A stretch of DNA of 50,181 bases from Stentor roeselii. Its lineage: Eukaryota > Ciliophora > Heterotrichea > Heterotrichida > Stentoridae. The position numbers and the translations under genes were made by a program. Below the pieces are notes generated by a model, which was not told the DNA's origin, did no database searches, and saw only the letters and a program-made list of their open reading frames with translations. The stretch lies in NCBI GenBank assembly GCA_006503475.1, contig RSEH01000314.1, positions 1 through 50,181 of the forward strand. Reading direction: 5' to 3'. Positions 1 through 50,181 of this stretch are shown piece after piece; position 1 is the stretch's first letter; each line of letters starts with the position of its first letter.

Positions 1-46
1 AGTAAAAACTTATTATAATTGATTTGAGTATAAATGTTAATTGTAA

Positions 47-177
47 TATAAAAAAATTTTCGATTTTGATTGTATTTTAAAAATTTTCTTTATGAACGAT
101 GATTTTATAAAAAAATTTTCGATTTTGATTGTATTTTAAAAATTTTCTTTATGAACGATGATTTTATAAAAAAATTT
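47..177. repeat. 59-bp tandem repeat, about 2.2 copies
   Basis: A 59-nt unit starting at 61 is repeated exactly from 120. A partial copy of its end (TATAAAAAAATTTT) lies at 47-60, and the match breaks at 178. The unit is AT-rich and contains no coding frame. It looks like a small non-coding satellite, and its copy number may be collapsed or variable in the assembly. Confidence 0.9.
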
Positions 178-2468
178 AGATAAACAGAAAAATTCTAGTG
201 ATATTTTTACTTTGTAAAGTAGGTAAGAAACTACATCGAATTGACATAAAATAGTTTTACAAGGTTATAGCAATAGATCAAGATAGATAAATTCAATAAC
301 TTTTAATTTGCAAAAACTTGAATCATAAAGCGTTTTAGCCACAAAATTAAACTACAGAATCTAAAGATGAGATTTAATCCAATTATAAAAATATTAAAAT
401 TAAAGTAAAGAGATTATATAATTGTGAAGTCCCAAATACAAATAAAATAATACAGACAACATCATATATAGTAATTTGTTTTATTCATTTTCTCATGAGA
501 AAGGTTTATAAGTTATAATTTAGGAGACATAGATTTATAAATTTTGATGCTTAAATTTAAACAGACTCACAATCTCAAAACGATGTGTTTAAGAAAATAA
601 TGAAAAAAAAGTTTTATGAATACCAAAATATATTGACGTATAAGCAAATGTACAGATAAATTAATTTATAAATACAATTTACATTTTAAAAATCATGATA
701 GACTCAAAAATAATCAATTATTATACTAAAAATAAGAAAAATCTCTGAAATTTTATTATTTAAGAAAAAAATACTATAATATCACTTTCGCTAACATACT
801 TTAATATTAAACAGGATAAAAAAATTAATTTTTCTAAGAATAACTAATCATATGTCAGATTATATTAATAAAGTTATATTATTCATTTGATACTCCGTTT
901 AAATAGCACCTAAATGCATGACATTTGCATTCATAATTCTCTATAAATGAAGTATATGCAATAAATTTTTAATTTCTGAAAAGTTTTATGTTGTAACAAT
1001 GGTATATTTGCTACAAAATGAGTAGCATTTCGCTGCAAATCTGCTTGAAATTATAAAATATCTAGTTTTTCAATAAATGCTGCATAATAATTCTATTTAA
1101 AGTTCAGTGCACTCACTTTGAATCTACATAAACTTTTGATTGATATCAGCACCAACATCCTTATATAATAAATAAATATATGATCCAAAACATAATTTAC
1201 TTTGAAAGTTAAAACAAATTAATATATTATGATGAAGTTAATCATTTATTTCTAAAATTCTAGATTTATATTTACTCTAAGTTTTTTAATTTCATCCGAA
1301 TTGTGCTGGGCTGCAAGGTATGCACTTTTTCTTAGAAGCATATAATCAAATAAATAATGCATTCTTGTATATTTAGAAATATATTTTTCATTTTGATGAC
1401 CAATCAACAATAACTATCTTTCAAAATCTTGCTCAAATAAAATTCAAACAAAACATCAAAGTTTTAGGAATTAAAAAACTATCAGATAACGATTACTGGA
1501 AATAAAACATTATCATTATCATTATCATTTAGATCTTTAAACATACTGCAATCAATCAGGTTTTAGAAACTAATAGAGGATAGTTAGGGTTTGTTTTTCG
1601 GTGAACTTTGGTAATTGAGTACTAGTTGGAAGCTAGTTAGGGGCTCACGCTCAATACTTTTATAGAAAAAAAATCTTTTGCTTCAATTAAGATCAATTGT
1701 CTATTACAGCTCTAGTATAAAAACAGACTTCAAGTGCATCATATTTATTTAGAATATTTATTTATCAAATTTATTTAATGAAAATTAATTTAGTGATTTT
1801 TTTTTTCAATTTGTATTAGTTCCCCTATTATTTCTACCCTGACATGTACCATAAATATTATAAACTTATAAAGGACTATATAATTGTAGGTTCCTTATGA
1901 AAACATAGCTAATAATTAGTTATTTTGATAAATATATTCTAATTTCATAAGTGAAAAAATTCATTTTATTAAAGGGTATAATACAATTAATTAGTTTAAG
2001 TTTTATAATTAAGTATTTTCACTAAAAAATACTTAAAAAAATATATATAATCCAAAAGTTATAAATGATTATAAAACTTAAACTCAAATTAAACATATGC
2101 TTAAGGGTAAATAATTTATTGAAAAAATAGGAATTTTTATAAGCATATGCGTTAAAACTTTATTAATCTAAAAGTCAAAATATGTCATAAAGATTTTCTT
2201 CAAAAATGTATTAGAATGATAGAAAAACAGAGTTATTACTTTTAATTACCTATTAGTTTGTTCATACAGAATTTTCCATACTACTGTAAATAAAGATGGT
2301 AAATTATGATGAACTAATATTTAGATATAAACAATCTAGAGCGCAGGATTATTATTATTCAAAACCTGACTTACTTAAATTAAGAAATCAAGTAAAACAC
2401 AGTTTAGCTTTTTTAATTTAAATCTTATCATAAGATTTTAGTTCGAGCAAAAAATTAAAATGATCAAT
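178..2468. other. Long AT-rich non-coding stretch with possible decayed ankyrin-like scraps
   Basis: No intact gene is visible. Minus-strand translation of about 930-1450 gives short open stretches that read like protein, separated by stops and frame changes. They include GADIN near 1125-1160, which is a typical ankyrin-repeat signature, and AAQHNSDEIKKL near 1270-1320. This could be a dead ankyrin-type gene. A short ATTATC microsatellite lies at about 1508-1530. A GC-richer patch at 1560-1660 can form a nested hairpin. The rest shows nothing recognisable. Confidence 0.4.
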
Positions 2469-4403
2469 TTAACTATGGTCTGTATTATTAGTTCTAATTA
2501 CTAAATTGCTAATCAATACTAATTCAACTTTCTTCTTGAGAATATTCCAAATTTTTACACTTTTATCACTAGATCCACTCACAATATACTTTCCGTCTGT
2601 TGAAAAAACAACTGAGTTCACATTATTTGAATGCCCATTTAAAGTAAATTCTTCTCGCATCTCCTGAAAGTTCCAAACTTTTATACTTTTATCACTAGAT
2701 CCACTCACAATATACTTTCCTTCTGTTGAGATAGAAACTGAGTTTATATTATTTGAATGCCCTTTTAAAGTAAATTCTTCACGCATCTCCTGAAAGTTCC
2801 AAACTTTTATACTTTTATCACTAGATCCGCTCACAATATAATTTCCATCTGTTGAAAAAACAACTGAGTTCACATCTTTTGAGTGCCCATTTAAAGTAAA
2901 TTCTTCTCGAATTTCCTGAAAATTCCAAACTTTTATACTTTTATCACTAGATCCACTCACAATATACTTTCCTTCTGTTGAAAAAAAAATAGAGTTAACA
3001 GGTTTTGTATGGCCATAGAGAGTGAATTCTTTCCGCTTCTTTTGCAAGTTCCAAACTTTAATACTTTTGTCATCAGATCCACTTCCAAAAAATATAACAT
3101 CTGGAGAAAACCTCACTGAGTTTACAGAAATTGAATGTCCTCTGAAAAAGGATTTTTCTCTTATCATCTGCCAATCCAAAACTTTAATAGTAGAGTCATT
3201 AACTCCGCATGCAAAGAAATTACCATCCATTGAAAATAGAACTGAAGACAAATTATGTAAGTAGCCAACGATTATTAATTTTTCTTTCTTTTTCTTCAAA
3301 TTCCATACTTGTATGATGCCATCTTCGGACCCACCTACAAGAAACTGCCCATCTCTTGAAAAAACAATTGAGGTTATATAAATTGAATGGCCATCAAGAA
3401 TAAATTCAACTCGCTTTTCTTGTAAATTCCAAACTTTGATTACATGTGATCCAAAAGCCAGAAAATTTCCATCATTAGAAAACATAACTGAGTTTACTGG
3501 TGCATATGTTTCAACATTGATAACAAATTCTTCTCGCTTTTCATGCAAATTCCAAATTTTAATACTGCCATAATAACAGCTTGCGATAAATTTGTCATCC
3601 AAAGAAAACACAATTTCTTTTGCAAAAATTGAATGGTATCTATGTCTAATTTTTCTCTTTTGAGGATTATTTAAATGAAATATTCTGTGATCTTCAAATT
3701 TATTTTCAATACACTCTCCATCTTGAAGAAACTCAACTGACTCTACAATACTAGGGTAGTAGTAGAAAGCGAATTCTTCTTTTTTATCATAGATATTCAA
3801 TAATATTATTCTCTCTTCAGACCTGCTCGCAAGATATTTACTATTCGAAGAAAAAACAAATGAGTCAATCTCTCCATCATGGCTAATTAAAATATATTCT
3901 ACTCGCTTCTCCTTGATATTCCAAACTTTTACTTTACAGTCTTCACATTTACTTGCAAGATATATCCCATCAGTTGAAAGTGCAACTGATATAACATAAT
4001 TAGGATTTTCATTGAGAGTAAATTCCTCTTGAATTATTTTAAAATCCTGAAAAATACAAACTTTTATGATCCCTTTAATACATCCACATACAATAAACTT
4101 TCGATCAATAGTAAACATAAATGTGTGTATAATATACGGATATGCTTCTATTTTTAATACAACTACTGAATAATTATCAAACCCAGTAAGATCACATTTA
4201 TCAATACTTTTTGTTAAGGGCTGAACCTCAATATCTTTTTTTTTAACTTCGTTTTTTCTGTCATGTAAGGAATTGTTTTCTAGCATAGAAGGTATAATAG
4301 AATCTTTATTATTCCAAAATGTTCCATAGGGGTAGTCAAAGCTCGTTATAAAGAATTGTGTCATGAGCTTTTTATCTGATATTCCTTGATAAGCCATAGA
4401 CAT
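2469..4403 (-). CDS. WD40-repeat protein with recently amplified repeats
   Basis: This 644-residue protein is almost entirely WD40 repeats, about thirteen units of roughly 42 residues (residues ~85-630), enough for two beta-propellers. Typical blade motifs such as GHS..VNSV.FS, SGSSDKSIKVWN and REEFTL recur throughout. The last four blades (about 2535-3020) are nearly identical at DNA level with an exact 126-nt period, showing recent internal duplication. There is no signal peptide or membrane segment, and the N-terminal ~80 residues are unlike WD40. WD40 propellers are scaffolds for protein complexes; the partner here cannot be told. The start is the first of two close ATGs (4403 or 4397). 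The gene is isolated between two AT-rich spacers and is itself AT-rich compared with genes to the right. Confidence 0.9.
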   Translation of the reverse strand: MSMAYQGISDKKLMTQFFITSFDYPYGTFWNNKDSIIPSMLENNSLHDRKNEVKKKDIEVQPLTKSIDKCDLTGFDNYSVVVLKIEAYPYIIHTFMFTIDRKFIVCGCIKGIIKVCIFQDFKIIQEEFTLNENPNYVISVALSTDGIYLASKCEDCKVKVWNIKEKRVEYILISHDGEIDSFVFSSNSKYLASRSEERIILLNIYDKKEEFAFYYYPSIVESVEFLQDGECIENKFEDHRIFHLNNPQKRKIRHRYHSIFAKEIVFSLDDKFIASCYYGSIKIWNLHEKREEFVINVETYAPVNSVMFSNDGNFLAFGSHVIKVWNLQEKRVEFILDGHSIYITSIVFSRDGQFLVGGSEDGIIQVWNLKKKKEKLIIVGYLHNLSSVLFSMDGNFFACGVNDSTIKVLDWQMIREKSFFRGHSISVNSVRFSPDVIFFGSGSDDKSIKVWNLQKKRKEFTLYGHTKPVNSIFFSTEGKYIVSGSSDKSIKVWNFQEIREEFTLNGHSKDVNSVVFSTDGNYIVSGSSDKSIKVWNFQEMREEFTLKGHSNNINSVSISTEGKYIVSGSSDKSIKVWNFQEMREEFTLNGHSNNVNSVVFSTDGKYIVSGSSDKSVKIWNILKKKVELVLISNLVIRTNNTDHS

Positions 4404-5671
4404 ATTTATAAGGGGGGTTTAAAAATTATTTTATATCTTATAATTAAACTTTATTTTAATCAAGGTATAGCGGGTTCATTTCATATCTGAACAAACTAAT
4501 AGATATATGATAATTATTAAGTAATAGAAGGTATCTTGAGATTTTAATATCTTTTTATTGAAAAATTATATTTCATTTTTAAAGTATTCAAACCTTTTTG
4601 TAATTTATCTAATAATTTCATAGCTTTCATAGCCTAAAATAGAATTCTCATGATGATGGATGAAATATATTAAAAATGACTTTTCTCAATATCTATTCAT
4701 TGTCTAAAAAATTTACTAATACTCACAATTTAATCATTTACTTCAGTTATTACTATGGATTTTTTATTTTAAATAAATCTAGTTATTTTAACTTAAAATT
4801 GTTTGAAGATTAACCTTTTGAACATATCTAGAATAAATAATAATGAACTGGATATAAAAACCCATTAAATATACCTTTTTTACTTTTTTAAATTCCTAAT
4901 AATTAGATTTTTCAATTCTTATTGCTTAATTCTTAAGAAATTATTATTACAAGTAAATAATGAAAATACCTCTTCATCATTGAATTGAATAATTGCACAA
5001 CAACCTCATTTCAGTTCCCAATGGTAATAAATTTGATAATTCATTCTAAACTAGGAATTCTACATTCAATACCAAATTATACTATTTATGGATTTAATTT
5101 ATGATTAAGGCACCAAACACATTCATAAGAATTATTGAAAAGTGTACAATAACTTTATATAAATTGTTAAAATAAAGTTTCAAAAAAATTTTAATTAATC
5201 AAAGTTCACACAACTGCATATCTGATTATTCTCTGTAATTGAAATGTATGGATTGGATTATTGAGTACCTTAATTCAAAATTGTAAATGAATAAATTTAT
5301 CTGGTTTAAAAAAACATTTTTCAATGCTTAAAATAAATTTAGATATGACTCACAATTATCTGAAATACTTGAGTTATTAGGATTGATAGATTGATTTTAT
5401 ATCCAGAGGTTAAAATAAAATGATTGAATCTTTAAGAGGGAGGTTTAATAGCAGAGCATGCATATAATTCTATACATAAAAATAATTTTTAGCTATTATT
5501 ATTTTGCTCATTTATTTATTTTTTTTTAAATGTTAATTTAGTTTTATGTAGTTTGAGAGGTTAAAGTCTGAAATTAAATTGAAAAGTGTTCATTTTATGT
5601 TTTATAAATTAAGTAATAATACTTGAATTTTCCCATTAATAGAACTTTTTGGTTGCAAAAAATTTTATTCA
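4404..5671. other. AT-rich intergenic region, no gene seen
   Basis: About 1.27 kb between two minus-strand genes. Frames are short and broken by stops on both strands. No RNA gene, repeat or conserved motif could be recognised. It must contain the promoter of the WD40 gene next to 4403 and the 3' end of the helicase-like gene. Confidence 0.5.
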
Positions 5672-7378
5672 TTATCGGTCATAATTTTCTAATATTTTGA
5701 CCCTATGAACTGAGTTCAAATTTAAAGCTAATAGGGGGGTTAAGAAATTTAAAATAACTACTTTTACAATCTTACCTTTAAATGCATCATCTGTCAATAG
5801 CTCAATATCGAAAATTAATTTATTTGCTTGATTAATCTGATACTCTTCATAGGGAGTTTCTTTTTCAACCTTATAGATTTGCAATGGATTTAGTTTAAGT
5901 ATTTCTTTAGCGTTTTCGGCTTCCTCTTGATTTGAAAAGTATAGCAATGCTTCGCTAAAGTTTCCCACCTTTTGGATGCTAATAAATTTTACTGGAAAAG
6001 TCTTTTTGATCTTCTCAATTAAGAATGAGCTAGGAACTGATGAATCAAGATTAGTGATTTTATATCTTATCTCGTTTTTAGGGGTGATTATTTCTCGAAT
6101 TTCAAACCCAAGTGAGAATATACTCATATAGCCATCCCCAACTGAATGATGCACGTTTTCACTCTTTTTAATCAAGCCAAACAGATTACTTATCGATGAT
6201 TCAATCAGTGTTGAGCAATCAGCAGCCTTTGTATCTTTAGTCAAAACTTTGAAACACGATTCATTTTCTGAGTAAATTATCAAAAAACTCTCAATTATTT
6301 GTGCTAAATCATTTTGAATCTTATCATAATACATTCCACCATTGATTTTCAACATTTTTCCGAATTTTTCTCCCACATTAGGGAACCTCAATAGTGAAAA
6401 TTTTTGTTTTTTGGGTTTGAAACTCTTGGCTTTAAAGATCCTCGGAGCTTTTGTTTCAATTTCCTCATAAGAGTACCCTGCAGCTAGCCTGATATAGTAT
6501 TTATTTTTATCTTTCTCAAAATATTTGCAAACTATAAAGTCCTTCTCAGTTATTGTCTTGTAAAATGAATTCTCACAGGGAACTGCAAGGAACTTATTTT
6601 GCATGTGATGAAAAGCAAAAACTTCATTCTGAGAAATATTTTCGCATAAGTTATGAGCGAAAACTTTCAGCACTAATATTCTCAGCAAATTTCCGAGTTC
6701 AATATAAGTTTCAAGCAGCTCTTCACCTAAGGTGTTGTCTAATGAATTCATAAATCTTTGTTCTTTAATGTTGTGCTCTTCATCTAGAAATGTTCCAATT
6801 TCATATTCACCTTTCAGTTTTATTATAATTTTCTCGCATTCTTTTAAGGCAAGTATAATGAGATGACTACGAATTTTCATTTTACATGCCCATTTGTCCT
6901 TAAGTTCAGCACAAGACTGACAACTGGTATTTACAAATTTTAGAAAATCATCATCAATTCTAGGGTAAAAGTTTTTAAAACTTTTTAAGCATTCCTCACA
7001 TCTGATACAGCAATAATTTCTCGCTAGTACTAACTGGATAGTAAAATCATCGATGTTTTCATTTAAAAAAATGTAATTCACATGGTTTTGCCAATGATTG
7101 TCTACAAGATAATTGTTTGATTCAATTATGCAAGCCATCAAAATGCATTCAAATTTAAATTTACCTCTTAAAATCATACTTGCTTGGAATACTTCAATAT
7201 TAAGAGATAAAGCAAGCTTTCCTATTTCAGTCATCTTACTCAAATAAGACTCATTAATATTAATTGGATCTAAAGCTTCAATAGCCCAAAGTTTCCTATA
7301 AGTTAATTCATACTCAAAACTAGTAAGAGGATTCAGAAGTTCGAGGTTTATGGGATCTATTTCATACTCCGTTAACAA
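5672..7378 (-). CDS. C-terminal half of a degenerate DEAH-helicase-like protein (winged helix/HA2/OB)
   Basis: The first ~100 residues of this open frame match the winged-helix/HA2 region after the helicase core of DEAH-box proteins, including the pattern LLNPLTS...YRKLWAIEALD...LSKMTEIGKLALSL. A helical stretch with several Cys follows (CCIRCEEC, residues ~120-125), then an OB-fold-like part around residues 240-310. The rest is unassigned. Its first codons overlap the end of the upstream frame (7372-8760), which carries the matching helicase core, so the two are almost certainly one gene split by a frame change near 7372-7378. No ATG lies at its beginning, which supports this. A GTAAG...AAG 15-mer at 5761-5775 could be an in-frame intron, but it lacks the A at position 10 shared by the other introns. 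Confidence 0.75.
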   Translation of the reverse strand: MLTEYEIDPINLELLNPLTSFEYELTYRKLWAIEALDPININESYLSKMTEIGKLALSLNIEVFQASMILRGKFKFECILMACIIESNNYLVDNHWQNHVNYIFLNENIDDFTIQLVLARNYCCIRCEECLKSFKNFYPRIDDDFLKFVNTSCQSCAELKDKWACKMKIRSHLIILALKECEKIIIKLKGEYEIGTFLDEEHNIKEQRFMNSLDNTLGEELLETYIELGNLLRILVLKVFAHNLCENISQNEVFAFHHMQNKFLAVPCENSFYKTITEKDFIVCKYFEKDKNKYYIRLAAGYSYEEIETKAPRIFKAKSFKPKKQKFSLLRFPNVGEKFGKMLKINGGMYYDKIQNDLAQIIESFLIIYSENESCFKVLTKDTKAADCSTLIESSISNLFGLIKKSENVHHSVGDGYMSIFSLGFEIREIITPKNEIRYKITNLDSSVPSSFLIEKIKKTFPVKFISIQKVGNFSEALLYFSNQEEAENAKEILKLNPLQIYKVEKETPYEEYQINQANKLIFDIELLTDDAFKGKIVKVVILNFLTPLLALNLNSVHRVKILENYDR

Positions 7379-8760
7379 TAAAAGATGTAATCAAGTGTCT
7401 CTGAATTTATTTTTGGAGATCTGATTGGAATAAATGATGATTGCTCTTTCTCTGAATAGAGAAGGATACAAGTTAGATGATCTTCATTATCTTGTTTCCA
7501 CCTTCTTTCAATCGCTGATGCAAATGAGATATTCTTTTTTGTAGTTTTGATAACATCAATTCCTTCGAGTTCCAAGGTCAATTCTTTGCCTGTGTCAATA
7601 ATATGTGTCACATCAGGGATACCGATTGCTCTTTCAAAGCGATTTGTTGATATAATAACCATTTTTTCATCAGGCTGCAGCCTTTCAAACAAATAGTCAA
7701 AAAAATTGCTCTCAGTACATTTATTTATGATAAAAACATTCAGATTTTTGTTTTGACTTATCAATACGAATTTCATCTCAAAAGCTTCATCATAGCTTGA
7801 AACAAAAACCATAATTTTTTTTGAGTCTTTTTCAACTAAAACTTTTTCGATTTCTCTGCAAGTGTCTTTTAAGTCATAATTACCTTTAGTAAAAACAAAT
7901 TCTTTCAGACTGTCTAATGATTGAGCGAATGTGAATAGGTAAACACTCAAATATAATTGAGGTTCAGTGAAAACTCCAGATCTAAAATTTAGTCCTTTTT
8001 GACTGAAATTCTCTAGGTAGCTTTTGAGTGGTATAATATAATCTGTGCCTGGAATAAAAATAATTCTAAGATTGGGTTGTTTATACCTGATCATTCTTAG
8101 CAGCATGCAAAGGATCACTTCGGTAGTTCGACTGTACTCATATGTATCATCTAAAATAATTATTTTTGTGTTAGGAAATGGAATATCAACCAAACTTTCT
8201 TTAAGTAAAACTGCCAGAAATGTTTTTTCATCAAAATACATCAAGGAACTTTCGCTGCAGTTTGAAAAACTTTTGGGATTTGTACAGCCTGATACTTGAG
8301 CTATATTGATTAATTCCTTTCTCACTTTTGAAGCTAAGAACTCCGCTGATAAAGAATTAGATTCAATAATGAATAAACTTGAATCTTGGAACACAGGTGA
8401 GCTAAAGAAAAAAAGAGGAAGAAGACTGGCTTTTCCTGACCAAGGTGGAAAGCTGATAATAAGGAAATTGAAAGTGGCTGCTGCATTTGTCATAGGTGTT
8501 CTTCTTTCGTATATAAGAAGAGGTGCAGCTAACAATTTTCTTTCAATTAACAAACACTTCTCAAAGAAATATTTTTTTTCCTTAATGTGTCTGATATCCA
8601 AAATAGCTAAAGGCTCAGGACTTGACTCTATGATGTTATTCATCATATTTTCATAGACACGACTTCTATCCACAAAAGTTTTTTTATATCCCTCAGAGAT
8701 CCCACTTTGAATTTCTTCCAAGGCTGTCAGCAACCAAATCTTGAGAGATTCATAGTTCAT
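7372..8760 (-). CDS. N-terminal half of a degenerate DEAH-helicase-like protein (helicase core)
   Basis: The 462-residue frame follows the order of a DEAH/RHA helicase core with damaged motifs. The P-loop region reads PPWSGKASLLPL instead of G-x-x-G-x-GKS/T-x-x-P. Motif II reads ILDDTYEYS instead of LDEAHERS. Motif III reads PGT instead of SAT. The motif V/VI region reads STNRFERAIGIPDV ... ASAIERRW, without the QRxGRxGR arginines. ATP hydrolysis is therefore unlikely. The frame ends at TAA 7374-7372 exactly where the winged-helix/HA2 part continues one frame back. Explanations are a -1 frameshift, a 1-nt sequence error, a pseudogene, or an unusual 20-nt GT-AG intron at 7376-7357. A 15- or 16-nt intron cannot restore this frame. 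Confidence 0.75.
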   Translation of the reverse strand: MNYESLKIWLLTALEEIQSGISEGYKKTFVDRSRVYENMMNNIIESSPEPLAILDIRHIKEKKYFFEKCLLIERKLLAAPLLIYERRTPMTNAAATFNFLIISFPPWSGKASLLPLFFFSSPVFQDSSLFIIESNSLSAEFLASKVRKELINIAQVSGCTNPKSFSNCSESSLMYFDEKTFLAVLLKESLVDIPFPNTKIIILDDTYEYSRTTEVILCMLLRMIRYKQPNLRIIFIPGTDYIIPLKSYLENFSQKGLNFRSGVFTEPQLYLSVYLFTFAQSLDSLKEFVFTKGNYDLKDTCREIEKVLVEKDSKKIMVFVSSYDEAFEMKFVLISQNKNLNVFIINKCTESNFFDYLFERLQPDEKMVIISTNRFERAIGIPDVTHIIDTGKELTLELEGIDVIKTTKKNISFASAIERRWKQDNEDHLTCILLYSEKEQSSFIPIRSPKINSETLDYIFYC

Positions 8761-9428
8761 TGATTTATTAAGGGGGATATTTTCTCAAAAAATATTTGGG
8801 GGATAAGTTTTTCATAAAAAATTGTATTTTGTAATGAATTTAGTTGAATTATCTGGTAATATTTAGAATTTTCTAGATTAGTTTCTTTTTCTTACTTTAA
8901 GTGATTTTGGTAATTATAGAAAGCCTTCGGAATTTTTATCCTAAAACTTTTAATCTTAATTGATATTTGGTTAAAAAGATTAATATTAAGGTTTCATTTG
9001 CATTGAAGCTTTAATCAGTACCAAAGATTATTCGAAAGTCATTTGGATTTAATTATCTTTTAGATTTTCCAATATTTTTAAAAATATTTTTTAAAACCTA
9101 TATGTTCGTAAGAGTTTTTATATATCTCTTAATATTGTAAAAATTAATATGGTTTGTCTCTATAAAATCTATGACAATGAAATCAATTCTGTTTGTGAGA
9201 AAATTGATAATTTCGAGTATTTAATATAAGGGAAATACATTATGTACAAGAAATTTAATCAAGAGATAGAAGTTCATAAATACAAGATATTAGCTTATCT
9301 ATTACTTTCAATCAAGAAGGGTGTTGATCAATCTTGAATTTGTTTTATGATTGATCAAATCAATTTAAAAATTATTTGAAAGTATGGGAGTTTAAAAATT
9401 GCTAATTCGAGAGTTAAACAATTAAGTT
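8761..9428. other. AT-rich intergenic region
   Basis: About 670 bp with no convincing gene. A 9-bp perfect inverted repeat (TTGATCAAT 9324-9332 and ATTGATCAA 9350-9358) could form a hairpin. The promoter of the helicase-like gene should lie next to 8760. Confidence 0.4.
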
Positions 9429-9575
9429 CTAAAAATCTATATACTTAGAAAACTCCATCATCAGGATGATTGCATTAATCCTTGATTTCTTGAAGCTGTC
9501 AAAGTAATTAAGTGTTTCGTTTGGATATACCATGGTTGAAGTATTGATATTTTCCTTACTTAAATCTAAATCCAT
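9429..9575 (-). CDS. Possible 48-residue small protein
   Basis: An ATG-initiated frame of 48 codons (start 9575, beginning MDLDLSKENIN) lies in a patch slightly richer in GC than its surroundings, 118 bp downstream of the FHA gene on the same strand. Its composition is protein-like. An open frame of this length is not impossible by chance even in DNA this AT-rich. No domain is recognised. It may be a real small gene, a decayed exon or chance. Confidence 0.2.
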   Translation of the reverse strand: MDLDLSKENINTSTMVYPNETLNYFDSFKKSRINAIILMMEFSKYIDF

Positions 9576-9693
9576 ATTTCATTTATAACTTATATGAAAA
9601 TTTTATCATCCTGATGAGACTTCATTCACACAATCATAATTAATCAAGACCTAAAACTTAATCAATCTAATATTTGAACCTAATATAATTCCA

Positions 9694-10701
9694 CTAATTC
9701 CAAGTCACCTCTAAGATTGTATCCGAAATCTTGATTTGAGTTCCACTTTTAAAAGGAACAGGATCTGAAATTTCCCTAACCCCATTATTTCTTTTACAAA
9801 TAGAAAGCCAAGTCCCATTAACAGTAGGTTTTCCTTCACTACCATCATACAGCCTCCACTTTTTCTCCTCATAAACAACTCTGCACTGAACCCTACTGAT
9901 TGTATTTTCATTTAAATTGACATGGCAGCTCTGACTTCTTCCAATAGTGAACTTGGCATTATTATAAGAAGCCTGAAACTTATGTGTTTGGACTGTCATA
10001 GTCGCATCCTGGTCAGTGAAAGCTTTGCTGATCTTGACAATAACAAAAGGAAGATGATAGTTGAAGTCGTTAATGGTATTATTCCCATCTCCTTTAAACT
10101 CATCTTTATCCAAGTCTCCGAACTCGTTTTCAACCTTGTCAAGTTCAATGATGATGTCCGAGCCGACCAACAAGCTCAGTCCTTGAGTCAAAAGAATGGG
10201 TTCGACATTAGAGACTTTGATGAAAGTTCCACACATGCTTCCCAAGTCAATCAATAACGGAAGTCGCGGAAACCTGAGGAAAGAAATGATGTGCCTCAAG
10301 ATTTCATCTGGCAGGAACTTGACCCACGAGTTTTCCCCGAGCCTTGGATGTGAAGCCATAATAAAAGCGAGCCAGTCATCAGGAATCGACCTGTTGAAGA
10401 AGGGCTGATAGTTTATCATGCAGTGCGTCCGAGAGATCGCTCTGTCAGTCGGAGGCAACATCAGGTCGTTTGGACGCTCGCCAGATTCTGTGACTTGCTG
10501 ACGGCCGATACGAAAGAAACCATCTCGGGCTTTTCGTAGCGACTCTGAGTATCCAGTCTCTGAAATCAAGCACTCGCTGGGAAAATACTGCTCAGATGTT
10601 GTTCTAACGAACTGTTTAGAGGTTACTGAAATTTTTATCACTTGATTACTTCTGGAATGATCTCTTGATTGAGAAAAATCTGACTGTTTGTGTTTGTTCA
10701 T
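9694..10701 (-). CDS. Two-FHA-domain protein
   Basis: This 335-residue protein carries two forkhead-associated (FHA) domains, which bind phosphothreonine peptides. FHA-1 spans residues ~60-190, with FRIGRQ, ISRTHCMI and IDLGSMCGTFI. It holds an insertion (residues ~100-145) between the strand with RTHC and the DLGS..GT motif. FHA-2 spans ~240-335 and is compact, with FTIGRSQSCHVNL, ISRVQCRVVY and KPTVNGTWL. No enzyme domain, signal peptide or coiled coil is present, so it probably acts as a phospho-dependent adaptor. The coding sequence is GC-richer than the spacer downstream. Confidence 0.9.
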   Translation of the reverse strand: MNKHKQSDFSQSRDHSRSNQVIKISVTSKQFVRTTSEQYFPSECLISETGYSESLRKARDGFFRIGRQQVTESGERPNDLMLPPTDRAISRTHCMINYQPFFNRSIPDDWLAFIMASHPRLGENSWVKFLPDEILRHIISFLRFPRLPLLIDLGSMCGTFIKVSNVEPILLTQGLSLLVGSDIIIELDKVENEFGDLDKDEFKGDGNNTINDFNYHLPFVIVKISKAFTDQDATMTVQTHKFQASYNNAKFTIGRSQSCHVNLNENTISRVQCRVVYEEKKWRLYDGSEGKPTVNGTWLSICKRNNGVREISDPVPFKSGTQIKISDTILEVTWN

Positions 10702-10851
10702 AAAATTTTAGAATTATATTCATATTGATATTAGTGTGAGAAGAAATCATTAAGATATAAAATTTAAGTTGAGATATTTAATGAGAAGGTTTTCATAGAT
10801 TTTAAAATATATTAATATCTTTGATTCATCAACTAGTTTAAGTATTTAGGC

Positions 10852-12459
10852 TTAGTGGGTGTCTTGATTCTGAAAAATCAAATCTAAAGACCGGATGCCA
10901 CGTTTGGGAGGTGGAGTGATTTCTTTGAGCCACGACGGGATACCTTCTTGCACAGTAGTCTTAGGTTTCGAAACAACTTGTGAAGGGTCGATAGTTGCAA
11001 TCAATATATCAATATCATCATTATTCAATTCATGTTTACAGGCATTTTTAGCAATGATCTCATTCGCATAAATGACTTCAACCTTGAAAAGTTTCATGAA
11101 CTCAGCAACAGCTCCAAGTTGACAAAAGGCGATATTTTTAACAATAGCCTTTTTCCCAGGTTCATCCTCAAAGATTTTGTGAACTTCTCTATTTTCAATT
11201 TCATTTTTAATCATAACATCAATGACCTCTTCCCACATCTGCAACTGTCCCCAAATCGAGTGAAAGCTGACCAACTTAGTCAAATAATCCCCCTTCCTAC
11301 TTTTAAAGTGCTTCACAAACTTCAAACATTCAGCAAGAACAACCGAGTCTTTATTCCTCTCGCATTCATTAAGCAAAGAAATAGTCAATTCACCCAGCTG
11401 GTCAAAGGCTTTAGTCCTGATTTTCGCAGGCTTGCCTTGCAAGACCTTGACCCAGGCGAGTCTGCCGATCGAGTCCTTGACAAGCGAGTTAAAAATAGTG
11501 AAGTCTTCAGGGTCCAGGTCGATATGAAGCTTTTGGAAGACGGCTTCAAATTCAGTGACGTACTTTTCCATCACTGACCCTGGGTCACCTGGGGTCGACC
11601 TTAAAAACTTCAAAGGACTTGCAAAGCTTTCAGGCTCTGATGACGGGAACTGCTCGAAGACCATCTCGGTCAGGTCTGAAGTGTTGCAGTCGTCGATGAT
11701 CATCCGGAAATCAGAGTTTGTGTTGATTCCTTCTACGAACTTTGCTAAGGAGTTCAGGTCGTACTCCACGTTTCGGATGAATGAGGTGTCGTAAACTACG
11801 AGTTTTCTTAAACTGTCTTTTGATGTCTCAAGTCGCTCTTTTTCTTGCAGCTCGTGATGGTTCAAGGCTGAGGTCATTGAGTCTTTGTAGTTTTCAGTGA
11901 AACTTGAGTATTGATTTAAACAGAGATGATAGGCTTTTAGGTTCGTGTCTAACGCCTGCTTCTCGGTCACAAGTTTTGAAAGAAGCTTTTCTCTGGAGGA
12001 CTGGTTATTAAGTTCTTCCAGTGATGATGTCAGTTTACCGCACTCTTCACATGACCTCCAATACTTCGTTTTCAATCTTTTAAGAGCCTCTACTAAGGTT
12101 TCTTTCGTTTTTTGTATTTTTGAGGCCTCTGCAATAACTGGCTTCATTACTTCCTGCTGGCTTGTCTGCAAGTTTTGAAGAACTGTAATTATATCTGAGC
12201 TGATAAAGTCAATCAATGTTTTAGTTTGAAACGCGCGGGAATAGTAATCGTTCTTCATTGCGTTTATCGCGTTTAGAATAGTCCCTTCTCTAATCCTTAA
12301 GTTAAAATTTGCCAATTTTTCATATCCCCGCATGTGACTTTCTTCAATATCAACTCTTGCCTTGAAAAACTTGATCAGATCGGAGAGTGTTTTTTTGCTT
12401 TGGTCAGTTGCATCCAAAACATACGAATAGTTTGTGTATAAGTTGTCAACATAACTCAT
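10852..12459 (-). CDS. F-BAR domain protein with a C-terminal helical domain
   Basis: The N-terminus (residues ~1-250) has the features of an FCH/F-BAR domain: YVLDATDQSKKTLSDLIKFF, IEESHMRGYEKLA and long amphipathic helices with a YWRSCEEC segment. F-BAR dimers bind and bend membranes during endocytosis and cytoskeletal work. Residues ~285-490 form a second all-helical region that resembles the SBF2/KIAA0513-type domain; that match is from pattern only. There is no SH3 domain, unlike many animal F-BAR proteins. The protein has 535 residues. It is divergently paired with the mucolipin-like channel, with 92 bp between starts, so the two share a promoter region. Confidence 0.88.
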   Translation of the reverse strand: MSYVDNLYTNYSYVLDATDQSKKTLSDLIKFFKARVDIEESHMRGYEKLANFNLRIREGTILNAINAMKNDYYSRAFQTKTLIDFISSDIITVLQNLQTSQQEVMKPVIAEASKIQKTKETLVEALKRLKTKYWRSCEECGKLTSSLEELNNQSSREKLLSKLVTEKQALDTNLKAYHLCLNQYSSFTENYKDSMTSALNHHELQEKERLETSKDSLRKLVVYDTSFIRNVEYDLNSLAKFVEGINTNSDFRMIIDDCNTSDLTEMVFEQFPSSEPESFASPLKFLRSTPGDPGSVMEKYVTEFEAVFQKLHIDLDPEDFTIFNSLVKDSIGRLAWVKVLQGKPAKIRTKAFDQLGELTISLLNECERNKDSVVLAECLKFVKHFKSRKGDYLTKLVSFHSIWGQLQMWEEVIDVMIKNEIENREVHKIFEDEPGKKAIVKNIAFCQLGAVAEFMKLFKVEVIYANEIIAKNACKHELNNDDIDILIATIDPSQVVSKPKTTVQEGIPSWLKEITPPPKRGIRSLDLIFQNQDTH

Positions 12460-12551
12460 TTTATTTCTTATATTAAGTATTTAAGACTAAGCGAATAAAA
12501 TGTTTAAAGTTGAAAGAATTGTCTTAAGATTATTCATAATAAAGAGAATAA
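12460..12551. promoter_or_regulatory. Shared divergent promoter region (F-BAR / mucolipin)
   Basis: Only 92 bp separate the start codons of the minus-strand F-BAR gene and the plus-strand channel gene, so both promoters and 5' leaders must lie here. No specific element was recognised. Confidence 0.5.
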
Positions 12552-14297
12552 ATGTCAGCAGACAATTCAGGAATGACAATCAAGCAGCGTTTATACACTC
12601 CACCAATAGAAAAATACGAGAAATTCGACAGGTTTCCCTGGAAGATCCTAATCCAAGCTTTACTAGTGATCTTCACAACAGCCCAAGCCTTGATGGTGGT
12701 GAACCGAGTGACAAGTTATTCATACTCCCAGTACCTTCTGTGGAATAAGTTATTTTTAAACTACGACGTTGAAGGAAGCGACACAGCGATAACAAACTCT
12801 TTCAACCTTTTTTCAATAAAAGAAATCCACGAGTTCGTGCGAAAGACGGCAGACCGATACTACAATATAAACAAGCACACAGTAGACAACTACTCACACG
12901 AGCACAAAGACAACGGAGACATCGAAGAAATCAAGCTATACGTGGACTACCTGCACTACGACGAGGCGAAAGACCTTGGCTACGAAATCGAATACGACAT
13001 CACTGAAGATGACCTCGGGCCCTTCAGTCACCTCAACCCCAAAAAGTTCCTAGACAAGGTAAAGCGATTTGAAATGAAATTCACTCTCAACCACCACCTG
13101 AACCACCACATGGACCTCAGCAGCAACTGCTACAAATGGACCATCAACCAGCACTTCGACTACTCCATGCACGGCGTGGTCAACGCTGTGCTCGGCACTG
13201 AAAGAGGGACCTGCTCCGGCTCTATCATTTCTCCAAACAGTACCAATATGTGGCTTGGAGTCATTGTTTTTCTACTCGCAGCTGCTTCACTTGTAACTGT
13301 CTGGAAGTACTTTTTGAAAAGAGCGAAAATTCTTGCTACTATAAGAGGAGGACCTCAGGACTTTCGAGCAGCGTGGGAAAGTCTTGAACTGACGGAAAAG
13401 ATGAAGTTTTTTAACTTGTGGATTGTTTTTACCATTGTAGGAAATATTTGCCAGATTTTCGGAGGGATTTTGACGATTTTAGACCAGGATGTATCTCTTG
13501 GATCACATGAACATTTAGTAGGAATCGGTTGTTTCTGCGCATGGGTAGGCGCAGTGAGGTTTTTAGAGCACAAGTCGACTTCCTACACGATTATCAACAC
13601 TGTAAGTCGAAGCTTTTCAACGATCGGTCCTTATATAGTAGGAATCATTCCAATCTTTCTAGGATACGTGTTCCTTGCAATGTGTCTCTTCTGGAAAACA
13701 GGGATTTACCCGACAACGTCTTCAGGAATGATCGCGGCTTTTGCACTGGTCAACGGAGACTCGGTCTACCAGTTCACAAGTCAGCTGGTTTTAGAGAATT
13801 CTTTTTTAGGTCAACTTTATGTCTACTCTTTCATCGTGTTTTTCATCTGCTGCGTTCAAAACATCTTCATCGCCATCATCCAGGAAGGCTTCAGGTCACT
13901 TTCAGAAAATCCGCCAAAGAGAGGAGACGAGTCCGACGACGACAGTGAAGAAGAGCAAGACTTATACTCAAGTATCAGAAAAGGAAAGAAAGACGTGAAA
14001 AAGCTTAAAGAAGAAGAAAGTCGCAAAAAGGCTCAGGAAGCTTTTAAAATGATTCTAAGTGTCAAGCAGAACCCTCAGATTAGCTCTGAAACTCAAGAAC
14101 AGCTGCTGTCGATGGACCGCATTGCTAAGGATATTGTGGATAACATGTGGAAACTCATTGCAATCGCTGAGCCCTTGCCAAGCCAGAAGGTTAATAGAGA
14201 TGCTTTGAAATTCTACCTGGCTACCACTTGTCACATGAAGATCACTGACGCCATTGAGAAGATTAAGAAAAATTTGAACCCTGAAGAAGATTCTTAG
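12552..14297 (+). CDS. Mucolipin (TRPML)-type cation channel
   Basis: This 581-residue polytopic protein follows the mucolipin layout. TM1 is at residues ~33-50 after FPWKILIQ. A large luminal loop (~55-230) is rich in His and acidic residues and contains Cys. The TM2-TM6 block (~235-455) includes IGCFCAWVGAVRFLEH, FSTIGPYIVGIIPIFLGYVFLAMCLFW split over S4-S5, and a pore segment FALVNGDSVY near residue 400. The final helix is VYSFIVFFICCVQNIFIAII. Mucolipins release Ca2+, Fe2+ and other cations from endolysosomes. The acidic cytoplasmic tail (DESDDDSEEEQD) is followed by helices. The selectivity filter reads NGDS where animal mucolipins have NGDD. Its stop overlaps that of the convergent gene. 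Confidence 0.93.
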   Translation: MSADNSGMTIKQRLYTPPIEKYEKFDRFPWKILIQALLVIFTTAQALMVVNRVTSYSYSQYLLWNKLFLNYDVEGSDTAITNSFNLFSIKEIHEFVRKTADRYYNINKHTVDNYSHEHKDNGDIEEIKLYVDYLHYDEAKDLGYEIEYDITEDDLGPFSHLNPKKFLDKVKRFEMKFTLNHHLNHHMDLSSNCYKWTINQHFDYSMHGVVNAVLGTERGTCSGSIISPNSTNMWLGVIVFLLAAASLVTVWKYFLKRAKILATIRGGPQDFRAAWESLELTEKMKFFNLWIVFTIVGNICQIFGGILTILDQDVSLGSHEHLVGIGCFCAWVGAVRFLEHKSTSYTIINTVSRSFSTIGPYIVGIIPIFLGYVFLAMCLFWKTGIYPTTSSGMIAAFALVNGDSVYQFTSQLVLENSFLGQLYVYSFIVFFICCVQNIFIAIIQEGFRSLSENPPKRGDESDDDSEEEQDLYSSIRKGKKDVKKLKEEESRKKAQEAFKMILSVKQNPQISSETQEQLLSMDRIAKDIVDNMWKLIAIAEPLPSQKVNRDALKFYLATTCHMKITDAIEKIKKNLNPEEDS

Positions 14298-14557
14298 CTT
14301 AAGTTTAACTTTTTTAGCTCTTTTGAGGAAAATAACATCGCGTCTGGAAGGGTTGGTTGTTTTATTATTGGAGGATCTTCTTCTAGTAGAAGTTTTAGAT
14401 TTGAGATTATCGCGTTGATTGAGATTTCTTCTGGAAGGTTCAGTTTTTTTAAAGTATTTTCAGTTGAAGTTAGGAATTTTTGTAATGAGGTTTCGGTTTT
14501 CTTGGGTTTTGAAGAGTTTTGTTCTGATAAGAACTGGGATATCATATCTTTTTCCAT
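14294..14557 (-). CDS. Small hypothetical protein, 87 residues
   Basis: The frame starts at the ATG 14557 (MEKDMISQFL) directly downstream of an AATATTAAATAT leader. Only 28 nt separate it from the stop of the upstream gene. The product is helical and Lys/Leu-rich with a conserved-looking tail (PTLPDAMLFSSKELKKL). No family was recognised. An open frame extends further upstream, but that part overlaps the neighbouring gene and is probably not translated. No 15-nt intron joins the two genes. Its stop codon overlaps the TRPML stop in the sequence TTAG. Confidence 0.6.
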   Translation of the reverse strand: MEKDMISQFLSEQNSSKPKKTETSLQKFLTSTENTLKKLNLPEEISINAIISNLKLLLEEDPPIIKQPTLPDAMLFSSKELKKLNLS

Positions 14558-14585
14558 ATTAAATATTGCATAACTAACACTTACA

Positions 14586-16253
14586 TTAATACTTGATTTT
14601 CTTTTTATGTCCTGCGTGTTTTTTCGATTTTTTTCTCTTGAAATTGCCTTCATCATTTTTTTTCTTGCCTTCGTCTTTTTTCCTTGCAAGTCTTTTACTC
14701 CGTCTCAGGGACAAATCGTCTTCTTGATCTTCATCTGAACTGGAAGACTTATGTGAAACTTTTCCAGTTTGAGAAAATTCGCTTTTTTCTTTATCTGCAA
14801 CTTGTCGGTAGTACTTTCTTGTGTGGTACCTGACGTGATCTTCAGGGTTGTCTTGACTATTGTCTTTTGCCTCAAACCGTTGATGAGGTTGAGTTTCGAC
14901 AGGTTTCACTTTAGTATATCTAAGTTTTTTCCCTTCGCTCTTTGTTTTAACTCGAGAATTATTCGAATCGTCTTCATTCAATCGACCTGGACTCTTTTTA
15001 ACATCTTCAATTTCCGCATCTGACTGATTCGACTTCAAAGGCGAGTCCTCGCTCAGAGCTTCTGGGATTTTTTCTGGTAAAGGGCTTCGGCTTTTACTTG
15101 AAAACGATTTTTTTCTTGAATTACGACTTCGAGGCTGCCCGTTTGAATCTAGGTTGAAGTGCCCCAGGGACCTTGAAGAGGACTGGCTCATTACTTCGTC
15201 GTTTTTCTTGTCATCTGGAGTTGAAGACTCAGCGTAAAGAAGCTCGTCATCTGTGTGAAAGTGAATCGAGTCATCCTTGCTTACAACTTTAAAAGAATTT
15301 TTTTCGTTTTGACTTTCTTGGCTTTCTCGACGACTTGACTTTCGGGTCATTATTTTTTTTTCTGAACTTTGAGAAGACTTTTCGTCATCCACTGCTTTTA
15401 GGTTGGATTCGAACATGTTTGGAAAAATTTCGGAATCTTTTTCATTTATTTTCGCTTGTTCTTCTTCATTTGGGTCTTGGTACCCAAAGTGGCTTAGTTG
15501 GTCGGGGTGTGAGTCGTTTTTTATTTGTGTGTCAGGAAAGAAGTTTGGTTTTGAGGGAGAATATTCTGGGTTATTCATCATTGTGTCTTTGGGAGAAAGG
15601 TCTTGATTGTGATTCTGAACAGCTTTTGAGTTTGAACCATCACTTTGACTAGCAGAATAGAGAATTTGGTGGATATCAGACTCTTGATACCTACTCTCAG
15701 GAGTTTTTTGAGAATATTTATTCCCCTCAGTAGTTAGAGTCACTCCTTCCCTTTCCTCATCCACACTCTCCTTAAAATTGATAACAAGATCAGGACTAGC
15801 TCCAGCTGAAGAATCAGTCCCTTCTTCAATAGTAGACATTTTCGCTTGTGACATCCTAGCAGGGGTGAGTGCTTTTTCACATAAATCAATCATATTTTGA
15901 GCAGATTCAATCAAATCATCAAAGTTATTCTTAACCAAATCTCTCGCAGGGCTAAAAACATTCGCAGTCTTGACAGGAGAAAAACTTTGAAGAGGAAGAC
16001 TAGAAGAAACAACTGAAGGCACTTTCGATTCTTCACTTTTTTTTACAGGATTTTTCAAATTTTTGCTAATAGAAGAGTTCGCTGATGGGCCGCCAGGATT
16101 TTTTGACTTTGGTTGAAAAGAAGGTTTGGCGGGCTTTGACAGTTCAGGTAGTTCTTGTGATTTAGTTCGAGGCTTTGAAACCATTGACGAAATTTTAGCT
16201 TTGTTCATTTGAATGAAGTTCTTGCTGGTTGAACTTGAAGGGACTTTGCTCAT
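14586..16253 (-). CDS. Large disordered Ser/Lys-rich hypothetical protein
   Basis: The 555-residue product is low in complexity, rich in Ser, Lys, Asp and Glu, and has no recognisable fold. A short hydrophobic helix around residues 105-125 (FDDLIESAQNMIDLCEKAL) is the only ordered-looking part. The tail is strongly basic (RRSKRLARKK, KRKKSKKHAGHKKK), suggesting nucleic-acid binding or nuclear localisation. Many SP and RxxS sites could be phosphorylated. Frame and codon use look genuinely coding over the full length. The function is unknown. Confidence 0.75.
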   Translation of the reverse strand: MSKVPSSSTSKNFIQMNKAKISSMVSKPRTKSQELPELSKPAKPSFQPKSKNPGGPSANSSISKNLKNPVKKSEESKVPSVVSSSLPLQSFSPVKTANVFSPARDLVKNNFDDLIESAQNMIDLCEKALTPARMSQAKMSTIEEGTDSSAGASPDLVINFKESVDEEREGVTLTTEGNKYSQKTPESRYQESDIHQILYSASQSDGSNSKAVQNHNQDLSPKDTMMNNPEYSPSKPNFFPDTQIKNDSHPDQLSHFGYQDPNEEEQAKINEKDSEIFPNMFESNLKAVDDEKSSQSSEKKIMTRKSSRRESQESQNEKNSFKVVSKDDSIHFHTDDELLYAESSTPDDKKNDEVMSQSSSRSLGHFNLDSNGQPRSRNSRKKSFSSKSRSPLPEKIPEALSEDSPLKSNQSDAEIEDVKKSPGRLNEDDSNNSRVKTKSEGKKLRYTKVKPVETQPHQRFEAKDNSQDNPEDHVRYHTRKYYRQVADKEKSEFSQTGKVSHKSSSSDEDQEDDLSLRRSKRLARKKDEGKKKNDEGNFKRKKSKKHAGHKKKIKY

Positions 16254-16340
16254 ATTATAAACTTTGAAGAGTGAATAGGAGGGCTTAAAGATTTTATTTT
16301 TTGAGGGAACAAGGAGGACAATGATCAGATTTAAATTGAA

Positions 16341-17624
16341 TTATTTTCTTAAATCTTGAAGAGGAATCAAATTTTCTTCTCTGTTTGGATTCACTCGGGC
16401 AGTTCTTCTGCGCTTCAAGTAGTAGATCCTTGCGAGAAGGACGATGATCAACGCTGCGATAAGCCCGAGGATGATAAAAACGACTGTCCAAAAAGAACTA
16501 GAATTTTTTCGTAATTTTGAAGCAGAAGATGACCTGGCTAGTCCAATAATTTTTTTGTTCATATCGAAATAACTGTAGTAACTCCTCAAGAATGGGTTGC
16601 CGAGTATCCAAACCCCATACCTGTTGTTGGTGATAAGGACAATACACGTCGATTTGTCCTTATACAAGTACTCATCAGGGTTAATACTGAAAGATTTACC
16701 GTCTAAAAAGAACTGAATGGCAGGAAAGTCATCAAAATCATCACATTCACATACAAGTAACTCACTTAAAATACAACTTTTACTTTCCTGTATCTTCGAG
16801 AACATATTCAAAACATCTGCCGGAGGACCTGTTAAAATATTGACCCCTGAGTCAATAATCGCAAGTCTCGTTGAACTTTTGATTAAATCTCCTCCAACAT
16901 GTATCTTCGACAAGGTGACACTCCAATGTCCAGTATACACAACCCTCAACAAGCTCATTTTTTCATCAGAATATTTTTCCAAGTCATGTCCACCAAAAAT
17001 GATAGTTGAAGGAATCTTTTCCTTCTTTCGACCATAGTTGTTATTCCCGAAGTACAGTGAGAAAGTGGGTTCCTTTATGACTTCTGCTGTCATCATTGTT
17101 TGGATAAACGTGTCGCGTTCCAGGCAAAGTTCGGGAAAAGCCAAGCCGATCATCCCTTCGGCTGGCATGTCTTTGAAGCCATTGTTTTGACTGGCAAGGA
17201 TGAAGTGCTGGCCTTTTAGTTTCTTGTGAGCCACTGAAAAGGTTTCTTTGCTGAGTGTTCCCATGACGTTCACGTGGTTGTCGTAGGATATTGTCAGAGA
17301 TTTGTTTTGGGACTCGTATGAACTCGAAGTTTCTTGGCTGTAGGGGCTCGCGTGATGGCAGGACTCACAGTCTTTTGAAGAGACCCAAATCCACTGATTG
17401 GAAATTACTGAACTTCCGGTATCGAACATGAATCGCAAGGATATTGAAGGAGTTCCTAATGATATGTTTCCGATGTATATTGTCTTTTTGTTAATTACGT
17501 TGATTATGTTGGAGAGAGGCATTTCTTCGCTTTTTAGGATGAGTTTTCTTGCTGGTTCAAGAGTTATTTCGAGTTTTGATTCAGTTATTGATAGTTGAAG
17601 TAGAATAAAGAAATAGTGAATCAT
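16341..17624 (-). CDS. Membrane-anchored pepsin-family aspartic protease (one hidden intron)
   Basis: This is an A1-family aspartic endopeptidase. A short signal peptide (MIHYFFILLQLSI) is followed by a pro-segment and the N-lobe motif IYIGNISLGTPS...FMFDTGSS. The second catalytic motif is AIIDSGVN, and ILGNPFLRSYYSYFD matches the usual C-terminal ILGxxFLRxYY. Near the C-terminus (residues ~377-400) there is one transmembrane helix followed by KRRR, so it should be a type I membrane protein of the cell surface or secretory route. The open frame inserts VISNQ after DTGSS. This is a 15-nt intron (17394-17408); its removal gives DTGSSWIWVSS, the normal family sequence. The mature length is about 422 residues. 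Confidence 0.92.
   Translation of the reverse strand: MIHYFFILLQLSITESKLEITLEPARKLILKSEEMPLSNIINVINKKTIYIGNISLGTPSISLRFMFDTGSSVISNQWIWVSSKDCESCHHASPYSQETSSSYESQNKSLTISYDNHVNVMGTLSKETFSVAHKKLKGQHFILASQNNGFKDMPAEGMIGLAFPELCLERDTFIQTMMTAEVIKEPTFSLYFGNNNYGRKKEKIPSTIIFGGHDLEKYSDEKMSLLRVVYTGHWSVTLSKIHVGGDLIKSSTRLAIIDSGVNILTGPPADVLNMFSKIQESKSCILSELLVCECDDFDDFPAIQFFLDGKSFSINPDEYLYKDKSTCIVLITNNRYGVWILGNPFLRSYYSYFDMNKKIIGLARSSSASKLRKNSSSFWTVVFIILGLIAALIIVLLARIYYLKRRRTARVNPNREENLIPLQDLRK
17394..17408 (-). other. 15-nt intron in the aspartic protease
   Basis: On the minus strand it reads gtaatttccaatcag. It is a multiple of three and has no stop, so the open frame runs through it, but it disrupts the conserved DTGSSxxWV motif and has A at position 10 like the other introns. 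Confidence 0.85.
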
Positions 17625-18213
17625 ATTGGTTTATCGAACTAAAATCTTAGGAAATTAATATTAGAACAAAATAAGAATTTTTAGAATTTAGGATATAAAG
17701 TTTTGTTAAGAGTTGATAATCGGTATCTTAGGATAGATTTATTTGAATTATATAGACTATATATTTATTTCTTATAATAATTTTAAAAAACGGAAGTGTT
17801 AAATAAAATTCTTAATCAAATATTTGGTTATTAAGAGATACGCCTCAAGATTTGCATATTTAGTTAATTTGTTTTATATATATTTACTATATAATGTTTT
17901 TAAGTCTGTGCATAAGAATAATTTTGAGAACGAAATTGTTTAAGTTTATGAAATAACCCTGACTGGCGCTCTCATAACCCATAGTGTGCATCAAATTATT
18001 ACTAAAATACACCAAGATGCCTATCATGTACTGGAAATCAATTAATTAGTATAATATTGAGCATTTTCATTCAAAATCTACATTCTTAAAATAAATAATC
18101 CAATTCAAAGACCTTTAATAATGAAAATCAATAAAAAAATCTCACCAAGTACAGAATGGCTTTAGACCTACCAATAAAATCCTAAGATTTAAAATTAAGC
18201 AATCTTCCAATAT
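17625..18213. other. AT-rich intergenic region
   Basis: About 590 bp between the protease start and the 3' end of a coiled-coil gene. A 46-codon minus-strand frame (17887-18027) is present but not convincing. No RNA gene or repeat was seen. Confidence 0.4.
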
Positions 18214-19599
18214 TCAAAGTGTCAAATCATTCACCTTAATCCTAAACTTTTCCCTTAACCCAGTATTAATCGGAGCATTGATTTCTCGATAGCCAAGAGA
18301 ACTACTTGGTCTTTTACTAACAACTTTCACCTTCTGAAAACTCATGATTTTCTCTTCAACAGGAGTGCAGCTAGTCTTCGACTTTTTATGTGACCCGACA
18401 CTTCTCGGCCTATTCCAACTTTTTATTTCCTGTTCAAGGTTCTGAATGCTGAGAATCCTTGAATTTTCTTCTTGTCTAATCCGAGACTCAAGCAAAAAGA
18501 TCCTTGCTTCAGTGACAGTCATTCCTTTCATGCTTTCAGAGCCATTCGGTATCCATTCAAGTTTTTTTTTTGCATCGCCCATGTAAAAGTCGATATCTTT
18601 TGCAATTTCTTCTTTAGTCCAAATTTTCAGTCCATTTTCTATCTTTTTCATGGCCTTTTGAGTTAAAAAGTCGAGGTCTTGAAGGGATTTATTGAATTCT
18701 GCCTCAACAGTTTCAATTCTTTTGCTGACTTTTTCAATTTTTTCATTCAAAGAGTTGAGTTCATCTGAATGAAAAGACGGTTCTGACTTGCAACTCGAGA
18801 TAGGAGAAGGTGGACGATTGACGAAATCATCGACTTTTCTTGACAAGTCTTTTATTGAAGTTTTGTTTTTTTGATTGCGAAAAACGAGTTTAGACAAAAT
18901 ATCATTCGCTGATTTCATGGTTTTTTCATTAAGCTCTAAACAAACGGCTTGACTGATCATTTTTTCCTGAATAATTTTAAACTTTTTTTCGAATTCTTCT
19001 TGTTTGTCCTTGGTTTTCCCGACGACATCCTCGATATCCCTTGCAAAAATAACGTACTTGTTAATAAACTCCTTTAAACTTTCCTCAATCTCAACTCTTG
19101 ACTTTTCAGTTCTTACCTGAATAATTTCAGTGACCTGGTCATTTAAAAGTTCAGCCCTTCTATCATTTTCCTTGACATTCTTTTTAAATTCATTGACCAT
19201 GTGATTTATTCGAGCCTTCAGTTCATTGAAATGAGCTCCGGCATTTCTCGTGACTTTATCAACAGCTTCATTCAAAAGTTTACTATTCGCATCAAGGTCC
19301 CTGATTTTTTCCTGTGTGTTAGTTTTATTGATTTGGTGAATTTCATGAAGTTCTTCTAAACCCGACTCGAGTTTTTGCGTCTTCGTTGAAAACTTTGCTG
19401 ACAAGTCAAAAACCTGTGATTTTAAAGTCTCTGCCTGAAGTGCCTGTGCACGTAACTGTTCGACGAGGACGTTGATAGACTGGACAATGCACGGCGGGAT
19501 GTTGGACCACTGCCCGGTGGTGATGGACTCGAGTGCTTTCATATTTAAAGGCTGAAGAAGTCGCTTATAAGTCGTTGGGAAAAGTTCATTATTAATCAT
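18214..19599 (-). CDS. Coiled-coil protein
   Basis: The 461-residue frame is dominated by heptad-like coiled coil (residues ~45-330), with a Pro/Ser-rich break around PPSPISSCKSEPSF (~265-280) and a basic tail. No catalytic domain is visible. Such proteins are usually cytoskeletal or basal-body structural components in ciliates, but that is only inference. The first ATG (19599) overlaps the TAA of the upstream gene by 1 nt. A second ATG at 19542 (MKALESITTG), preceded by TTTAAAT, would leave 56 nt for a leader and may be the real start. Confidence 0.8.
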   Translation of the reverse strand: MINNELFPTTYKRLLQPLNMKALESITTGQWSNIPPCIVQSINVLVEQLRAQALQAETLKSQVFDLSAKFSTKTQKLESGLEELHEIHQINKTNTQEKIRDLDANSKLLNEAVDKVTRNAGAHFNELKARINHMVNEFKKNVKENDRRAELLNDQVTEIIQVRTEKSRVEIEESLKEFINKYVIFARDIEDVVGKTKDKQEEFEKKFKIIQEKMISQAVCLELNEKTMKSANDILSKLVFRNQKNKTSIKDLSRKVDDFVNRPPSPISSCKSEPSFHSDELNSLNEKIEKVSKRIETVEAEFNKSLQDLDFLTQKAMKKIENGLKIWTKEEIAKDIDFYMGDAKKKLEWIPNGSESMKGMTVTEARIFLLESRIRQEENSRILSIQNLEQEIKSWNRPRSVGSHKKSKTSCTPVEEKIMSFQKVKVVSKRPSSSLGYREINAPINTGLREKFRIKVNDLTL

Positions 19600-20156
19600 T
19601 AACTTTCATTGAAGTAGTCTTCAAATAAAAATTCAGGAGATGCGTTTTCGTCCAGGTTTTGTGTCTTCAGTGATGCCTTGTTTCCCTTGTCAGGAGGCAA
19701 AACCACTTTTCCCATAAACCTGTCAAGGCTTTTCAAGGAAGTCTGGTCTGTGCTGATCTCGCTTTGAACCACTAAAGCGCATCGCTCGGCCTTTGGGTTT
19801 GGATTTTGGGCAAGAACTGAACTTTTTTCTGTTGTTTTTAAATGTTTTGCTGGTTTCGGAGAATAGGAGTCCTGGTCTACGTTCAACTCACTGACGAACT
19901 TGTGAATGTTGGAGTTGTTGTATTCTTCAACTTCTTGTAAATGTTTTTTCGCGTTTTCGAAACCGAAGAATAAAGAACTTGCTTCTGAGCTGCTGTATTG
20001 GATCCACTGCTTGTTGACTGAGTTTTGGATGATTAGAAGAACTTCGCAGGAGTTTTGGGCGAGTTCAACACTTTTTCGAATAATTGTTTGCATTTTTTGA
20101 TTTATTTTGCGTCTTGAGGCTTTTGCGTCGGTTCTTTGACGTCTTTCTGTGAGCAT
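19599..20156 (-). CDS. Small protein with a MADS-like N-terminal region
   Basis: The product has 185 residues. Residues ~12-60 contain a basic stretch (RRKINQKMQTIIRKS) followed by VELAQNSCEVLLIIQNSVNK and QYSS. The hydrophobic pattern recalls the MADS-box core, KxxELSxLCxxEIALIIFxxxxKxxxYxS. If correct, this is a divergent DNA-binding transcription factor. The rest is unstructured with several Ser/Pro sites and an acidic end. The match is weak and unaided; a histone-like or purely helical protein is possible. Its start faces the coiled-coil gene at 20512 across a 355-bp spacer. Confidence 0.7.
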   Translation of the reverse strand: MLTERRQRTDAKASRRKINQKMQTIIRKSVELAQNSCEVLLIIQNSVNKQWIQYSSSEASSLFFGFENAKKHLQEVEEYNNSNIHKFVSELNVDQDSYSPKPAKHLKTTEKSSVLAQNPNPKAERCALVVQSEISTDQTSLKSLDRFMGKVVLPPDKGNKASLKTQNLDENASPEFLFEDYFNES

Positions 20157-20511
20157 TTATATTGACTTTCCCTGGATTAATATTTAAGGTTGTCAGATGA
20201 TGTGAAGACCTGCTGAGTACCAGGTGTTAATTATAATCATGAAAGTTGAAATTTGAGGGTTAATGAAAATCATTAATAATAATATACCAGTTTCATTTAT
20301 GATCTTCAAACAGATTTACTTATCGAAAAAAACCTTTTATTTCTTGATTTCTGAACAATTCGCCTTTCTCCTGTTTTTAATTAAAACAACCGGGTAAATA
20401 ATTAAATCTTAAAAAATTTCTAAAAATCTAAATCTTTAACTACGCAATAAGTCTTCTCACTTCACAACATTAATATTCACCAAAGTCACTAAATAATAAA
20501 AATTTGACCTT
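20157..20511. promoter_or_regulatory. Divergent intergenic region
   Basis: 355 bp of AT-rich sequence between a minus-strand start (20156) and a plus-strand start (20512). It should hold both promoters. No specific element was identified. Confidence 0.4.
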
Positions 20512-22125
20512 ATGCTAAACGAAGAACTTCCTGTGGAACTAGTAAACCGGTTCATCTACGAAATGTTCAACTACGTAGGTGGAAGCTCAGACACTTCCTT
20601 CGTGGCCGAGTTGACTTCGAACCTCAAGTGCTCAATCCAAGAGTCAATAAAAAATGAGTTTTCCGACTATATCCAAGAACACGTGATTCCTTCGATTCGA
20701 AATATTGAAATCCAGACTGCGATTCAAGTCTCAAAAACCAACGAGTTTTACGCAGAATTGAAAAAAATCACTGACCATCTCTCAATTCAACTGTCCAAAG
20801 CAAACGACATCATCACGCTCGTCAAGGGAAGCGCGACTTCCAACATGGAAAAAATTGAAAACACAATCAAACAAGTCAACAAAAAAGCAGACCTTTACGA
20901 GTTGCAGGTCCTTTCACGGGAACTGTCGAACATGACTCCGCTCAGCACTTTTTACCAGTTTCAGGAATGGAGCCAGAGCTTGGCTTCGAAGTCAGAAATT
21001 CAAAGACTTGACAAGAAAAACCAAGAAGTAGAAAACGCGCTGGGAAAAAGACCCACTTTTGAAGATATGCAAAATGAGGACTCAAAAATCATCGTTGACG
21101 TCAAATCTCTGATTTCAAAGGAAAAGACTGAAATTTTTAGAAAACTTGGAAAGGTTAAAGAAGGTCTTCCACTTCTTGATGAGAAGATTGAAGTGACTAA
21201 GGGAAAAATCCAGCAAAGTAATGAAATCCTCACGAAAAGAATTAATGAAGTACTTGAGTTCATTCAGGAAAAACCTTGGAACCCAGATGTGGAGGAAGTC
21301 GTTAAAATTGTTAAAACTAAGGCGGCGAAAGTTGACCTGGATCTACTTCGGGACTCTTTCGAGCCGAAGATGCAGGATATTTTAATGAGAAGCATTGATA
21401 TTGAAAGGGACTTGAAAGAGTACTCTGATGTCATGGCTCGATTTGATGAAGTCATTTTAACCAAGTCTTCGAAAGAAGACGTAAAAGTCGTTCAGCAAAT
21501 GATGAAAACTTTTGTCACACAAATCAACATGGACCCTATTCTTGTCACTTATTCTGAAAAATTTGAGAATGTTGAAACGAAACTTCTTAATCATGCCAAA
21601 GCTATTGAAGAGGTTGCCAAGGAAATTGCTGCTTATTCTGCTGTCAGTGCTGTGTTGAAAACACAGTCGAAGGACTACTTGAAAATGATGGATTCTATCA
21701 GGTCTATTAATGAATTGATGAGGCATAAAGCTGACAAGGCTGATATTTATAATATGTTTGATGTGGTTGGATATAGAGATGATGTTATTGCTTTGAGTAC
21801 AAGTGTGGAAAAGCTGAAAGATCTGTTTACCCAGTCAGTGCTCCTACAACACGAAACCCTCGGAACCTTTATCCCATCAGTAGACCCCCAAGTGACAAAG
21901 AACCGTCACAGAGCCGAAATCGGTAAAAACCTTGACCTAATCCTGCGAAAGTTAAACCCAACTCCAGACAAATTAGAAAAATCTCTAAAATCCCGTAAAA
22001 AGCTTTCATCAGTAGCATCAATAAAGCTCGAGACAACTCTCGACGAAAAGATGTTAACACAAAGAACAAACAGTACAAAGCATCGAAGAGTATCATCAGC
22101 AGCAGGCCACAAGCGTTTGCTGTAA
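20512..22125 (+). CDS. Long coiled-coil protein
   Basis: The 537-residue product is almost entirely alpha-helical coiled coil (residues ~30-430), with recurring short KxDLxxL-type units such as KKADLYELQVLS, KAAKVDLDLLR, SKEDVKVVQQ and KADKADIYNMF. These units suggest a repeated structural module. The C-terminal ~90 residues are basic and Ser/Thr-rich. No enzyme motif is visible. It is probably a cytoskeletal or ciliary structural protein (inference). It ends 36 nt from the convergent DHRS4-like gene. Confidence 0.85.
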   Translation: MLNEELPVELVNRFIYEMFNYVGGSSDTSFVAELTSNLKCSIQESIKNEFSDYIQEHVIPSIRNIEIQTAIQVSKTNEFYAELKKITDHLSIQLSKANDIITLVKGSATSNMEKIENTIKQVNKKADLYELQVLSRELSNMTPLSTFYQFQEWSQSLASKSEIQRLDKKNQEVENALGKRPTFEDMQNEDSKIIVDVKSLISKEKTEIFRKLGKVKEGLPLLDEKIEVTKGKIQQSNEILTKRINEVLEFIQEKPWNPDVEEVVKIVKTKAAKVDLDLLRDSFEPKMQDILMRSIDIERDLKEYSDVMARFDEVILTKSSKEDVKVVQQMMKTFVTQINMDPILVTYSEKFENVETKLLNHAKAIEEVAKEIAAYSAVSAVLKTQSKDYLKMMDSIRSINELMRHKADKADIYNMFDVVGYRDDVIALSTSVEKLKDLFTQSVLLQHETLGTFIPSVDPQVTKNRHRAEIGKNLDLILRKLNPTPDKLEKSLKSRKKLSSVASIKLETTLDEKMLTQRTNSTKHRRVSSAAGHKRLL

Positions 22126-22161
22126 TGTGTCGACTTAATTAACCTTTTCGAATAACCTACT

Positions 22162-22896
22162 CTAGAGTCTCGCATGCACTCCTCCAGTGATCATCAAAGT
22201 TTCTCCCGTCACAAACCTTGCCTCGTCGCTGCAAAGAAAAGCGGCAGGACCAGTCACGTCTTTCGTTTCTCCCACGCGTCCTAAGGCGTTGTTGCTCGCT
22301 TGTTCAGTCTCGGCGATTGCGGCGGCGAATTTGGTTCTGATTATTCCTGGCGCCACGGCGTTCACTCGGATGCCGAAACTTCCTAATTCGACTGATAAGG
22401 ACTTGGTTAGACTTAAAAGAGCTGTTTTGGTCATGCCGTAGATTCCGAGAAGAGGGAGACTGTTGTAGGCAGCGACGCTGGAAATGAATAAAACAACACC
22501 TTTCGACTTTTTTAGGTGAGGAAGAGCTTCTTTTACTAGGTAAAAACAGGATTTTACGTTTACGTCTAGCATTCGGTCGTAGGCTGCTTCGGGAGTTTCC
22601 ATTGATGGGCCTAGGTGAGTTGATACTGCTGCGTTGTTGATTAGGATGTCGATTTTTCCGAATTTTTCGATGGCGAAGTCGATTAGCTTTTTACGGTCTT
22701 TTGAGACGTGACATACAACACCTTCGCAAATGATGTTTTGTGCCCGTAGTTTTTCCACAGCAGCATTAACATTCTTACTATCCCTTGAGCTAATAACAAT
22801 TTTTCCCCCTTCAAGTCCAAACTTTTCCGCCATAGCCAATCCGATTCCAGTAGCAGAAGCAGTAATAACACAAACTTTATCCTGGAACCTGTTCAT
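22162..22896 (-). CDS. DHRS4: DHRS4-like short-chain dehydrogenase/reductase, probably peroxisomal
   Basis: This is a classical SDR of 244 residues. The Rossmann NAD(P)-binding motif is VITASATGIGLAMA, followed by SSRD, which suggests NADP(H). NNAA, the active-site Ser in FISSVAAY, and YGMTK (catalytic Tyr and Lys) are all present, as is NAVAPGIIRT. The TASxxGIG form and overall layout match DHRS4, an NADP(H) retinal/carbonyl reductase. The C-terminus ends in ARL, a PTS1-type tripeptide, as DHRS4 in animals ends in SRL, so peroxisomal import is likely. The start is taken as MNRFQDK (22896). An upstream in-frame extension would cross the shared promoter with the next gene, only 52 bp away. Confidence 0.93.
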   Translation of the reverse strand: MNRFQDKVCVITASATGIGLAMAEKFGLEGGKIVISSRDSKNVNAAVEKLRAQNIICEGVVCHVSKDRKKLIDFAIEKFGKIDILINNAAVSTHLGPSMETPEAAYDRMLDVNVKSCFYLVKEALPHLKKSKGVVLFISSVAAYNSLPLLGIYGMTKTALLSLTKSLSVELGSFGIRVNAVAPGIIRTKFAAAIAETEQASNNALGRVGETKDVTGPAAFLCSDEARFVTGETLMITGGVHARL

Positions 22897-22948
22897 ATTT
22901 AATAATTCAACAACCATGAAAATCAAATTTAATTCAATCAAGAATAAA
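22897..22948. promoter_or_regulatory. Very short divergent promoter region
   Basis: Only 52 bp separate the DHRS4-like start (22896) from the protease-like start (22949), so two promoters and leaders are packed here. An ATG at 22916 in frame with the plus gene is an alternative start. Confidence 0.45.
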
Positions 22949-24130
22949 ATGCTGCTAATTTTAATTCAAGTTTTAGATTCAGTGGCGATCTGCCAAAGCA
23001 TCGAGTTGCCAGTCGAAGTATGAAGCAAGTAGGAAGGAAAATTGGTGAATATCTGTCTCGGGTCTCCTGCCCAAGTGATCCCTCTAGTTCTAGACCTGAA
23101 CTCCAATGTACTCGCGACTTAGCAAACCTTCATCAGGCTGCAGTCAGAGACCTGCGAAGGGTTCAAAGCGAGTGAGTCTTCTTCATTCGCTGCAGGTCCA
23201 GACGGGTCGATTTTCTCAGAAGTAATAAAATTCGGAGACAATTCAAGAGTAACAGTAAAAAACTTAAAAGTCTCTCAAGAATGTTCCTCAAATTCAAGTT
23301 TCGGGTCATTAGGACTCAACTATCAACCAAATGACTTTTTATTCTCTGTTTTTTCTTCTTTGTCCTTTGACCAAGATAGTTTTTTATTAGACCTCGTTCC
23401 CAGCAATTCAAGTAAACTCGTTTTAGGCATTTCTTCCAACACATCTGAACAGCTTTCAATGAGTTCCAGCGGATTTTTACATTCTTGGGGATTCTCGACA
23501 CGTGGCTTTCGCTTCGGTTCGGTTTATGACACGAATTCCGCTGAAGTGCAGATAGATGTGAATGAGTCGTTTATTAAAGCTCCTGAAAAATTTGTGAGTT
23601 TTATTTTTTCTGAACTTTTGGAAGGAATGGCTTGTCGAGTTGAAGATTTCAAGTTTATCTTCTGTGGATGTGAATTAGTGGAAAATAGTCCTGAACTGCT
23701 TTTTTATGTGGAAGACCTGTCGATTTCTATCTCGCCTTTGAACTTGTTTGAACCTGTTGGTGAAGAGTGCAGGTTTGTAGTGACTTATCACAAAGAAAAC
23801 CAGTGGGTGCTTGGCCAGGCTTTATTTTTTGAATATCAGATGAATTTTGAGTTTCAGACTCGCAGGATCCACTTGTCGCAGAAGCCGCATGAAAAACCTG
23901 AAGAAGAGAAACCTATTTTAACTCATGAGGAACTTTGGATCACTTTTTTCACCATTGGAGGCTGTTTCTTGTTTTACATTCTTGTACGTGTTTCTTATGT
24001 TGTCTATGTCTGGGCATCTCAAAGGTTTGGAAACAGAAATCAAGATATTCAGGAACCTCTTGTTGAAAACCTCGATTTTTTAGAGATTGCCAAGTTTCGA
24101 GCGAGAAGAAGTGAAAATTCGAACAGGTAA
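22949..24130 (+). CDS. Degenerate aspartic-protease-like membrane protein (three exons)
   Basis: Splicing two 15-nt introns (23018-23032 and 23108-23122) gives a 383-residue protein. It has a signal peptide (MLLILIQVLDSVAIC), a pepsin-like start (EGKLVNICLGSPAQVIPLVLDLNSN), a C-lobe and a late WVLGQALFFEYQMNFE segment equivalent to WILGDxFLRxYY. One transmembrane helix (FFTIGGCFLFYILVRVSYVV) and a short tail follow. The two catalytic D(T/S)G motifs are replaced by DLN and DVN: both Asp remain, but both Gly and the hydroxyl residues are gone. It is probably a non-proteolytic member of the family, or one with altered activity. The WWE gene follows 39 nt downstream on the same strand. Confidence 0.85.
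23018..23032 (+). other. 15-nt intron (protease-like gene, intron 1)
   Basis: gtatgaagcaagtag contains stop codons in frame. Removing it joins the signal-peptide exon to the pepsin-like exon, ...PVE|EGKLV. Confidence 0.85.
23108..23122 (+). other. 15-nt intron (protease-like gene, intron 2)
   Basis: gtactcgcgacttag ends in a stop in the reading frame. Removing it continues the pepsin-like fold as DLNSN|QTFIRL. Confidence 0.85.
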
Positions 24131-24169
24131 TTAGAGGATTAGAATCAATAGGGTTAGATAGTTGAAAAT

Positions 24170-24865
24170 ATGAGTGTCAGAACTGTTCCGATACCTCAAG
24201 GTGCTCAGATTAGCGGAGAATTTTTAAGAGTTGTTATTTTGGCAACTTTAGATGTACAACCTGTTCCTTTTATTAAAGTAAAAAGTGGGTTTGTTGCTTT
24301 TCCTGCGAGTCATTCTGAGGCACAGAGAATTGAAAATTGTATTTTTACTATTGTATCGAAACTTGTTGTTGATGATACAGCAACTTGGAGTTATTTTGGA
24401 AAATGTGGGTATTTTCTTGCTTTTCCTGAAGAGGAGAATAGGAAATTAGAAGACTTTTATATCAACCATGCAAAAGTATATGACCCGAGCTACATAAGCC
24501 ACTCTCAATCATTTCAAGTCACATACCCAAAAGAAGGCCGAGTTTATTTTGACAAACTCGGCGGATTTCACATGATGATAAGAAAAAAAAAAATAATCCC
24601 AATAAAAAGATTTGCAGCTTACGAATATTTCTATTCAAAAACGATTCAATCGATCTGGAAATGGGAAGACAATAGCAACGGCTTTAAAAACTATTTGCCA
24701 GATCAAATATACTACCTAGGAATCGCTTTCCAGAAATGGGAATTAAACAAAAGGTTAAAAGTTCGACTTCATTCATCACAAGGACATTGTTACTCAATCG
24801 ACTTCAAAAGCCTGACTCAAAAAAACTCTTCAACAGGTTTCAAAAGAAAAATTAAACAAGTATGA
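24170..24865 (+). CDS. WWE-domain protein
   Basis: The 231-residue product ends in a WWE domain (residues ~160-230). Its signature features are IWKWEDNSNGFKNYLP, an aliphatic LGIAFQKW segment, YSIDF, and QKNSSTGFKRKI close to the C-terminus. WWE domains bind iso-ADP-ribose or ADP-ribose chains and usually occur in PARPs and in E3 ligases such as RNF146 and HUWE1. Here no PARP or RING domain is attached. The N-terminal 150 residues are of unknown fold (VVILATLD.., FVAFPASHSEAQR). It may be a reader of poly-ADP-ribose. It converges with the SAM-FHA-RING gene, 22 nt between stops. Confidence 0.85.
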   Translation: MSVRTVPIPQGAQISGEFLRVVILATLDVQPVPFIKVKSGFVAFPASHSEAQRIENCIFTIVSKLVVDDTATWSYFGKCGYFLAFPEEENRKLEDFYINHAKVYDPSYISHSQSFQVTYPKEGRVYFDKLGGFHMMIRKKKIIPIKRFAAYEYFYSKTIQSIWKWEDNSNGFKNYLPDQIYYLGIAFQKWELNKRLKVRLHSSQGHCYSIDFKSLTQKNSSTGFKRKIKQV

Positions 24866-24887
24866 TGAAGGTAATCAAACCTAAACT

Positions 24888-25937
24888 CTATTTAAACACT
24901 TTTACTTTGTCGTTAATATCTGTTCGGCAAATGGGGCACTGACTACATTTTCTCAAACACCCAAAACAAAAGAGGTGCCCACAAGGGTAACACAAGGTAT
25001 CAGGTTCATAAGTGAAGCAGATCTTGCATGCGTCTTCTTCATTAACATTTTCCTTGTTACACATAAAGCTGCAGAGTTGGACAAGTAAAACAGTCGAGCC
25101 GATTTTTATGAAATCGTCAAGAACCATATGAAAATCTTCACTTTTCTGTCCTTCTTCAGAAAGCCTTTTCCAGGTTTTATTCGTGGATCCGAGGTCTTCC
25201 AATACGAAATTTTTCTTCCGAAAAGAGATTTTTCCATGTTTCGCAGACATTTGAGAGTCATCTGAAACAACAATGGTATTTTCTCCATCTCTTCCAATAC
25301 TCGCGCCATTCTTATCGACAATAATTTCTTTTCCTCTGACAGGTCCTTCATACCCTTTTAAAACAAGTGAAATCGGAAGACCTTGAGGACTGAACTTGAC
25401 AACAGTAACTTTAAACTCACTGGTTCCCATTTGAAACAAGTCATTAATCCTCAGTTTAACTTGTTTTTTCACCATCACAAAAGTGCCAGTTGTCGAGCCC
25501 AGGTCTTTAAGTAAGAACCTGTTACTTCCTTGACAAAACCGTATTTCGCAGTGCTTTCGACTGACAAAACTTTCATTTATCACGAAAGTATTCGAACCTG
25601 AATGACGTCCGATGCTAGCTCCTGAGAAAGTCACGTCAAATTCTTTGTTTTTGCTTTGTCCTTCCACTGCTTTTAACGTGAGACCTGACCAGTCTAAGTT
25701 CTCCGACTGGTCCGGCTGCTGCGATTTCAATGATCGGATCGACTCCAGGATTTTGAACCGGTGAAGACGAACTTGAATGCTCAGGTCGTTCGTCAGGTCA
25801 GCTTCTGTTATTTCAAGAAGAAGTTTTCCGTCTATTCTGAGCTCTTCGAAGTTTTTGGTGTACTGAGACAGGTCCAGGGATTTCAGCCAGTTTTTCACAT
25901 CACTAGAAGACCATTGATATATTGCTGAGGATTCCAT
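24888..25937 (-). CDS. SAM-FHA-FHA-RING protein, probable E3 ubiquitin ligase
   Basis: Four domains fit into 349 residues. A SAM domain lies at ~5-70 (WSSSDVKNWLKSLDLSQY). FHA-1 lies at ~85-165 (ASIGRHSGSN, VSRKHCEI, LKDLGSTTGTF). FHA-2 lies at ~185-285 (ASIGRDGENTI, SAKHGKI, LEDLGSTNKTW). A C3HC4 RING lies at ~300-345 (CKIC, CGHLFCFGC, CPIC). The RING should recruit an E2, the FHA domains should bind phosphothreonine substrates, and the SAM domain may oligomerise. The architecture recalls FHA-RING ligases such as CHFR and RNF8 but with two FHA domains and an added SAM. All zinc ligands are present. Confidence 0.95.
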   Translation of the reverse strand: MESSAIYQWSSSDVKNWLKSLDLSQYTKNFEELRIDGKLLLEITEADLTNDLSIQVRLHRFKILESIRSLKSQQPDQSENLDWSGLTLKAVEGQSKNKEFDVTFSGASIGRHSGSNTFVINESFVSRKHCEIRFCQGSNRFLLKDLGSTTGTFVMVKKQVKLRINDLFQMGTSEFKVTVVKFSPQGLPISLVLKGYEGPVRGKEIIVDKNGASIGRDGENTIVVSDDSQMSAKHGKISFRKKNFVLEDLGSTNKTWKRLSEEGQKSEDFHMVLDDFIKIGSTVLLVQLCSFMCNKENVNEEDACKICFTYEPDTLCYPCGHLFCFGCLRKCSQCPICRTDINDKVKVFK

Positions 25938-26113
25938 TTGAATTGTTATGCGGTTTATTAAGAATATGGAATTGACTTTAGCAAGTTTAAGGGTTTTGCT
26001 TAGAAAGAGGAGAGAAGAGGATGTTAGGTTTGTTGAAGTAAATTTTAGAGAAATGAAGGGTTTTGATGAGAATTTTTTAGTTTTTTAGCTTTAGGGACAA
26101 CTATTTTTAAAGA

Positions 26114-27025
26114 TTATTCATTCTTAGACTTCTCGATATTTATGTAACTCAAAAAGGGAAGCCCCATCACGACGTAGGTGTAATAATGAAAGCCAGTGAA
26201 GTTAATCAAAAGAAGTACCATGTAACATTTTTCCATGAACAAATTGTCTTCCTTGTAATGAAAAGGCCAGTACGTCTTCTGCAGTCTAAGCCCGATAAAA
26301 ATCAGAATCCCGGTAACGATTTGTTTCTACTTACGCGATACCATCACTTGATTCTCACCAAGCCAAAGAGCGCTAAAGAGACTATTCAATACAAAAACCA
26401 GTTCTTGAAGCTTGATCACATAATGCCTGAATAAACCTCACCATTCTTTCCGAACAGGTTTTAACCCAGTTTGTAAAATGAAAGCTTTTTTGTACTCTTC
26501 TCTGTCATGCAGCATGATTAAAGGAGCCACAATGCAAACTGAAGTATACAAACTCACTGTTATAAAAAACGCTAAGGTTTTAAAATAATAGTCAAAAGTC
26601 ATCAGTTCCAAATGGTTAAACACCAGGAATACGAAAATATCTGGTAACACGACTTCCATCATGTAAAAAGAAAATTTCAGCTTTATCGTTCCTGACCATG
26701 CCCATTTCGCGAACAGGAATAAAAGAATGTTGATTAGGTGAAGGAACATTAGAATGAAGAAATCTGTCTGCATTTGAGTGCTTAGGTTTGAAAGGAGTGA
26801 CTGGTAAGGGAAAAAGAACTCTTTCAGAGGCCAGATTGAGGAACTGTGCTCGCATTTTGATGAGAAATCTGGCTCGAAGATGTTGAGTAAGAGGATCAGT
26901 CGAATGTACAAATAAGTGCATCTCATTATACTGTATCGCTTTTTTAGATGGGTATACGGAGAGCGAATGAGGAGCCTGAAAGAAGTTCCAAGAAGAATCA
27001 CTAGTGATTCGATATAAGTTACCAT
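26114..27025 (-). CDS. Multipass membrane protein (three exons)
   Basis: Splicing introns at 26427-26441 and 26327-26341 gives a 293-residue protein with about seven hydrophobic helices: residues ~3-20, 38-53, 92-112, 125-140, 150-175 and two in the last exons (VTGILIFIGLR and MVLLLINFTGFHYYTYVVM). The introns were found because the reading frame stops at each and resumes, still hydrophobic, after removal. The start is the ATG at 27025 (MVTYIESLV). No family was recognised. It resembles many uncharacterised ciliate membrane proteins. Confidence 0.75.
26327..26341 (-). other. 15-nt intron (multipass protein, intron 2)
   Basis: Minus strand gtatcgcgtaagtag. It ends in an in-frame TAG and has A at position 10. 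Confidence 0.8.
26427..26441 (-). other. 15-nt intron (multipass protein, intron 1)
   Basis: Minus strand gtgaggtttattcag, the only one of the set with GTG rather than GTA at its start. The frame meets TGA here and resumes after removal. Confidence 0.8.
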
Positions 27026-27265
27026 TATTATCAATAGAACAGATCAATTGCTTAATATTCAAGTAGATTGAACTATAACCTTACTCTTAATTCTTTAAAC
27101 CCATAAAAAATTGAATATTTCCAAAGTAAAATCAAAGGAAGCATAGTAAATATTGACTTCAAAGATATGATTACTGCAAAAAGATAATTAAAGTCCTCAT
27201 AGTTAATCTAAACATCGAAATCATTAAACAACTCAAATTCATTCACTTCATCACCAGTCCAATAA
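27026..27265. promoter_or_regulatory. Divergent intergenic region
   Basis: 240 bp between the starts of the minus-strand membrane protein and the plus-strand coiled-coil gene. AT-rich; no element identified. Confidence 0.35.
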
Positions 27266-28156
27266 ATGGAAGAGCAAAAAACAGAACTCAAGCAACTGAC
27301 ATCAAAAATAAAAGAACTTCAACTCGCTCTTTCATCAGCCGATGAGTCAGAAGAGTCTCGACAGTTAAAAACTCTTTTATCCCAGGTCCAAACTCTTCAA
27401 AAAGAAATCCTGTTGACGAAATCACAGCTACGACAGCAAAAATGCGAGAAAATGTTTGAAAAAAGGCAAAAATCTTCAATTCTTTCAAAAATTTCTAAAA
27501 ATTCCTGTAAAAGTTTGCCAGTCAAATCAAGTTACATTCAAAAACTTTCAGATTTGATCTCAAATTTCAATGGAAAAGCATCTCTTTTAAACCAGCTGAA
27601 GAAACTCCTGTCAAAAGAACGAGAAAACATTGAACTTCGAGCAAAACTTTCAGCAACTCAACGAAAACGAATAGACCTGGGAAAAGACTACGCTGAAATC
27701 ACGAAAAAACTAAGTGAAGACAACGATTTATCAAAGAAAATCAAGTACTTAGAAGAGCAGATTCCTTTAAAATCATCTTCTCTTGACTCCAAAAGAAAAG
27801 AACTAGGAAAAATCCGGGCTTCAGTGCAAGAACTGAAACTAGAGGTTCAGGACTATTCATCTGAATACATGCAAAAAACGATGAACAGTCTTCAGTTCGT
27901 GCAATCTGAAATGAAAGCCACAATTTTCAGCTTAAAAAAAGAACTTCAATTAATCGACCTTCAAATTTCTGAGGCTACTTCTCAGAAAAATACCGGAAAA
28001 AAAAACAATTACGACCTCGACAAGGTCGAAGTCAAAGGAATGCAAGTCCAACTACTAGAAAAGGAAAAAGAACAAGTTTTATATGAAAAGACTCGAAAAG
28101 AATTGAGAACTAAATTAGAAAATTCCTTAAAAGTCTTATCAGATAAAAAAAAGTAA
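27266..28156 (+). CDS. Coiled-coil protein, 296 residues
   Basis: Lys/Glu/Leu-rich heptads run nearly end to end, with a short break around residues 75-105 (KISKNSCKSLPVKSSYIQKL). No other domain is visible. It is plausibly a structural component of cilia or the cortex, given the convergent SHIPPO gene whose stop lies 1 nt away, but position is weak evidence. Confidence 0.85.
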   Translation: MEEQKTELKQLTSKIKELQLALSSADESEESRQLKTLLSQVQTLQKEILLTKSQLRQQKCEKMFEKRQKSSILSKISKNSCKSLPVKSSYIQKLSDLISNFNGKASLLNQLKKLLSKERENIELRAKLSATQRKRIDLGKDYAEITKKLSEDNDLSKKIKYLEEQIPLKSSSLDSKRKELGKIRASVQELKLEVQDYSSEYMQKTMNSLQFVQSEMKATIFSLKKELQLIDLQISEATSQKNTGKKNNYDLDKVEVKGMQVQLLEKEKEQVLYEKTRKELRTKLENSLKVLSDKKK

Positions 28157-28157
28157 C

Positions 28158-28895
28158 TTAAGTATTCGAAATCAACTGACTTTCAATTCTTGCCCTTTCT
28201 AGTCTTAAGTCATTTCTAGTTTTAAACTCTTTCGACTTCCTCTCAAAAACCGAAAGAATTTCATAAGACCCTGGCCCTGGGTTCCTCGCTTGTGCCATTT
28301 TCGTGAAATCATAACGTTTAGACGACCCAAACGCGATAGAAGCGAATCGATTCGCTTGCACAGAGCCCGTGTTGGGAAAGTAATAATCAGGCCCAGGGTT
28401 GTCCTTCACAGGGTCCAAAGCTTTATTCCTCGACTTGATCATAACTCCTCTGCTGGTCTTTCCAAGACTTGCTTCCAACTCGTAACTTCCAGGCCCAGGG
28501 ATTTCTTTATGAGTGTCCCAACTTTCTCTGTTAAAAGGCACTGAAGGACTAGTCTGCAGGAACTTTGACTGACTTTTGGGCTCTCGATGGGAAATCGAAG
28601 GGGCTGGGGTCTCGATCGGCCTGAAGACGTATCGCGAGCCGTAACCGATGTGAGCAGCTGACTTTGAAAGAGTGGAACCCAGGTCGATCAATGGCACGTC
28701 TTTCGTAGGCACTTCTGAAGCTTTGAATCGCTTTGCTTTCGGAAAGGTCCAAATTATGTTGCCTCGGGTGAAGGATGTCGCTGATTGAGTGAAGATTGAC
28801 TTTAACTTTGGACTTTTATGGCCTTGGTTTGAATACTCGTCGAGACCTTGGAACCTTCCTGACTTTGAATTCAAGAACTTGGAGGTGGAATCCAT
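28158..28895 (-). CDS. SHIPPO-repeat (sperm-tail PG-rich repeat) protein
   Basis: The 245-residue product carries STPGR/SHIPPO repeats, seen as IPGPGSYE, NPGPDYYFP and NPGPGSYEI, with degenerate copies upstream. The family (ODF3/CIMAP, STPG) decorates axonemal or other stable microtubules. The length and Pro-Gly-Pro spacing are typical. The ATG (28895) follows the TAA of the upstream gene (28898-28896) with no nucleotide between, so its 5' leader lies inside that gene unless translation starts later. Confidence 0.88.
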   Translation of the reverse strand: MDSTSKFLNSKSGRFQGLDEYSNQGHKSPKLKSIFTQSATSFTRGNIIWTFPKAKRFKASEVPTKDVPLIDLGSTLSKSAAHIGYGSRYVFRPIETPAPSISHREPKSQSKFLQTSPSVPFNRESWDTHKEIPGPGSYELEASLGKTSRGVMIKSRNKALDPVKDNPGPDYYFPNTGSVQANRFASIAFGSSKRYDFTKMAQARNPGPGSYEILSVFERKSKEFKTRNDLRLERARIESQLISNT

Positions 28896-30302
28896 TTAAT
28901 TAGGTTTATACTTTTTTAGTAGAAAAAAAGACCAATTTGAACAGATCTCTGGGTAAAAATCACTTTTGCTTATGAGTTGCTGAATTCTTAAACTTTCTTG
29001 GGAGAGTAAGAAGACCTCTTGCTTGTATCTTGATAGGGATGATACTAGCTTACGGATACTTTGACTGTATGAGAGACGTGAGGAATAAACTTGATCATCT
29101 CTTTGGAAATCACTTTCTTCTCCTTTTGCTAGTGATTGAAAACGCTTTCGACTACCTCGGATTAGTGAAACTTCTGTTTTCAACTCGAAAAACTTCTTGA
29201 TTTTGAGTTTTTCTCGGTAGAACTTATGGCTCATTACTTTCATCGAGGTTTTTAGCCTGTGATATGCTTTAAACCATTTCCAGCTAACAAAAAGCCTCGA
29301 AAGTTTCCTGTTTTTCATATACTCCTGAATATCAAACAAAAACCTCTGTATTTGTTTCGGCCTTTCAGCAATAGCTTTCCAAGCCTTAACAATTTTGATC
29401 TTCTTAAACAAATAAATTGCATTCCTGGCAAGTTGAATACATGTTTTTTTTTCTTTTTTCATTTTCATAAAAGAAATCCAAGCAGCGAAAGTATAAAAGA
29501 CAAGAGGTGCAAGACTCATAGTCCTAGCTTTTCCAACCAGTGCCTGAACCCCTTGAAAGTAAGTCGTGACGACCCTCAAAGCACGAAAACTCATAATTTT
29601 CAAGTTTTTTTCCCAGATACTCGAAGCCATTCCCATTTGAATCTCAAGTGCATGAGTTTTTTCTTCAATTTTACTCATCAAGTCACGTTTTTTCTGTTTT
29701 TCGACACAAACCGCATGTTTCGAAGACTTGACGCCAGTGAACCCGACATTAAGAAAAGGTCGATTGGCTCTAAGCAGCTCTTTCAGCTTTTCCCTTTCAA
29801 TTAAAAGATTATATTCAGCTCTTAAGTTCATTTCAATGTTTTTCTTTTGTTTTAAGTAGTTTTTTTGAGTCTTTTTGAATTTTTCTGCTGTGAACTTTGT
29901 GTGATTTTTCTGTTGTTTTAACTCGCATAGCTGGGGAAGGAGAGATTTTTTTATTATCAGTGAAATGCTCGATATTAGCTCTGAACGCGGTTTAAACGTG
30001 TAGCGATTCACGAAAGAAATGAAGTTTTTAGGAGTGAATAGGAAAGAATCGCTGAATTGAGATGGATTTGGAAGGGAGAAACTGTAAAAAGTCTCGAAGT
30101 TTATCACGCTTTCGTCGTATTCGAACTGTGATATTGATCCTGGAGAGTCAAGATCGTTTATTAGGGAAAAAAGAGAAAGGTCTTGAAATTTTTGATGTTT
30201 TTCTGATGGCTTTTCTTGTTCTTCTAAGTTTTCATCTGCCCAAGCCACTGTCTTGGGTTTTTCATCGACTCGGCAGATGAATCCCGGTCTGAAAACTTTC
30301 AT
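28896..30302 (-). CDS. Sfi1-like helical protein, possible centrin-binding
   Basis: The product has about 468 residues from the ATG at 30302 (MKVFRPGF), which follows TATAATTAT; another in-frame ATG lies at 30338. The middle (residues ~255-400) has long basic helices with spaced Trp in settings like FYTFAAWISF, KIVKAWKAI and LFVSWKWF, resembling Sfi1-type centrin-binding repeats (A-x7-LL-x3-F-x2-W). Such proteins form Ca2+-responsive filaments or basal-body links in ciliates. The N-terminal third is acidic and unstructured. Open frame further upstream overlaps the divergent ankyrin gene and was not used. Confidence 0.75.
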   Translation of the reverse strand: MKVFRPGFICRVDEKPKTVAWADENLEEQEKPSEKHQKFQDLSLFSLINDLDSPGSISQFEYDESVINFETFYSFSLPNPSQFSDSFLFTPKNFISFVNRYTFKPRSELISSISLIIKKSLLPQLCELKQQKNHTKFTAEKFKKTQKNYLKQKKNIEMNLRAEYNLLIEREKLKELLRANRPFLNVGFTGVKSSKHAVCVEKQKKRDLMSKIEEKTHALEIQMGMASSIWEKNLKIMSFRALRVVTTYFQGVQALVGKARTMSLAPLVFYTFAAWISFMKMKKEKKTCIQLARNAIYLFKKIKIVKAWKAIAERPKQIQRFLFDIQEYMKNRKLSRLFVSWKWFKAYHRLKTSMKVMSHKFYREKLKIKKFFELKTEVSLIRGSRKRFQSLAKGEESDFQRDDQVYSSRLSYSQSIRKLVSSLSRYKQEVFLLSQESLRIQQLISKSDFYPEICSNWSFFLLKKYKPN

Positions 30303-30401
30303 ATAATTATAACAAAAACCTGCATCATAATAAATCATTTTCAAACAATACCCCACAACTGCTAAAATACCAAAAAATCCTAAAATCTTGACTAATAATT
30401 C
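30303..30401. promoter_or_regulatory. Divergent promoter region
   Basis: 99 bp between two start codons on opposite strands (30302 minus and 30402 plus). No specific element identified. Confidence 0.35.
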
Positions 30402-31139
30402 ATGTCTGAAGAAAACAAATCCGGCCGTCTTCCAATAGACGAGCAATTTCTTCTAGCCCTTCAAAAAAACTCTTTCGAAGAGTGCAAAAAGATTCTAAAC
30501 TCCGGTTTTGACATAAACCACAAAGACCGGTCAGGTCTTTCACCAATCTTTTCCTGCACGTTACCCCAGCACAGCAAGTCCCTTCGTTTTTTGCTATCAT
30601 CAGGGGCGAACATTAACTTGCTTGGTCCTCAAGGAAACACTGCTCTTCACTACGCAGTCGAGCGAGGCTGCATGGAGATCATTTTAATCCTTCTTCTTCA
30701 CGGCGCAGACCCAACAATCACCAACGAAAATAAACAAAAACCTGAAGACTTGATGCCGAAGCTCAGGCCGATGCTCATTGCGCTGATAAATGACAGACAG
30801 ATCTACTCGGGTCTCTCTGAATTATATAAAAAGAAACTTTCGATTATTTTTGATGAAATTGATGGCGAAGGCAATGGAATACTGACTTTAGATAAGTGCG
30901 TCAAATTTAACAGGTATATGGAAGATGTGCCTGCTGATGTTGCAAGAAAAGATGCGATTGACTTTTTAAGAGATGTGAGCATCTGTCGTAGTGGCCAGGT
31001 AAACCTCGACGAGTGGCTCTTTGGTTTCGCAAAGCTTCAAAACGAGAAAGGCAACGAAGCCTTAGACCAATTCGTCGAAGAGTTCGAAAGAATCGGTAAA
31101 GACAGATGCAAGTTCATTGATTTCATTCCAAGGGACTAA
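30402..31139 (+). CDS. Ankyrin-repeat and EF-hand protein
   Basis: Residues ~10-115 hold three ankyrin repeats (LLSSGANINLLGPQGNTALHYAVERG, LLHGADPTITNENKQKPEDL in two parts). Residues ~140-215 hold an EF-hand pair: the first has the Ca2+-binding loop DEIDGEGNGILT, while the second (DVSICRSGQVNLDEW) is degenerate. This points to a Ca2+-regulated adaptor. It has 245 residues and no membrane segment. WASH1 follows 36 nt downstream on the same strand. Confidence 0.92.
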   Translation: MSEENKSGRLPIDEQFLLALQKNSFEECKKILNSGFDINHKDRSGLSPIFSCTLPQHSKSLRFLLSSGANINLLGPQGNTALHYAVERGCMEIILILLLHGADPTITNENKQKPEDLMPKLRPMLIALINDRQIYSGLSELYKKKLSIIFDEIDGEGNGILTLDKCVKFNRYMEDVPADVARKDAIDFLRDVSICRSGQVNLDEWLFGFAKLQNEKGNEALDQFVEEFERIGKDRCKFIDFIPRD

Positions 31140-31175
31140 TTGAAACTTTAGGATTTAACTCTAGTGTGGAAATAA

Positions 31176-32603
31176 ATGTCTTGTGTCATTCCAAGTAATC
31201 AATAACCAGTTCTTCCTGACGAGCTGTATCAATACGAGACCTACGAGCGCATCGTGGGCGTCATGGACTACATGGAAAAGCTCTTCGACACGACGATGGA
31301 CTGCGTGGCAGGCCGAGTAATTTTCACCTAGATGTCTGAATGCAAGTCCAAAGTTGACTCTCTAAGTTCCCGAATCACGACTGCCAGAAATCGTATCTCT
31401 CAAGCAAAAGGTTCTTCAAGAGCGCTAAACATTTTTTCCTCTCCCAGCTTTCCAAAGCTGGAAAACCAGGACGACCAGCTTCTTCCTTCCCAGAAGCCGA
31501 TGCCGAGGTACCATCCGACTGTTCATGAAACTGAACACCCTGGGCAAGCCCCTCGTGGAAACACTTCAGATGTGACAATGTTGCACTCTTTGTATATGAA
31601 ACTCAAAGTCCCGACACCTTCCATGCTTGACCTTCCACAGCAACATAAAGAAATAGGACTTGGAGAAGCACCTCAGGATATTTCGAACTCTTCAACTTTT
31701 TTACTTTTCAACTCGCATTCGAATCCTTATAACATGGACTTCACGGAAATTGCACCGGAAAAAAAACAGACTTTTAATGATCGGACTGTTAGTGTTAATC
31801 TTCCTGAAGCACCGAAGACTATGCAGGAAGCGGATGACTTTTCAAACTTTGGAAAAAAGGACTTTGTGTATCAGCCTGATACTAAGGAAACTCCTAAGGT
31901 GGATTTACCTTCCCAGCTTAATATACCTGGAATTGCTAATTTGGACTGGGATGATGATGAAGATGATGATTTTTCTTCTGGGTTTTCGTTGGGACCTCCG
32001 AGAAGTGTGCCGAGCTCCGCGCCTTCTGGGAATGTTAGCAAACCCGAACCTCCTCAGGAAAAAATGCCGGCTTTGCCTTCACTTCCAAGTCTTGATGGAA
32101 GGTCATCTGCTCCTGCTCCTGTTAGTAAACCTTCTAATGCTCCTCCGCCACCGCCACCTCAAACCAAGGCACCTCCTCCTCCTCCTCCTCCACCTCAATC
32201 AAGAGCTCCGCCTCCTCCTCCTCCACCTCAATCAAGAGCTCCTCCCCCTCCTCCTCCCTCGAGTGGAAAGGCGCCTCCTCCGCCTCCCCCCAAAGAAGCT
32301 CCAAGCAACTTGAGTGCCGGAAGTCGAGGCGAGATGTTGGCAGCGATTCGAGCAAGACAAGAAAATCCTTTAGCAGGTTTAAAGAAAACCGAAACAGTCG
32401 ACAAGTCAGTTCCATCAATAAAAGGTTCAGGAGGCTCAGCATCAGCATCAGGCAAAAAAGATCCATTTTCTCTTCTTAAAGAACAGATCGGGCTGAGGTT
32501 CAACGCGATTCACGCCCCAGCTGTATCAGACAAGTCAATAAAAAAGCCTGCAATAATGACAGAAACGAAAAAAGGCAATGACAGTGATTCTTATTCTGAT
32601 TAA
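31176..32603 (+). CDS. WASHC1: WASH complex subunit 1 (three exons)
   Basis: Splicing two 15-nt introns (31195-31209 and 31317-31331) gives about 465 residues, the usual WASH1 length. The N-terminal WASH homology region includes PILPDELYQYETYERIV and ISQAKGSSRALNIFSS. A middle STFLLFN and DLPSQLNIPGIANL segment also matches WASH1. A poly-proline stretch (~260-325) should bind profilin. A WH2-like motif (RGEMLAAIRARQENPLAGL) and a connector (FSLLKEQIGLRFNAI) follow. WASH1 activates Arp2/3 on endosomes for retrograde and recycling traffic. The acidic tail ends DSDSYSD, with Tyr where the usual Trp is expected. Exons 1 and 2 are only 19 and 107 nt, so simple ORF finding misses the true N-terminus. 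Confidence 0.95.
31195..31209 (+). other. 15-nt intron (WASH1, intron 1)
   Basis: gtaatcaataaccag contains an in-frame stop. Splicing joins CVIP to ILPDEL, matching the conserved WASH1 N-terminus. Confidence 0.92.
31317..31331 (+). other. 15-nt intron (WASH1, intron 2)
   Basis: gtaattttcacctag ends in an in-frame TAG. Splicing joins DCVAGR to MSECKSK. Confidence 0.92.
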
Positions 32604-32656
32604 GTAGAGAATTAAGCATTTATCATTGTTAGAAAAGGAAGTAAAGAAGTTTAAAA

Positions 32657-33034
32657 ATGGAAAAAAAAGTCAATCGAGTTGTTAAGAAGAGAAAAAAAAT
32701 TTATGTTTCTGCTTCGTTTTTAGACCCGGCTCTTAAAGCGCAGGTTAAACCGAGTTTAGATAGGCAGGCCAGGTTTAAGTAAGGAATAAGAAGGTTGAAG
32801 GACTTTTGCTTTGCTGGAGTTAAAAATAGAGGAAATTTCCAGGCTTGGCTTGATATTTCGAATAGCTATGTTCAACCTGTTGAGAAAAAGCAGCTCAGAA
32901 AATCAACTCGAAGCTTTTCTAGGCTGCCGAGCGTTTCGAAAAATAATAAACCTAGAACGTCATCGAAACCTATGTTTATTTTGATTAGTGAAAAGGAACT
33001 TAACTCGAGTGCAATAAACGAAAAGATGCAATAA
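32657..33034 (+). CDS. Small basic hypothetical protein (two exons)
   Basis: The reading frame from ATG 32657 (MEKKVNRVVKKRKK) reaches a stop in gtaaggaataagaag (32779-32793). Removing this 15-mer continues the frame to 33034, giving 120 residues. The protein is Lys/Arg/Ser-rich with LDPALKAQVKPSLDRQARF near the start and no recognisable domain. It lies 53 nt after WASH1 on the same strand. Confidence 0.7.
32779..32793 (+). other. 15-nt intron in small basic gene
   Basis: gtaaggaataagaag, with in-frame stop and A at position 10. The 3' end is AAG rather than TAG or CAG. Confidence 0.75.
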
Positions 33035-33393
33035 TATTTCATATTTAAATTAATAGTCAATCGATTGAAAAGTTTAGGATAATTATTGTAACTTTTTAGG
33101 GAATTGCGGGATTAATTTTACTTCTAATAGGATTATCTTGATTTATAGAAAAATAGGTATGTTGAATTTTCATGAATTTTTTTAATTTTAAGGGCTAGTA
33201 TATTATCTTAAAGCAAATTTATTCGCTATAACTATTTTTAAATGATGAAGGTAATTTTCCAAAACAATCACAATTAATTATAACATGAAAAACTTTTCTT
33301 AAATAAAACCCAATCCCATCCTCCAATCATTCCCAAAAAAAACCTTTTTTTTCCAAATCCATGCAAATTTTAATAATATCGCCACCAATTAAA
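33035..33393. promoter_or_regulatory. AT-rich intergenic region
   Basis: About 360 bp between two plus-strand genes; it should hold the 3' end of one and the promoter of the next. No element identified. Confidence 0.35.
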
Positions 33394-34497
33394 ATGGGCT
33401 GCTGTTCAAGCATAAGACTTCTAGACGGTTCAACCTTCACAGAAGATAGCATAAAAAAGCTAATCGACCGAAACAACCCAAAAAAATTCGATACATTAGA
33501 CCGTCTCTTCAAGCAAAACCCGAATCTAATAAAAGTGATAGACTCACCTTTCACCGAGTACCAAGGAATGGAAATAAGTCCTTTAGGTTACGCGTTGATG
33601 CGAAACAAGCTTCACGGCTTTAAAAAGCTTTTAGACCTGGGTGCAAGTTTAGACACCTTAGAAGACCTTCTCCATCACAGTTCTAAAACAATCTTAGAAG
33701 TGGTTTGTTTTCACGGCTACGGCGATTTTTTCAAGTACTTCTTGCCGAACATCGACCAGCACTTCAAATATTCAGTGATGAACCCGAGCGAGATGACAAT
33801 GACTCTAAGCATCGACTTTGACGCTTCAGCACTTTACGGCTCGAGAAGCCTTCGACTTACAACGATGCCCATTCACCTGGCAATAGACCAGGGCCACCTT
33901 CAAATAATCGACATGGCTGCAGAGCATTTGAAAAAAGTAGGAAGGGTCCCACCTATCGTCGACATTCACCACATCTTCGAAAGAACCGGGGAGAACTGTG
34001 CTCTTGTTGCATGTCGAAAGGGACAGTTCGCTATCGTCAAGTATCTCTGGGAAAACACCCAGGCTGACTTCACCATTCAAAACAAAAACAAGGAAAATGC
34101 TCTTATTTTAACTGCCGCTGGGAGTAAAAAGAACCCAAACGGCGATCACCTTGAAATTTTCATTTACCTTGTAGAAGTCGTAAAACTTGACTACCGAGAA
34201 AGTTATGAAGAAGTTTTGTTACTTTTAGAAAATAAGTCAATTTTGTCGTATTTTTCAAAACTACTGAAAAAAACAGGGATTCATAAGAAAAAAGCTGAAG
34301 TTGAAGAAACATTTAAACCAAAGCCGGTCTATAGACCTAAGCCTGACCCGGCAGTAGATCGTGCGACCTTCGAAGTGATTTCAAGAAGTGAGCAGAATGA
34401 AAGTGTTTTAAGCGAGATCAACCCAGAAGTGCGAACTTCGAGTTTATTTAGTTACTTTTTTTCAAGTTTCTTCAGCAGTGAGACTGACCCGAAGTAG
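33394..34497 (+). CDS. Ankyrin-type protein with N-terminal MGCC acylation signal
   Basis: The ATG at 33394 gives MGCCSS, a strong N-myristoylation site (Gly2) with two adjacent Cys for palmitoylation, so the protein is probably anchored to the inner face of a membrane. The body (residues ~15-295) has degenerate ankyrin repeats (SPLGYALMRNKLHGFKKLLDLGASLD, MPIHLAIDQGHLQIIDMAAEH, given in parts). The tail is Pro/Lys-rich. The 367-residue protein has no catalytic motif. An upstream in-frame ATG at 33361 would bury the MGCC motif and is rejected. Its stop is 1 nt from the convergent RING gene. Confidence 0.85.
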   Translation: MGCCSSIRLLDGSTFTEDSIKKLIDRNNPKKFDTLDRLFKQNPNLIKVIDSPFTEYQGMEISPLGYALMRNKLHGFKKLLDLGASLDTLEDLLHHSSKTILEVVCFHGYGDFFKYFLPNIDQHFKYSVMNPSEMTMTLSIDFDASALYGSRSLRLTTMPIHLAIDQGHLQIIDMAAEHLKKVGRVPPIVDIHHIFERTGENCALVACRKGQFAIVKYLWENTQADFTIQNKNKENALILTAAGSKKNPNGDHLEIFIYLVEVVKLDYRESYEEVLLLLENKSILSYFSKLLKKTGIHKKKAEVEETFKPKPVYRPKPDPAVDRATFEVISRSEQNESVLSEINPEVRTSSLFSYFFSSFFSSETDPK

Positions 34498-34498
34498 T

Positions 34499-36007
34499 TC
34501 AACCTGTTATTTTAAAGTCTTTTAGGTTTTCCTTGCAACATGGGCAATTTTTTAAGATTTTCGTTGTCTCGCCGATGACTTTTTTGAGGCACTCGAGGTG
34601 AAATGCGTGGTTGCAAGGAGTGATGACCATGGCTTCATCGGGTCCGATCTCGGTCATGTCGAGAGGACACATTTTTACTTTGATGTCTTCGATTCGGTGA
34701 GTTCTGAGACCGATTTCACTCGTGCTTCTTGATTGAGTGTCCAGCAGGGATGGGTCTTTCACTTTTATCGCAGTGATTATGCTGGACAAGAAGAACCTGA
34801 GTAATTTTTACACAATAAAAACCACGAAACAACAGGCGATTACTGAATATAAAAAAAAACGAAGATATTCACCGTCTTGGTTGCAGTCAGGGTCGTCGAT
34901 ACACATCTCGTTACAGTTACCGTCACCCAATAAGAACCTAAAGCATCCCTTTTCCCGTTGACATCTCAAATTAGAGAACCCACAATGAATATTATCACAG
35001 AAAATCGAGCAATTTGTGCTTCTTAAACTCTTAAAAGAACACCCTGGACTACAAAACTCACATTCTTGTGGTTGTTCCGCAAAACTAAGACAAAACGCAG
35101 ACTCCAGATATCCAAACCAATAAATATCAACAGAGTTGATAACAAATCTCGAAGGAGTTTCCTCATAAGTCAAATATCTATCAAGTGCAGAAAAGCTTTT
35201 CCTCAAGTTTTTAATATAATTTTTAGAGATCTCAAAAATACATGTCGAGTTGTAATTACAGTTTTGAAAGACACTTCTCAAAAAAATCAAGAAATTGGCA
35301 GTAGAGTTAGGACTTGAAAACCTTTCATAAACATTAAGAATCAAGACATAAGCTTCCAACTTGACTGTTCCAAAGACCTCGTCACTAGGAAGACAGTAAG
35401 TCCTATTCGAAGGTCCTGAAAGGCAGTCATTTTCCGGGTAAGGTGAATGCGAAGAGGCCATGAGTTGAAATCGTACATATTCCCAATGCACTGCAAATTT
35501 CGAGTTCAACTTGATAAACTCTTGCGTGATGATCAAATCCTTTAAAAAGTCCCCTGTCAACTTGACTTCGATAAAAGGGTAGCTACTTTGAAAAAGCATG
35601 TATCTATAAGTAATCCAGATGTTTTTCGCATTATGAAAGTGTTTTTTATAGTCATTTCTCGAAAGACTTAAAACCATGATATTCGGATCGTCACCTTCGC
35701 AGTCCTTTTCAATCATTTTCGCCTCATCTTGCACTACGACCAGTCCTCGCCCGCCGCTATTTCTAACTTTTCTGGCAGTTTCGAGAAGACAGCATTCAGA
35801 AGAATTAGTTAAAACAACGACTGTCTCGTATTCCAGGAGTTTGTTGAACTTGCAGTCTTTCATCACCTGAATTTTTCCGTACATCGAGTAAAAGGTCGGG
35901 TTGCCGAACAAGGCTGGATAGATCCGGATTTGTGAGTCTTTCAGGTCGTCTGGACTTTCTACCCTGAACTCACTTTGAGCTATTTGGATTAATATCAAAA
36001 TCAACAT
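34499..36007 (-). CDS. PA-LNR-TM-RING protein, probable membrane E3 ligase (two exons)
   Basis: The 497-residue product is rebuilt across one 15-nt intron (34797-34811). It has a signal peptide (MLILILIQIAQS) and a protease-associated (PA) domain at ~25-130 (TVVVLTNSSECCLLETARKV, VRNSGGRGLVVV). A Cys-rich region ending in a Lin-12/Notch-like repeat follows (CFRFLLGDGNCNEMCIDDPDCNQDGEY in parts, ~365-390). One transmembrane helix is split by the intron (YSVIACCFVVFIV|FFLSSIITA). A cytoplasmic RING ends the protein (CPLD, CNHAFHLEC, CPCC). PA-TM-RING ligases (GRAIL, RNF13, RNF167) act on endosomes. The second zinc ligand is Asp instead of Cys. Confidence 0.92.
34797..34811 (-). other. 15-nt intron inside the TM helix of the PA-RING gene
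   Basis: Minus strand gtaaaaattactcag. The upstream frame ends at TAA here; removal joins FVVFIV to FFLSSIIT and links the luminal part to the RING. A 17-nt GT-AG alternative does not keep the frame. Confidence 0.9.
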
Positions 36008-36081
36008 TTTTAAGATGAAGGTTTCTCATCTGGGATGATGGAGTGGTGATGGTCTTCTGCTTTAATGGTCAGATATTTTAA

Positions 36082-39000
36082 ATGATGGGTTTTGATGGAA
36101 ATTTGAATCGGTTGAAGAGGAAATTGGAAAAAAAATCTTTGGACAGGGATTTTAAAGAGTTTTGGAGAGATGTGGATCGATGGGATCATTGTGAAAAAGT
36201 CACTTTTGGAGTACCTGGCGATAGGCCGAGAGTTTTAGTTTTTTCACCTTGCAAGGTGGTTATTTGTGCAACTTTTCAGTCTTTAATGTTTTTTTCTTTG
36301 GAAAACTTTGAAAAATCGCAGGAATTTATTGAGAGAAGGATAGATTCTGATCATTCTATAAATTTCATCAAGGTTTGTACTCGGAGCTTTGTTTTATTTT
36401 TAGGTCGAGGAAATTGCCTGATTTTTTATGAGCTTGGATACGACACAACTTTGAAAAAACCGATAGTTAAAGACTTGGGTAGGAAAGATTTCGACCTTTA
36501 CATAAATTCTTTCATTATTTTTCAAGAAATGCTTGTTTTTTGTTTTAAAGATAAAGAAAACCCTTGTCTTAACTTTTATCAAGACACAAAATCACTACAA
36601 AAACCATTGATTTGTTTAAAACTTAAAGGAAATAAAGGAGAAATACAGTCAATTTTATCATGGCATGACAAGATAGTCGCCACAACTAACGAAGGAGATT
36701 TATTCTTGATATCTTTCAAAGGTTTTCAGTTAAAGCAAAGATGTAAAGCTGATGATTTTCAAATCCAGAAAATCTCGAAATTTTTGAATAAAATTATTTT
36801 AACTGAAGTCTCTGAAAAAACGAAAATAATGATCGCTTCTGACTCGAATGTTATTCATGCTTGGGATATGAATTCAGGAAGACTTCATGGATTTTTAATT
36901 GGGCATCATGGGAGTGTCAAAGTTTTCTCTCACTGTAAAGAAGGTAAAAAAGTAGTCTCTGCTGATGGTTTATTTGTCGTCATTGTCTGGGACCTGGAAA
37001 AATGTTATCAAATTTCCAGGATTGAAGCGCACTCGGATTCCATCAATCAAATTGTTTTTACGGATGATAATCAGTATTTTCTTACTTGCTCAAAAGACAA
37101 GGAAATTAAAATCTTCAATTTGGATTCTCAGAAATTAGAAGCAAATTTAACAGGACATAAAAAAAACGTTCTCAACATTTGTTTTTATAACAACAGCGTT
37201 TTTTCTACTTCTAAAGACAGAACTTTAATAAAATGGATTTTGGCGAAAGAGAAAAACTTGAAAAATCATGAAGAATCTTCATCAAATATTAAAAAAATTA
37301 TCTGCAAAAAAGATAAAATCCTTGTTTTAAAAGAAATTGAAATTTCAGTTTATTCTTATTCGCAAGACACTGGAATAAATCACATTTCTACTAATTTTGA
37401 ACTCCTCGCAACATCTGAACTGCAACATTTAAAATTTTCAGAAGATAGCAATTATTTAACTTATGTAAAATCTGATGATAACTGCATCAGGTTCCTGAAT
37501 ACTAAAAATCTTGAAACCTTGAAAAACCAAAAAAATTCCTCAAATAAAATCCATTCATCAGAGATAATTATTCTGCAGATGCTCGATCAAGGAAAAATCC
37601 TCTACATCACTAAAAGTCTCGGAGTCTTTCTTTGTGACCCTTGTGGAACAATTTTAACTTTTAGATATTTCAGCTTTGACTCAAAAAATCTCATATTTTT
37701 TGATATGTTAGCAATCAAATCAAAAACTCCTGAAAATTCTTCCTTCTTGAATCAAAAACACCTGAAAAATATCACGAAAATGGTTTTTTCTAATGAAAAA
37801 GGTGGAATTTTAATTATTTCTATTAATCTAGAGTCCGATAACATCCTCGAACCAGAAGAATTTCTGCCTCCTGAAAATTTAAATAATCGAGGAATCAAGA
37901 ATCTTTTTTTCATCGATCATCAACATATTGTTACTATTTTTGAAGAAGACACTATTCTTCGAGTCTTCAGCATCAAAAGTGAAAGTTTTGAAATCATTTC
38001 AGAGCTGCAAGGCCATCAAAAAGAAATCCTAAAATCAATAAAAACCGAAAAAGACTTAAAATCCAAGTCTAAAGGTTTATTTAAAAAAAGTTTTTTAGTA
38101 TCAGTTTCAGAAGATTTCAGTTTAAAAGCCTGGACCATTTCATACTCAAATCAAAAGATCTCTGAAATTTCTGAATACTTTTCGATTAGTGAGCATTCAG
38201 AGGTATTTACAGATTTAATTGATATCCCGAATACCAGTTTCGTGGCGACTTCTGCATATGACGGGAAGGTAATCCTTTACAATATTCCAGAAAAACGAAT
38301 AGAACACATTTTTTATGCGAATGATTTAAAAATTTTAGGACTTGGAATAGTTCAGTCAGATCTTTTAACTTTCAATCTTTTGAGTTACTCAAAAAAATCA
38401 TTCCAAGTGTGGAACTTGGAAGGCAGTCAAAAGGAAGTTCTGGTGAAAGGAGCTCAAACAGGCCTGGAGAAATTTTTGGCTCTTTACAAACTAAAGAATG
38501 ATAAAAAAATATCATCAAGAGAAAGGTTTCTAACTTTTGGTAATCAAGGATTCACTTATCTTCATTACTATTTTTTTAAGGATAAAGCCATTCTTGCTAA
38601 AAAGGCTTTAAAAATTCATGCAGCAGTGAGACTCACTTCAAACCAAGGAAAAAGGGCTTCTCCTTTATTTTATGCGATTAAATTTAAAAATTTTGACTGT
38701 ATTCAAGTTTTTTTTGAATATCTGCAGAAGCTAGCGTTTGAACATGATTTTCAGAGATTGAAGAGTGTTTGTTGTTGTATTAAAGATGAGGTATTTGACT
38801 TGATTCGATCTAGGCCACCGAGTTTGTTTAACTTTTTTCAAGATATTTACTTGAAATATACTTCGAGAAGTAGTTTAAACATGTTTGGGGATTCGAAAGG
38901 ATATCTTTTAAGTAAAAATTTCAGTTTAGGCCCGGTAGAAGTCTCAGAAAATCACAACATGATGGAGGAACATCAGTTAATTGAAACCAGGACTTGTTTA

Positions 39001-40092
39001 ATGTCTCTTCCTCTTGATTTTGGTACTGCTAGATGTGTTCATTTTTTAAAAGTACTAAAAAAATGCAATGTTAATGAAATCTTTAAAGCATCATTGATTC
39101 AAGACATTATAGATTTTAAATGGAATGAATCCTGGAAATTCATTTTGATTGAATCTTTTTTTCATATTATTTTAATGGTTACAGTTGCTTTTATTAATTT
39201 TGATCTGTTTAAAACTCTGAATACTATTATCATGATGCTATTTTTAGTACCTTTGGGTGTTAAAGAAGGCTTTTTGATCAAAAAATTTAAATTCAAATAT
39301 TTTTCTGAATTTTGGACTTGGTCGAAAATGATGGTTGTAATTTTTAATGGAATTTTAGGAATTTTTATTTTGGATGGATGGGACTTTGAAGGCTTTTTTA
39401 TCAATTTACTGAGAATTTTAGTTATTTTTTTCACATTCCTTCAAGGTTTTACCTGTCTTCGATTATTTCAAAGAACAAGAATTTACTTTCAGGTAATTTC
39501 TGATTCAATTTCTGATGCAAAATTCTTTTTAAGCATTTACATTTATATTGGATTAGTCCTGATGCTTATATTTTCAGTACTAGAGAAAGATCAACAACCA
39601 AAAATTCATAATTTATTATTTTTCACAAAATCTTTTGACATGACCATTGAAAACTTGATATTTTATGATAAAAACGATATCTCTTTTCAACTTTTCTTTA
39701 TTATTTGTTTAATTCTTGTAATGGTCGCTTTAGTTTCAATAGTTTCAATTCTTCGAAACACTTTTAAAAACTTTAAACTCAACTTCAAAGAAATCGATGC
39801 AAAAGAAAAACTTTCAATTATAATCGAAATCGAATCGATTTTCTCAATATTCAAGTCAAAAGGAAAATTTCAATATTTTAAAGCATATTGTTTAGTTAAG
39901 ATCTATGATTGTACTCATCATGACAAAATGAATGAAATGACATTAAGAATGGATAAACTTATCCATAACTTTAAAGCGAAATCCAAGCGAAATTCAGAGA
40001 ATTTAAAGAATTTAGACAGAAAAAATTCTGATTTCATGAATCTCATTCTAACAAACATCTCGAGTCGAGGTATATTAAATCATAATAATTAG
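36082..40092 (+). CDS. WD40-TRP-like ion channel fusion
   Basis: A 1336-residue single frame. Residues ~60-820 hold many WD40 repeats (IEAHSDSINQIVFTDD, KDKEIKIFNLDSQ, VSEDFSLKAWTIS, SAYDGKVILYNI), probably two propellers. A linker with ankyrin-like helices (ASPLFYAIKFKNFDCIQVFF, ~855-905) follows. The C-terminal block (~1015-1260) has about six membrane helices in TRP-like order, with LRLFQRTRIYFQVISDSISDAKFF before S5, a short pore-like loop FFTKSFDMTIEN (~1175-1190) and a long S6. The tail is basic. WD40-linked channel-like proteins are known in ciliates, but function and ion selectivity are unknown. The gene is AT-rich. Confidence 0.9.
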   Translation: MMGFDGNLNRLKRKLEKKSLDRDFKEFWRDVDRWDHCEKVTFGVPGDRPRVLVFSPCKVVICATFQSLMFFSLENFEKSQEFIERRIDSDHSINFIKVCTRSFVLFLGRGNCLIFYELGYDTTLKKPIVKDLGRKDFDLYINSFIIFQEMLVFCFKDKENPCLNFYQDTKSLQKPLICLKLKGNKGEIQSILSWHDKIVATTNEGDLFLISFKGFQLKQRCKADDFQIQKISKFLNKIILTEVSEKTKIMIASDSNVIHAWDMNSGRLHGFLIGHHGSVKVFSHCKEGKKVVSADGLFVVIVWDLEKCYQISRIEAHSDSINQIVFTDDNQYFLTCSKDKEIKIFNLDSQKLEANLTGHKKNVLNICFYNNSVFSTSKDRTLIKWILAKEKNLKNHEESSSNIKKIICKKDKILVLKEIEISVYSYSQDTGINHISTNFELLATSELQHLKFSEDSNYLTYVKSDDNCIRFLNTKNLETLKNQKNSSNKIHSSEIIILQMLDQGKILYITKSLGVFLCDPCGTILTFRYFSFDSKNLIFFDMLAIKSKTPENSSFLNQKHLKNITKMVFSNEKGGILIISINLESDNILEPEEFLPPENLNNRGIKNLFFIDHQHIVTIFEEDTILRVFSIKSESFEIISELQGHQKEILKSIKTEKDLKSKSKGLFKKSFLVSVSEDFSLKAWTISYSNQKISEISEYFSISEHSEVFTDLIDIPNTSFVATSAYDGKVILYNIPEKRIEHIFYANDLKILGLGIVQSDLLTFNLLSYSKKSFQVWNLEGSQKEVLVKGAQTGLEKFLALYKLKNDKKISSRERFLTFGNQGFTYLHYYFFKDKAILAKKALKIHAAVRLTSNQGKRASPLFYAIKFKNFDCIQVFFEYLQKLAFEHDFQRLKSVCCCIKDEVFDLIRSRPPSLFNFFQDIYLKYTSRSSLNMFGDSKGYLLSKNFSLGPVEVSENHNMMEEHQLIETRTCLMSLPLDFGTARCVHFLKVLKKCNVNEIFKASLIQDIIDFKWNESWKFILIESFFHIILMVTVAFINFDLFKTLNTIIMMLFLVPLGVKEGFLIKKFKFKYFSEFWTWSKMMVVIFNGILGIFILDGWDFEGFFINLLRILVIFFTFLQGFTCLRLFQRTRIYFQVISDSISDAKFFLSIYIYIGLVLMLIFSVLEKDQQPKIHNLLFFTKSFDMTIENLIFYDKNDISFQLFFIICLILVMVALVSIVSILRNTFKNFKLNFKEIDAKEKLSIIIEIESIFSIFKSKGKFQYFKAYCLVKIYDCTHHDKMNEMTLRMDKLIHNFKAKSKRNSENLKNLDRKNSDFMNLILTNISSRGILNHNN

Positions 40093-40221
40093 TTTAAAAC
40101 ATCTTAAATAACAAAAAAAAATCAGAAACTATCTCAAAAAACCCTTTTTCTTTCACAATCCTCTCCATTCAAAATCTTAAAAAAATCAAAACCCTTCTAA
40201 AATTAATTCAAACCTAAAAAA

Positions 40222-41241
40222 ATGGAAGACTTCGAAACCCCACACATCCAGTCCAAACTATTAGGAATCCGTAAAACCCTCGAACGTCTCGGCGATTCCA
40301 TAAGCGACGAAGTAATAAAAAACTAGGAAAATTCCTTAATCTCTTCATCCTTTCACAAAAACTCTTCATTCGAAAACGCGGATTCTTACTTTCAATGGAA
40401 TTCTTACATCGCATTTGCAGAGCAAGACTCAAAACCTTCCTTTCAATCAAAACTTGCTGATTTTCACCAAAATAATGAATTTTTACCTAAATCTCTTGAA
40501 GCAAAGTCAGAAGAAATCATTTCATTGAAATCGCGTTTGAAGTCTTTCGAGTCTCTTCTACTTGAAAGAGAAGGTCAAATCTCGAAGTTGATTCAAGAAA
40601 AAGAATCTTTTTTTGAAGCTGAAGAACAAATGCAGCTTACTTTGCAAGAGCTAATAAAAGAAAACAAGGAACTTAAAGAACTCAACGAAATCAGCGAAAT
40701 CGAGAAAAACCAGCTGCAACAAGAACTAAGAGAAAGTCTTTTTGTGATTGAAAAGCTGAGAAAAGCTTTAAAAAATAAGGAGGACTTGATGAATGAGCTC
40801 AGTTCAAGAAAAATTGAGACTTTTTCTTCTGAGCATTTTTGCAAGTCCGGCTTCGACTCTCCTCAAAAGTTCGGAATGACTGATCGAAGAGGTTATAAAG
40901 AGACCTGTTTAGAAGGAATGAAAATTGTTGGAGTATCTTCAGTCGATGACTTCCACTCAAAGCTCATTCACCTCAGGCAATGCCATTCAAAGTACAAAAA
41001 AACAAAAAAGTTAGTAGACCGAATATCTGACATGATCATTCAATGCTCACCTTCAGGCAGTTTTAAAAAAGAGCCGTCAAGTCACCAGATCTGGAAATGG
41101 ATCACATCATTAGTAGAAGAATACATGAAGATAAAAAAGTCACTTCAAGGCATTCAAAAGCTGCTTTCAATGACTGGGTCTTCTGATATCGACCAGCTGA
41201 TGATGAAAGTAGCGAGTTCTTTAAACATTAAGATTGTTTGA
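40222..41241 (+). CDS. Coiled-coil protein (two exons), parent of the downstream fragment
   Basis: The ATG at 40222 (MEDFETPHIQ) opens a 30-codon exon. A 15-nt intron (40312-40326) joins it to the long exon, giving 334 residues. Residues ~85-215 are coiled coil rich in Glu, Lys and Leu. The C-terminal ~100 residues (FHSKLIHLRQCHSKY, SSHQIWKWITSLVEEY, MTGSSDIDQLMMKVASS) look like a folded helical domain. That same part is duplicated downstream at 42391-42690. The function is unknown. Its stop is 16 nt from the convergent GST gene. Confidence 0.85.
40312..40326 (+). other. 15-nt intron in the coiled-coil gene
   Basis: gtaataaaaaactag contains TAA and TAG; removing it keeps the frame from ISDE to ENSL. 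Confidence 0.88.
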
Positions 41242-41257
41242 ATGTAGTCCTAATTAG

Positions 41258-41914
41258 TTAAAGCCAGGCCGCTTGGGAGTTGTTCCAAGGCAACCTTGCA
41301 GAAGTGAGTCGAGCTTGAAGCTGAGGTAAAGAAGCGATTCTAACTCTGTAGTTTTCAATACTTTCCCCTGCTGACTGCGACGATCCAGGGCTTAGAGCAT
41401 TCAGCAGTTCGAGGATTTCGAAGAAGATGAAGTCAGGCCAAGTGATCTGCTCTCCCAACAAGAACTGCTTCTCGCCCAGGTACTTCTTCAGTCGAGCCAC
41501 TTCAGCTAACGCGTCTTGGACCACTGAGTCTTTCTTTGAAAGGAAAGTCGGGTCGTAGCATTGCATTGCTATCCAAAATTTGATGTCGTGCAATACTCCA
41601 CCCAGTTGGTTTATCTCAGCTCTTTGCTCTACTGTCTCACCTGCAAGGGGCGCACCGTATTTAGAAGCGATGAACTGGAAGATTGCTAAGGTTTCAGAGA
41701 TTCTTACAGCACCGTCTAAAAAGTATGGCAGATTTGGAAAGCTCATTCCGAGACCTTCTATTGCGTTTGTCCATTCTGACCCGTCGAAGTCTGGAGCTGG
41801 TCCTTGCAAGTAGGTCTTGTTTTCGAAATCAACTCCGAGGTAGTCCAATAGGTATCTGATACTTTCAGCTAAACCTCTGATGTGCCAATATCCGAGAGTT
41901 GGTTTCTGAGCCAT
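41258..41914 (-). CDS. Glutathione S-transferase, mu-like, copy A
   Basis: This 218-residue GST is closest to the mu class. The N-terminal thioredoxin-fold part has TLGYWHIRGLAESIRYLLDY with the catalytic Tyr9, FPNLPYFLDG (cis-Pro) and the SETLAIFQFIA glutathione-binding region. The C-terminal helical domain includes LGEQITWPDFIFFEILELL. It conjugates glutathione to electrophiles in the cytosol. It is about 89% identical to copy B and more distant from copy C; all three lie on the minus strand. It overlaps no neighbour and has its own upstream AT-rich region. Confidence 0.95.
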   Translation of the reverse strand: MAQKPTLGYWHIRGLAESIRYLLDYLGVDFENKTYLQGPAPDFDGSEWTNAIEGLGMSFPNLPYFLDGAVRISETLAIFQFIASKYGAPLAGETVEQRAEINQLGGVLHDIKFWIAMQCYDPTFLSKKDSVVQDALAEVARLKKYLGEKQFLLGEQITWPDFIFFEILELLNALSPGSSQSAGESIENYRVRIASLPQLQARLTSARLPWNNSQAAWL

Positions 41915-42390
41915 TTATTTTGGGATTGATTTCTAGAATATATAGGTTTAAATATGGATTCTTTATGGTTAGTTTATAGAAAGTATTTAGGGAAAAGATA
42001 ATAATAAGGAGATTCATTTCGAATTATAATTTATTTATTGGATTTGGAAAAATTTGATTGTGATTTAGTTTAAATTGGTAATGAAAAGTTTTTATAGCAT
42101 TTTTCTTGATTGTTGAGAAATTTTTTTTAGTTTTAGATATCCTTCAGCATCCTCATCAAATTGCTTGATAATGATAGATCACATTAGAATACTTGAAAAT
42201 TACTTTTCCAAACATTCAATATTCATCTTATCATAATCTGATAGAAATTACTTATACTACATCAAAGTACAGAATAATTACTAAAACAATTTTTTTCATG
42301 TATTTTCATGTAAATAGCGCATCTAAGACCCAACAAAATCTTTTTCATCAAAAAAAATTCCATAAAACTCAAACAATCTAAGACCCAGAA
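41915..42390. other. Intergenic part of the GST duplication
   Basis: AT-rich sequence upstream of copy A, alike the stretch upstream of copy B at ~43365-43900. It should contain the GST promoter next to 41914. No named element identified. Confidence 0.5.
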
Positions 42391-42690
42391 GTCAATTACT
42401 TCCACGCGAAGCTCATTTACCCTAGGCAATGCCACTCAAATAAAAAAAAAACAAAAAAGCTAATAGACCGAATTTCTGAAATGATCATTCAATGCTCACC
42501 TTCATGCAGTTTTAAAAAAGAGCTATCAAGTCACCAAATCATTAAATGGATCCCATCATTAGTAGAAGAATATATAAAGATAAAAAAATCACTTCAAGGC
42601 ATTCAAAAGCTACTTTCAATGACTGGTTCTTCCGACATCGACCATCTGATAATGAAAGTAGCGAGTTCATTAAAAATAAAGATAAATTAA
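42391..42690 (+). pseudogene. Orphan 3' fragment of the coiled-coil gene
   Basis: About 300 bp closely match 40942-41241, the C-terminal ~100 codons of the upstream coiled-coil gene. The frame is still open to a TAA and recognisable (IIQCSPSCSFKKE, SLQGIQKLLSMTGSSDI), but the first two thirds of the gene, including its start and intron, are missing. It was presumably carried along when the GST was duplicated. Substitutions such as W to I in HQIWKW and loss of the Tyr/Lys in CHSKYKK suggest relaxed constraint. Confidence 0.85.
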
Positions 42691-42707
42691 ATCTAATCCT
42701 AAATTAT

Positions 42708-43364
42708 TTAAAGCCAGACCGCATGGGTGTTGTTCCAAGGCAACCTTGCTGAAGTGAGTCGAGCTTGAAGCTGAGGTAAAGAAGCGATTCTAACTCTGTA
42801 GTTTTCAATACTTTCCCCAGCTAACTGCGACGCTCCGGGGCTCAGAGCATTCAGCAGTTCGAGGATTTCGAAGAAGATGAAGTCAGGCCAAGTGATCTGC
42901 TCTCCCATCAAAAACTGCTTCTCGCCCAGGTACTTTCTAAGTCCAGCCAGTTCCGCTACCGAGTCTTGAACCACTGCTTCCTTCTTTGAATGGAAGGTCG
43001 GGTCGTAGCATTGCCATCCTATCCATCGTTTGATGTCATGCAATACTCCACCCAGTTGGTTAATCTCAGCTCTTTGCTCTACTGTCTCACCTGCAAGGGG
43101 CGGACCGTATTTAGAAGCGATGTACTGTAAGATCGCTTGGGTTTCAGAGATTCTTACAGCACCGTCTAAAAAGTATGGCAGGTTTGGAAAGCTCATTCCG
43201 AGACCTTCTATTGCGTTCTTCCAGGCTGACTTGTCGAAGTCTGGAGCTGGTCCTTGCAAGTAGGTCTTGTTTTCGAAATCAACTCCGAGGTAGTCTAATA
43301 GGTATCTGATACTTTCAGCTAAACCTCTGATGTGCCAATAACCGAGAGTTGGTTTCTGAGCCAT
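42708..43364 (-). CDS. Glutathione S-transferase, mu-like, copy B
   Basis: Same length and motifs as copy A: TLGYWHIRG with Tyr9, PNLPYFLDG, and the WPDFIFFEILELL helix. About 25 residue differences from copy A are visible. Most fall at residues ~45-50, 76-88 and 113-145, while both ends are nearly identical. The 113-145 region corresponds to the helices that line the hydrophobic-substrate site in mu GSTs, so substrate range may have shifted. Intact and probably functional. Confidence 0.95.
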   Translation of the reverse strand: MAQKPTLGYWHIRGLAESIRYLLDYLGVDFENKTYLQGPAPDFDKSAWKNAIEGLGMSFPNLPYFLDGAVRISETQAILQYIASKYGPPLAGETVEQRAEINQLGGVLHDIKRWIGWQCYDPTFHSKKEAVVQDSVAELAGLRKYLGEKQFLMGEQITWPDFIFFEILELLNALSPGASQLAGESIENYRVRIASLPQLQARLTSARLPWNNTHAVWL

Positions 43365-43966
43365 TTATTTTGGAATTGATTTTGAATACATGTGTTTAAA
43401 TATGGATTCTTTGAGATTTGTCTTAGAAAAGCAGGTTTTATATTGTAAAAAAAAATAACAGTTGAGTAATTTTGAATTAGAATTTGTGAGATGATTTAGA
43501 AAAACTATATAATGATTCACTTTTTATGGAATATTAAGAGTTTTTATAGGACTTTTTTTGATTGTTGAAAAATATTTTTCGTAGTTTTAAGTATCTTTCA
43601 GCATACTGATCACATCGCTTGATAATTATAGTTCACATTAGAATACTTGAAGATTAATTTCCCGAACATTCAATATGCATCTTATCATAATATGATAGAA
43701 ATTACTCATACTACATCCAAGTTCAGAAAAATTACTAGACAATACTTTTTTCAAATATTTTCATATAAAGAGCCCATCTCAGACCCAATCAAACTTTTTT
43801 CTAAAAAAAATTCCATAAACCCAAACAATCTAAACCCAAAATCTCCCATTATTTGTCCAATCAATCAAATACATTCCAAAATACATAATTCATTATTAAC
43901 CTTCTAAATCCAAAAAAAAAAAACCCATCCATTTCCTAATCCCTCTAAAATCCTAATCCTTAAGAT
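43365..43966. other. Intergenic part of the GST duplication
   Basis: AT-rich sequence between copies B and C, recognisably related to 41915-42390. No coiled-coil gene fragment precedes copy C. Confidence 0.5.
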
Positions 43967-44623
43967 TTAAAGCCAAGCTGCTTGTGTGTTGTTCCAAGGT
44001 AGCCTGGGCGCAGTGATCCTTCTTTGCAATTGTGGCAAAGCTGCCATTCTCGCTCTGTAGTTTTCAAGATTTTCTCCAGCCGAAAGGACAGTTCCAGGAC
44101 TAAGAGCATTAAGCATTTCGAGAAGTTCAAAAAAGATGAAATCAGGCCAAATAATTTGATCCCCAAGTAAAAATTTCTTCTCGCCCAAAAACTTTCCAAG
44201 TCGAGCCACTTCGTCTCGGCAGTCTTGCACGACTGAGTCTTTTCTTGATAAAAATGTTGGGTCGTAACATTGACCTGATAGCCACCATTTCACATCGTGA
44301 ATCGCTCCACCTATTTGATTGATCTCTGCTATTTGTTCTAGAGTGTGACCTGCTAGGTCTGGACCATATTTAGATGCGATATATTGGAAGATTGTCAAAG
44401 TTTCAGAAATTTTTAGATCACCGTCTATGTAATGGGGTAGATTTGGGAAACTCATTCCGAGACCTTCGATTGCGTTAGTCCAGGCTGACTTATCAAAATC
44501 TGGGCCTGGGCCTTGAAGGTAAGTCTTGTCTTCAAAATCAACTCCAAGATAATCTAAAAGATACCTGATTCCTTCAGCAACACCTCTGATATACCAATAA
44601 CCAAGAGTCGGTTTCTGAGCCAT
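43967..44623 (-). CDS. Glutathione S-transferase, mu-like, copy C
   Basis: A 218-residue GST with TLGYWYIRGVAEGIRYLLDY (Tyr9), PNLPHYIDGDLKISETL and IIWPDFIFFELLEML. It is clearly more diverged than A and B but keeps all the expected features and the same length, so it is likely an older paralogue. The three share the unusual ending PWNNxxAxWL. Confidence 0.95.
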   Translation of the reverse strand: MAQKPTLGYWYIRGVAEGIRYLLDYLGVDFEDKTYLQGPGPDFDKSAWTNAIEGLGMSFPNLPHYIDGDLKISETLTIFQYIASKYGPDLAGHTLEQIAEINQIGGAIHDVKWWLSGQCYDPTFLSRKDSVVQDCRDEVARLGKFLGEKKFLLGDQIIWPDFIFFELLEMLNALSPGTVLSAGENLENYRARMAALPQLQRRITAPRLPWNNTQAAWL

Positions 44624-44794
44624 TTATTTGTGATTGATTTTTGAGTAAAAATATCCATACTAAAATGCCTATGAAAATCATATACCAAGTTCCCTCTCAA
44701 TTTGAGCAATTTCCAAACTAATCCAAAAATCAAAAATTTTCTATAATCCCCAAATTTCCCTTCTTTCAATCTTCTATCAAATAAATCTCCTCAT

Positions 44795-45613
44795 CTAAAA
44801 CATTAAGCAGTTATTACATAACGCTGTATCTTTATTCCTAACAACTTTCCTCTTCGCAGCAAGGCTAACTCCTTCATCAACAGTGACACTATACCCGTTC
44901 ATTCCAGCCTGGTACTTATCTTCATCAGCAGAATTACTTCGACTTCTTTGCCCTCCAAGTCCTTCAGCCTTTGCGACGTCATCAATGACAACAGCGACAC
45001 TTCTTCCAGTGACATATCCTAAAATAATACCTCCAAGACAAGCTTTCTTTCCAAAGACAATACTCGCCCTAGAGCTTGAGTACTTAATCCCTGAGTTCTG
45101 CAGTAAGTTATTCAATTCAGCACTGGGAAGAATATTTCCATTTGCATCAACGATATCGAAAGCAAGATAATTGATTTGAACAAGTTGTTGATAAAAGGTT
45201 TTCTTACTTTCCAGGTCTTCTTTCGTCAAAGTGACTTCATTGTTAAACGGCAGGTAAGGACTTGATGACTTCTTTATATGTGGAGGCGCCCCGTTCATTA
45301 TTTCAACACCTGTCGGAACTGACAGAATTCTAATCAAAAGTCGCACATGTTCGAAACCCGCTGCTCGAAACCCCCAAAAAGCTTTACTTGACAAAATATA
45401 ATCCCCGTTGTCATAAACTACAATCGCTTTTCCTTCAGGTACCTCGACTGACCGAATAGTTGAAATGAACTTTGATGAAACTTCTTCAACGACCAGCAAA
45501 GCACTTCCTGAGATGTACCCACTGGGCTGTTGGAAGACAGAAGAGCAGTAAACGAATAAGAAGTTAGAAAGGCCGGAGTCGACACATTCTTGAATCGATA
45601 TAAAAGGGTTCAT
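44795..45613 (-). CDS. Degenerate rhodanese-like protein with CaaX box
   Basis: The 272-residue product resembles a tandem rhodanese (mercaptopyruvate/thiosulfate sulfurtransferase). The clearest part is AIVVYDNGDYILSSKAFWGFRAAGF (in parts, ~64-90), equivalent to the VVYDxxxxxxAxRxWWxLRxxG region. A second unit is at ~175-215. The active-site Cys loop (CxxGxxA) is not intact; the matching place reads VFGKKACLGG. Catalysis is therefore doubtful. The C-terminus is CNNCLMF, ending in a CaaX-type box (CLMF) with Phe last, which would suit geranylgeranylation and membrane attachment. The fold assignment is moderate in confidence. Confidence 0.8.
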   Translation of the reverse strand: MNPFISIQECVDSGLSNFLFVYCSSVFQQPSGYISGSALLVVEEVSSKFISTIRSVEVPEGKAIVVYDNGDYILSSKAFWGFRAAGFEHVRLLIRILSVPTGVEIMNGAPPHIKKSSSPYLPFNNEVTLTKEDLESKKTFYQQLVQINYLAFDIVDANGNILPSAELNNLLQNSGIKYSSSRASIVFGKKACLGGIILGYVTGRSVAVVIDDVAKAEGLGGQRSRSNSADEDKYQAGMNGYSVTVDEGVSLAAKRKVVRNKDTALCNNCLMF

Positions 45614-45736
45614 TTTTTATTTATGTGATTTTTTCAACAAGATTAAAGACTTGAGAATGACTGGATGATGAAAGTTGGGCAATTGGCTTTATTTTTGGTT
45701 TGGGTAAATGTGGGATTACGAGAAATTATATTTTTA

Positions 45737-46282
45737 ATGAAACGAAAGTCTTTGAGCTTAGGAAAACTTCTCACGATACCTGAACCGACTGTTGTTTGCT
45801 CCAGTATTGAAATCAGGAAATGTGGAAGTTCGAGGTCGTTGGTAAGAATTATGTAGAGCTCTTCGGTTGACCCTTTTGAAAACTTGAGGTTTTCAGATAA
45901 GAAAACACCTAGTCTTAGACCTATTTTGAATAGACATCGCAGAGTTCCTTCGCATTTGCAGTATCTTAAAGATAAACTTGAATTAAGCAAACCTTGTGCT
46001 AAGAGTCTTAGTCATTCGCAACCTGAGTCTTCACTTCCTAGCATTTTTAGCAAACCTTTTAGGAAAGGAATCAAAATTAACTGGCCAGCCTTCATGCAAA
46101 AGCCAAGCAATCCAAAAGAGCGAGAAATTTCGACTCCCTATTTCCAGTCCCACCGAACAGAAACCAAATCGAAGCAATTAATGCAAAAAAAAAGGCAGAT
46201 TAGAAAGAACTTTTTTGACCATGTGAAGCAAAGAAAAGAGGAATTCAGTTTCGGAAGTATCGAAGAAGCACTCTCTAATTAA
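45737..46282 (+). CDS. Small basic hypothetical protein (two exons)
   Basis: The chosen ATG (45737, MKRKSLSLGK) follows TTATATTTTTA. Other in-frame ATGs lie upstream (45662-45667). A 15-nt intron (45842-45856) with an in-frame TAG joins SSRSL to SSSVDP. The 176-residue product is rich in Lys, Arg and Ser with a helical end (KQLMQKKRQIRKNFFDHVKQ in parts). No family recognised. SAC1 follows 14 nt downstream. Confidence 0.7.
45842..45856 (+). other. 15-nt intron in small basic gene
   Basis: gtaagaattatgtag, ending in an in-frame stop, with A at position 10. Confidence 0.82.
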
Positions 46283-46296
46283 GTGTATTGATAAAA

Positions 46297-48039
46297 ATGG
46301 ACCTCCCACCATTCGAGCTAATCAGCAGCAACTCCTCGTTTATCCTGAAGCGAGACGAGACCGACTACGAAGTGCACATCGACCGTAGCATAAACCAGAT
46401 CCTAAAGAAGCGTCCAGAGCGTCGATCACTAGTCCCAGGTGCTCCATCCCACGAAAGACTATTCGGCATATTAGGTATAATCCAATTGCCATCCTCAAAC
46501 TACCTGATCCTGATAACGAGAGCAATTCACATCTGCCGAGTGAAAAACTCTTTCATCTTCCAAATAACCGACATCGATTTCCGCGCGTTCAACTCTTTAA
46601 GTCCAGACTCTTCCGCTTACAAGTCCGAGCAACAAATAATCCAATCAATGAAATCCTTCATCTTATCCGATTCCTTTTTCTTTTCATACGACTACGACTT
46701 AAGCCTGAACCTTCAAAAAATCTCAAATCTCGACATTCGGCGAACAATTCATGAAAGAGCCGACGAAAAGTTCTTTTGGAACCAATTTCTCTCTGAATCT
46801 TTTATAAAAGCCGAAGTCCACGATTACATCTTAGTCCTCATCAACGGCTTCGTGAAGGGCGAGTCCGTGACTGTGAAAGGAAAGCGACTTGACTACATCT
46901 TGATCAGTCGTCGAGACAAAAGAAGGACCGGCACCCGTTTCAACACCCGAGGACTTGACGATAAGGGCAACGCGGTGAACTTCGTGGAAACTGAGCAGAT
47001 TTTAATGTACTTCGATGAAGACCTCCACGTTTTTTCACATGTCCAAATAAGAGGCTCTATTCCGCTGGTATGGCAACAAAAGCCTGACCTGTCATGGACG
47101 CCTCGTCCGAAAGTGATCAACTCCGCGCAACAGAATTCTTCTTCAGCCGAGCAGCACTTCAACGAACTCTTCAATAGTTACGGCTCAGTGTCGATGGTGA
47201 ACTTAATTGACAAGAAAGGCTCTCAGAAGATGATTGGAACGATTTTTACTAATTTATGCAGTCTTCTGGCGAATAAGGCTCTTCATTATACCTGGTTTGA
47301 CTTTCACCATGAATGCAAAAATATGAAATATGAGAACTTGAAAATTTTATTGAAAGATTTAAAGGAACTTGTTGAGGAATTTTCTTGGTGTGAATTAAAA
47401 GTCCCTCTTGATGGGTATTTTAATGTCGCGAAGGTTGTTTGCAGGCAGTCTGGAGTTTTTAGAACGAATTGCATGGACTGCCTTGATAGGACTAACGTGG
47501 TTCAAAGTGTTATTGCCAGGAATGTGCTTCTTAGGCAACTTCATCGGGTGGATCTTGGACCTGCTCCTTCTGGGGAGGCTTTTCAGGCTTTTTCTAATAG
47601 TTTGGAGGTGAAATTCAGAGACTTGTGGGTAAAAAACGCGGATGTGATGAGCTTGTTGTACTCAGGAACACCTGCACAGAAGACTGACTTCACAAAACTT
47701 GGAAAAAGGACTTTTCGAGGAGCTTTTAATGATGGAGTCTATTCTTTACAGAGGTTTGTCATTAATAACTTTTTGGACGGTACAAAGCAGAATGTTATGG
47801 ATTTAATGCTGGGAAAATTGTCACTTAGAAGTGGACTTACTGTTAGTTGGAAGTTTTTAAGCTTGGCTTGGTTTTTAGCTGTTTTAGCTGCTGTCGTTTT
47901 TGTTGCTTCTGGACTTGCTTGGAATAATGCAGGGGTTTGGTTTTGGCTGAAGTTTTTTATTACCGTTGTTTTGCTTTTGAATCTTGTTAAGGCTTATGCA
48001 GCTTCAGTCGTTGATAAGCCGATTATTAATACTAATTAG
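46297..48039 (+). CDS. SAC1: SAC1 phosphoinositide phosphatase
   Basis: The 580-residue product has the SAC domain with the catalytic CX5R motif in RTNCMDCLDRTN (Cys ~residue 392) and upstream landmarks LFGILGIIQL, TGTRFNTRGLDDKGNAVNFVETEQ (in parts) and IPLVWQQKPDL. Two C-terminal transmembrane helices (LAWFLAVLAAVVFVASGLAW and WLKFFITVVLLLNLV) anchor it in the ER/Golgi. It dephosphorylates PI4P, keeping ER PI4P low. Length and layout match animal and yeast SAC1. The start is the ATG at 46297 (MDLPPFEL). Confidence 0.97.
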   Translation: MDLPPFELISSNSSFILKRDETDYEVHIDRSINQILKKRPERRSLVPGAPSHERLFGILGIIQLPSSNYLILITRAIHICRVKNSFIFQITDIDFRAFNSLSPDSSAYKSEQQIIQSMKSFILSDSFFFSYDYDLSLNLQKISNLDIRRTIHERADEKFFWNQFLSESFIKAEVHDYILVLINGFVKGESVTVKGKRLDYILISRRDKRRTGTRFNTRGLDDKGNAVNFVETEQILMYFDEDLHVFSHVQIRGSIPLVWQQKPDLSWTPRPKVINSAQQNSSSAEQHFNELFNSYGSVSMVNLIDKKGSQKMIGTIFTNLCSLLANKALHYTWFDFHHECKNMKYENLKILLKDLKELVEEFSWCELKVPLDGYFNVAKVVCRQSGVFRTNCMDCLDRTNVVQSVIARNVLLRQLHRVDLGPAPSGEAFQAFSNSLEVKFRDLWVKNADVMSLLYSGTPAQKTDFTKLGKRTFRGAFNDGVYSLQRFVINNFLDGTKQNVMDLMLGKLSLRSGLTVSWKFLSLAWFLAVLAAVVFVASGLAWNNAGVWFWLKFFITVVLLLNLVKAYAASVVDKPIINTN

Positions 48040-48131
48040 AATTGAGAGATTGAATATATTGAATAAAGTATTTATATTATTGAATGTTAAGGTGGAAGAT
48101 AATGTTTATACAATTCTAATCTTAAATACAT

Positions 48132-49832
48132 CTAAGCTAAAGCTTGAATCCTTTTACACCTCGCATCTGCCAAGATCTTTTTTCTAGTTTCCATTTCCTC
48201 GTTTTTCTCTAGTTCGAAGATCATGTCATTGAAACTTCTCAACTTAGAACTTTCTCTGCCACCCTGGCCACTCTGTTCAAATTTAGAGTTAATAGTACTT
48301 CGGAGTGCATCAAGTTCTACTTTTTCAGAGATTTTCCAAAGATTCTGCTTAAGTCTGTAAAATCTTTCATTATTTTTTTTCTGTCTCAGATGGAAAAACA
48401 CTTTTTTCCAATAAACTTTTTTCTTTCTACACAAAAAGCCTCTAATGCACTTTTGAATGAAAATAACTGAGTCTTTTACATTTCGATAATCTTGACTTTT
48501 CATACATTTCAAAGCTTTTCTTTCTTTCCATTTATTCACGAAAAGTTTATACCAATGTCTTAGTCTTTCCCAGTAAAAGACTTCCCTCAAGCCCTGAGTC
48601 TTTTTCCTGACAATCATTTTACGAGCCAAGAAGCCTCTAACAAACTTTTGAACAACGACAAGTTTTTTTTCTAGTTCTTTTCTTTTTTTCCATTTAAAAC
48701 ATTTCTGAATCACGATGCAAGAGTGAATAACTTTTATCCTATCGGCGATGTTAGAGTTTTCGTCAAAGTAAGTGTTTTCCAGGTCGAAAAGAATAGAAGG
48801 GTTCATGTGAAGACTTTTAAGGGTTTTTATTGTGCTTAGGGTGTATTGCTTGTCTTCCCATGGGTTCACTGCTGAGAATTTCTCGTAGTTTCTTGCACGG
48901 AGGGCTTTTAAGACTGGATCGCGATTTCGTGTTGGTCTTGAATTGTCTTGGCTACGCTCTGAGTATGAGGCGAGGAAGGATCGGATGTTTTTTTCTGCCT
49001 CGATGTTTAGATCTGATATTAATTTTTGTAGACTTGGAATGAAGTCAGGCTCTGGAAGTGGGTTCGGCTTTTTAAGAGGGGACAGTCCCTTTTTGGGAGC
49101 TGTCAAAGCTGCTTTAGACCTTTTACTCGTGATCAAAACAGCGAAATTAGGTGACATAAGACTAAGTCCTTCATCAATAGCCTGTTTCTGCCGAGTCATT
49201 TCAGTGAAATACAAAGACCTATTCTGTTTAACACAAAGAAAAATCGAAGTATACGGGTTGATCGACTCTCCAACCAGGCAACTTTCAAGCATTTTATGAA
49301 TAGGGCTGAAACTTTCTCTCCAAGCCGATGCACTAATCGTTAAAGTAGGTAAAGAAATAACTGGTTGGCCCTTATCATTAGTAACAAAAAAGGTATTTTC
49401 TCCGTTAATCCTGACACTCATGACTTTTTGCACATGAATCTCAGTAAGGTTCATATCATTCTCAGAAGGGTCATCTTCGAACTGCATGTTAATGCGTATC
49501 ATCTTCTTGGCTACCTTTTCCAGCTGCTTCTTTTGGATCAAGCCTTCAATTTTACAGCTTGTCAGCTGAATTAAAAGCGACTCTTCTTTGCTGTATCGCC
49601 AGTCTTCTTTTAACTCGATCTCTGAAATCGTTTTTTCAGCGTATGAGGTCTGAACTCGCAGCTTGCTTGTTTTACGGTCTGATAAAGATTTCAGGACTGC
49701 GATGTCTTCGGATCTTGATATCACTATTCGAAGGATCTCACCGATTATTTGGTTGTGCTGCTGGACTTCTTTTATTACTGGAGGGGCTGATGGCTTCTTG
49801 CCTGTCGATATCGGCTTCAGCTTTATTGACAT
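48132..49832 (-). CDS. IQ-motif protein
   Basis: The 566-residue product has at least three IQ-type calmodulin/centrin-binding motifs in its C-terminal half: VIQKCFKWKKRKELEKK, VVQKFVRGFLARKMIVRKK and FIQKCIRGFLCRKKKVYW (~residues 365-480). These are embedded in long basic helices. The N-terminal ~250 residues look folded but are unassigned (EIHVQKVMSVRINGENTFFV). It is probably a Ca2+-regulated cytoskeletal protein (inference). It converges with SAC1, 92 nt between stops. Confidence 0.88.
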   Translation of the reverse strand: MSIKLKPISTGKKPSAPPVIKEVQQHNQIIGEILRIVISRSEDIAVLKSLSDRKTSKLRVQTSYAEKTISEIELKEDWRYSKEESLLIQLTSCKIEGLIQKKQLEKVAKKMIRINMQFEDDPSENDMNLTEIHVQKVMSVRINGENTFFVTNDKGQPVISLPTLTISASAWRESFSPIHKMLESCLVGESINPYTSIFLCVKQNRSLYFTEMTRQKQAIDEGLSLMSPNFAVLITSKRSKAALTAPKKGLSPLKKPNPLPEPDFIPSLQKLISDLNIEAEKNIRSFLASYSERSQDNSRPTRNRDPVLKALRARNYEKFSAVNPWEDKQYTLSTIKTLKSLHMNPSILFDLENTYFDENSNIADRIKVIHSCIVIQKCFKWKKRKELEKKLVVVQKFVRGFLARKMIVRKKTQGLREVFYWERLRHWYKLFVNKWKERKALKCMKSQDYRNVKDSVIFIQKCIRGFLCRKKKVYWKKVFFHLRQKKNNERFYRLKQNLWKISEKVELDALRSTINSKFEQSGQGGRESSKLRSFNDMIFELEKNEEMETRKKILADARCKRIQALA

Positions 49833-50181
49833 ATTTAAATTGGTTTGAAGTTTGCTTTTGGAGGAGGTTTAGGAGTGAATTTTATTGGTTTGGATTTTTC
49901 ATGATTGGTTAGAAATTTTTGGGGTTTAAGGATATTGAGAAGGAACTTAGAATATTCAGTTAGAGTTTGAAAATTATATATATATGTCAATTCCTAAAAA
50001 GCTTTCGCTGTTCAGTAAGTATATTAACTTGGAAATATATACTTGAGACTAGATAAAATTATCAAGTTGATGTAATTAATGTCCAAAGTAATTGATTTAA
50101 GTCATAAATTATAATAAAACTCCATGTGATAGCATCATGTATTAAAGGAAGGCTGATACTTCCATTTATATTAAACAATTA
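49833..50181. other. AT-rich intergenic end of window
   Basis: About 350 bp upstream of the IQ-motif gene; it should include its promoter. No other gene or repeat seen. Confidence 0.4.

Follow-up and report, generated by a model that had tools for sequence, protein, structure and literature searches.

The window analysed here is the whole 50,181-nt stretch of Stentor roeselii contig RSEH01000314.1, in which genes A to H carry 15-nt introns whose splicing in RNA is inferred from the DNA. Gene A (16341..17624, minus strand) encodes a eukaryotic aspartyl protease (Pfam PF00026, E 2.9e-66) with a C-terminal hydrophobic stretch and contains two introns. Gene B (22949..24130, plus strand), the start codon of which was placed according to a signal-peptide-like N-terminus, encodes a divergent aspartyl protease; its spliced product matches the same family (PF00026, E 1.4e-7) from residue 143 onwards. 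Gene C (26114..27025, minus strand) encodes a hydrophobic protein with no Pfam match, and gene D (31176..32603, plus strand) encodes a WASH-complex protein in which the match to PF11945 WASH_WAHD (residues 5-255, E 1.1e-26) spans both splice junctions; a PDB search of these junctions gave no significant match. Genes E (32657-33034), G (40222-41241) and H (open frame 45647-46282), all on the plus strand, have no match in Pfam, and gene F (34499..36007, minus strand) specifies a RING finger downstream of its intron (PF13639, E 3.4e-6). The 23 long frames end in standard stops (12 TAA, 9 TAG and 2 TGA), and frames of up to 1336 codons stay open under the standard code.

An earlier note on this DNA listed eleven 15-nt introns that start with GTA or GTG, end with AG and have A at position 10, and all eleven 15-mers lie where it placed them in plus-strand numbering. 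Read in the sense of the genes, ten start with GTA and one (26427) with GTG, and both the terminal AG and the A at position 10 (A10) are found in 11/11. The introns at 17394, 26327, 26427 and 34797 (4/11) are on the minus strand; strand was missing from the note. As its length is divisible by three, an intron of 15 nt can be retained without a frameshift, and only an internal in-frame stop reveals the retention; ten of the 11 carry such a stop, and their frames reopen on removal, the exception being the intron at 17394. In gene B, GTATGAAGCAAGTAG (23018..23032, plus strand, phase 0) contains an in-frame TGA that stops the frame after one codon if the intron is retained, and retention of GTACTCGCGACTTAG (23108..23122, plus strand) ends the frame after four codons, its removal leaving 335 codons open. 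Gene C contains the sole GTG intron, GTGAGGTTTATTCAG (26427..26441, minus strand, phase 2), with an in-frame TGA at intron positions 2-4, and GTATCGCGTAAGTAG (26327..26341, minus strand, phase 0), with an in-frame TAG, the removal of which opens 70 codons. Both introns of gene D fall within the WASH_WAHD match: GTAATCAATAACCAG (31195..31209, plus strand, phase 1) follows codon 6 and gives a stop if retained, and removal of GTAATTTTCACCTAG (31317..31331, plus strand) yields 423 open codons. An in-frame TAA is present in the phase 2 introns of genes E and F; removal of GTAAGGAATAAGAAG (32779..32793, plus strand) links 44 and 80 open codons, and removal of GTAAAAATTACTCAG (34797..34811, minus strand) links a 404-codon open stretch to 99 RING-finger codons. 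An in-frame TAG is present in GTAATAAAAAACTAG of gene G (40312..40326, plus strand) and GTAAGAATTATGTAG of gene H (45842..45856, plus strand), the removal of which opens 304 and 141 codons, respectively. A further possible candidate in the window lies at 10612 on the minus strand.

The stop-free intron GTAATTTCCAATCAG (17394..17408, minus strand) interrupts gene A between DTGSS and WIWV. Against pepsinogen, the retained form scores 126.6 bits with a five-residue gap at the intron point and the spliced form 134.2 bits; in a free-excision test, in which the length removed is chosen by a family profile regardless of GT and AG, length 15 is selected here, as it is at 23108. The list in the earlier note, although all of its members appear real by sequence, was incomplete: a twelfth intron, GTAATTAACAAAAAG (17484..17498, minus strand, phase 0), with A10 and no in-frame stop, sits in gene A 25 codons upstream of the intron at 17394. 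The same 25-codon spacing separates 23018 from 23108 in the paralog B, the former position corresponding to 17484, and introns one and two in eight other paralogs and in L030. The intron at 17484 was accepted by this conserved position and was not chosen by scoring, the best free excision there being of length 6 (301.1 bits; 297.9 bits for 15 nt and 294.6 bits uncut). Likewise, the profile score adds no support at 23018, given the divergent N-terminus of gene B.

Could the 15-mers be translated five-residue insertions or read-through stops? Their length preserves the frame and some, such as those at 17394 and 17484, are stop-free. However, ten of the 11 listed have TAA, TAG or TGA within a supported frame, in a genome where the same codons terminate other long frames; translation at 17394 would add five residues beside the pepsin active site, after DTGSS, and break the active-site strand; and paralogs show the same sites empty or stop-bearing. 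This reading is scarcely credible.

A preference for 15 nt was also evident in 250 kb of the genome. A strict de novo scan that made no use of A10 returned 14 matches at 15 nt against 0.66 expected, with A10 in 14/14; other lengths from 8 to 40 nt were near expectation, the largest excess being at 27 nt (4 against 1.42). The intron at 31317, already on the earlier list, is one of the 14, and that at 40312 was found in a relaxed scan, which also exceeded expectation at 25 nt (16 against 9.4) and 27 nt (15 against 8.3). The motif GTA..A(-6)..AG occurred 20 times at 15 nt against 0.0 in a control with the A elsewhere; other lengths above the control were 16 nt (1 against 0.0), 20 nt (3 against 0.2), 24 nt (2 against 0.0) and 28 nt (3 against 0.6). 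The background frequency of A10 is 27.1% among 1577 GT-N11-AG 15-mers in 250,181 bp, introns included, which places the chance of 11/11 at about 6e-7, subject to the caveat that the 11 sites were possibly picked partly by pattern. For 16 nt, the strict scan gave one match (0.95 expected), lacking the A, and the relaxed scan nine (10.2 expected). The 16-nt candidate L010:1456 has the A (control 0.0) but only nine codons upstream, and was not counted. No clear excess is apparent at 14 nt in the 250 kb (strict 2 against 1.27, relaxed 19 against 20.05, motif 2 against 0.8). The motif is insufficient to define an intron: GTA-N6-A-N3-AG occurs 24 times in 165,939 bp of exons, with 32.6 expected from synonymous shuffles, and avoidance of intron look-alikes in exons is unsupported, as its z of -1.67, the lowest of 14 patterns, is near those of other spacings (-1.35 and -1.37).

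Across the genome, 57 aspartic-protease genes were compared with a profile built from 25 intronless-looking paralogs, one of which (L045) does contain an intron, located 5′ of the segment that entered the profile. Profile scoring picked 54 excisions, of which 40 were kept and 14 dropped, and five introns were added by conserved position (A:203, B:219, L039:133, L044:286 and L030:191, the last picked only in an earlier run with a five-paralog profile). The dropped excisions (B:397, L040:441, L044:271, L058:115, L059:185, L060:106, L067:982, L067:1055, L071:379, three in L072, L075:447 and L077:525) all have lengths divisible by three and resemble protein-level insertions; L067:1055 is 15 nt long with A10, and L044:271 overlaps the accepted 15-nt intron of L044. 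The resulting 45 introns comprise 42 of 15 nt and three of 14 nt, with none of 16 nt. An A six nucleotides from the 3′ end is present in 42/45, and A10 in 39 of the 42 15-nt introns, the exceptions being L035:352, L037:383 and L039:133, the last of which, added by position, has no A at positions 7-13. Thus, the invariance of A10 claimed in the earlier note holds for its list and for the strict de novo matches but not for the family, and its exact length of 15 nt, while strongly preferred, does not cover the three introns of 14 nt. GTA starts 40 of the 42 (GT and AG being conditions of the search), and the 5′ end past GTA is loosely conserved. Fifteen of the 45, including all three of 14 nt, have no in-frame stop and rest on homology or position. 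Free excision returned exactly 15 nt for 31 of the 42 and exactly 14 nt for two of the three; at the other 11 15-nt sites it preferred 18 (L035:352, L040:359, L041:380, L043:436), 6 (A:203, L030:191, L039:133, L040:143), 20 (B:219), 27 (L044:286) or 24 (L045:147), and at the 14-nt L038:136 it preferred 2. B:219 and L038:136 are weak by score. When further proteins were submitted to Pfam, the junction was covered by a match in 6/10.

The three 14-nt introns, all called on the family profile and identical in the five-paralog run, are L032:187 (contig C38:67316-68500), L036:177 (C176:6000-7100) and L038:136 (C127:162190-163330, minus strand). All three start with GTA, have A six from the end and have A as both their ninth and their tenth letter. 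At what seem to be homologous sites, introns this short appear to be needed by two to three gene copies. Two 14-nt candidates from a random sample were not counted, L017:5636, which has no Pfam match over its junction, and one at 8064 on the minus strand of L020.

Less likely, the 14-nt cases reflect real deletions in the genome by which splicing is lost, these gene copies then being recent pseudogenes. L036 and L038 lack the catalytic DTG motifs; however, the first-site motif is present in only 10 of the 25 intact paralogs, so its loss is no mark of a pseudogene, and in L032 both DTG motifs are preserved and the frame, which has three introns, is intact over 352 codons. The GTA start and the A six from the end of all three 14-mers also speak against decay, GT and AG themselves having been search requirements. 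Rather improbable is the alternative that 15-nt introns have suffered one-base deletions in the assembly. There is a single assembly, short homopolymers (T5, A3, T3) lie inside the three 14-mers, and the 250 kb show no clear excess of 14-nt candidates; however, a second profile match in another frame, sought in final coding frames totalling about 61.6 kb, was found in 0/57 family genes (for L075 and L083 the match spans the profile incompletely, and a terminal shift is possible there). In a second family, PDE, 56 of 56 listed domains, best candidates only, extend without a break along the profile, starting at position 1 and reaching at least 226 of 238, with stops in three of these 56 matches. 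If deletions were evenly spread, p would be about 1e-6 for all three to fall in 672 intron nt. Functional 14-nt spliceosomal introns are probably a minor class in this genome, where S. coeruleus has 16-nt introns, and would lie one nucleotide below the published 15-nt floor.

The genome contains one match above the gathering score for each of the U1, U2, U5 and U6 snRNAs, and the U1 5′ end (ACUUACCU), the U2 GUAGUA region and the U6 ACAGAGA equal the Rfam consensus. The notion that the 15-mers are IES remnants of nuclear development has next to nothing in its favour: internal DNA removal is known in ciliates and the nucleus of origin of the assembly is unstated, but the GTA...AG ends, the constant length and the branch-like A at a set place are those of published Stentor introns (PMC9505925, available text), and the snRNAs are canonical. 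As a whole, the data are best explained, with little doubt, by spliceosomal introns in a ciliate that uses the standard stops and that, by intron type and genetic code, is most likely a heterotrich near Stentor. Conserved proteins are restored when the 15-mers are taken out, a length of 15 nt is strongly preferred, and the A six nucleotides from the 3′ end hardly varies. The major spliceosome would excise the 15-mers with A10 as the branch point, a likely role already presumed in the earlier note; the lariat would have a loop of 10 nt and a tail of 5 nt. First U1 and later U6 would read little beyond GUA and weak A/U preferences, so that much of the specificity may be carried by the fixed spacing of the 5′ site, the branch A and the 3′ AG. 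In the 14-mers, either the distance from the 5′ site to the branch or that from the branch to the 3′ site would shrink by one nucleotide, giving a 9-nt loop or a 4-nt tail; with A at both 9 and 10, either could be the shorter.

That the machinery must be adapted, as had been supposed, is not visible in the U1, U2 and U6 contact sites, which are canonical. Two proteins of the branching step differ at their extreme N-termini. Cwc25 starts with MGLAF, and its alignment with the human homolog begins only at residue 6. For Isy1, alignment with the human protein begins only at residue 33, but with those of worm and yeast at residue 11, opposite residue 6 of the latter two, which points to extended and changed first ten residues and not to a lost domain; Yju2 is conserved from residue 1. 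The differences in Cwc25 and Isy1 may matter for splicing.

In S. coeruleus, the genome of which is about twice the 44.4 Mb of the present assembly, spliceosomal introns of 15 and 16 nt were reportedly described by Slabodnick in 2017. According to the available text of PMC9505925, the set for that species adds up to 8806 introns, 8173 of them 15 nt long and 633 of them 16 nt long, with none of 14 nt, and 8005 (90.9% of all) are 15-nt introns that have A10 as the branch point. Annotation pipelines may have left out introns of 13 and 14 nt. As far as that text goes, the two genomes share GT-AG ends, a GUA start, the dominance of 15 nt, A10, canonical U2 and U6 pairing sites and the same three-way N-terminal pattern, in which Cwc25 is without the GGG plug, Isy1 is changed and Yju2 is conserved. 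The heterotrich character of these tiny introns is supported, and the strict A10, put forward in the earlier note as read from this sequence, is not new. The two differ in that 16 nt accounts for 0/45 family introns here (chance 0.035 at the PMC9505925 rate) and 14 nt for 3/45. From the portions available, Blepharisma stoltei, likewise a heterotrich, has mainly 15- and 16-bp introns but reads UGA as Trp (PMC9942806), whereas here the code is standard and TGA ends two of the 23 long frames; Loxodes magnus, of the sister group, also has very short introns, but with a mode of 17 bp and negligible numbers below 16 bp (PMC11441545). In the passages available from PMC12862383 and PMC12316389, 15 nt in Stentor is cited as the low end of intron length; the candidate 14-nt introns are shorter than this published range. 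Among the papers listed by a literature search, no title concerned very short introns, although Slabodnick 2017 or the Blepharisma supplement could hold a report of 14 nt, and one match for “14 nt” proved to be a distance from telomeres.

The 15-nt A10 introns of the window repeat the pattern published for S. coeruleus and are recoverable from DNA and homology alone. If spliced, the 14-nt cases would set a new lower limit for substrate folding by a spliceosome with canonical snRNAs, and would allow a direct test of its ruler, that is, of the distance from the 5′ site to the branch versus that from the branch to the 3′ site.

The eleven 15-nt introns proposed in the earlier note (at 17394, 23018, 23108, 26327, 26427, 31195, 31317, 32779, 34797, 40312 and 45842) are all present in the window; four are on the minus strand, and in gene sense each begins with GTA (once GTG), ends with AG and carries the presumed branch-point A at position 10, six nucleotides from the 3′ end (A10). 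At ten of them the reading frame ends within the retained intron, and excision reopens up to 423 codons. The intron at 17394 contains no in-frame stop codon; its five residues would adjoin the DTGSS of an aspartyl protease (gene A, 16341-17624, minus strand), which scores 126.6 bits against pepsinogen with the intron retained, leaving a five-residue gap there, versus 134.2 bits when spliced. Both introns of a WASH-complex gene (31176-32603, plus strand; introns 31195 and 31317) are spanned by the Pfam WASH_WAHD match. The string GTR-N6-A-N3-AG occurs 42 times on the two strands of the window (the 11 proposed introns, 18 others in gene sense, 11 antisense and 2 intergenic). One of these 18, at 17484-17498 (minus strand), is taken as a twelfth intron, not listed in the earlier note; it is in phase 0, with A10 and 25 codons before the intron at 17394. 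The introns of the divergent paralog (gene B, 22949-24130, plus strand; 23018 and 23108) are likewise 25 codons apart, in phase 0 and at the matching place, and it is this spacing and phase that identify the twelfth intron; the profile score by itself fails to pick it, so that the call rests on position. In window genes outside the aspartic-protease family, introns of all three phases are represented.

Several other features of the window were recorded. The stretch 10612-10626 (minus strand; GTAACCTCTAAACAG), near the 5′ end of the gene at 9694-10707, has no in-frame stop codon and is either a candidate intron or five codons. Of the 23 frames that reach 250 codons or more, 12 end with TAA, nine with TAG and two with TGA. 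Positions 1-10000 have a GC content of 27%, whereas each of the remaining 10-kb bins has 36-38%, and hold three long genes. Three similar 218-residue genes, presumably encoding glutathione S-transferases, lie in tandem at 41258-44623 (minus strand).

The twelve introns are of the published heterotrich type. For S. coeruleus, PMC9505925 gives 8005 introns (90.9% of all) of 15 nt whose branch A is at position 10 and 442 of 16 nt in which it is at position 11; the four counts there total 8806, which is consistent with the stated percentage and therefore leaves no further length in that set. Two other papers put heterotrich introns at approximately 95% 15 bp, with the remainder 16 (PMC11441545), and the lower end of intron size at 15 nt (PMC12862383, 2026). 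The 15-nt A10 pattern is thus correct but already in print, and its observation is not new. A literature search without Slabodnick 2017 found no report of a 14-nt class.

The length spectrum was examined de novo in 250,181 bp (the window and 20 × 10 kb from other contigs) of the 44.4-Mb assembly. GT-AG stretches of 8-40 nt were scored by codon usage on both sides and required to break the frame on retention, with position 10 ignored and expected counts taken from 13 control dinucleotide pairs. At 15 nt, 14 candidates were seen versus 0.66 expected, all 14 with A10 (background frequency of A, 27.1%); the second-largest excess was at 27 nt (4 versus 1.42), and 16 nt gave 1 versus 0.95. Under looser limits, 15 nt gave 25 versus 6.2, with A10 in 22 of the 25; 25 nt (16 versus 9.4) and 27 nt (15 versus 8.3) were likewise above expectation. 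A Pfam match crosses the junction in six of ten further spliced proteins (hydrolase, zinc transporter, PDEase, M14 peptidase, CAP and sugar transporter); among the other four, one was submitted without its junction and one is a 14-nt candidate of stretch L017.

U1, U2, U5 and U6 each have one match above the Rfam threshold. The predicted RNA contacts of U1, U2 and U6 are canonical, since U1 starts with UCACUUACCUGG, U2 retains GUGUAGUAUCUGUUCU and U6 retains ACAGAGA. Cwc25 begins with MGLAFLNKKSW, and its alignment to the human homolog starts at residue 6. The alignment of Isy1 starts at residue 33 with the human homolog and at residue 11 with those of worm and yeast, and that of Yju2 at residue 1. 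For S. coeruleus, PMC9505925 describes a Cwc25 without the GGG plug, together with an altered N-terminus in Isy1 and a conserved one in Yju2. A Saf4/Yju2-like gene (L028) contains GTAAAATATAAACAG at reverse-complement position 1586-1600, a 15-nt stretch with A10 and an in-frame TAA within the Pfam match.

Gene A has at least 55 paralogous matches, A and B included, and 57 genes (55 stretches from elsewhere in the genome, A and B) were analyzed as a family. Every GT-AG excision of 9-45 nt was scored with a profile built from 25 intronless-looking paralogs. Of the excisions picked by score, 40 were accepted as introns and 14, all of lengths divisible by three, were dropped; with five more added by conserved position, 20 genes hold 45 accepted introns. 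All 45 are in phase 0, and 30 contain an in-frame stop. Within this one family of the same genome, neither the exact length of 15 nt nor the invariant A claimed in the earlier note is without exception: 42 introns are 15 nt and three are 14 nt, and 42 of the 45 have an A six nucleotides before the 3′ end. When splice signals were ignored and the profile was free to remove 0-27 nt from any start point up to 9 nt from the site, its preferred length was exactly 15 for 31 of the 15-nt introns (for the other 11, 6 in four cases, 18 in four, or else 20, 24 or 27) and exactly 14 for two of the three 14-nt introns. Forty of the 45 introns start before position 441 of the ~1.1-kb stretches. The first-site motif D[TS][AG]S is found in only 10 of the 25 intact intronless-looking paralogs (L045-L069), so that many of these may lack activity and have been retained in a different role.

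The three 14-nt GT-AG stretches occupy homologous intron positions, at which homology requires removal, weakly so in L038. At L032:187-200 (plus; GTATTCATAAATAG), a cut of 14 scores 314.1 bits, with 308.4 for the runner-up and 296.1 without a cut; at L036:177-190 (plus; GTATTTTTAAATAG), the values are 196.1, 191.4 and 174.8. The case of L038:136-149 (reverse-complement coordinates; GTAAATTTAATCAG) is weaker, as length 14 (189.9) scores below length 2 (194.3), which shares its frame class. Between the 14-nt stretch and the next intron, the exon measures 75 nt in both L032 and L038, as it does in paralogs with 15-nt introns; L036 has an exon of 108 nt, versus 105-114 nt at that place in others. 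Both catalytic DTG motifs are kept in L032, and not in L036 or L038. The putative 14-nt introns rest on one assembly and could be 15-nt introns shortened by assembly deletions, and the random 250 kb, with 2 seen versus 1.27 expected in the strict scan, gives no clear excess at 14 nt. However, across the 57 genes, with a final coding frame of ~61.6 kb in total, the profile matches each gene in a single frame only (L075 and L083 match just part of the profile), and the chance of three evenly spread deletions landing in this way is ~1e-6, which disfavors such errors. Among the score-picked excisions, only these three are not multiples of three. Because all three 14-nt introns have A at both positions 9 and 10, the shorter spacing could lie on either side of the branch point. 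These putative 14-nt introns are the interesting lead beyond the published pattern.
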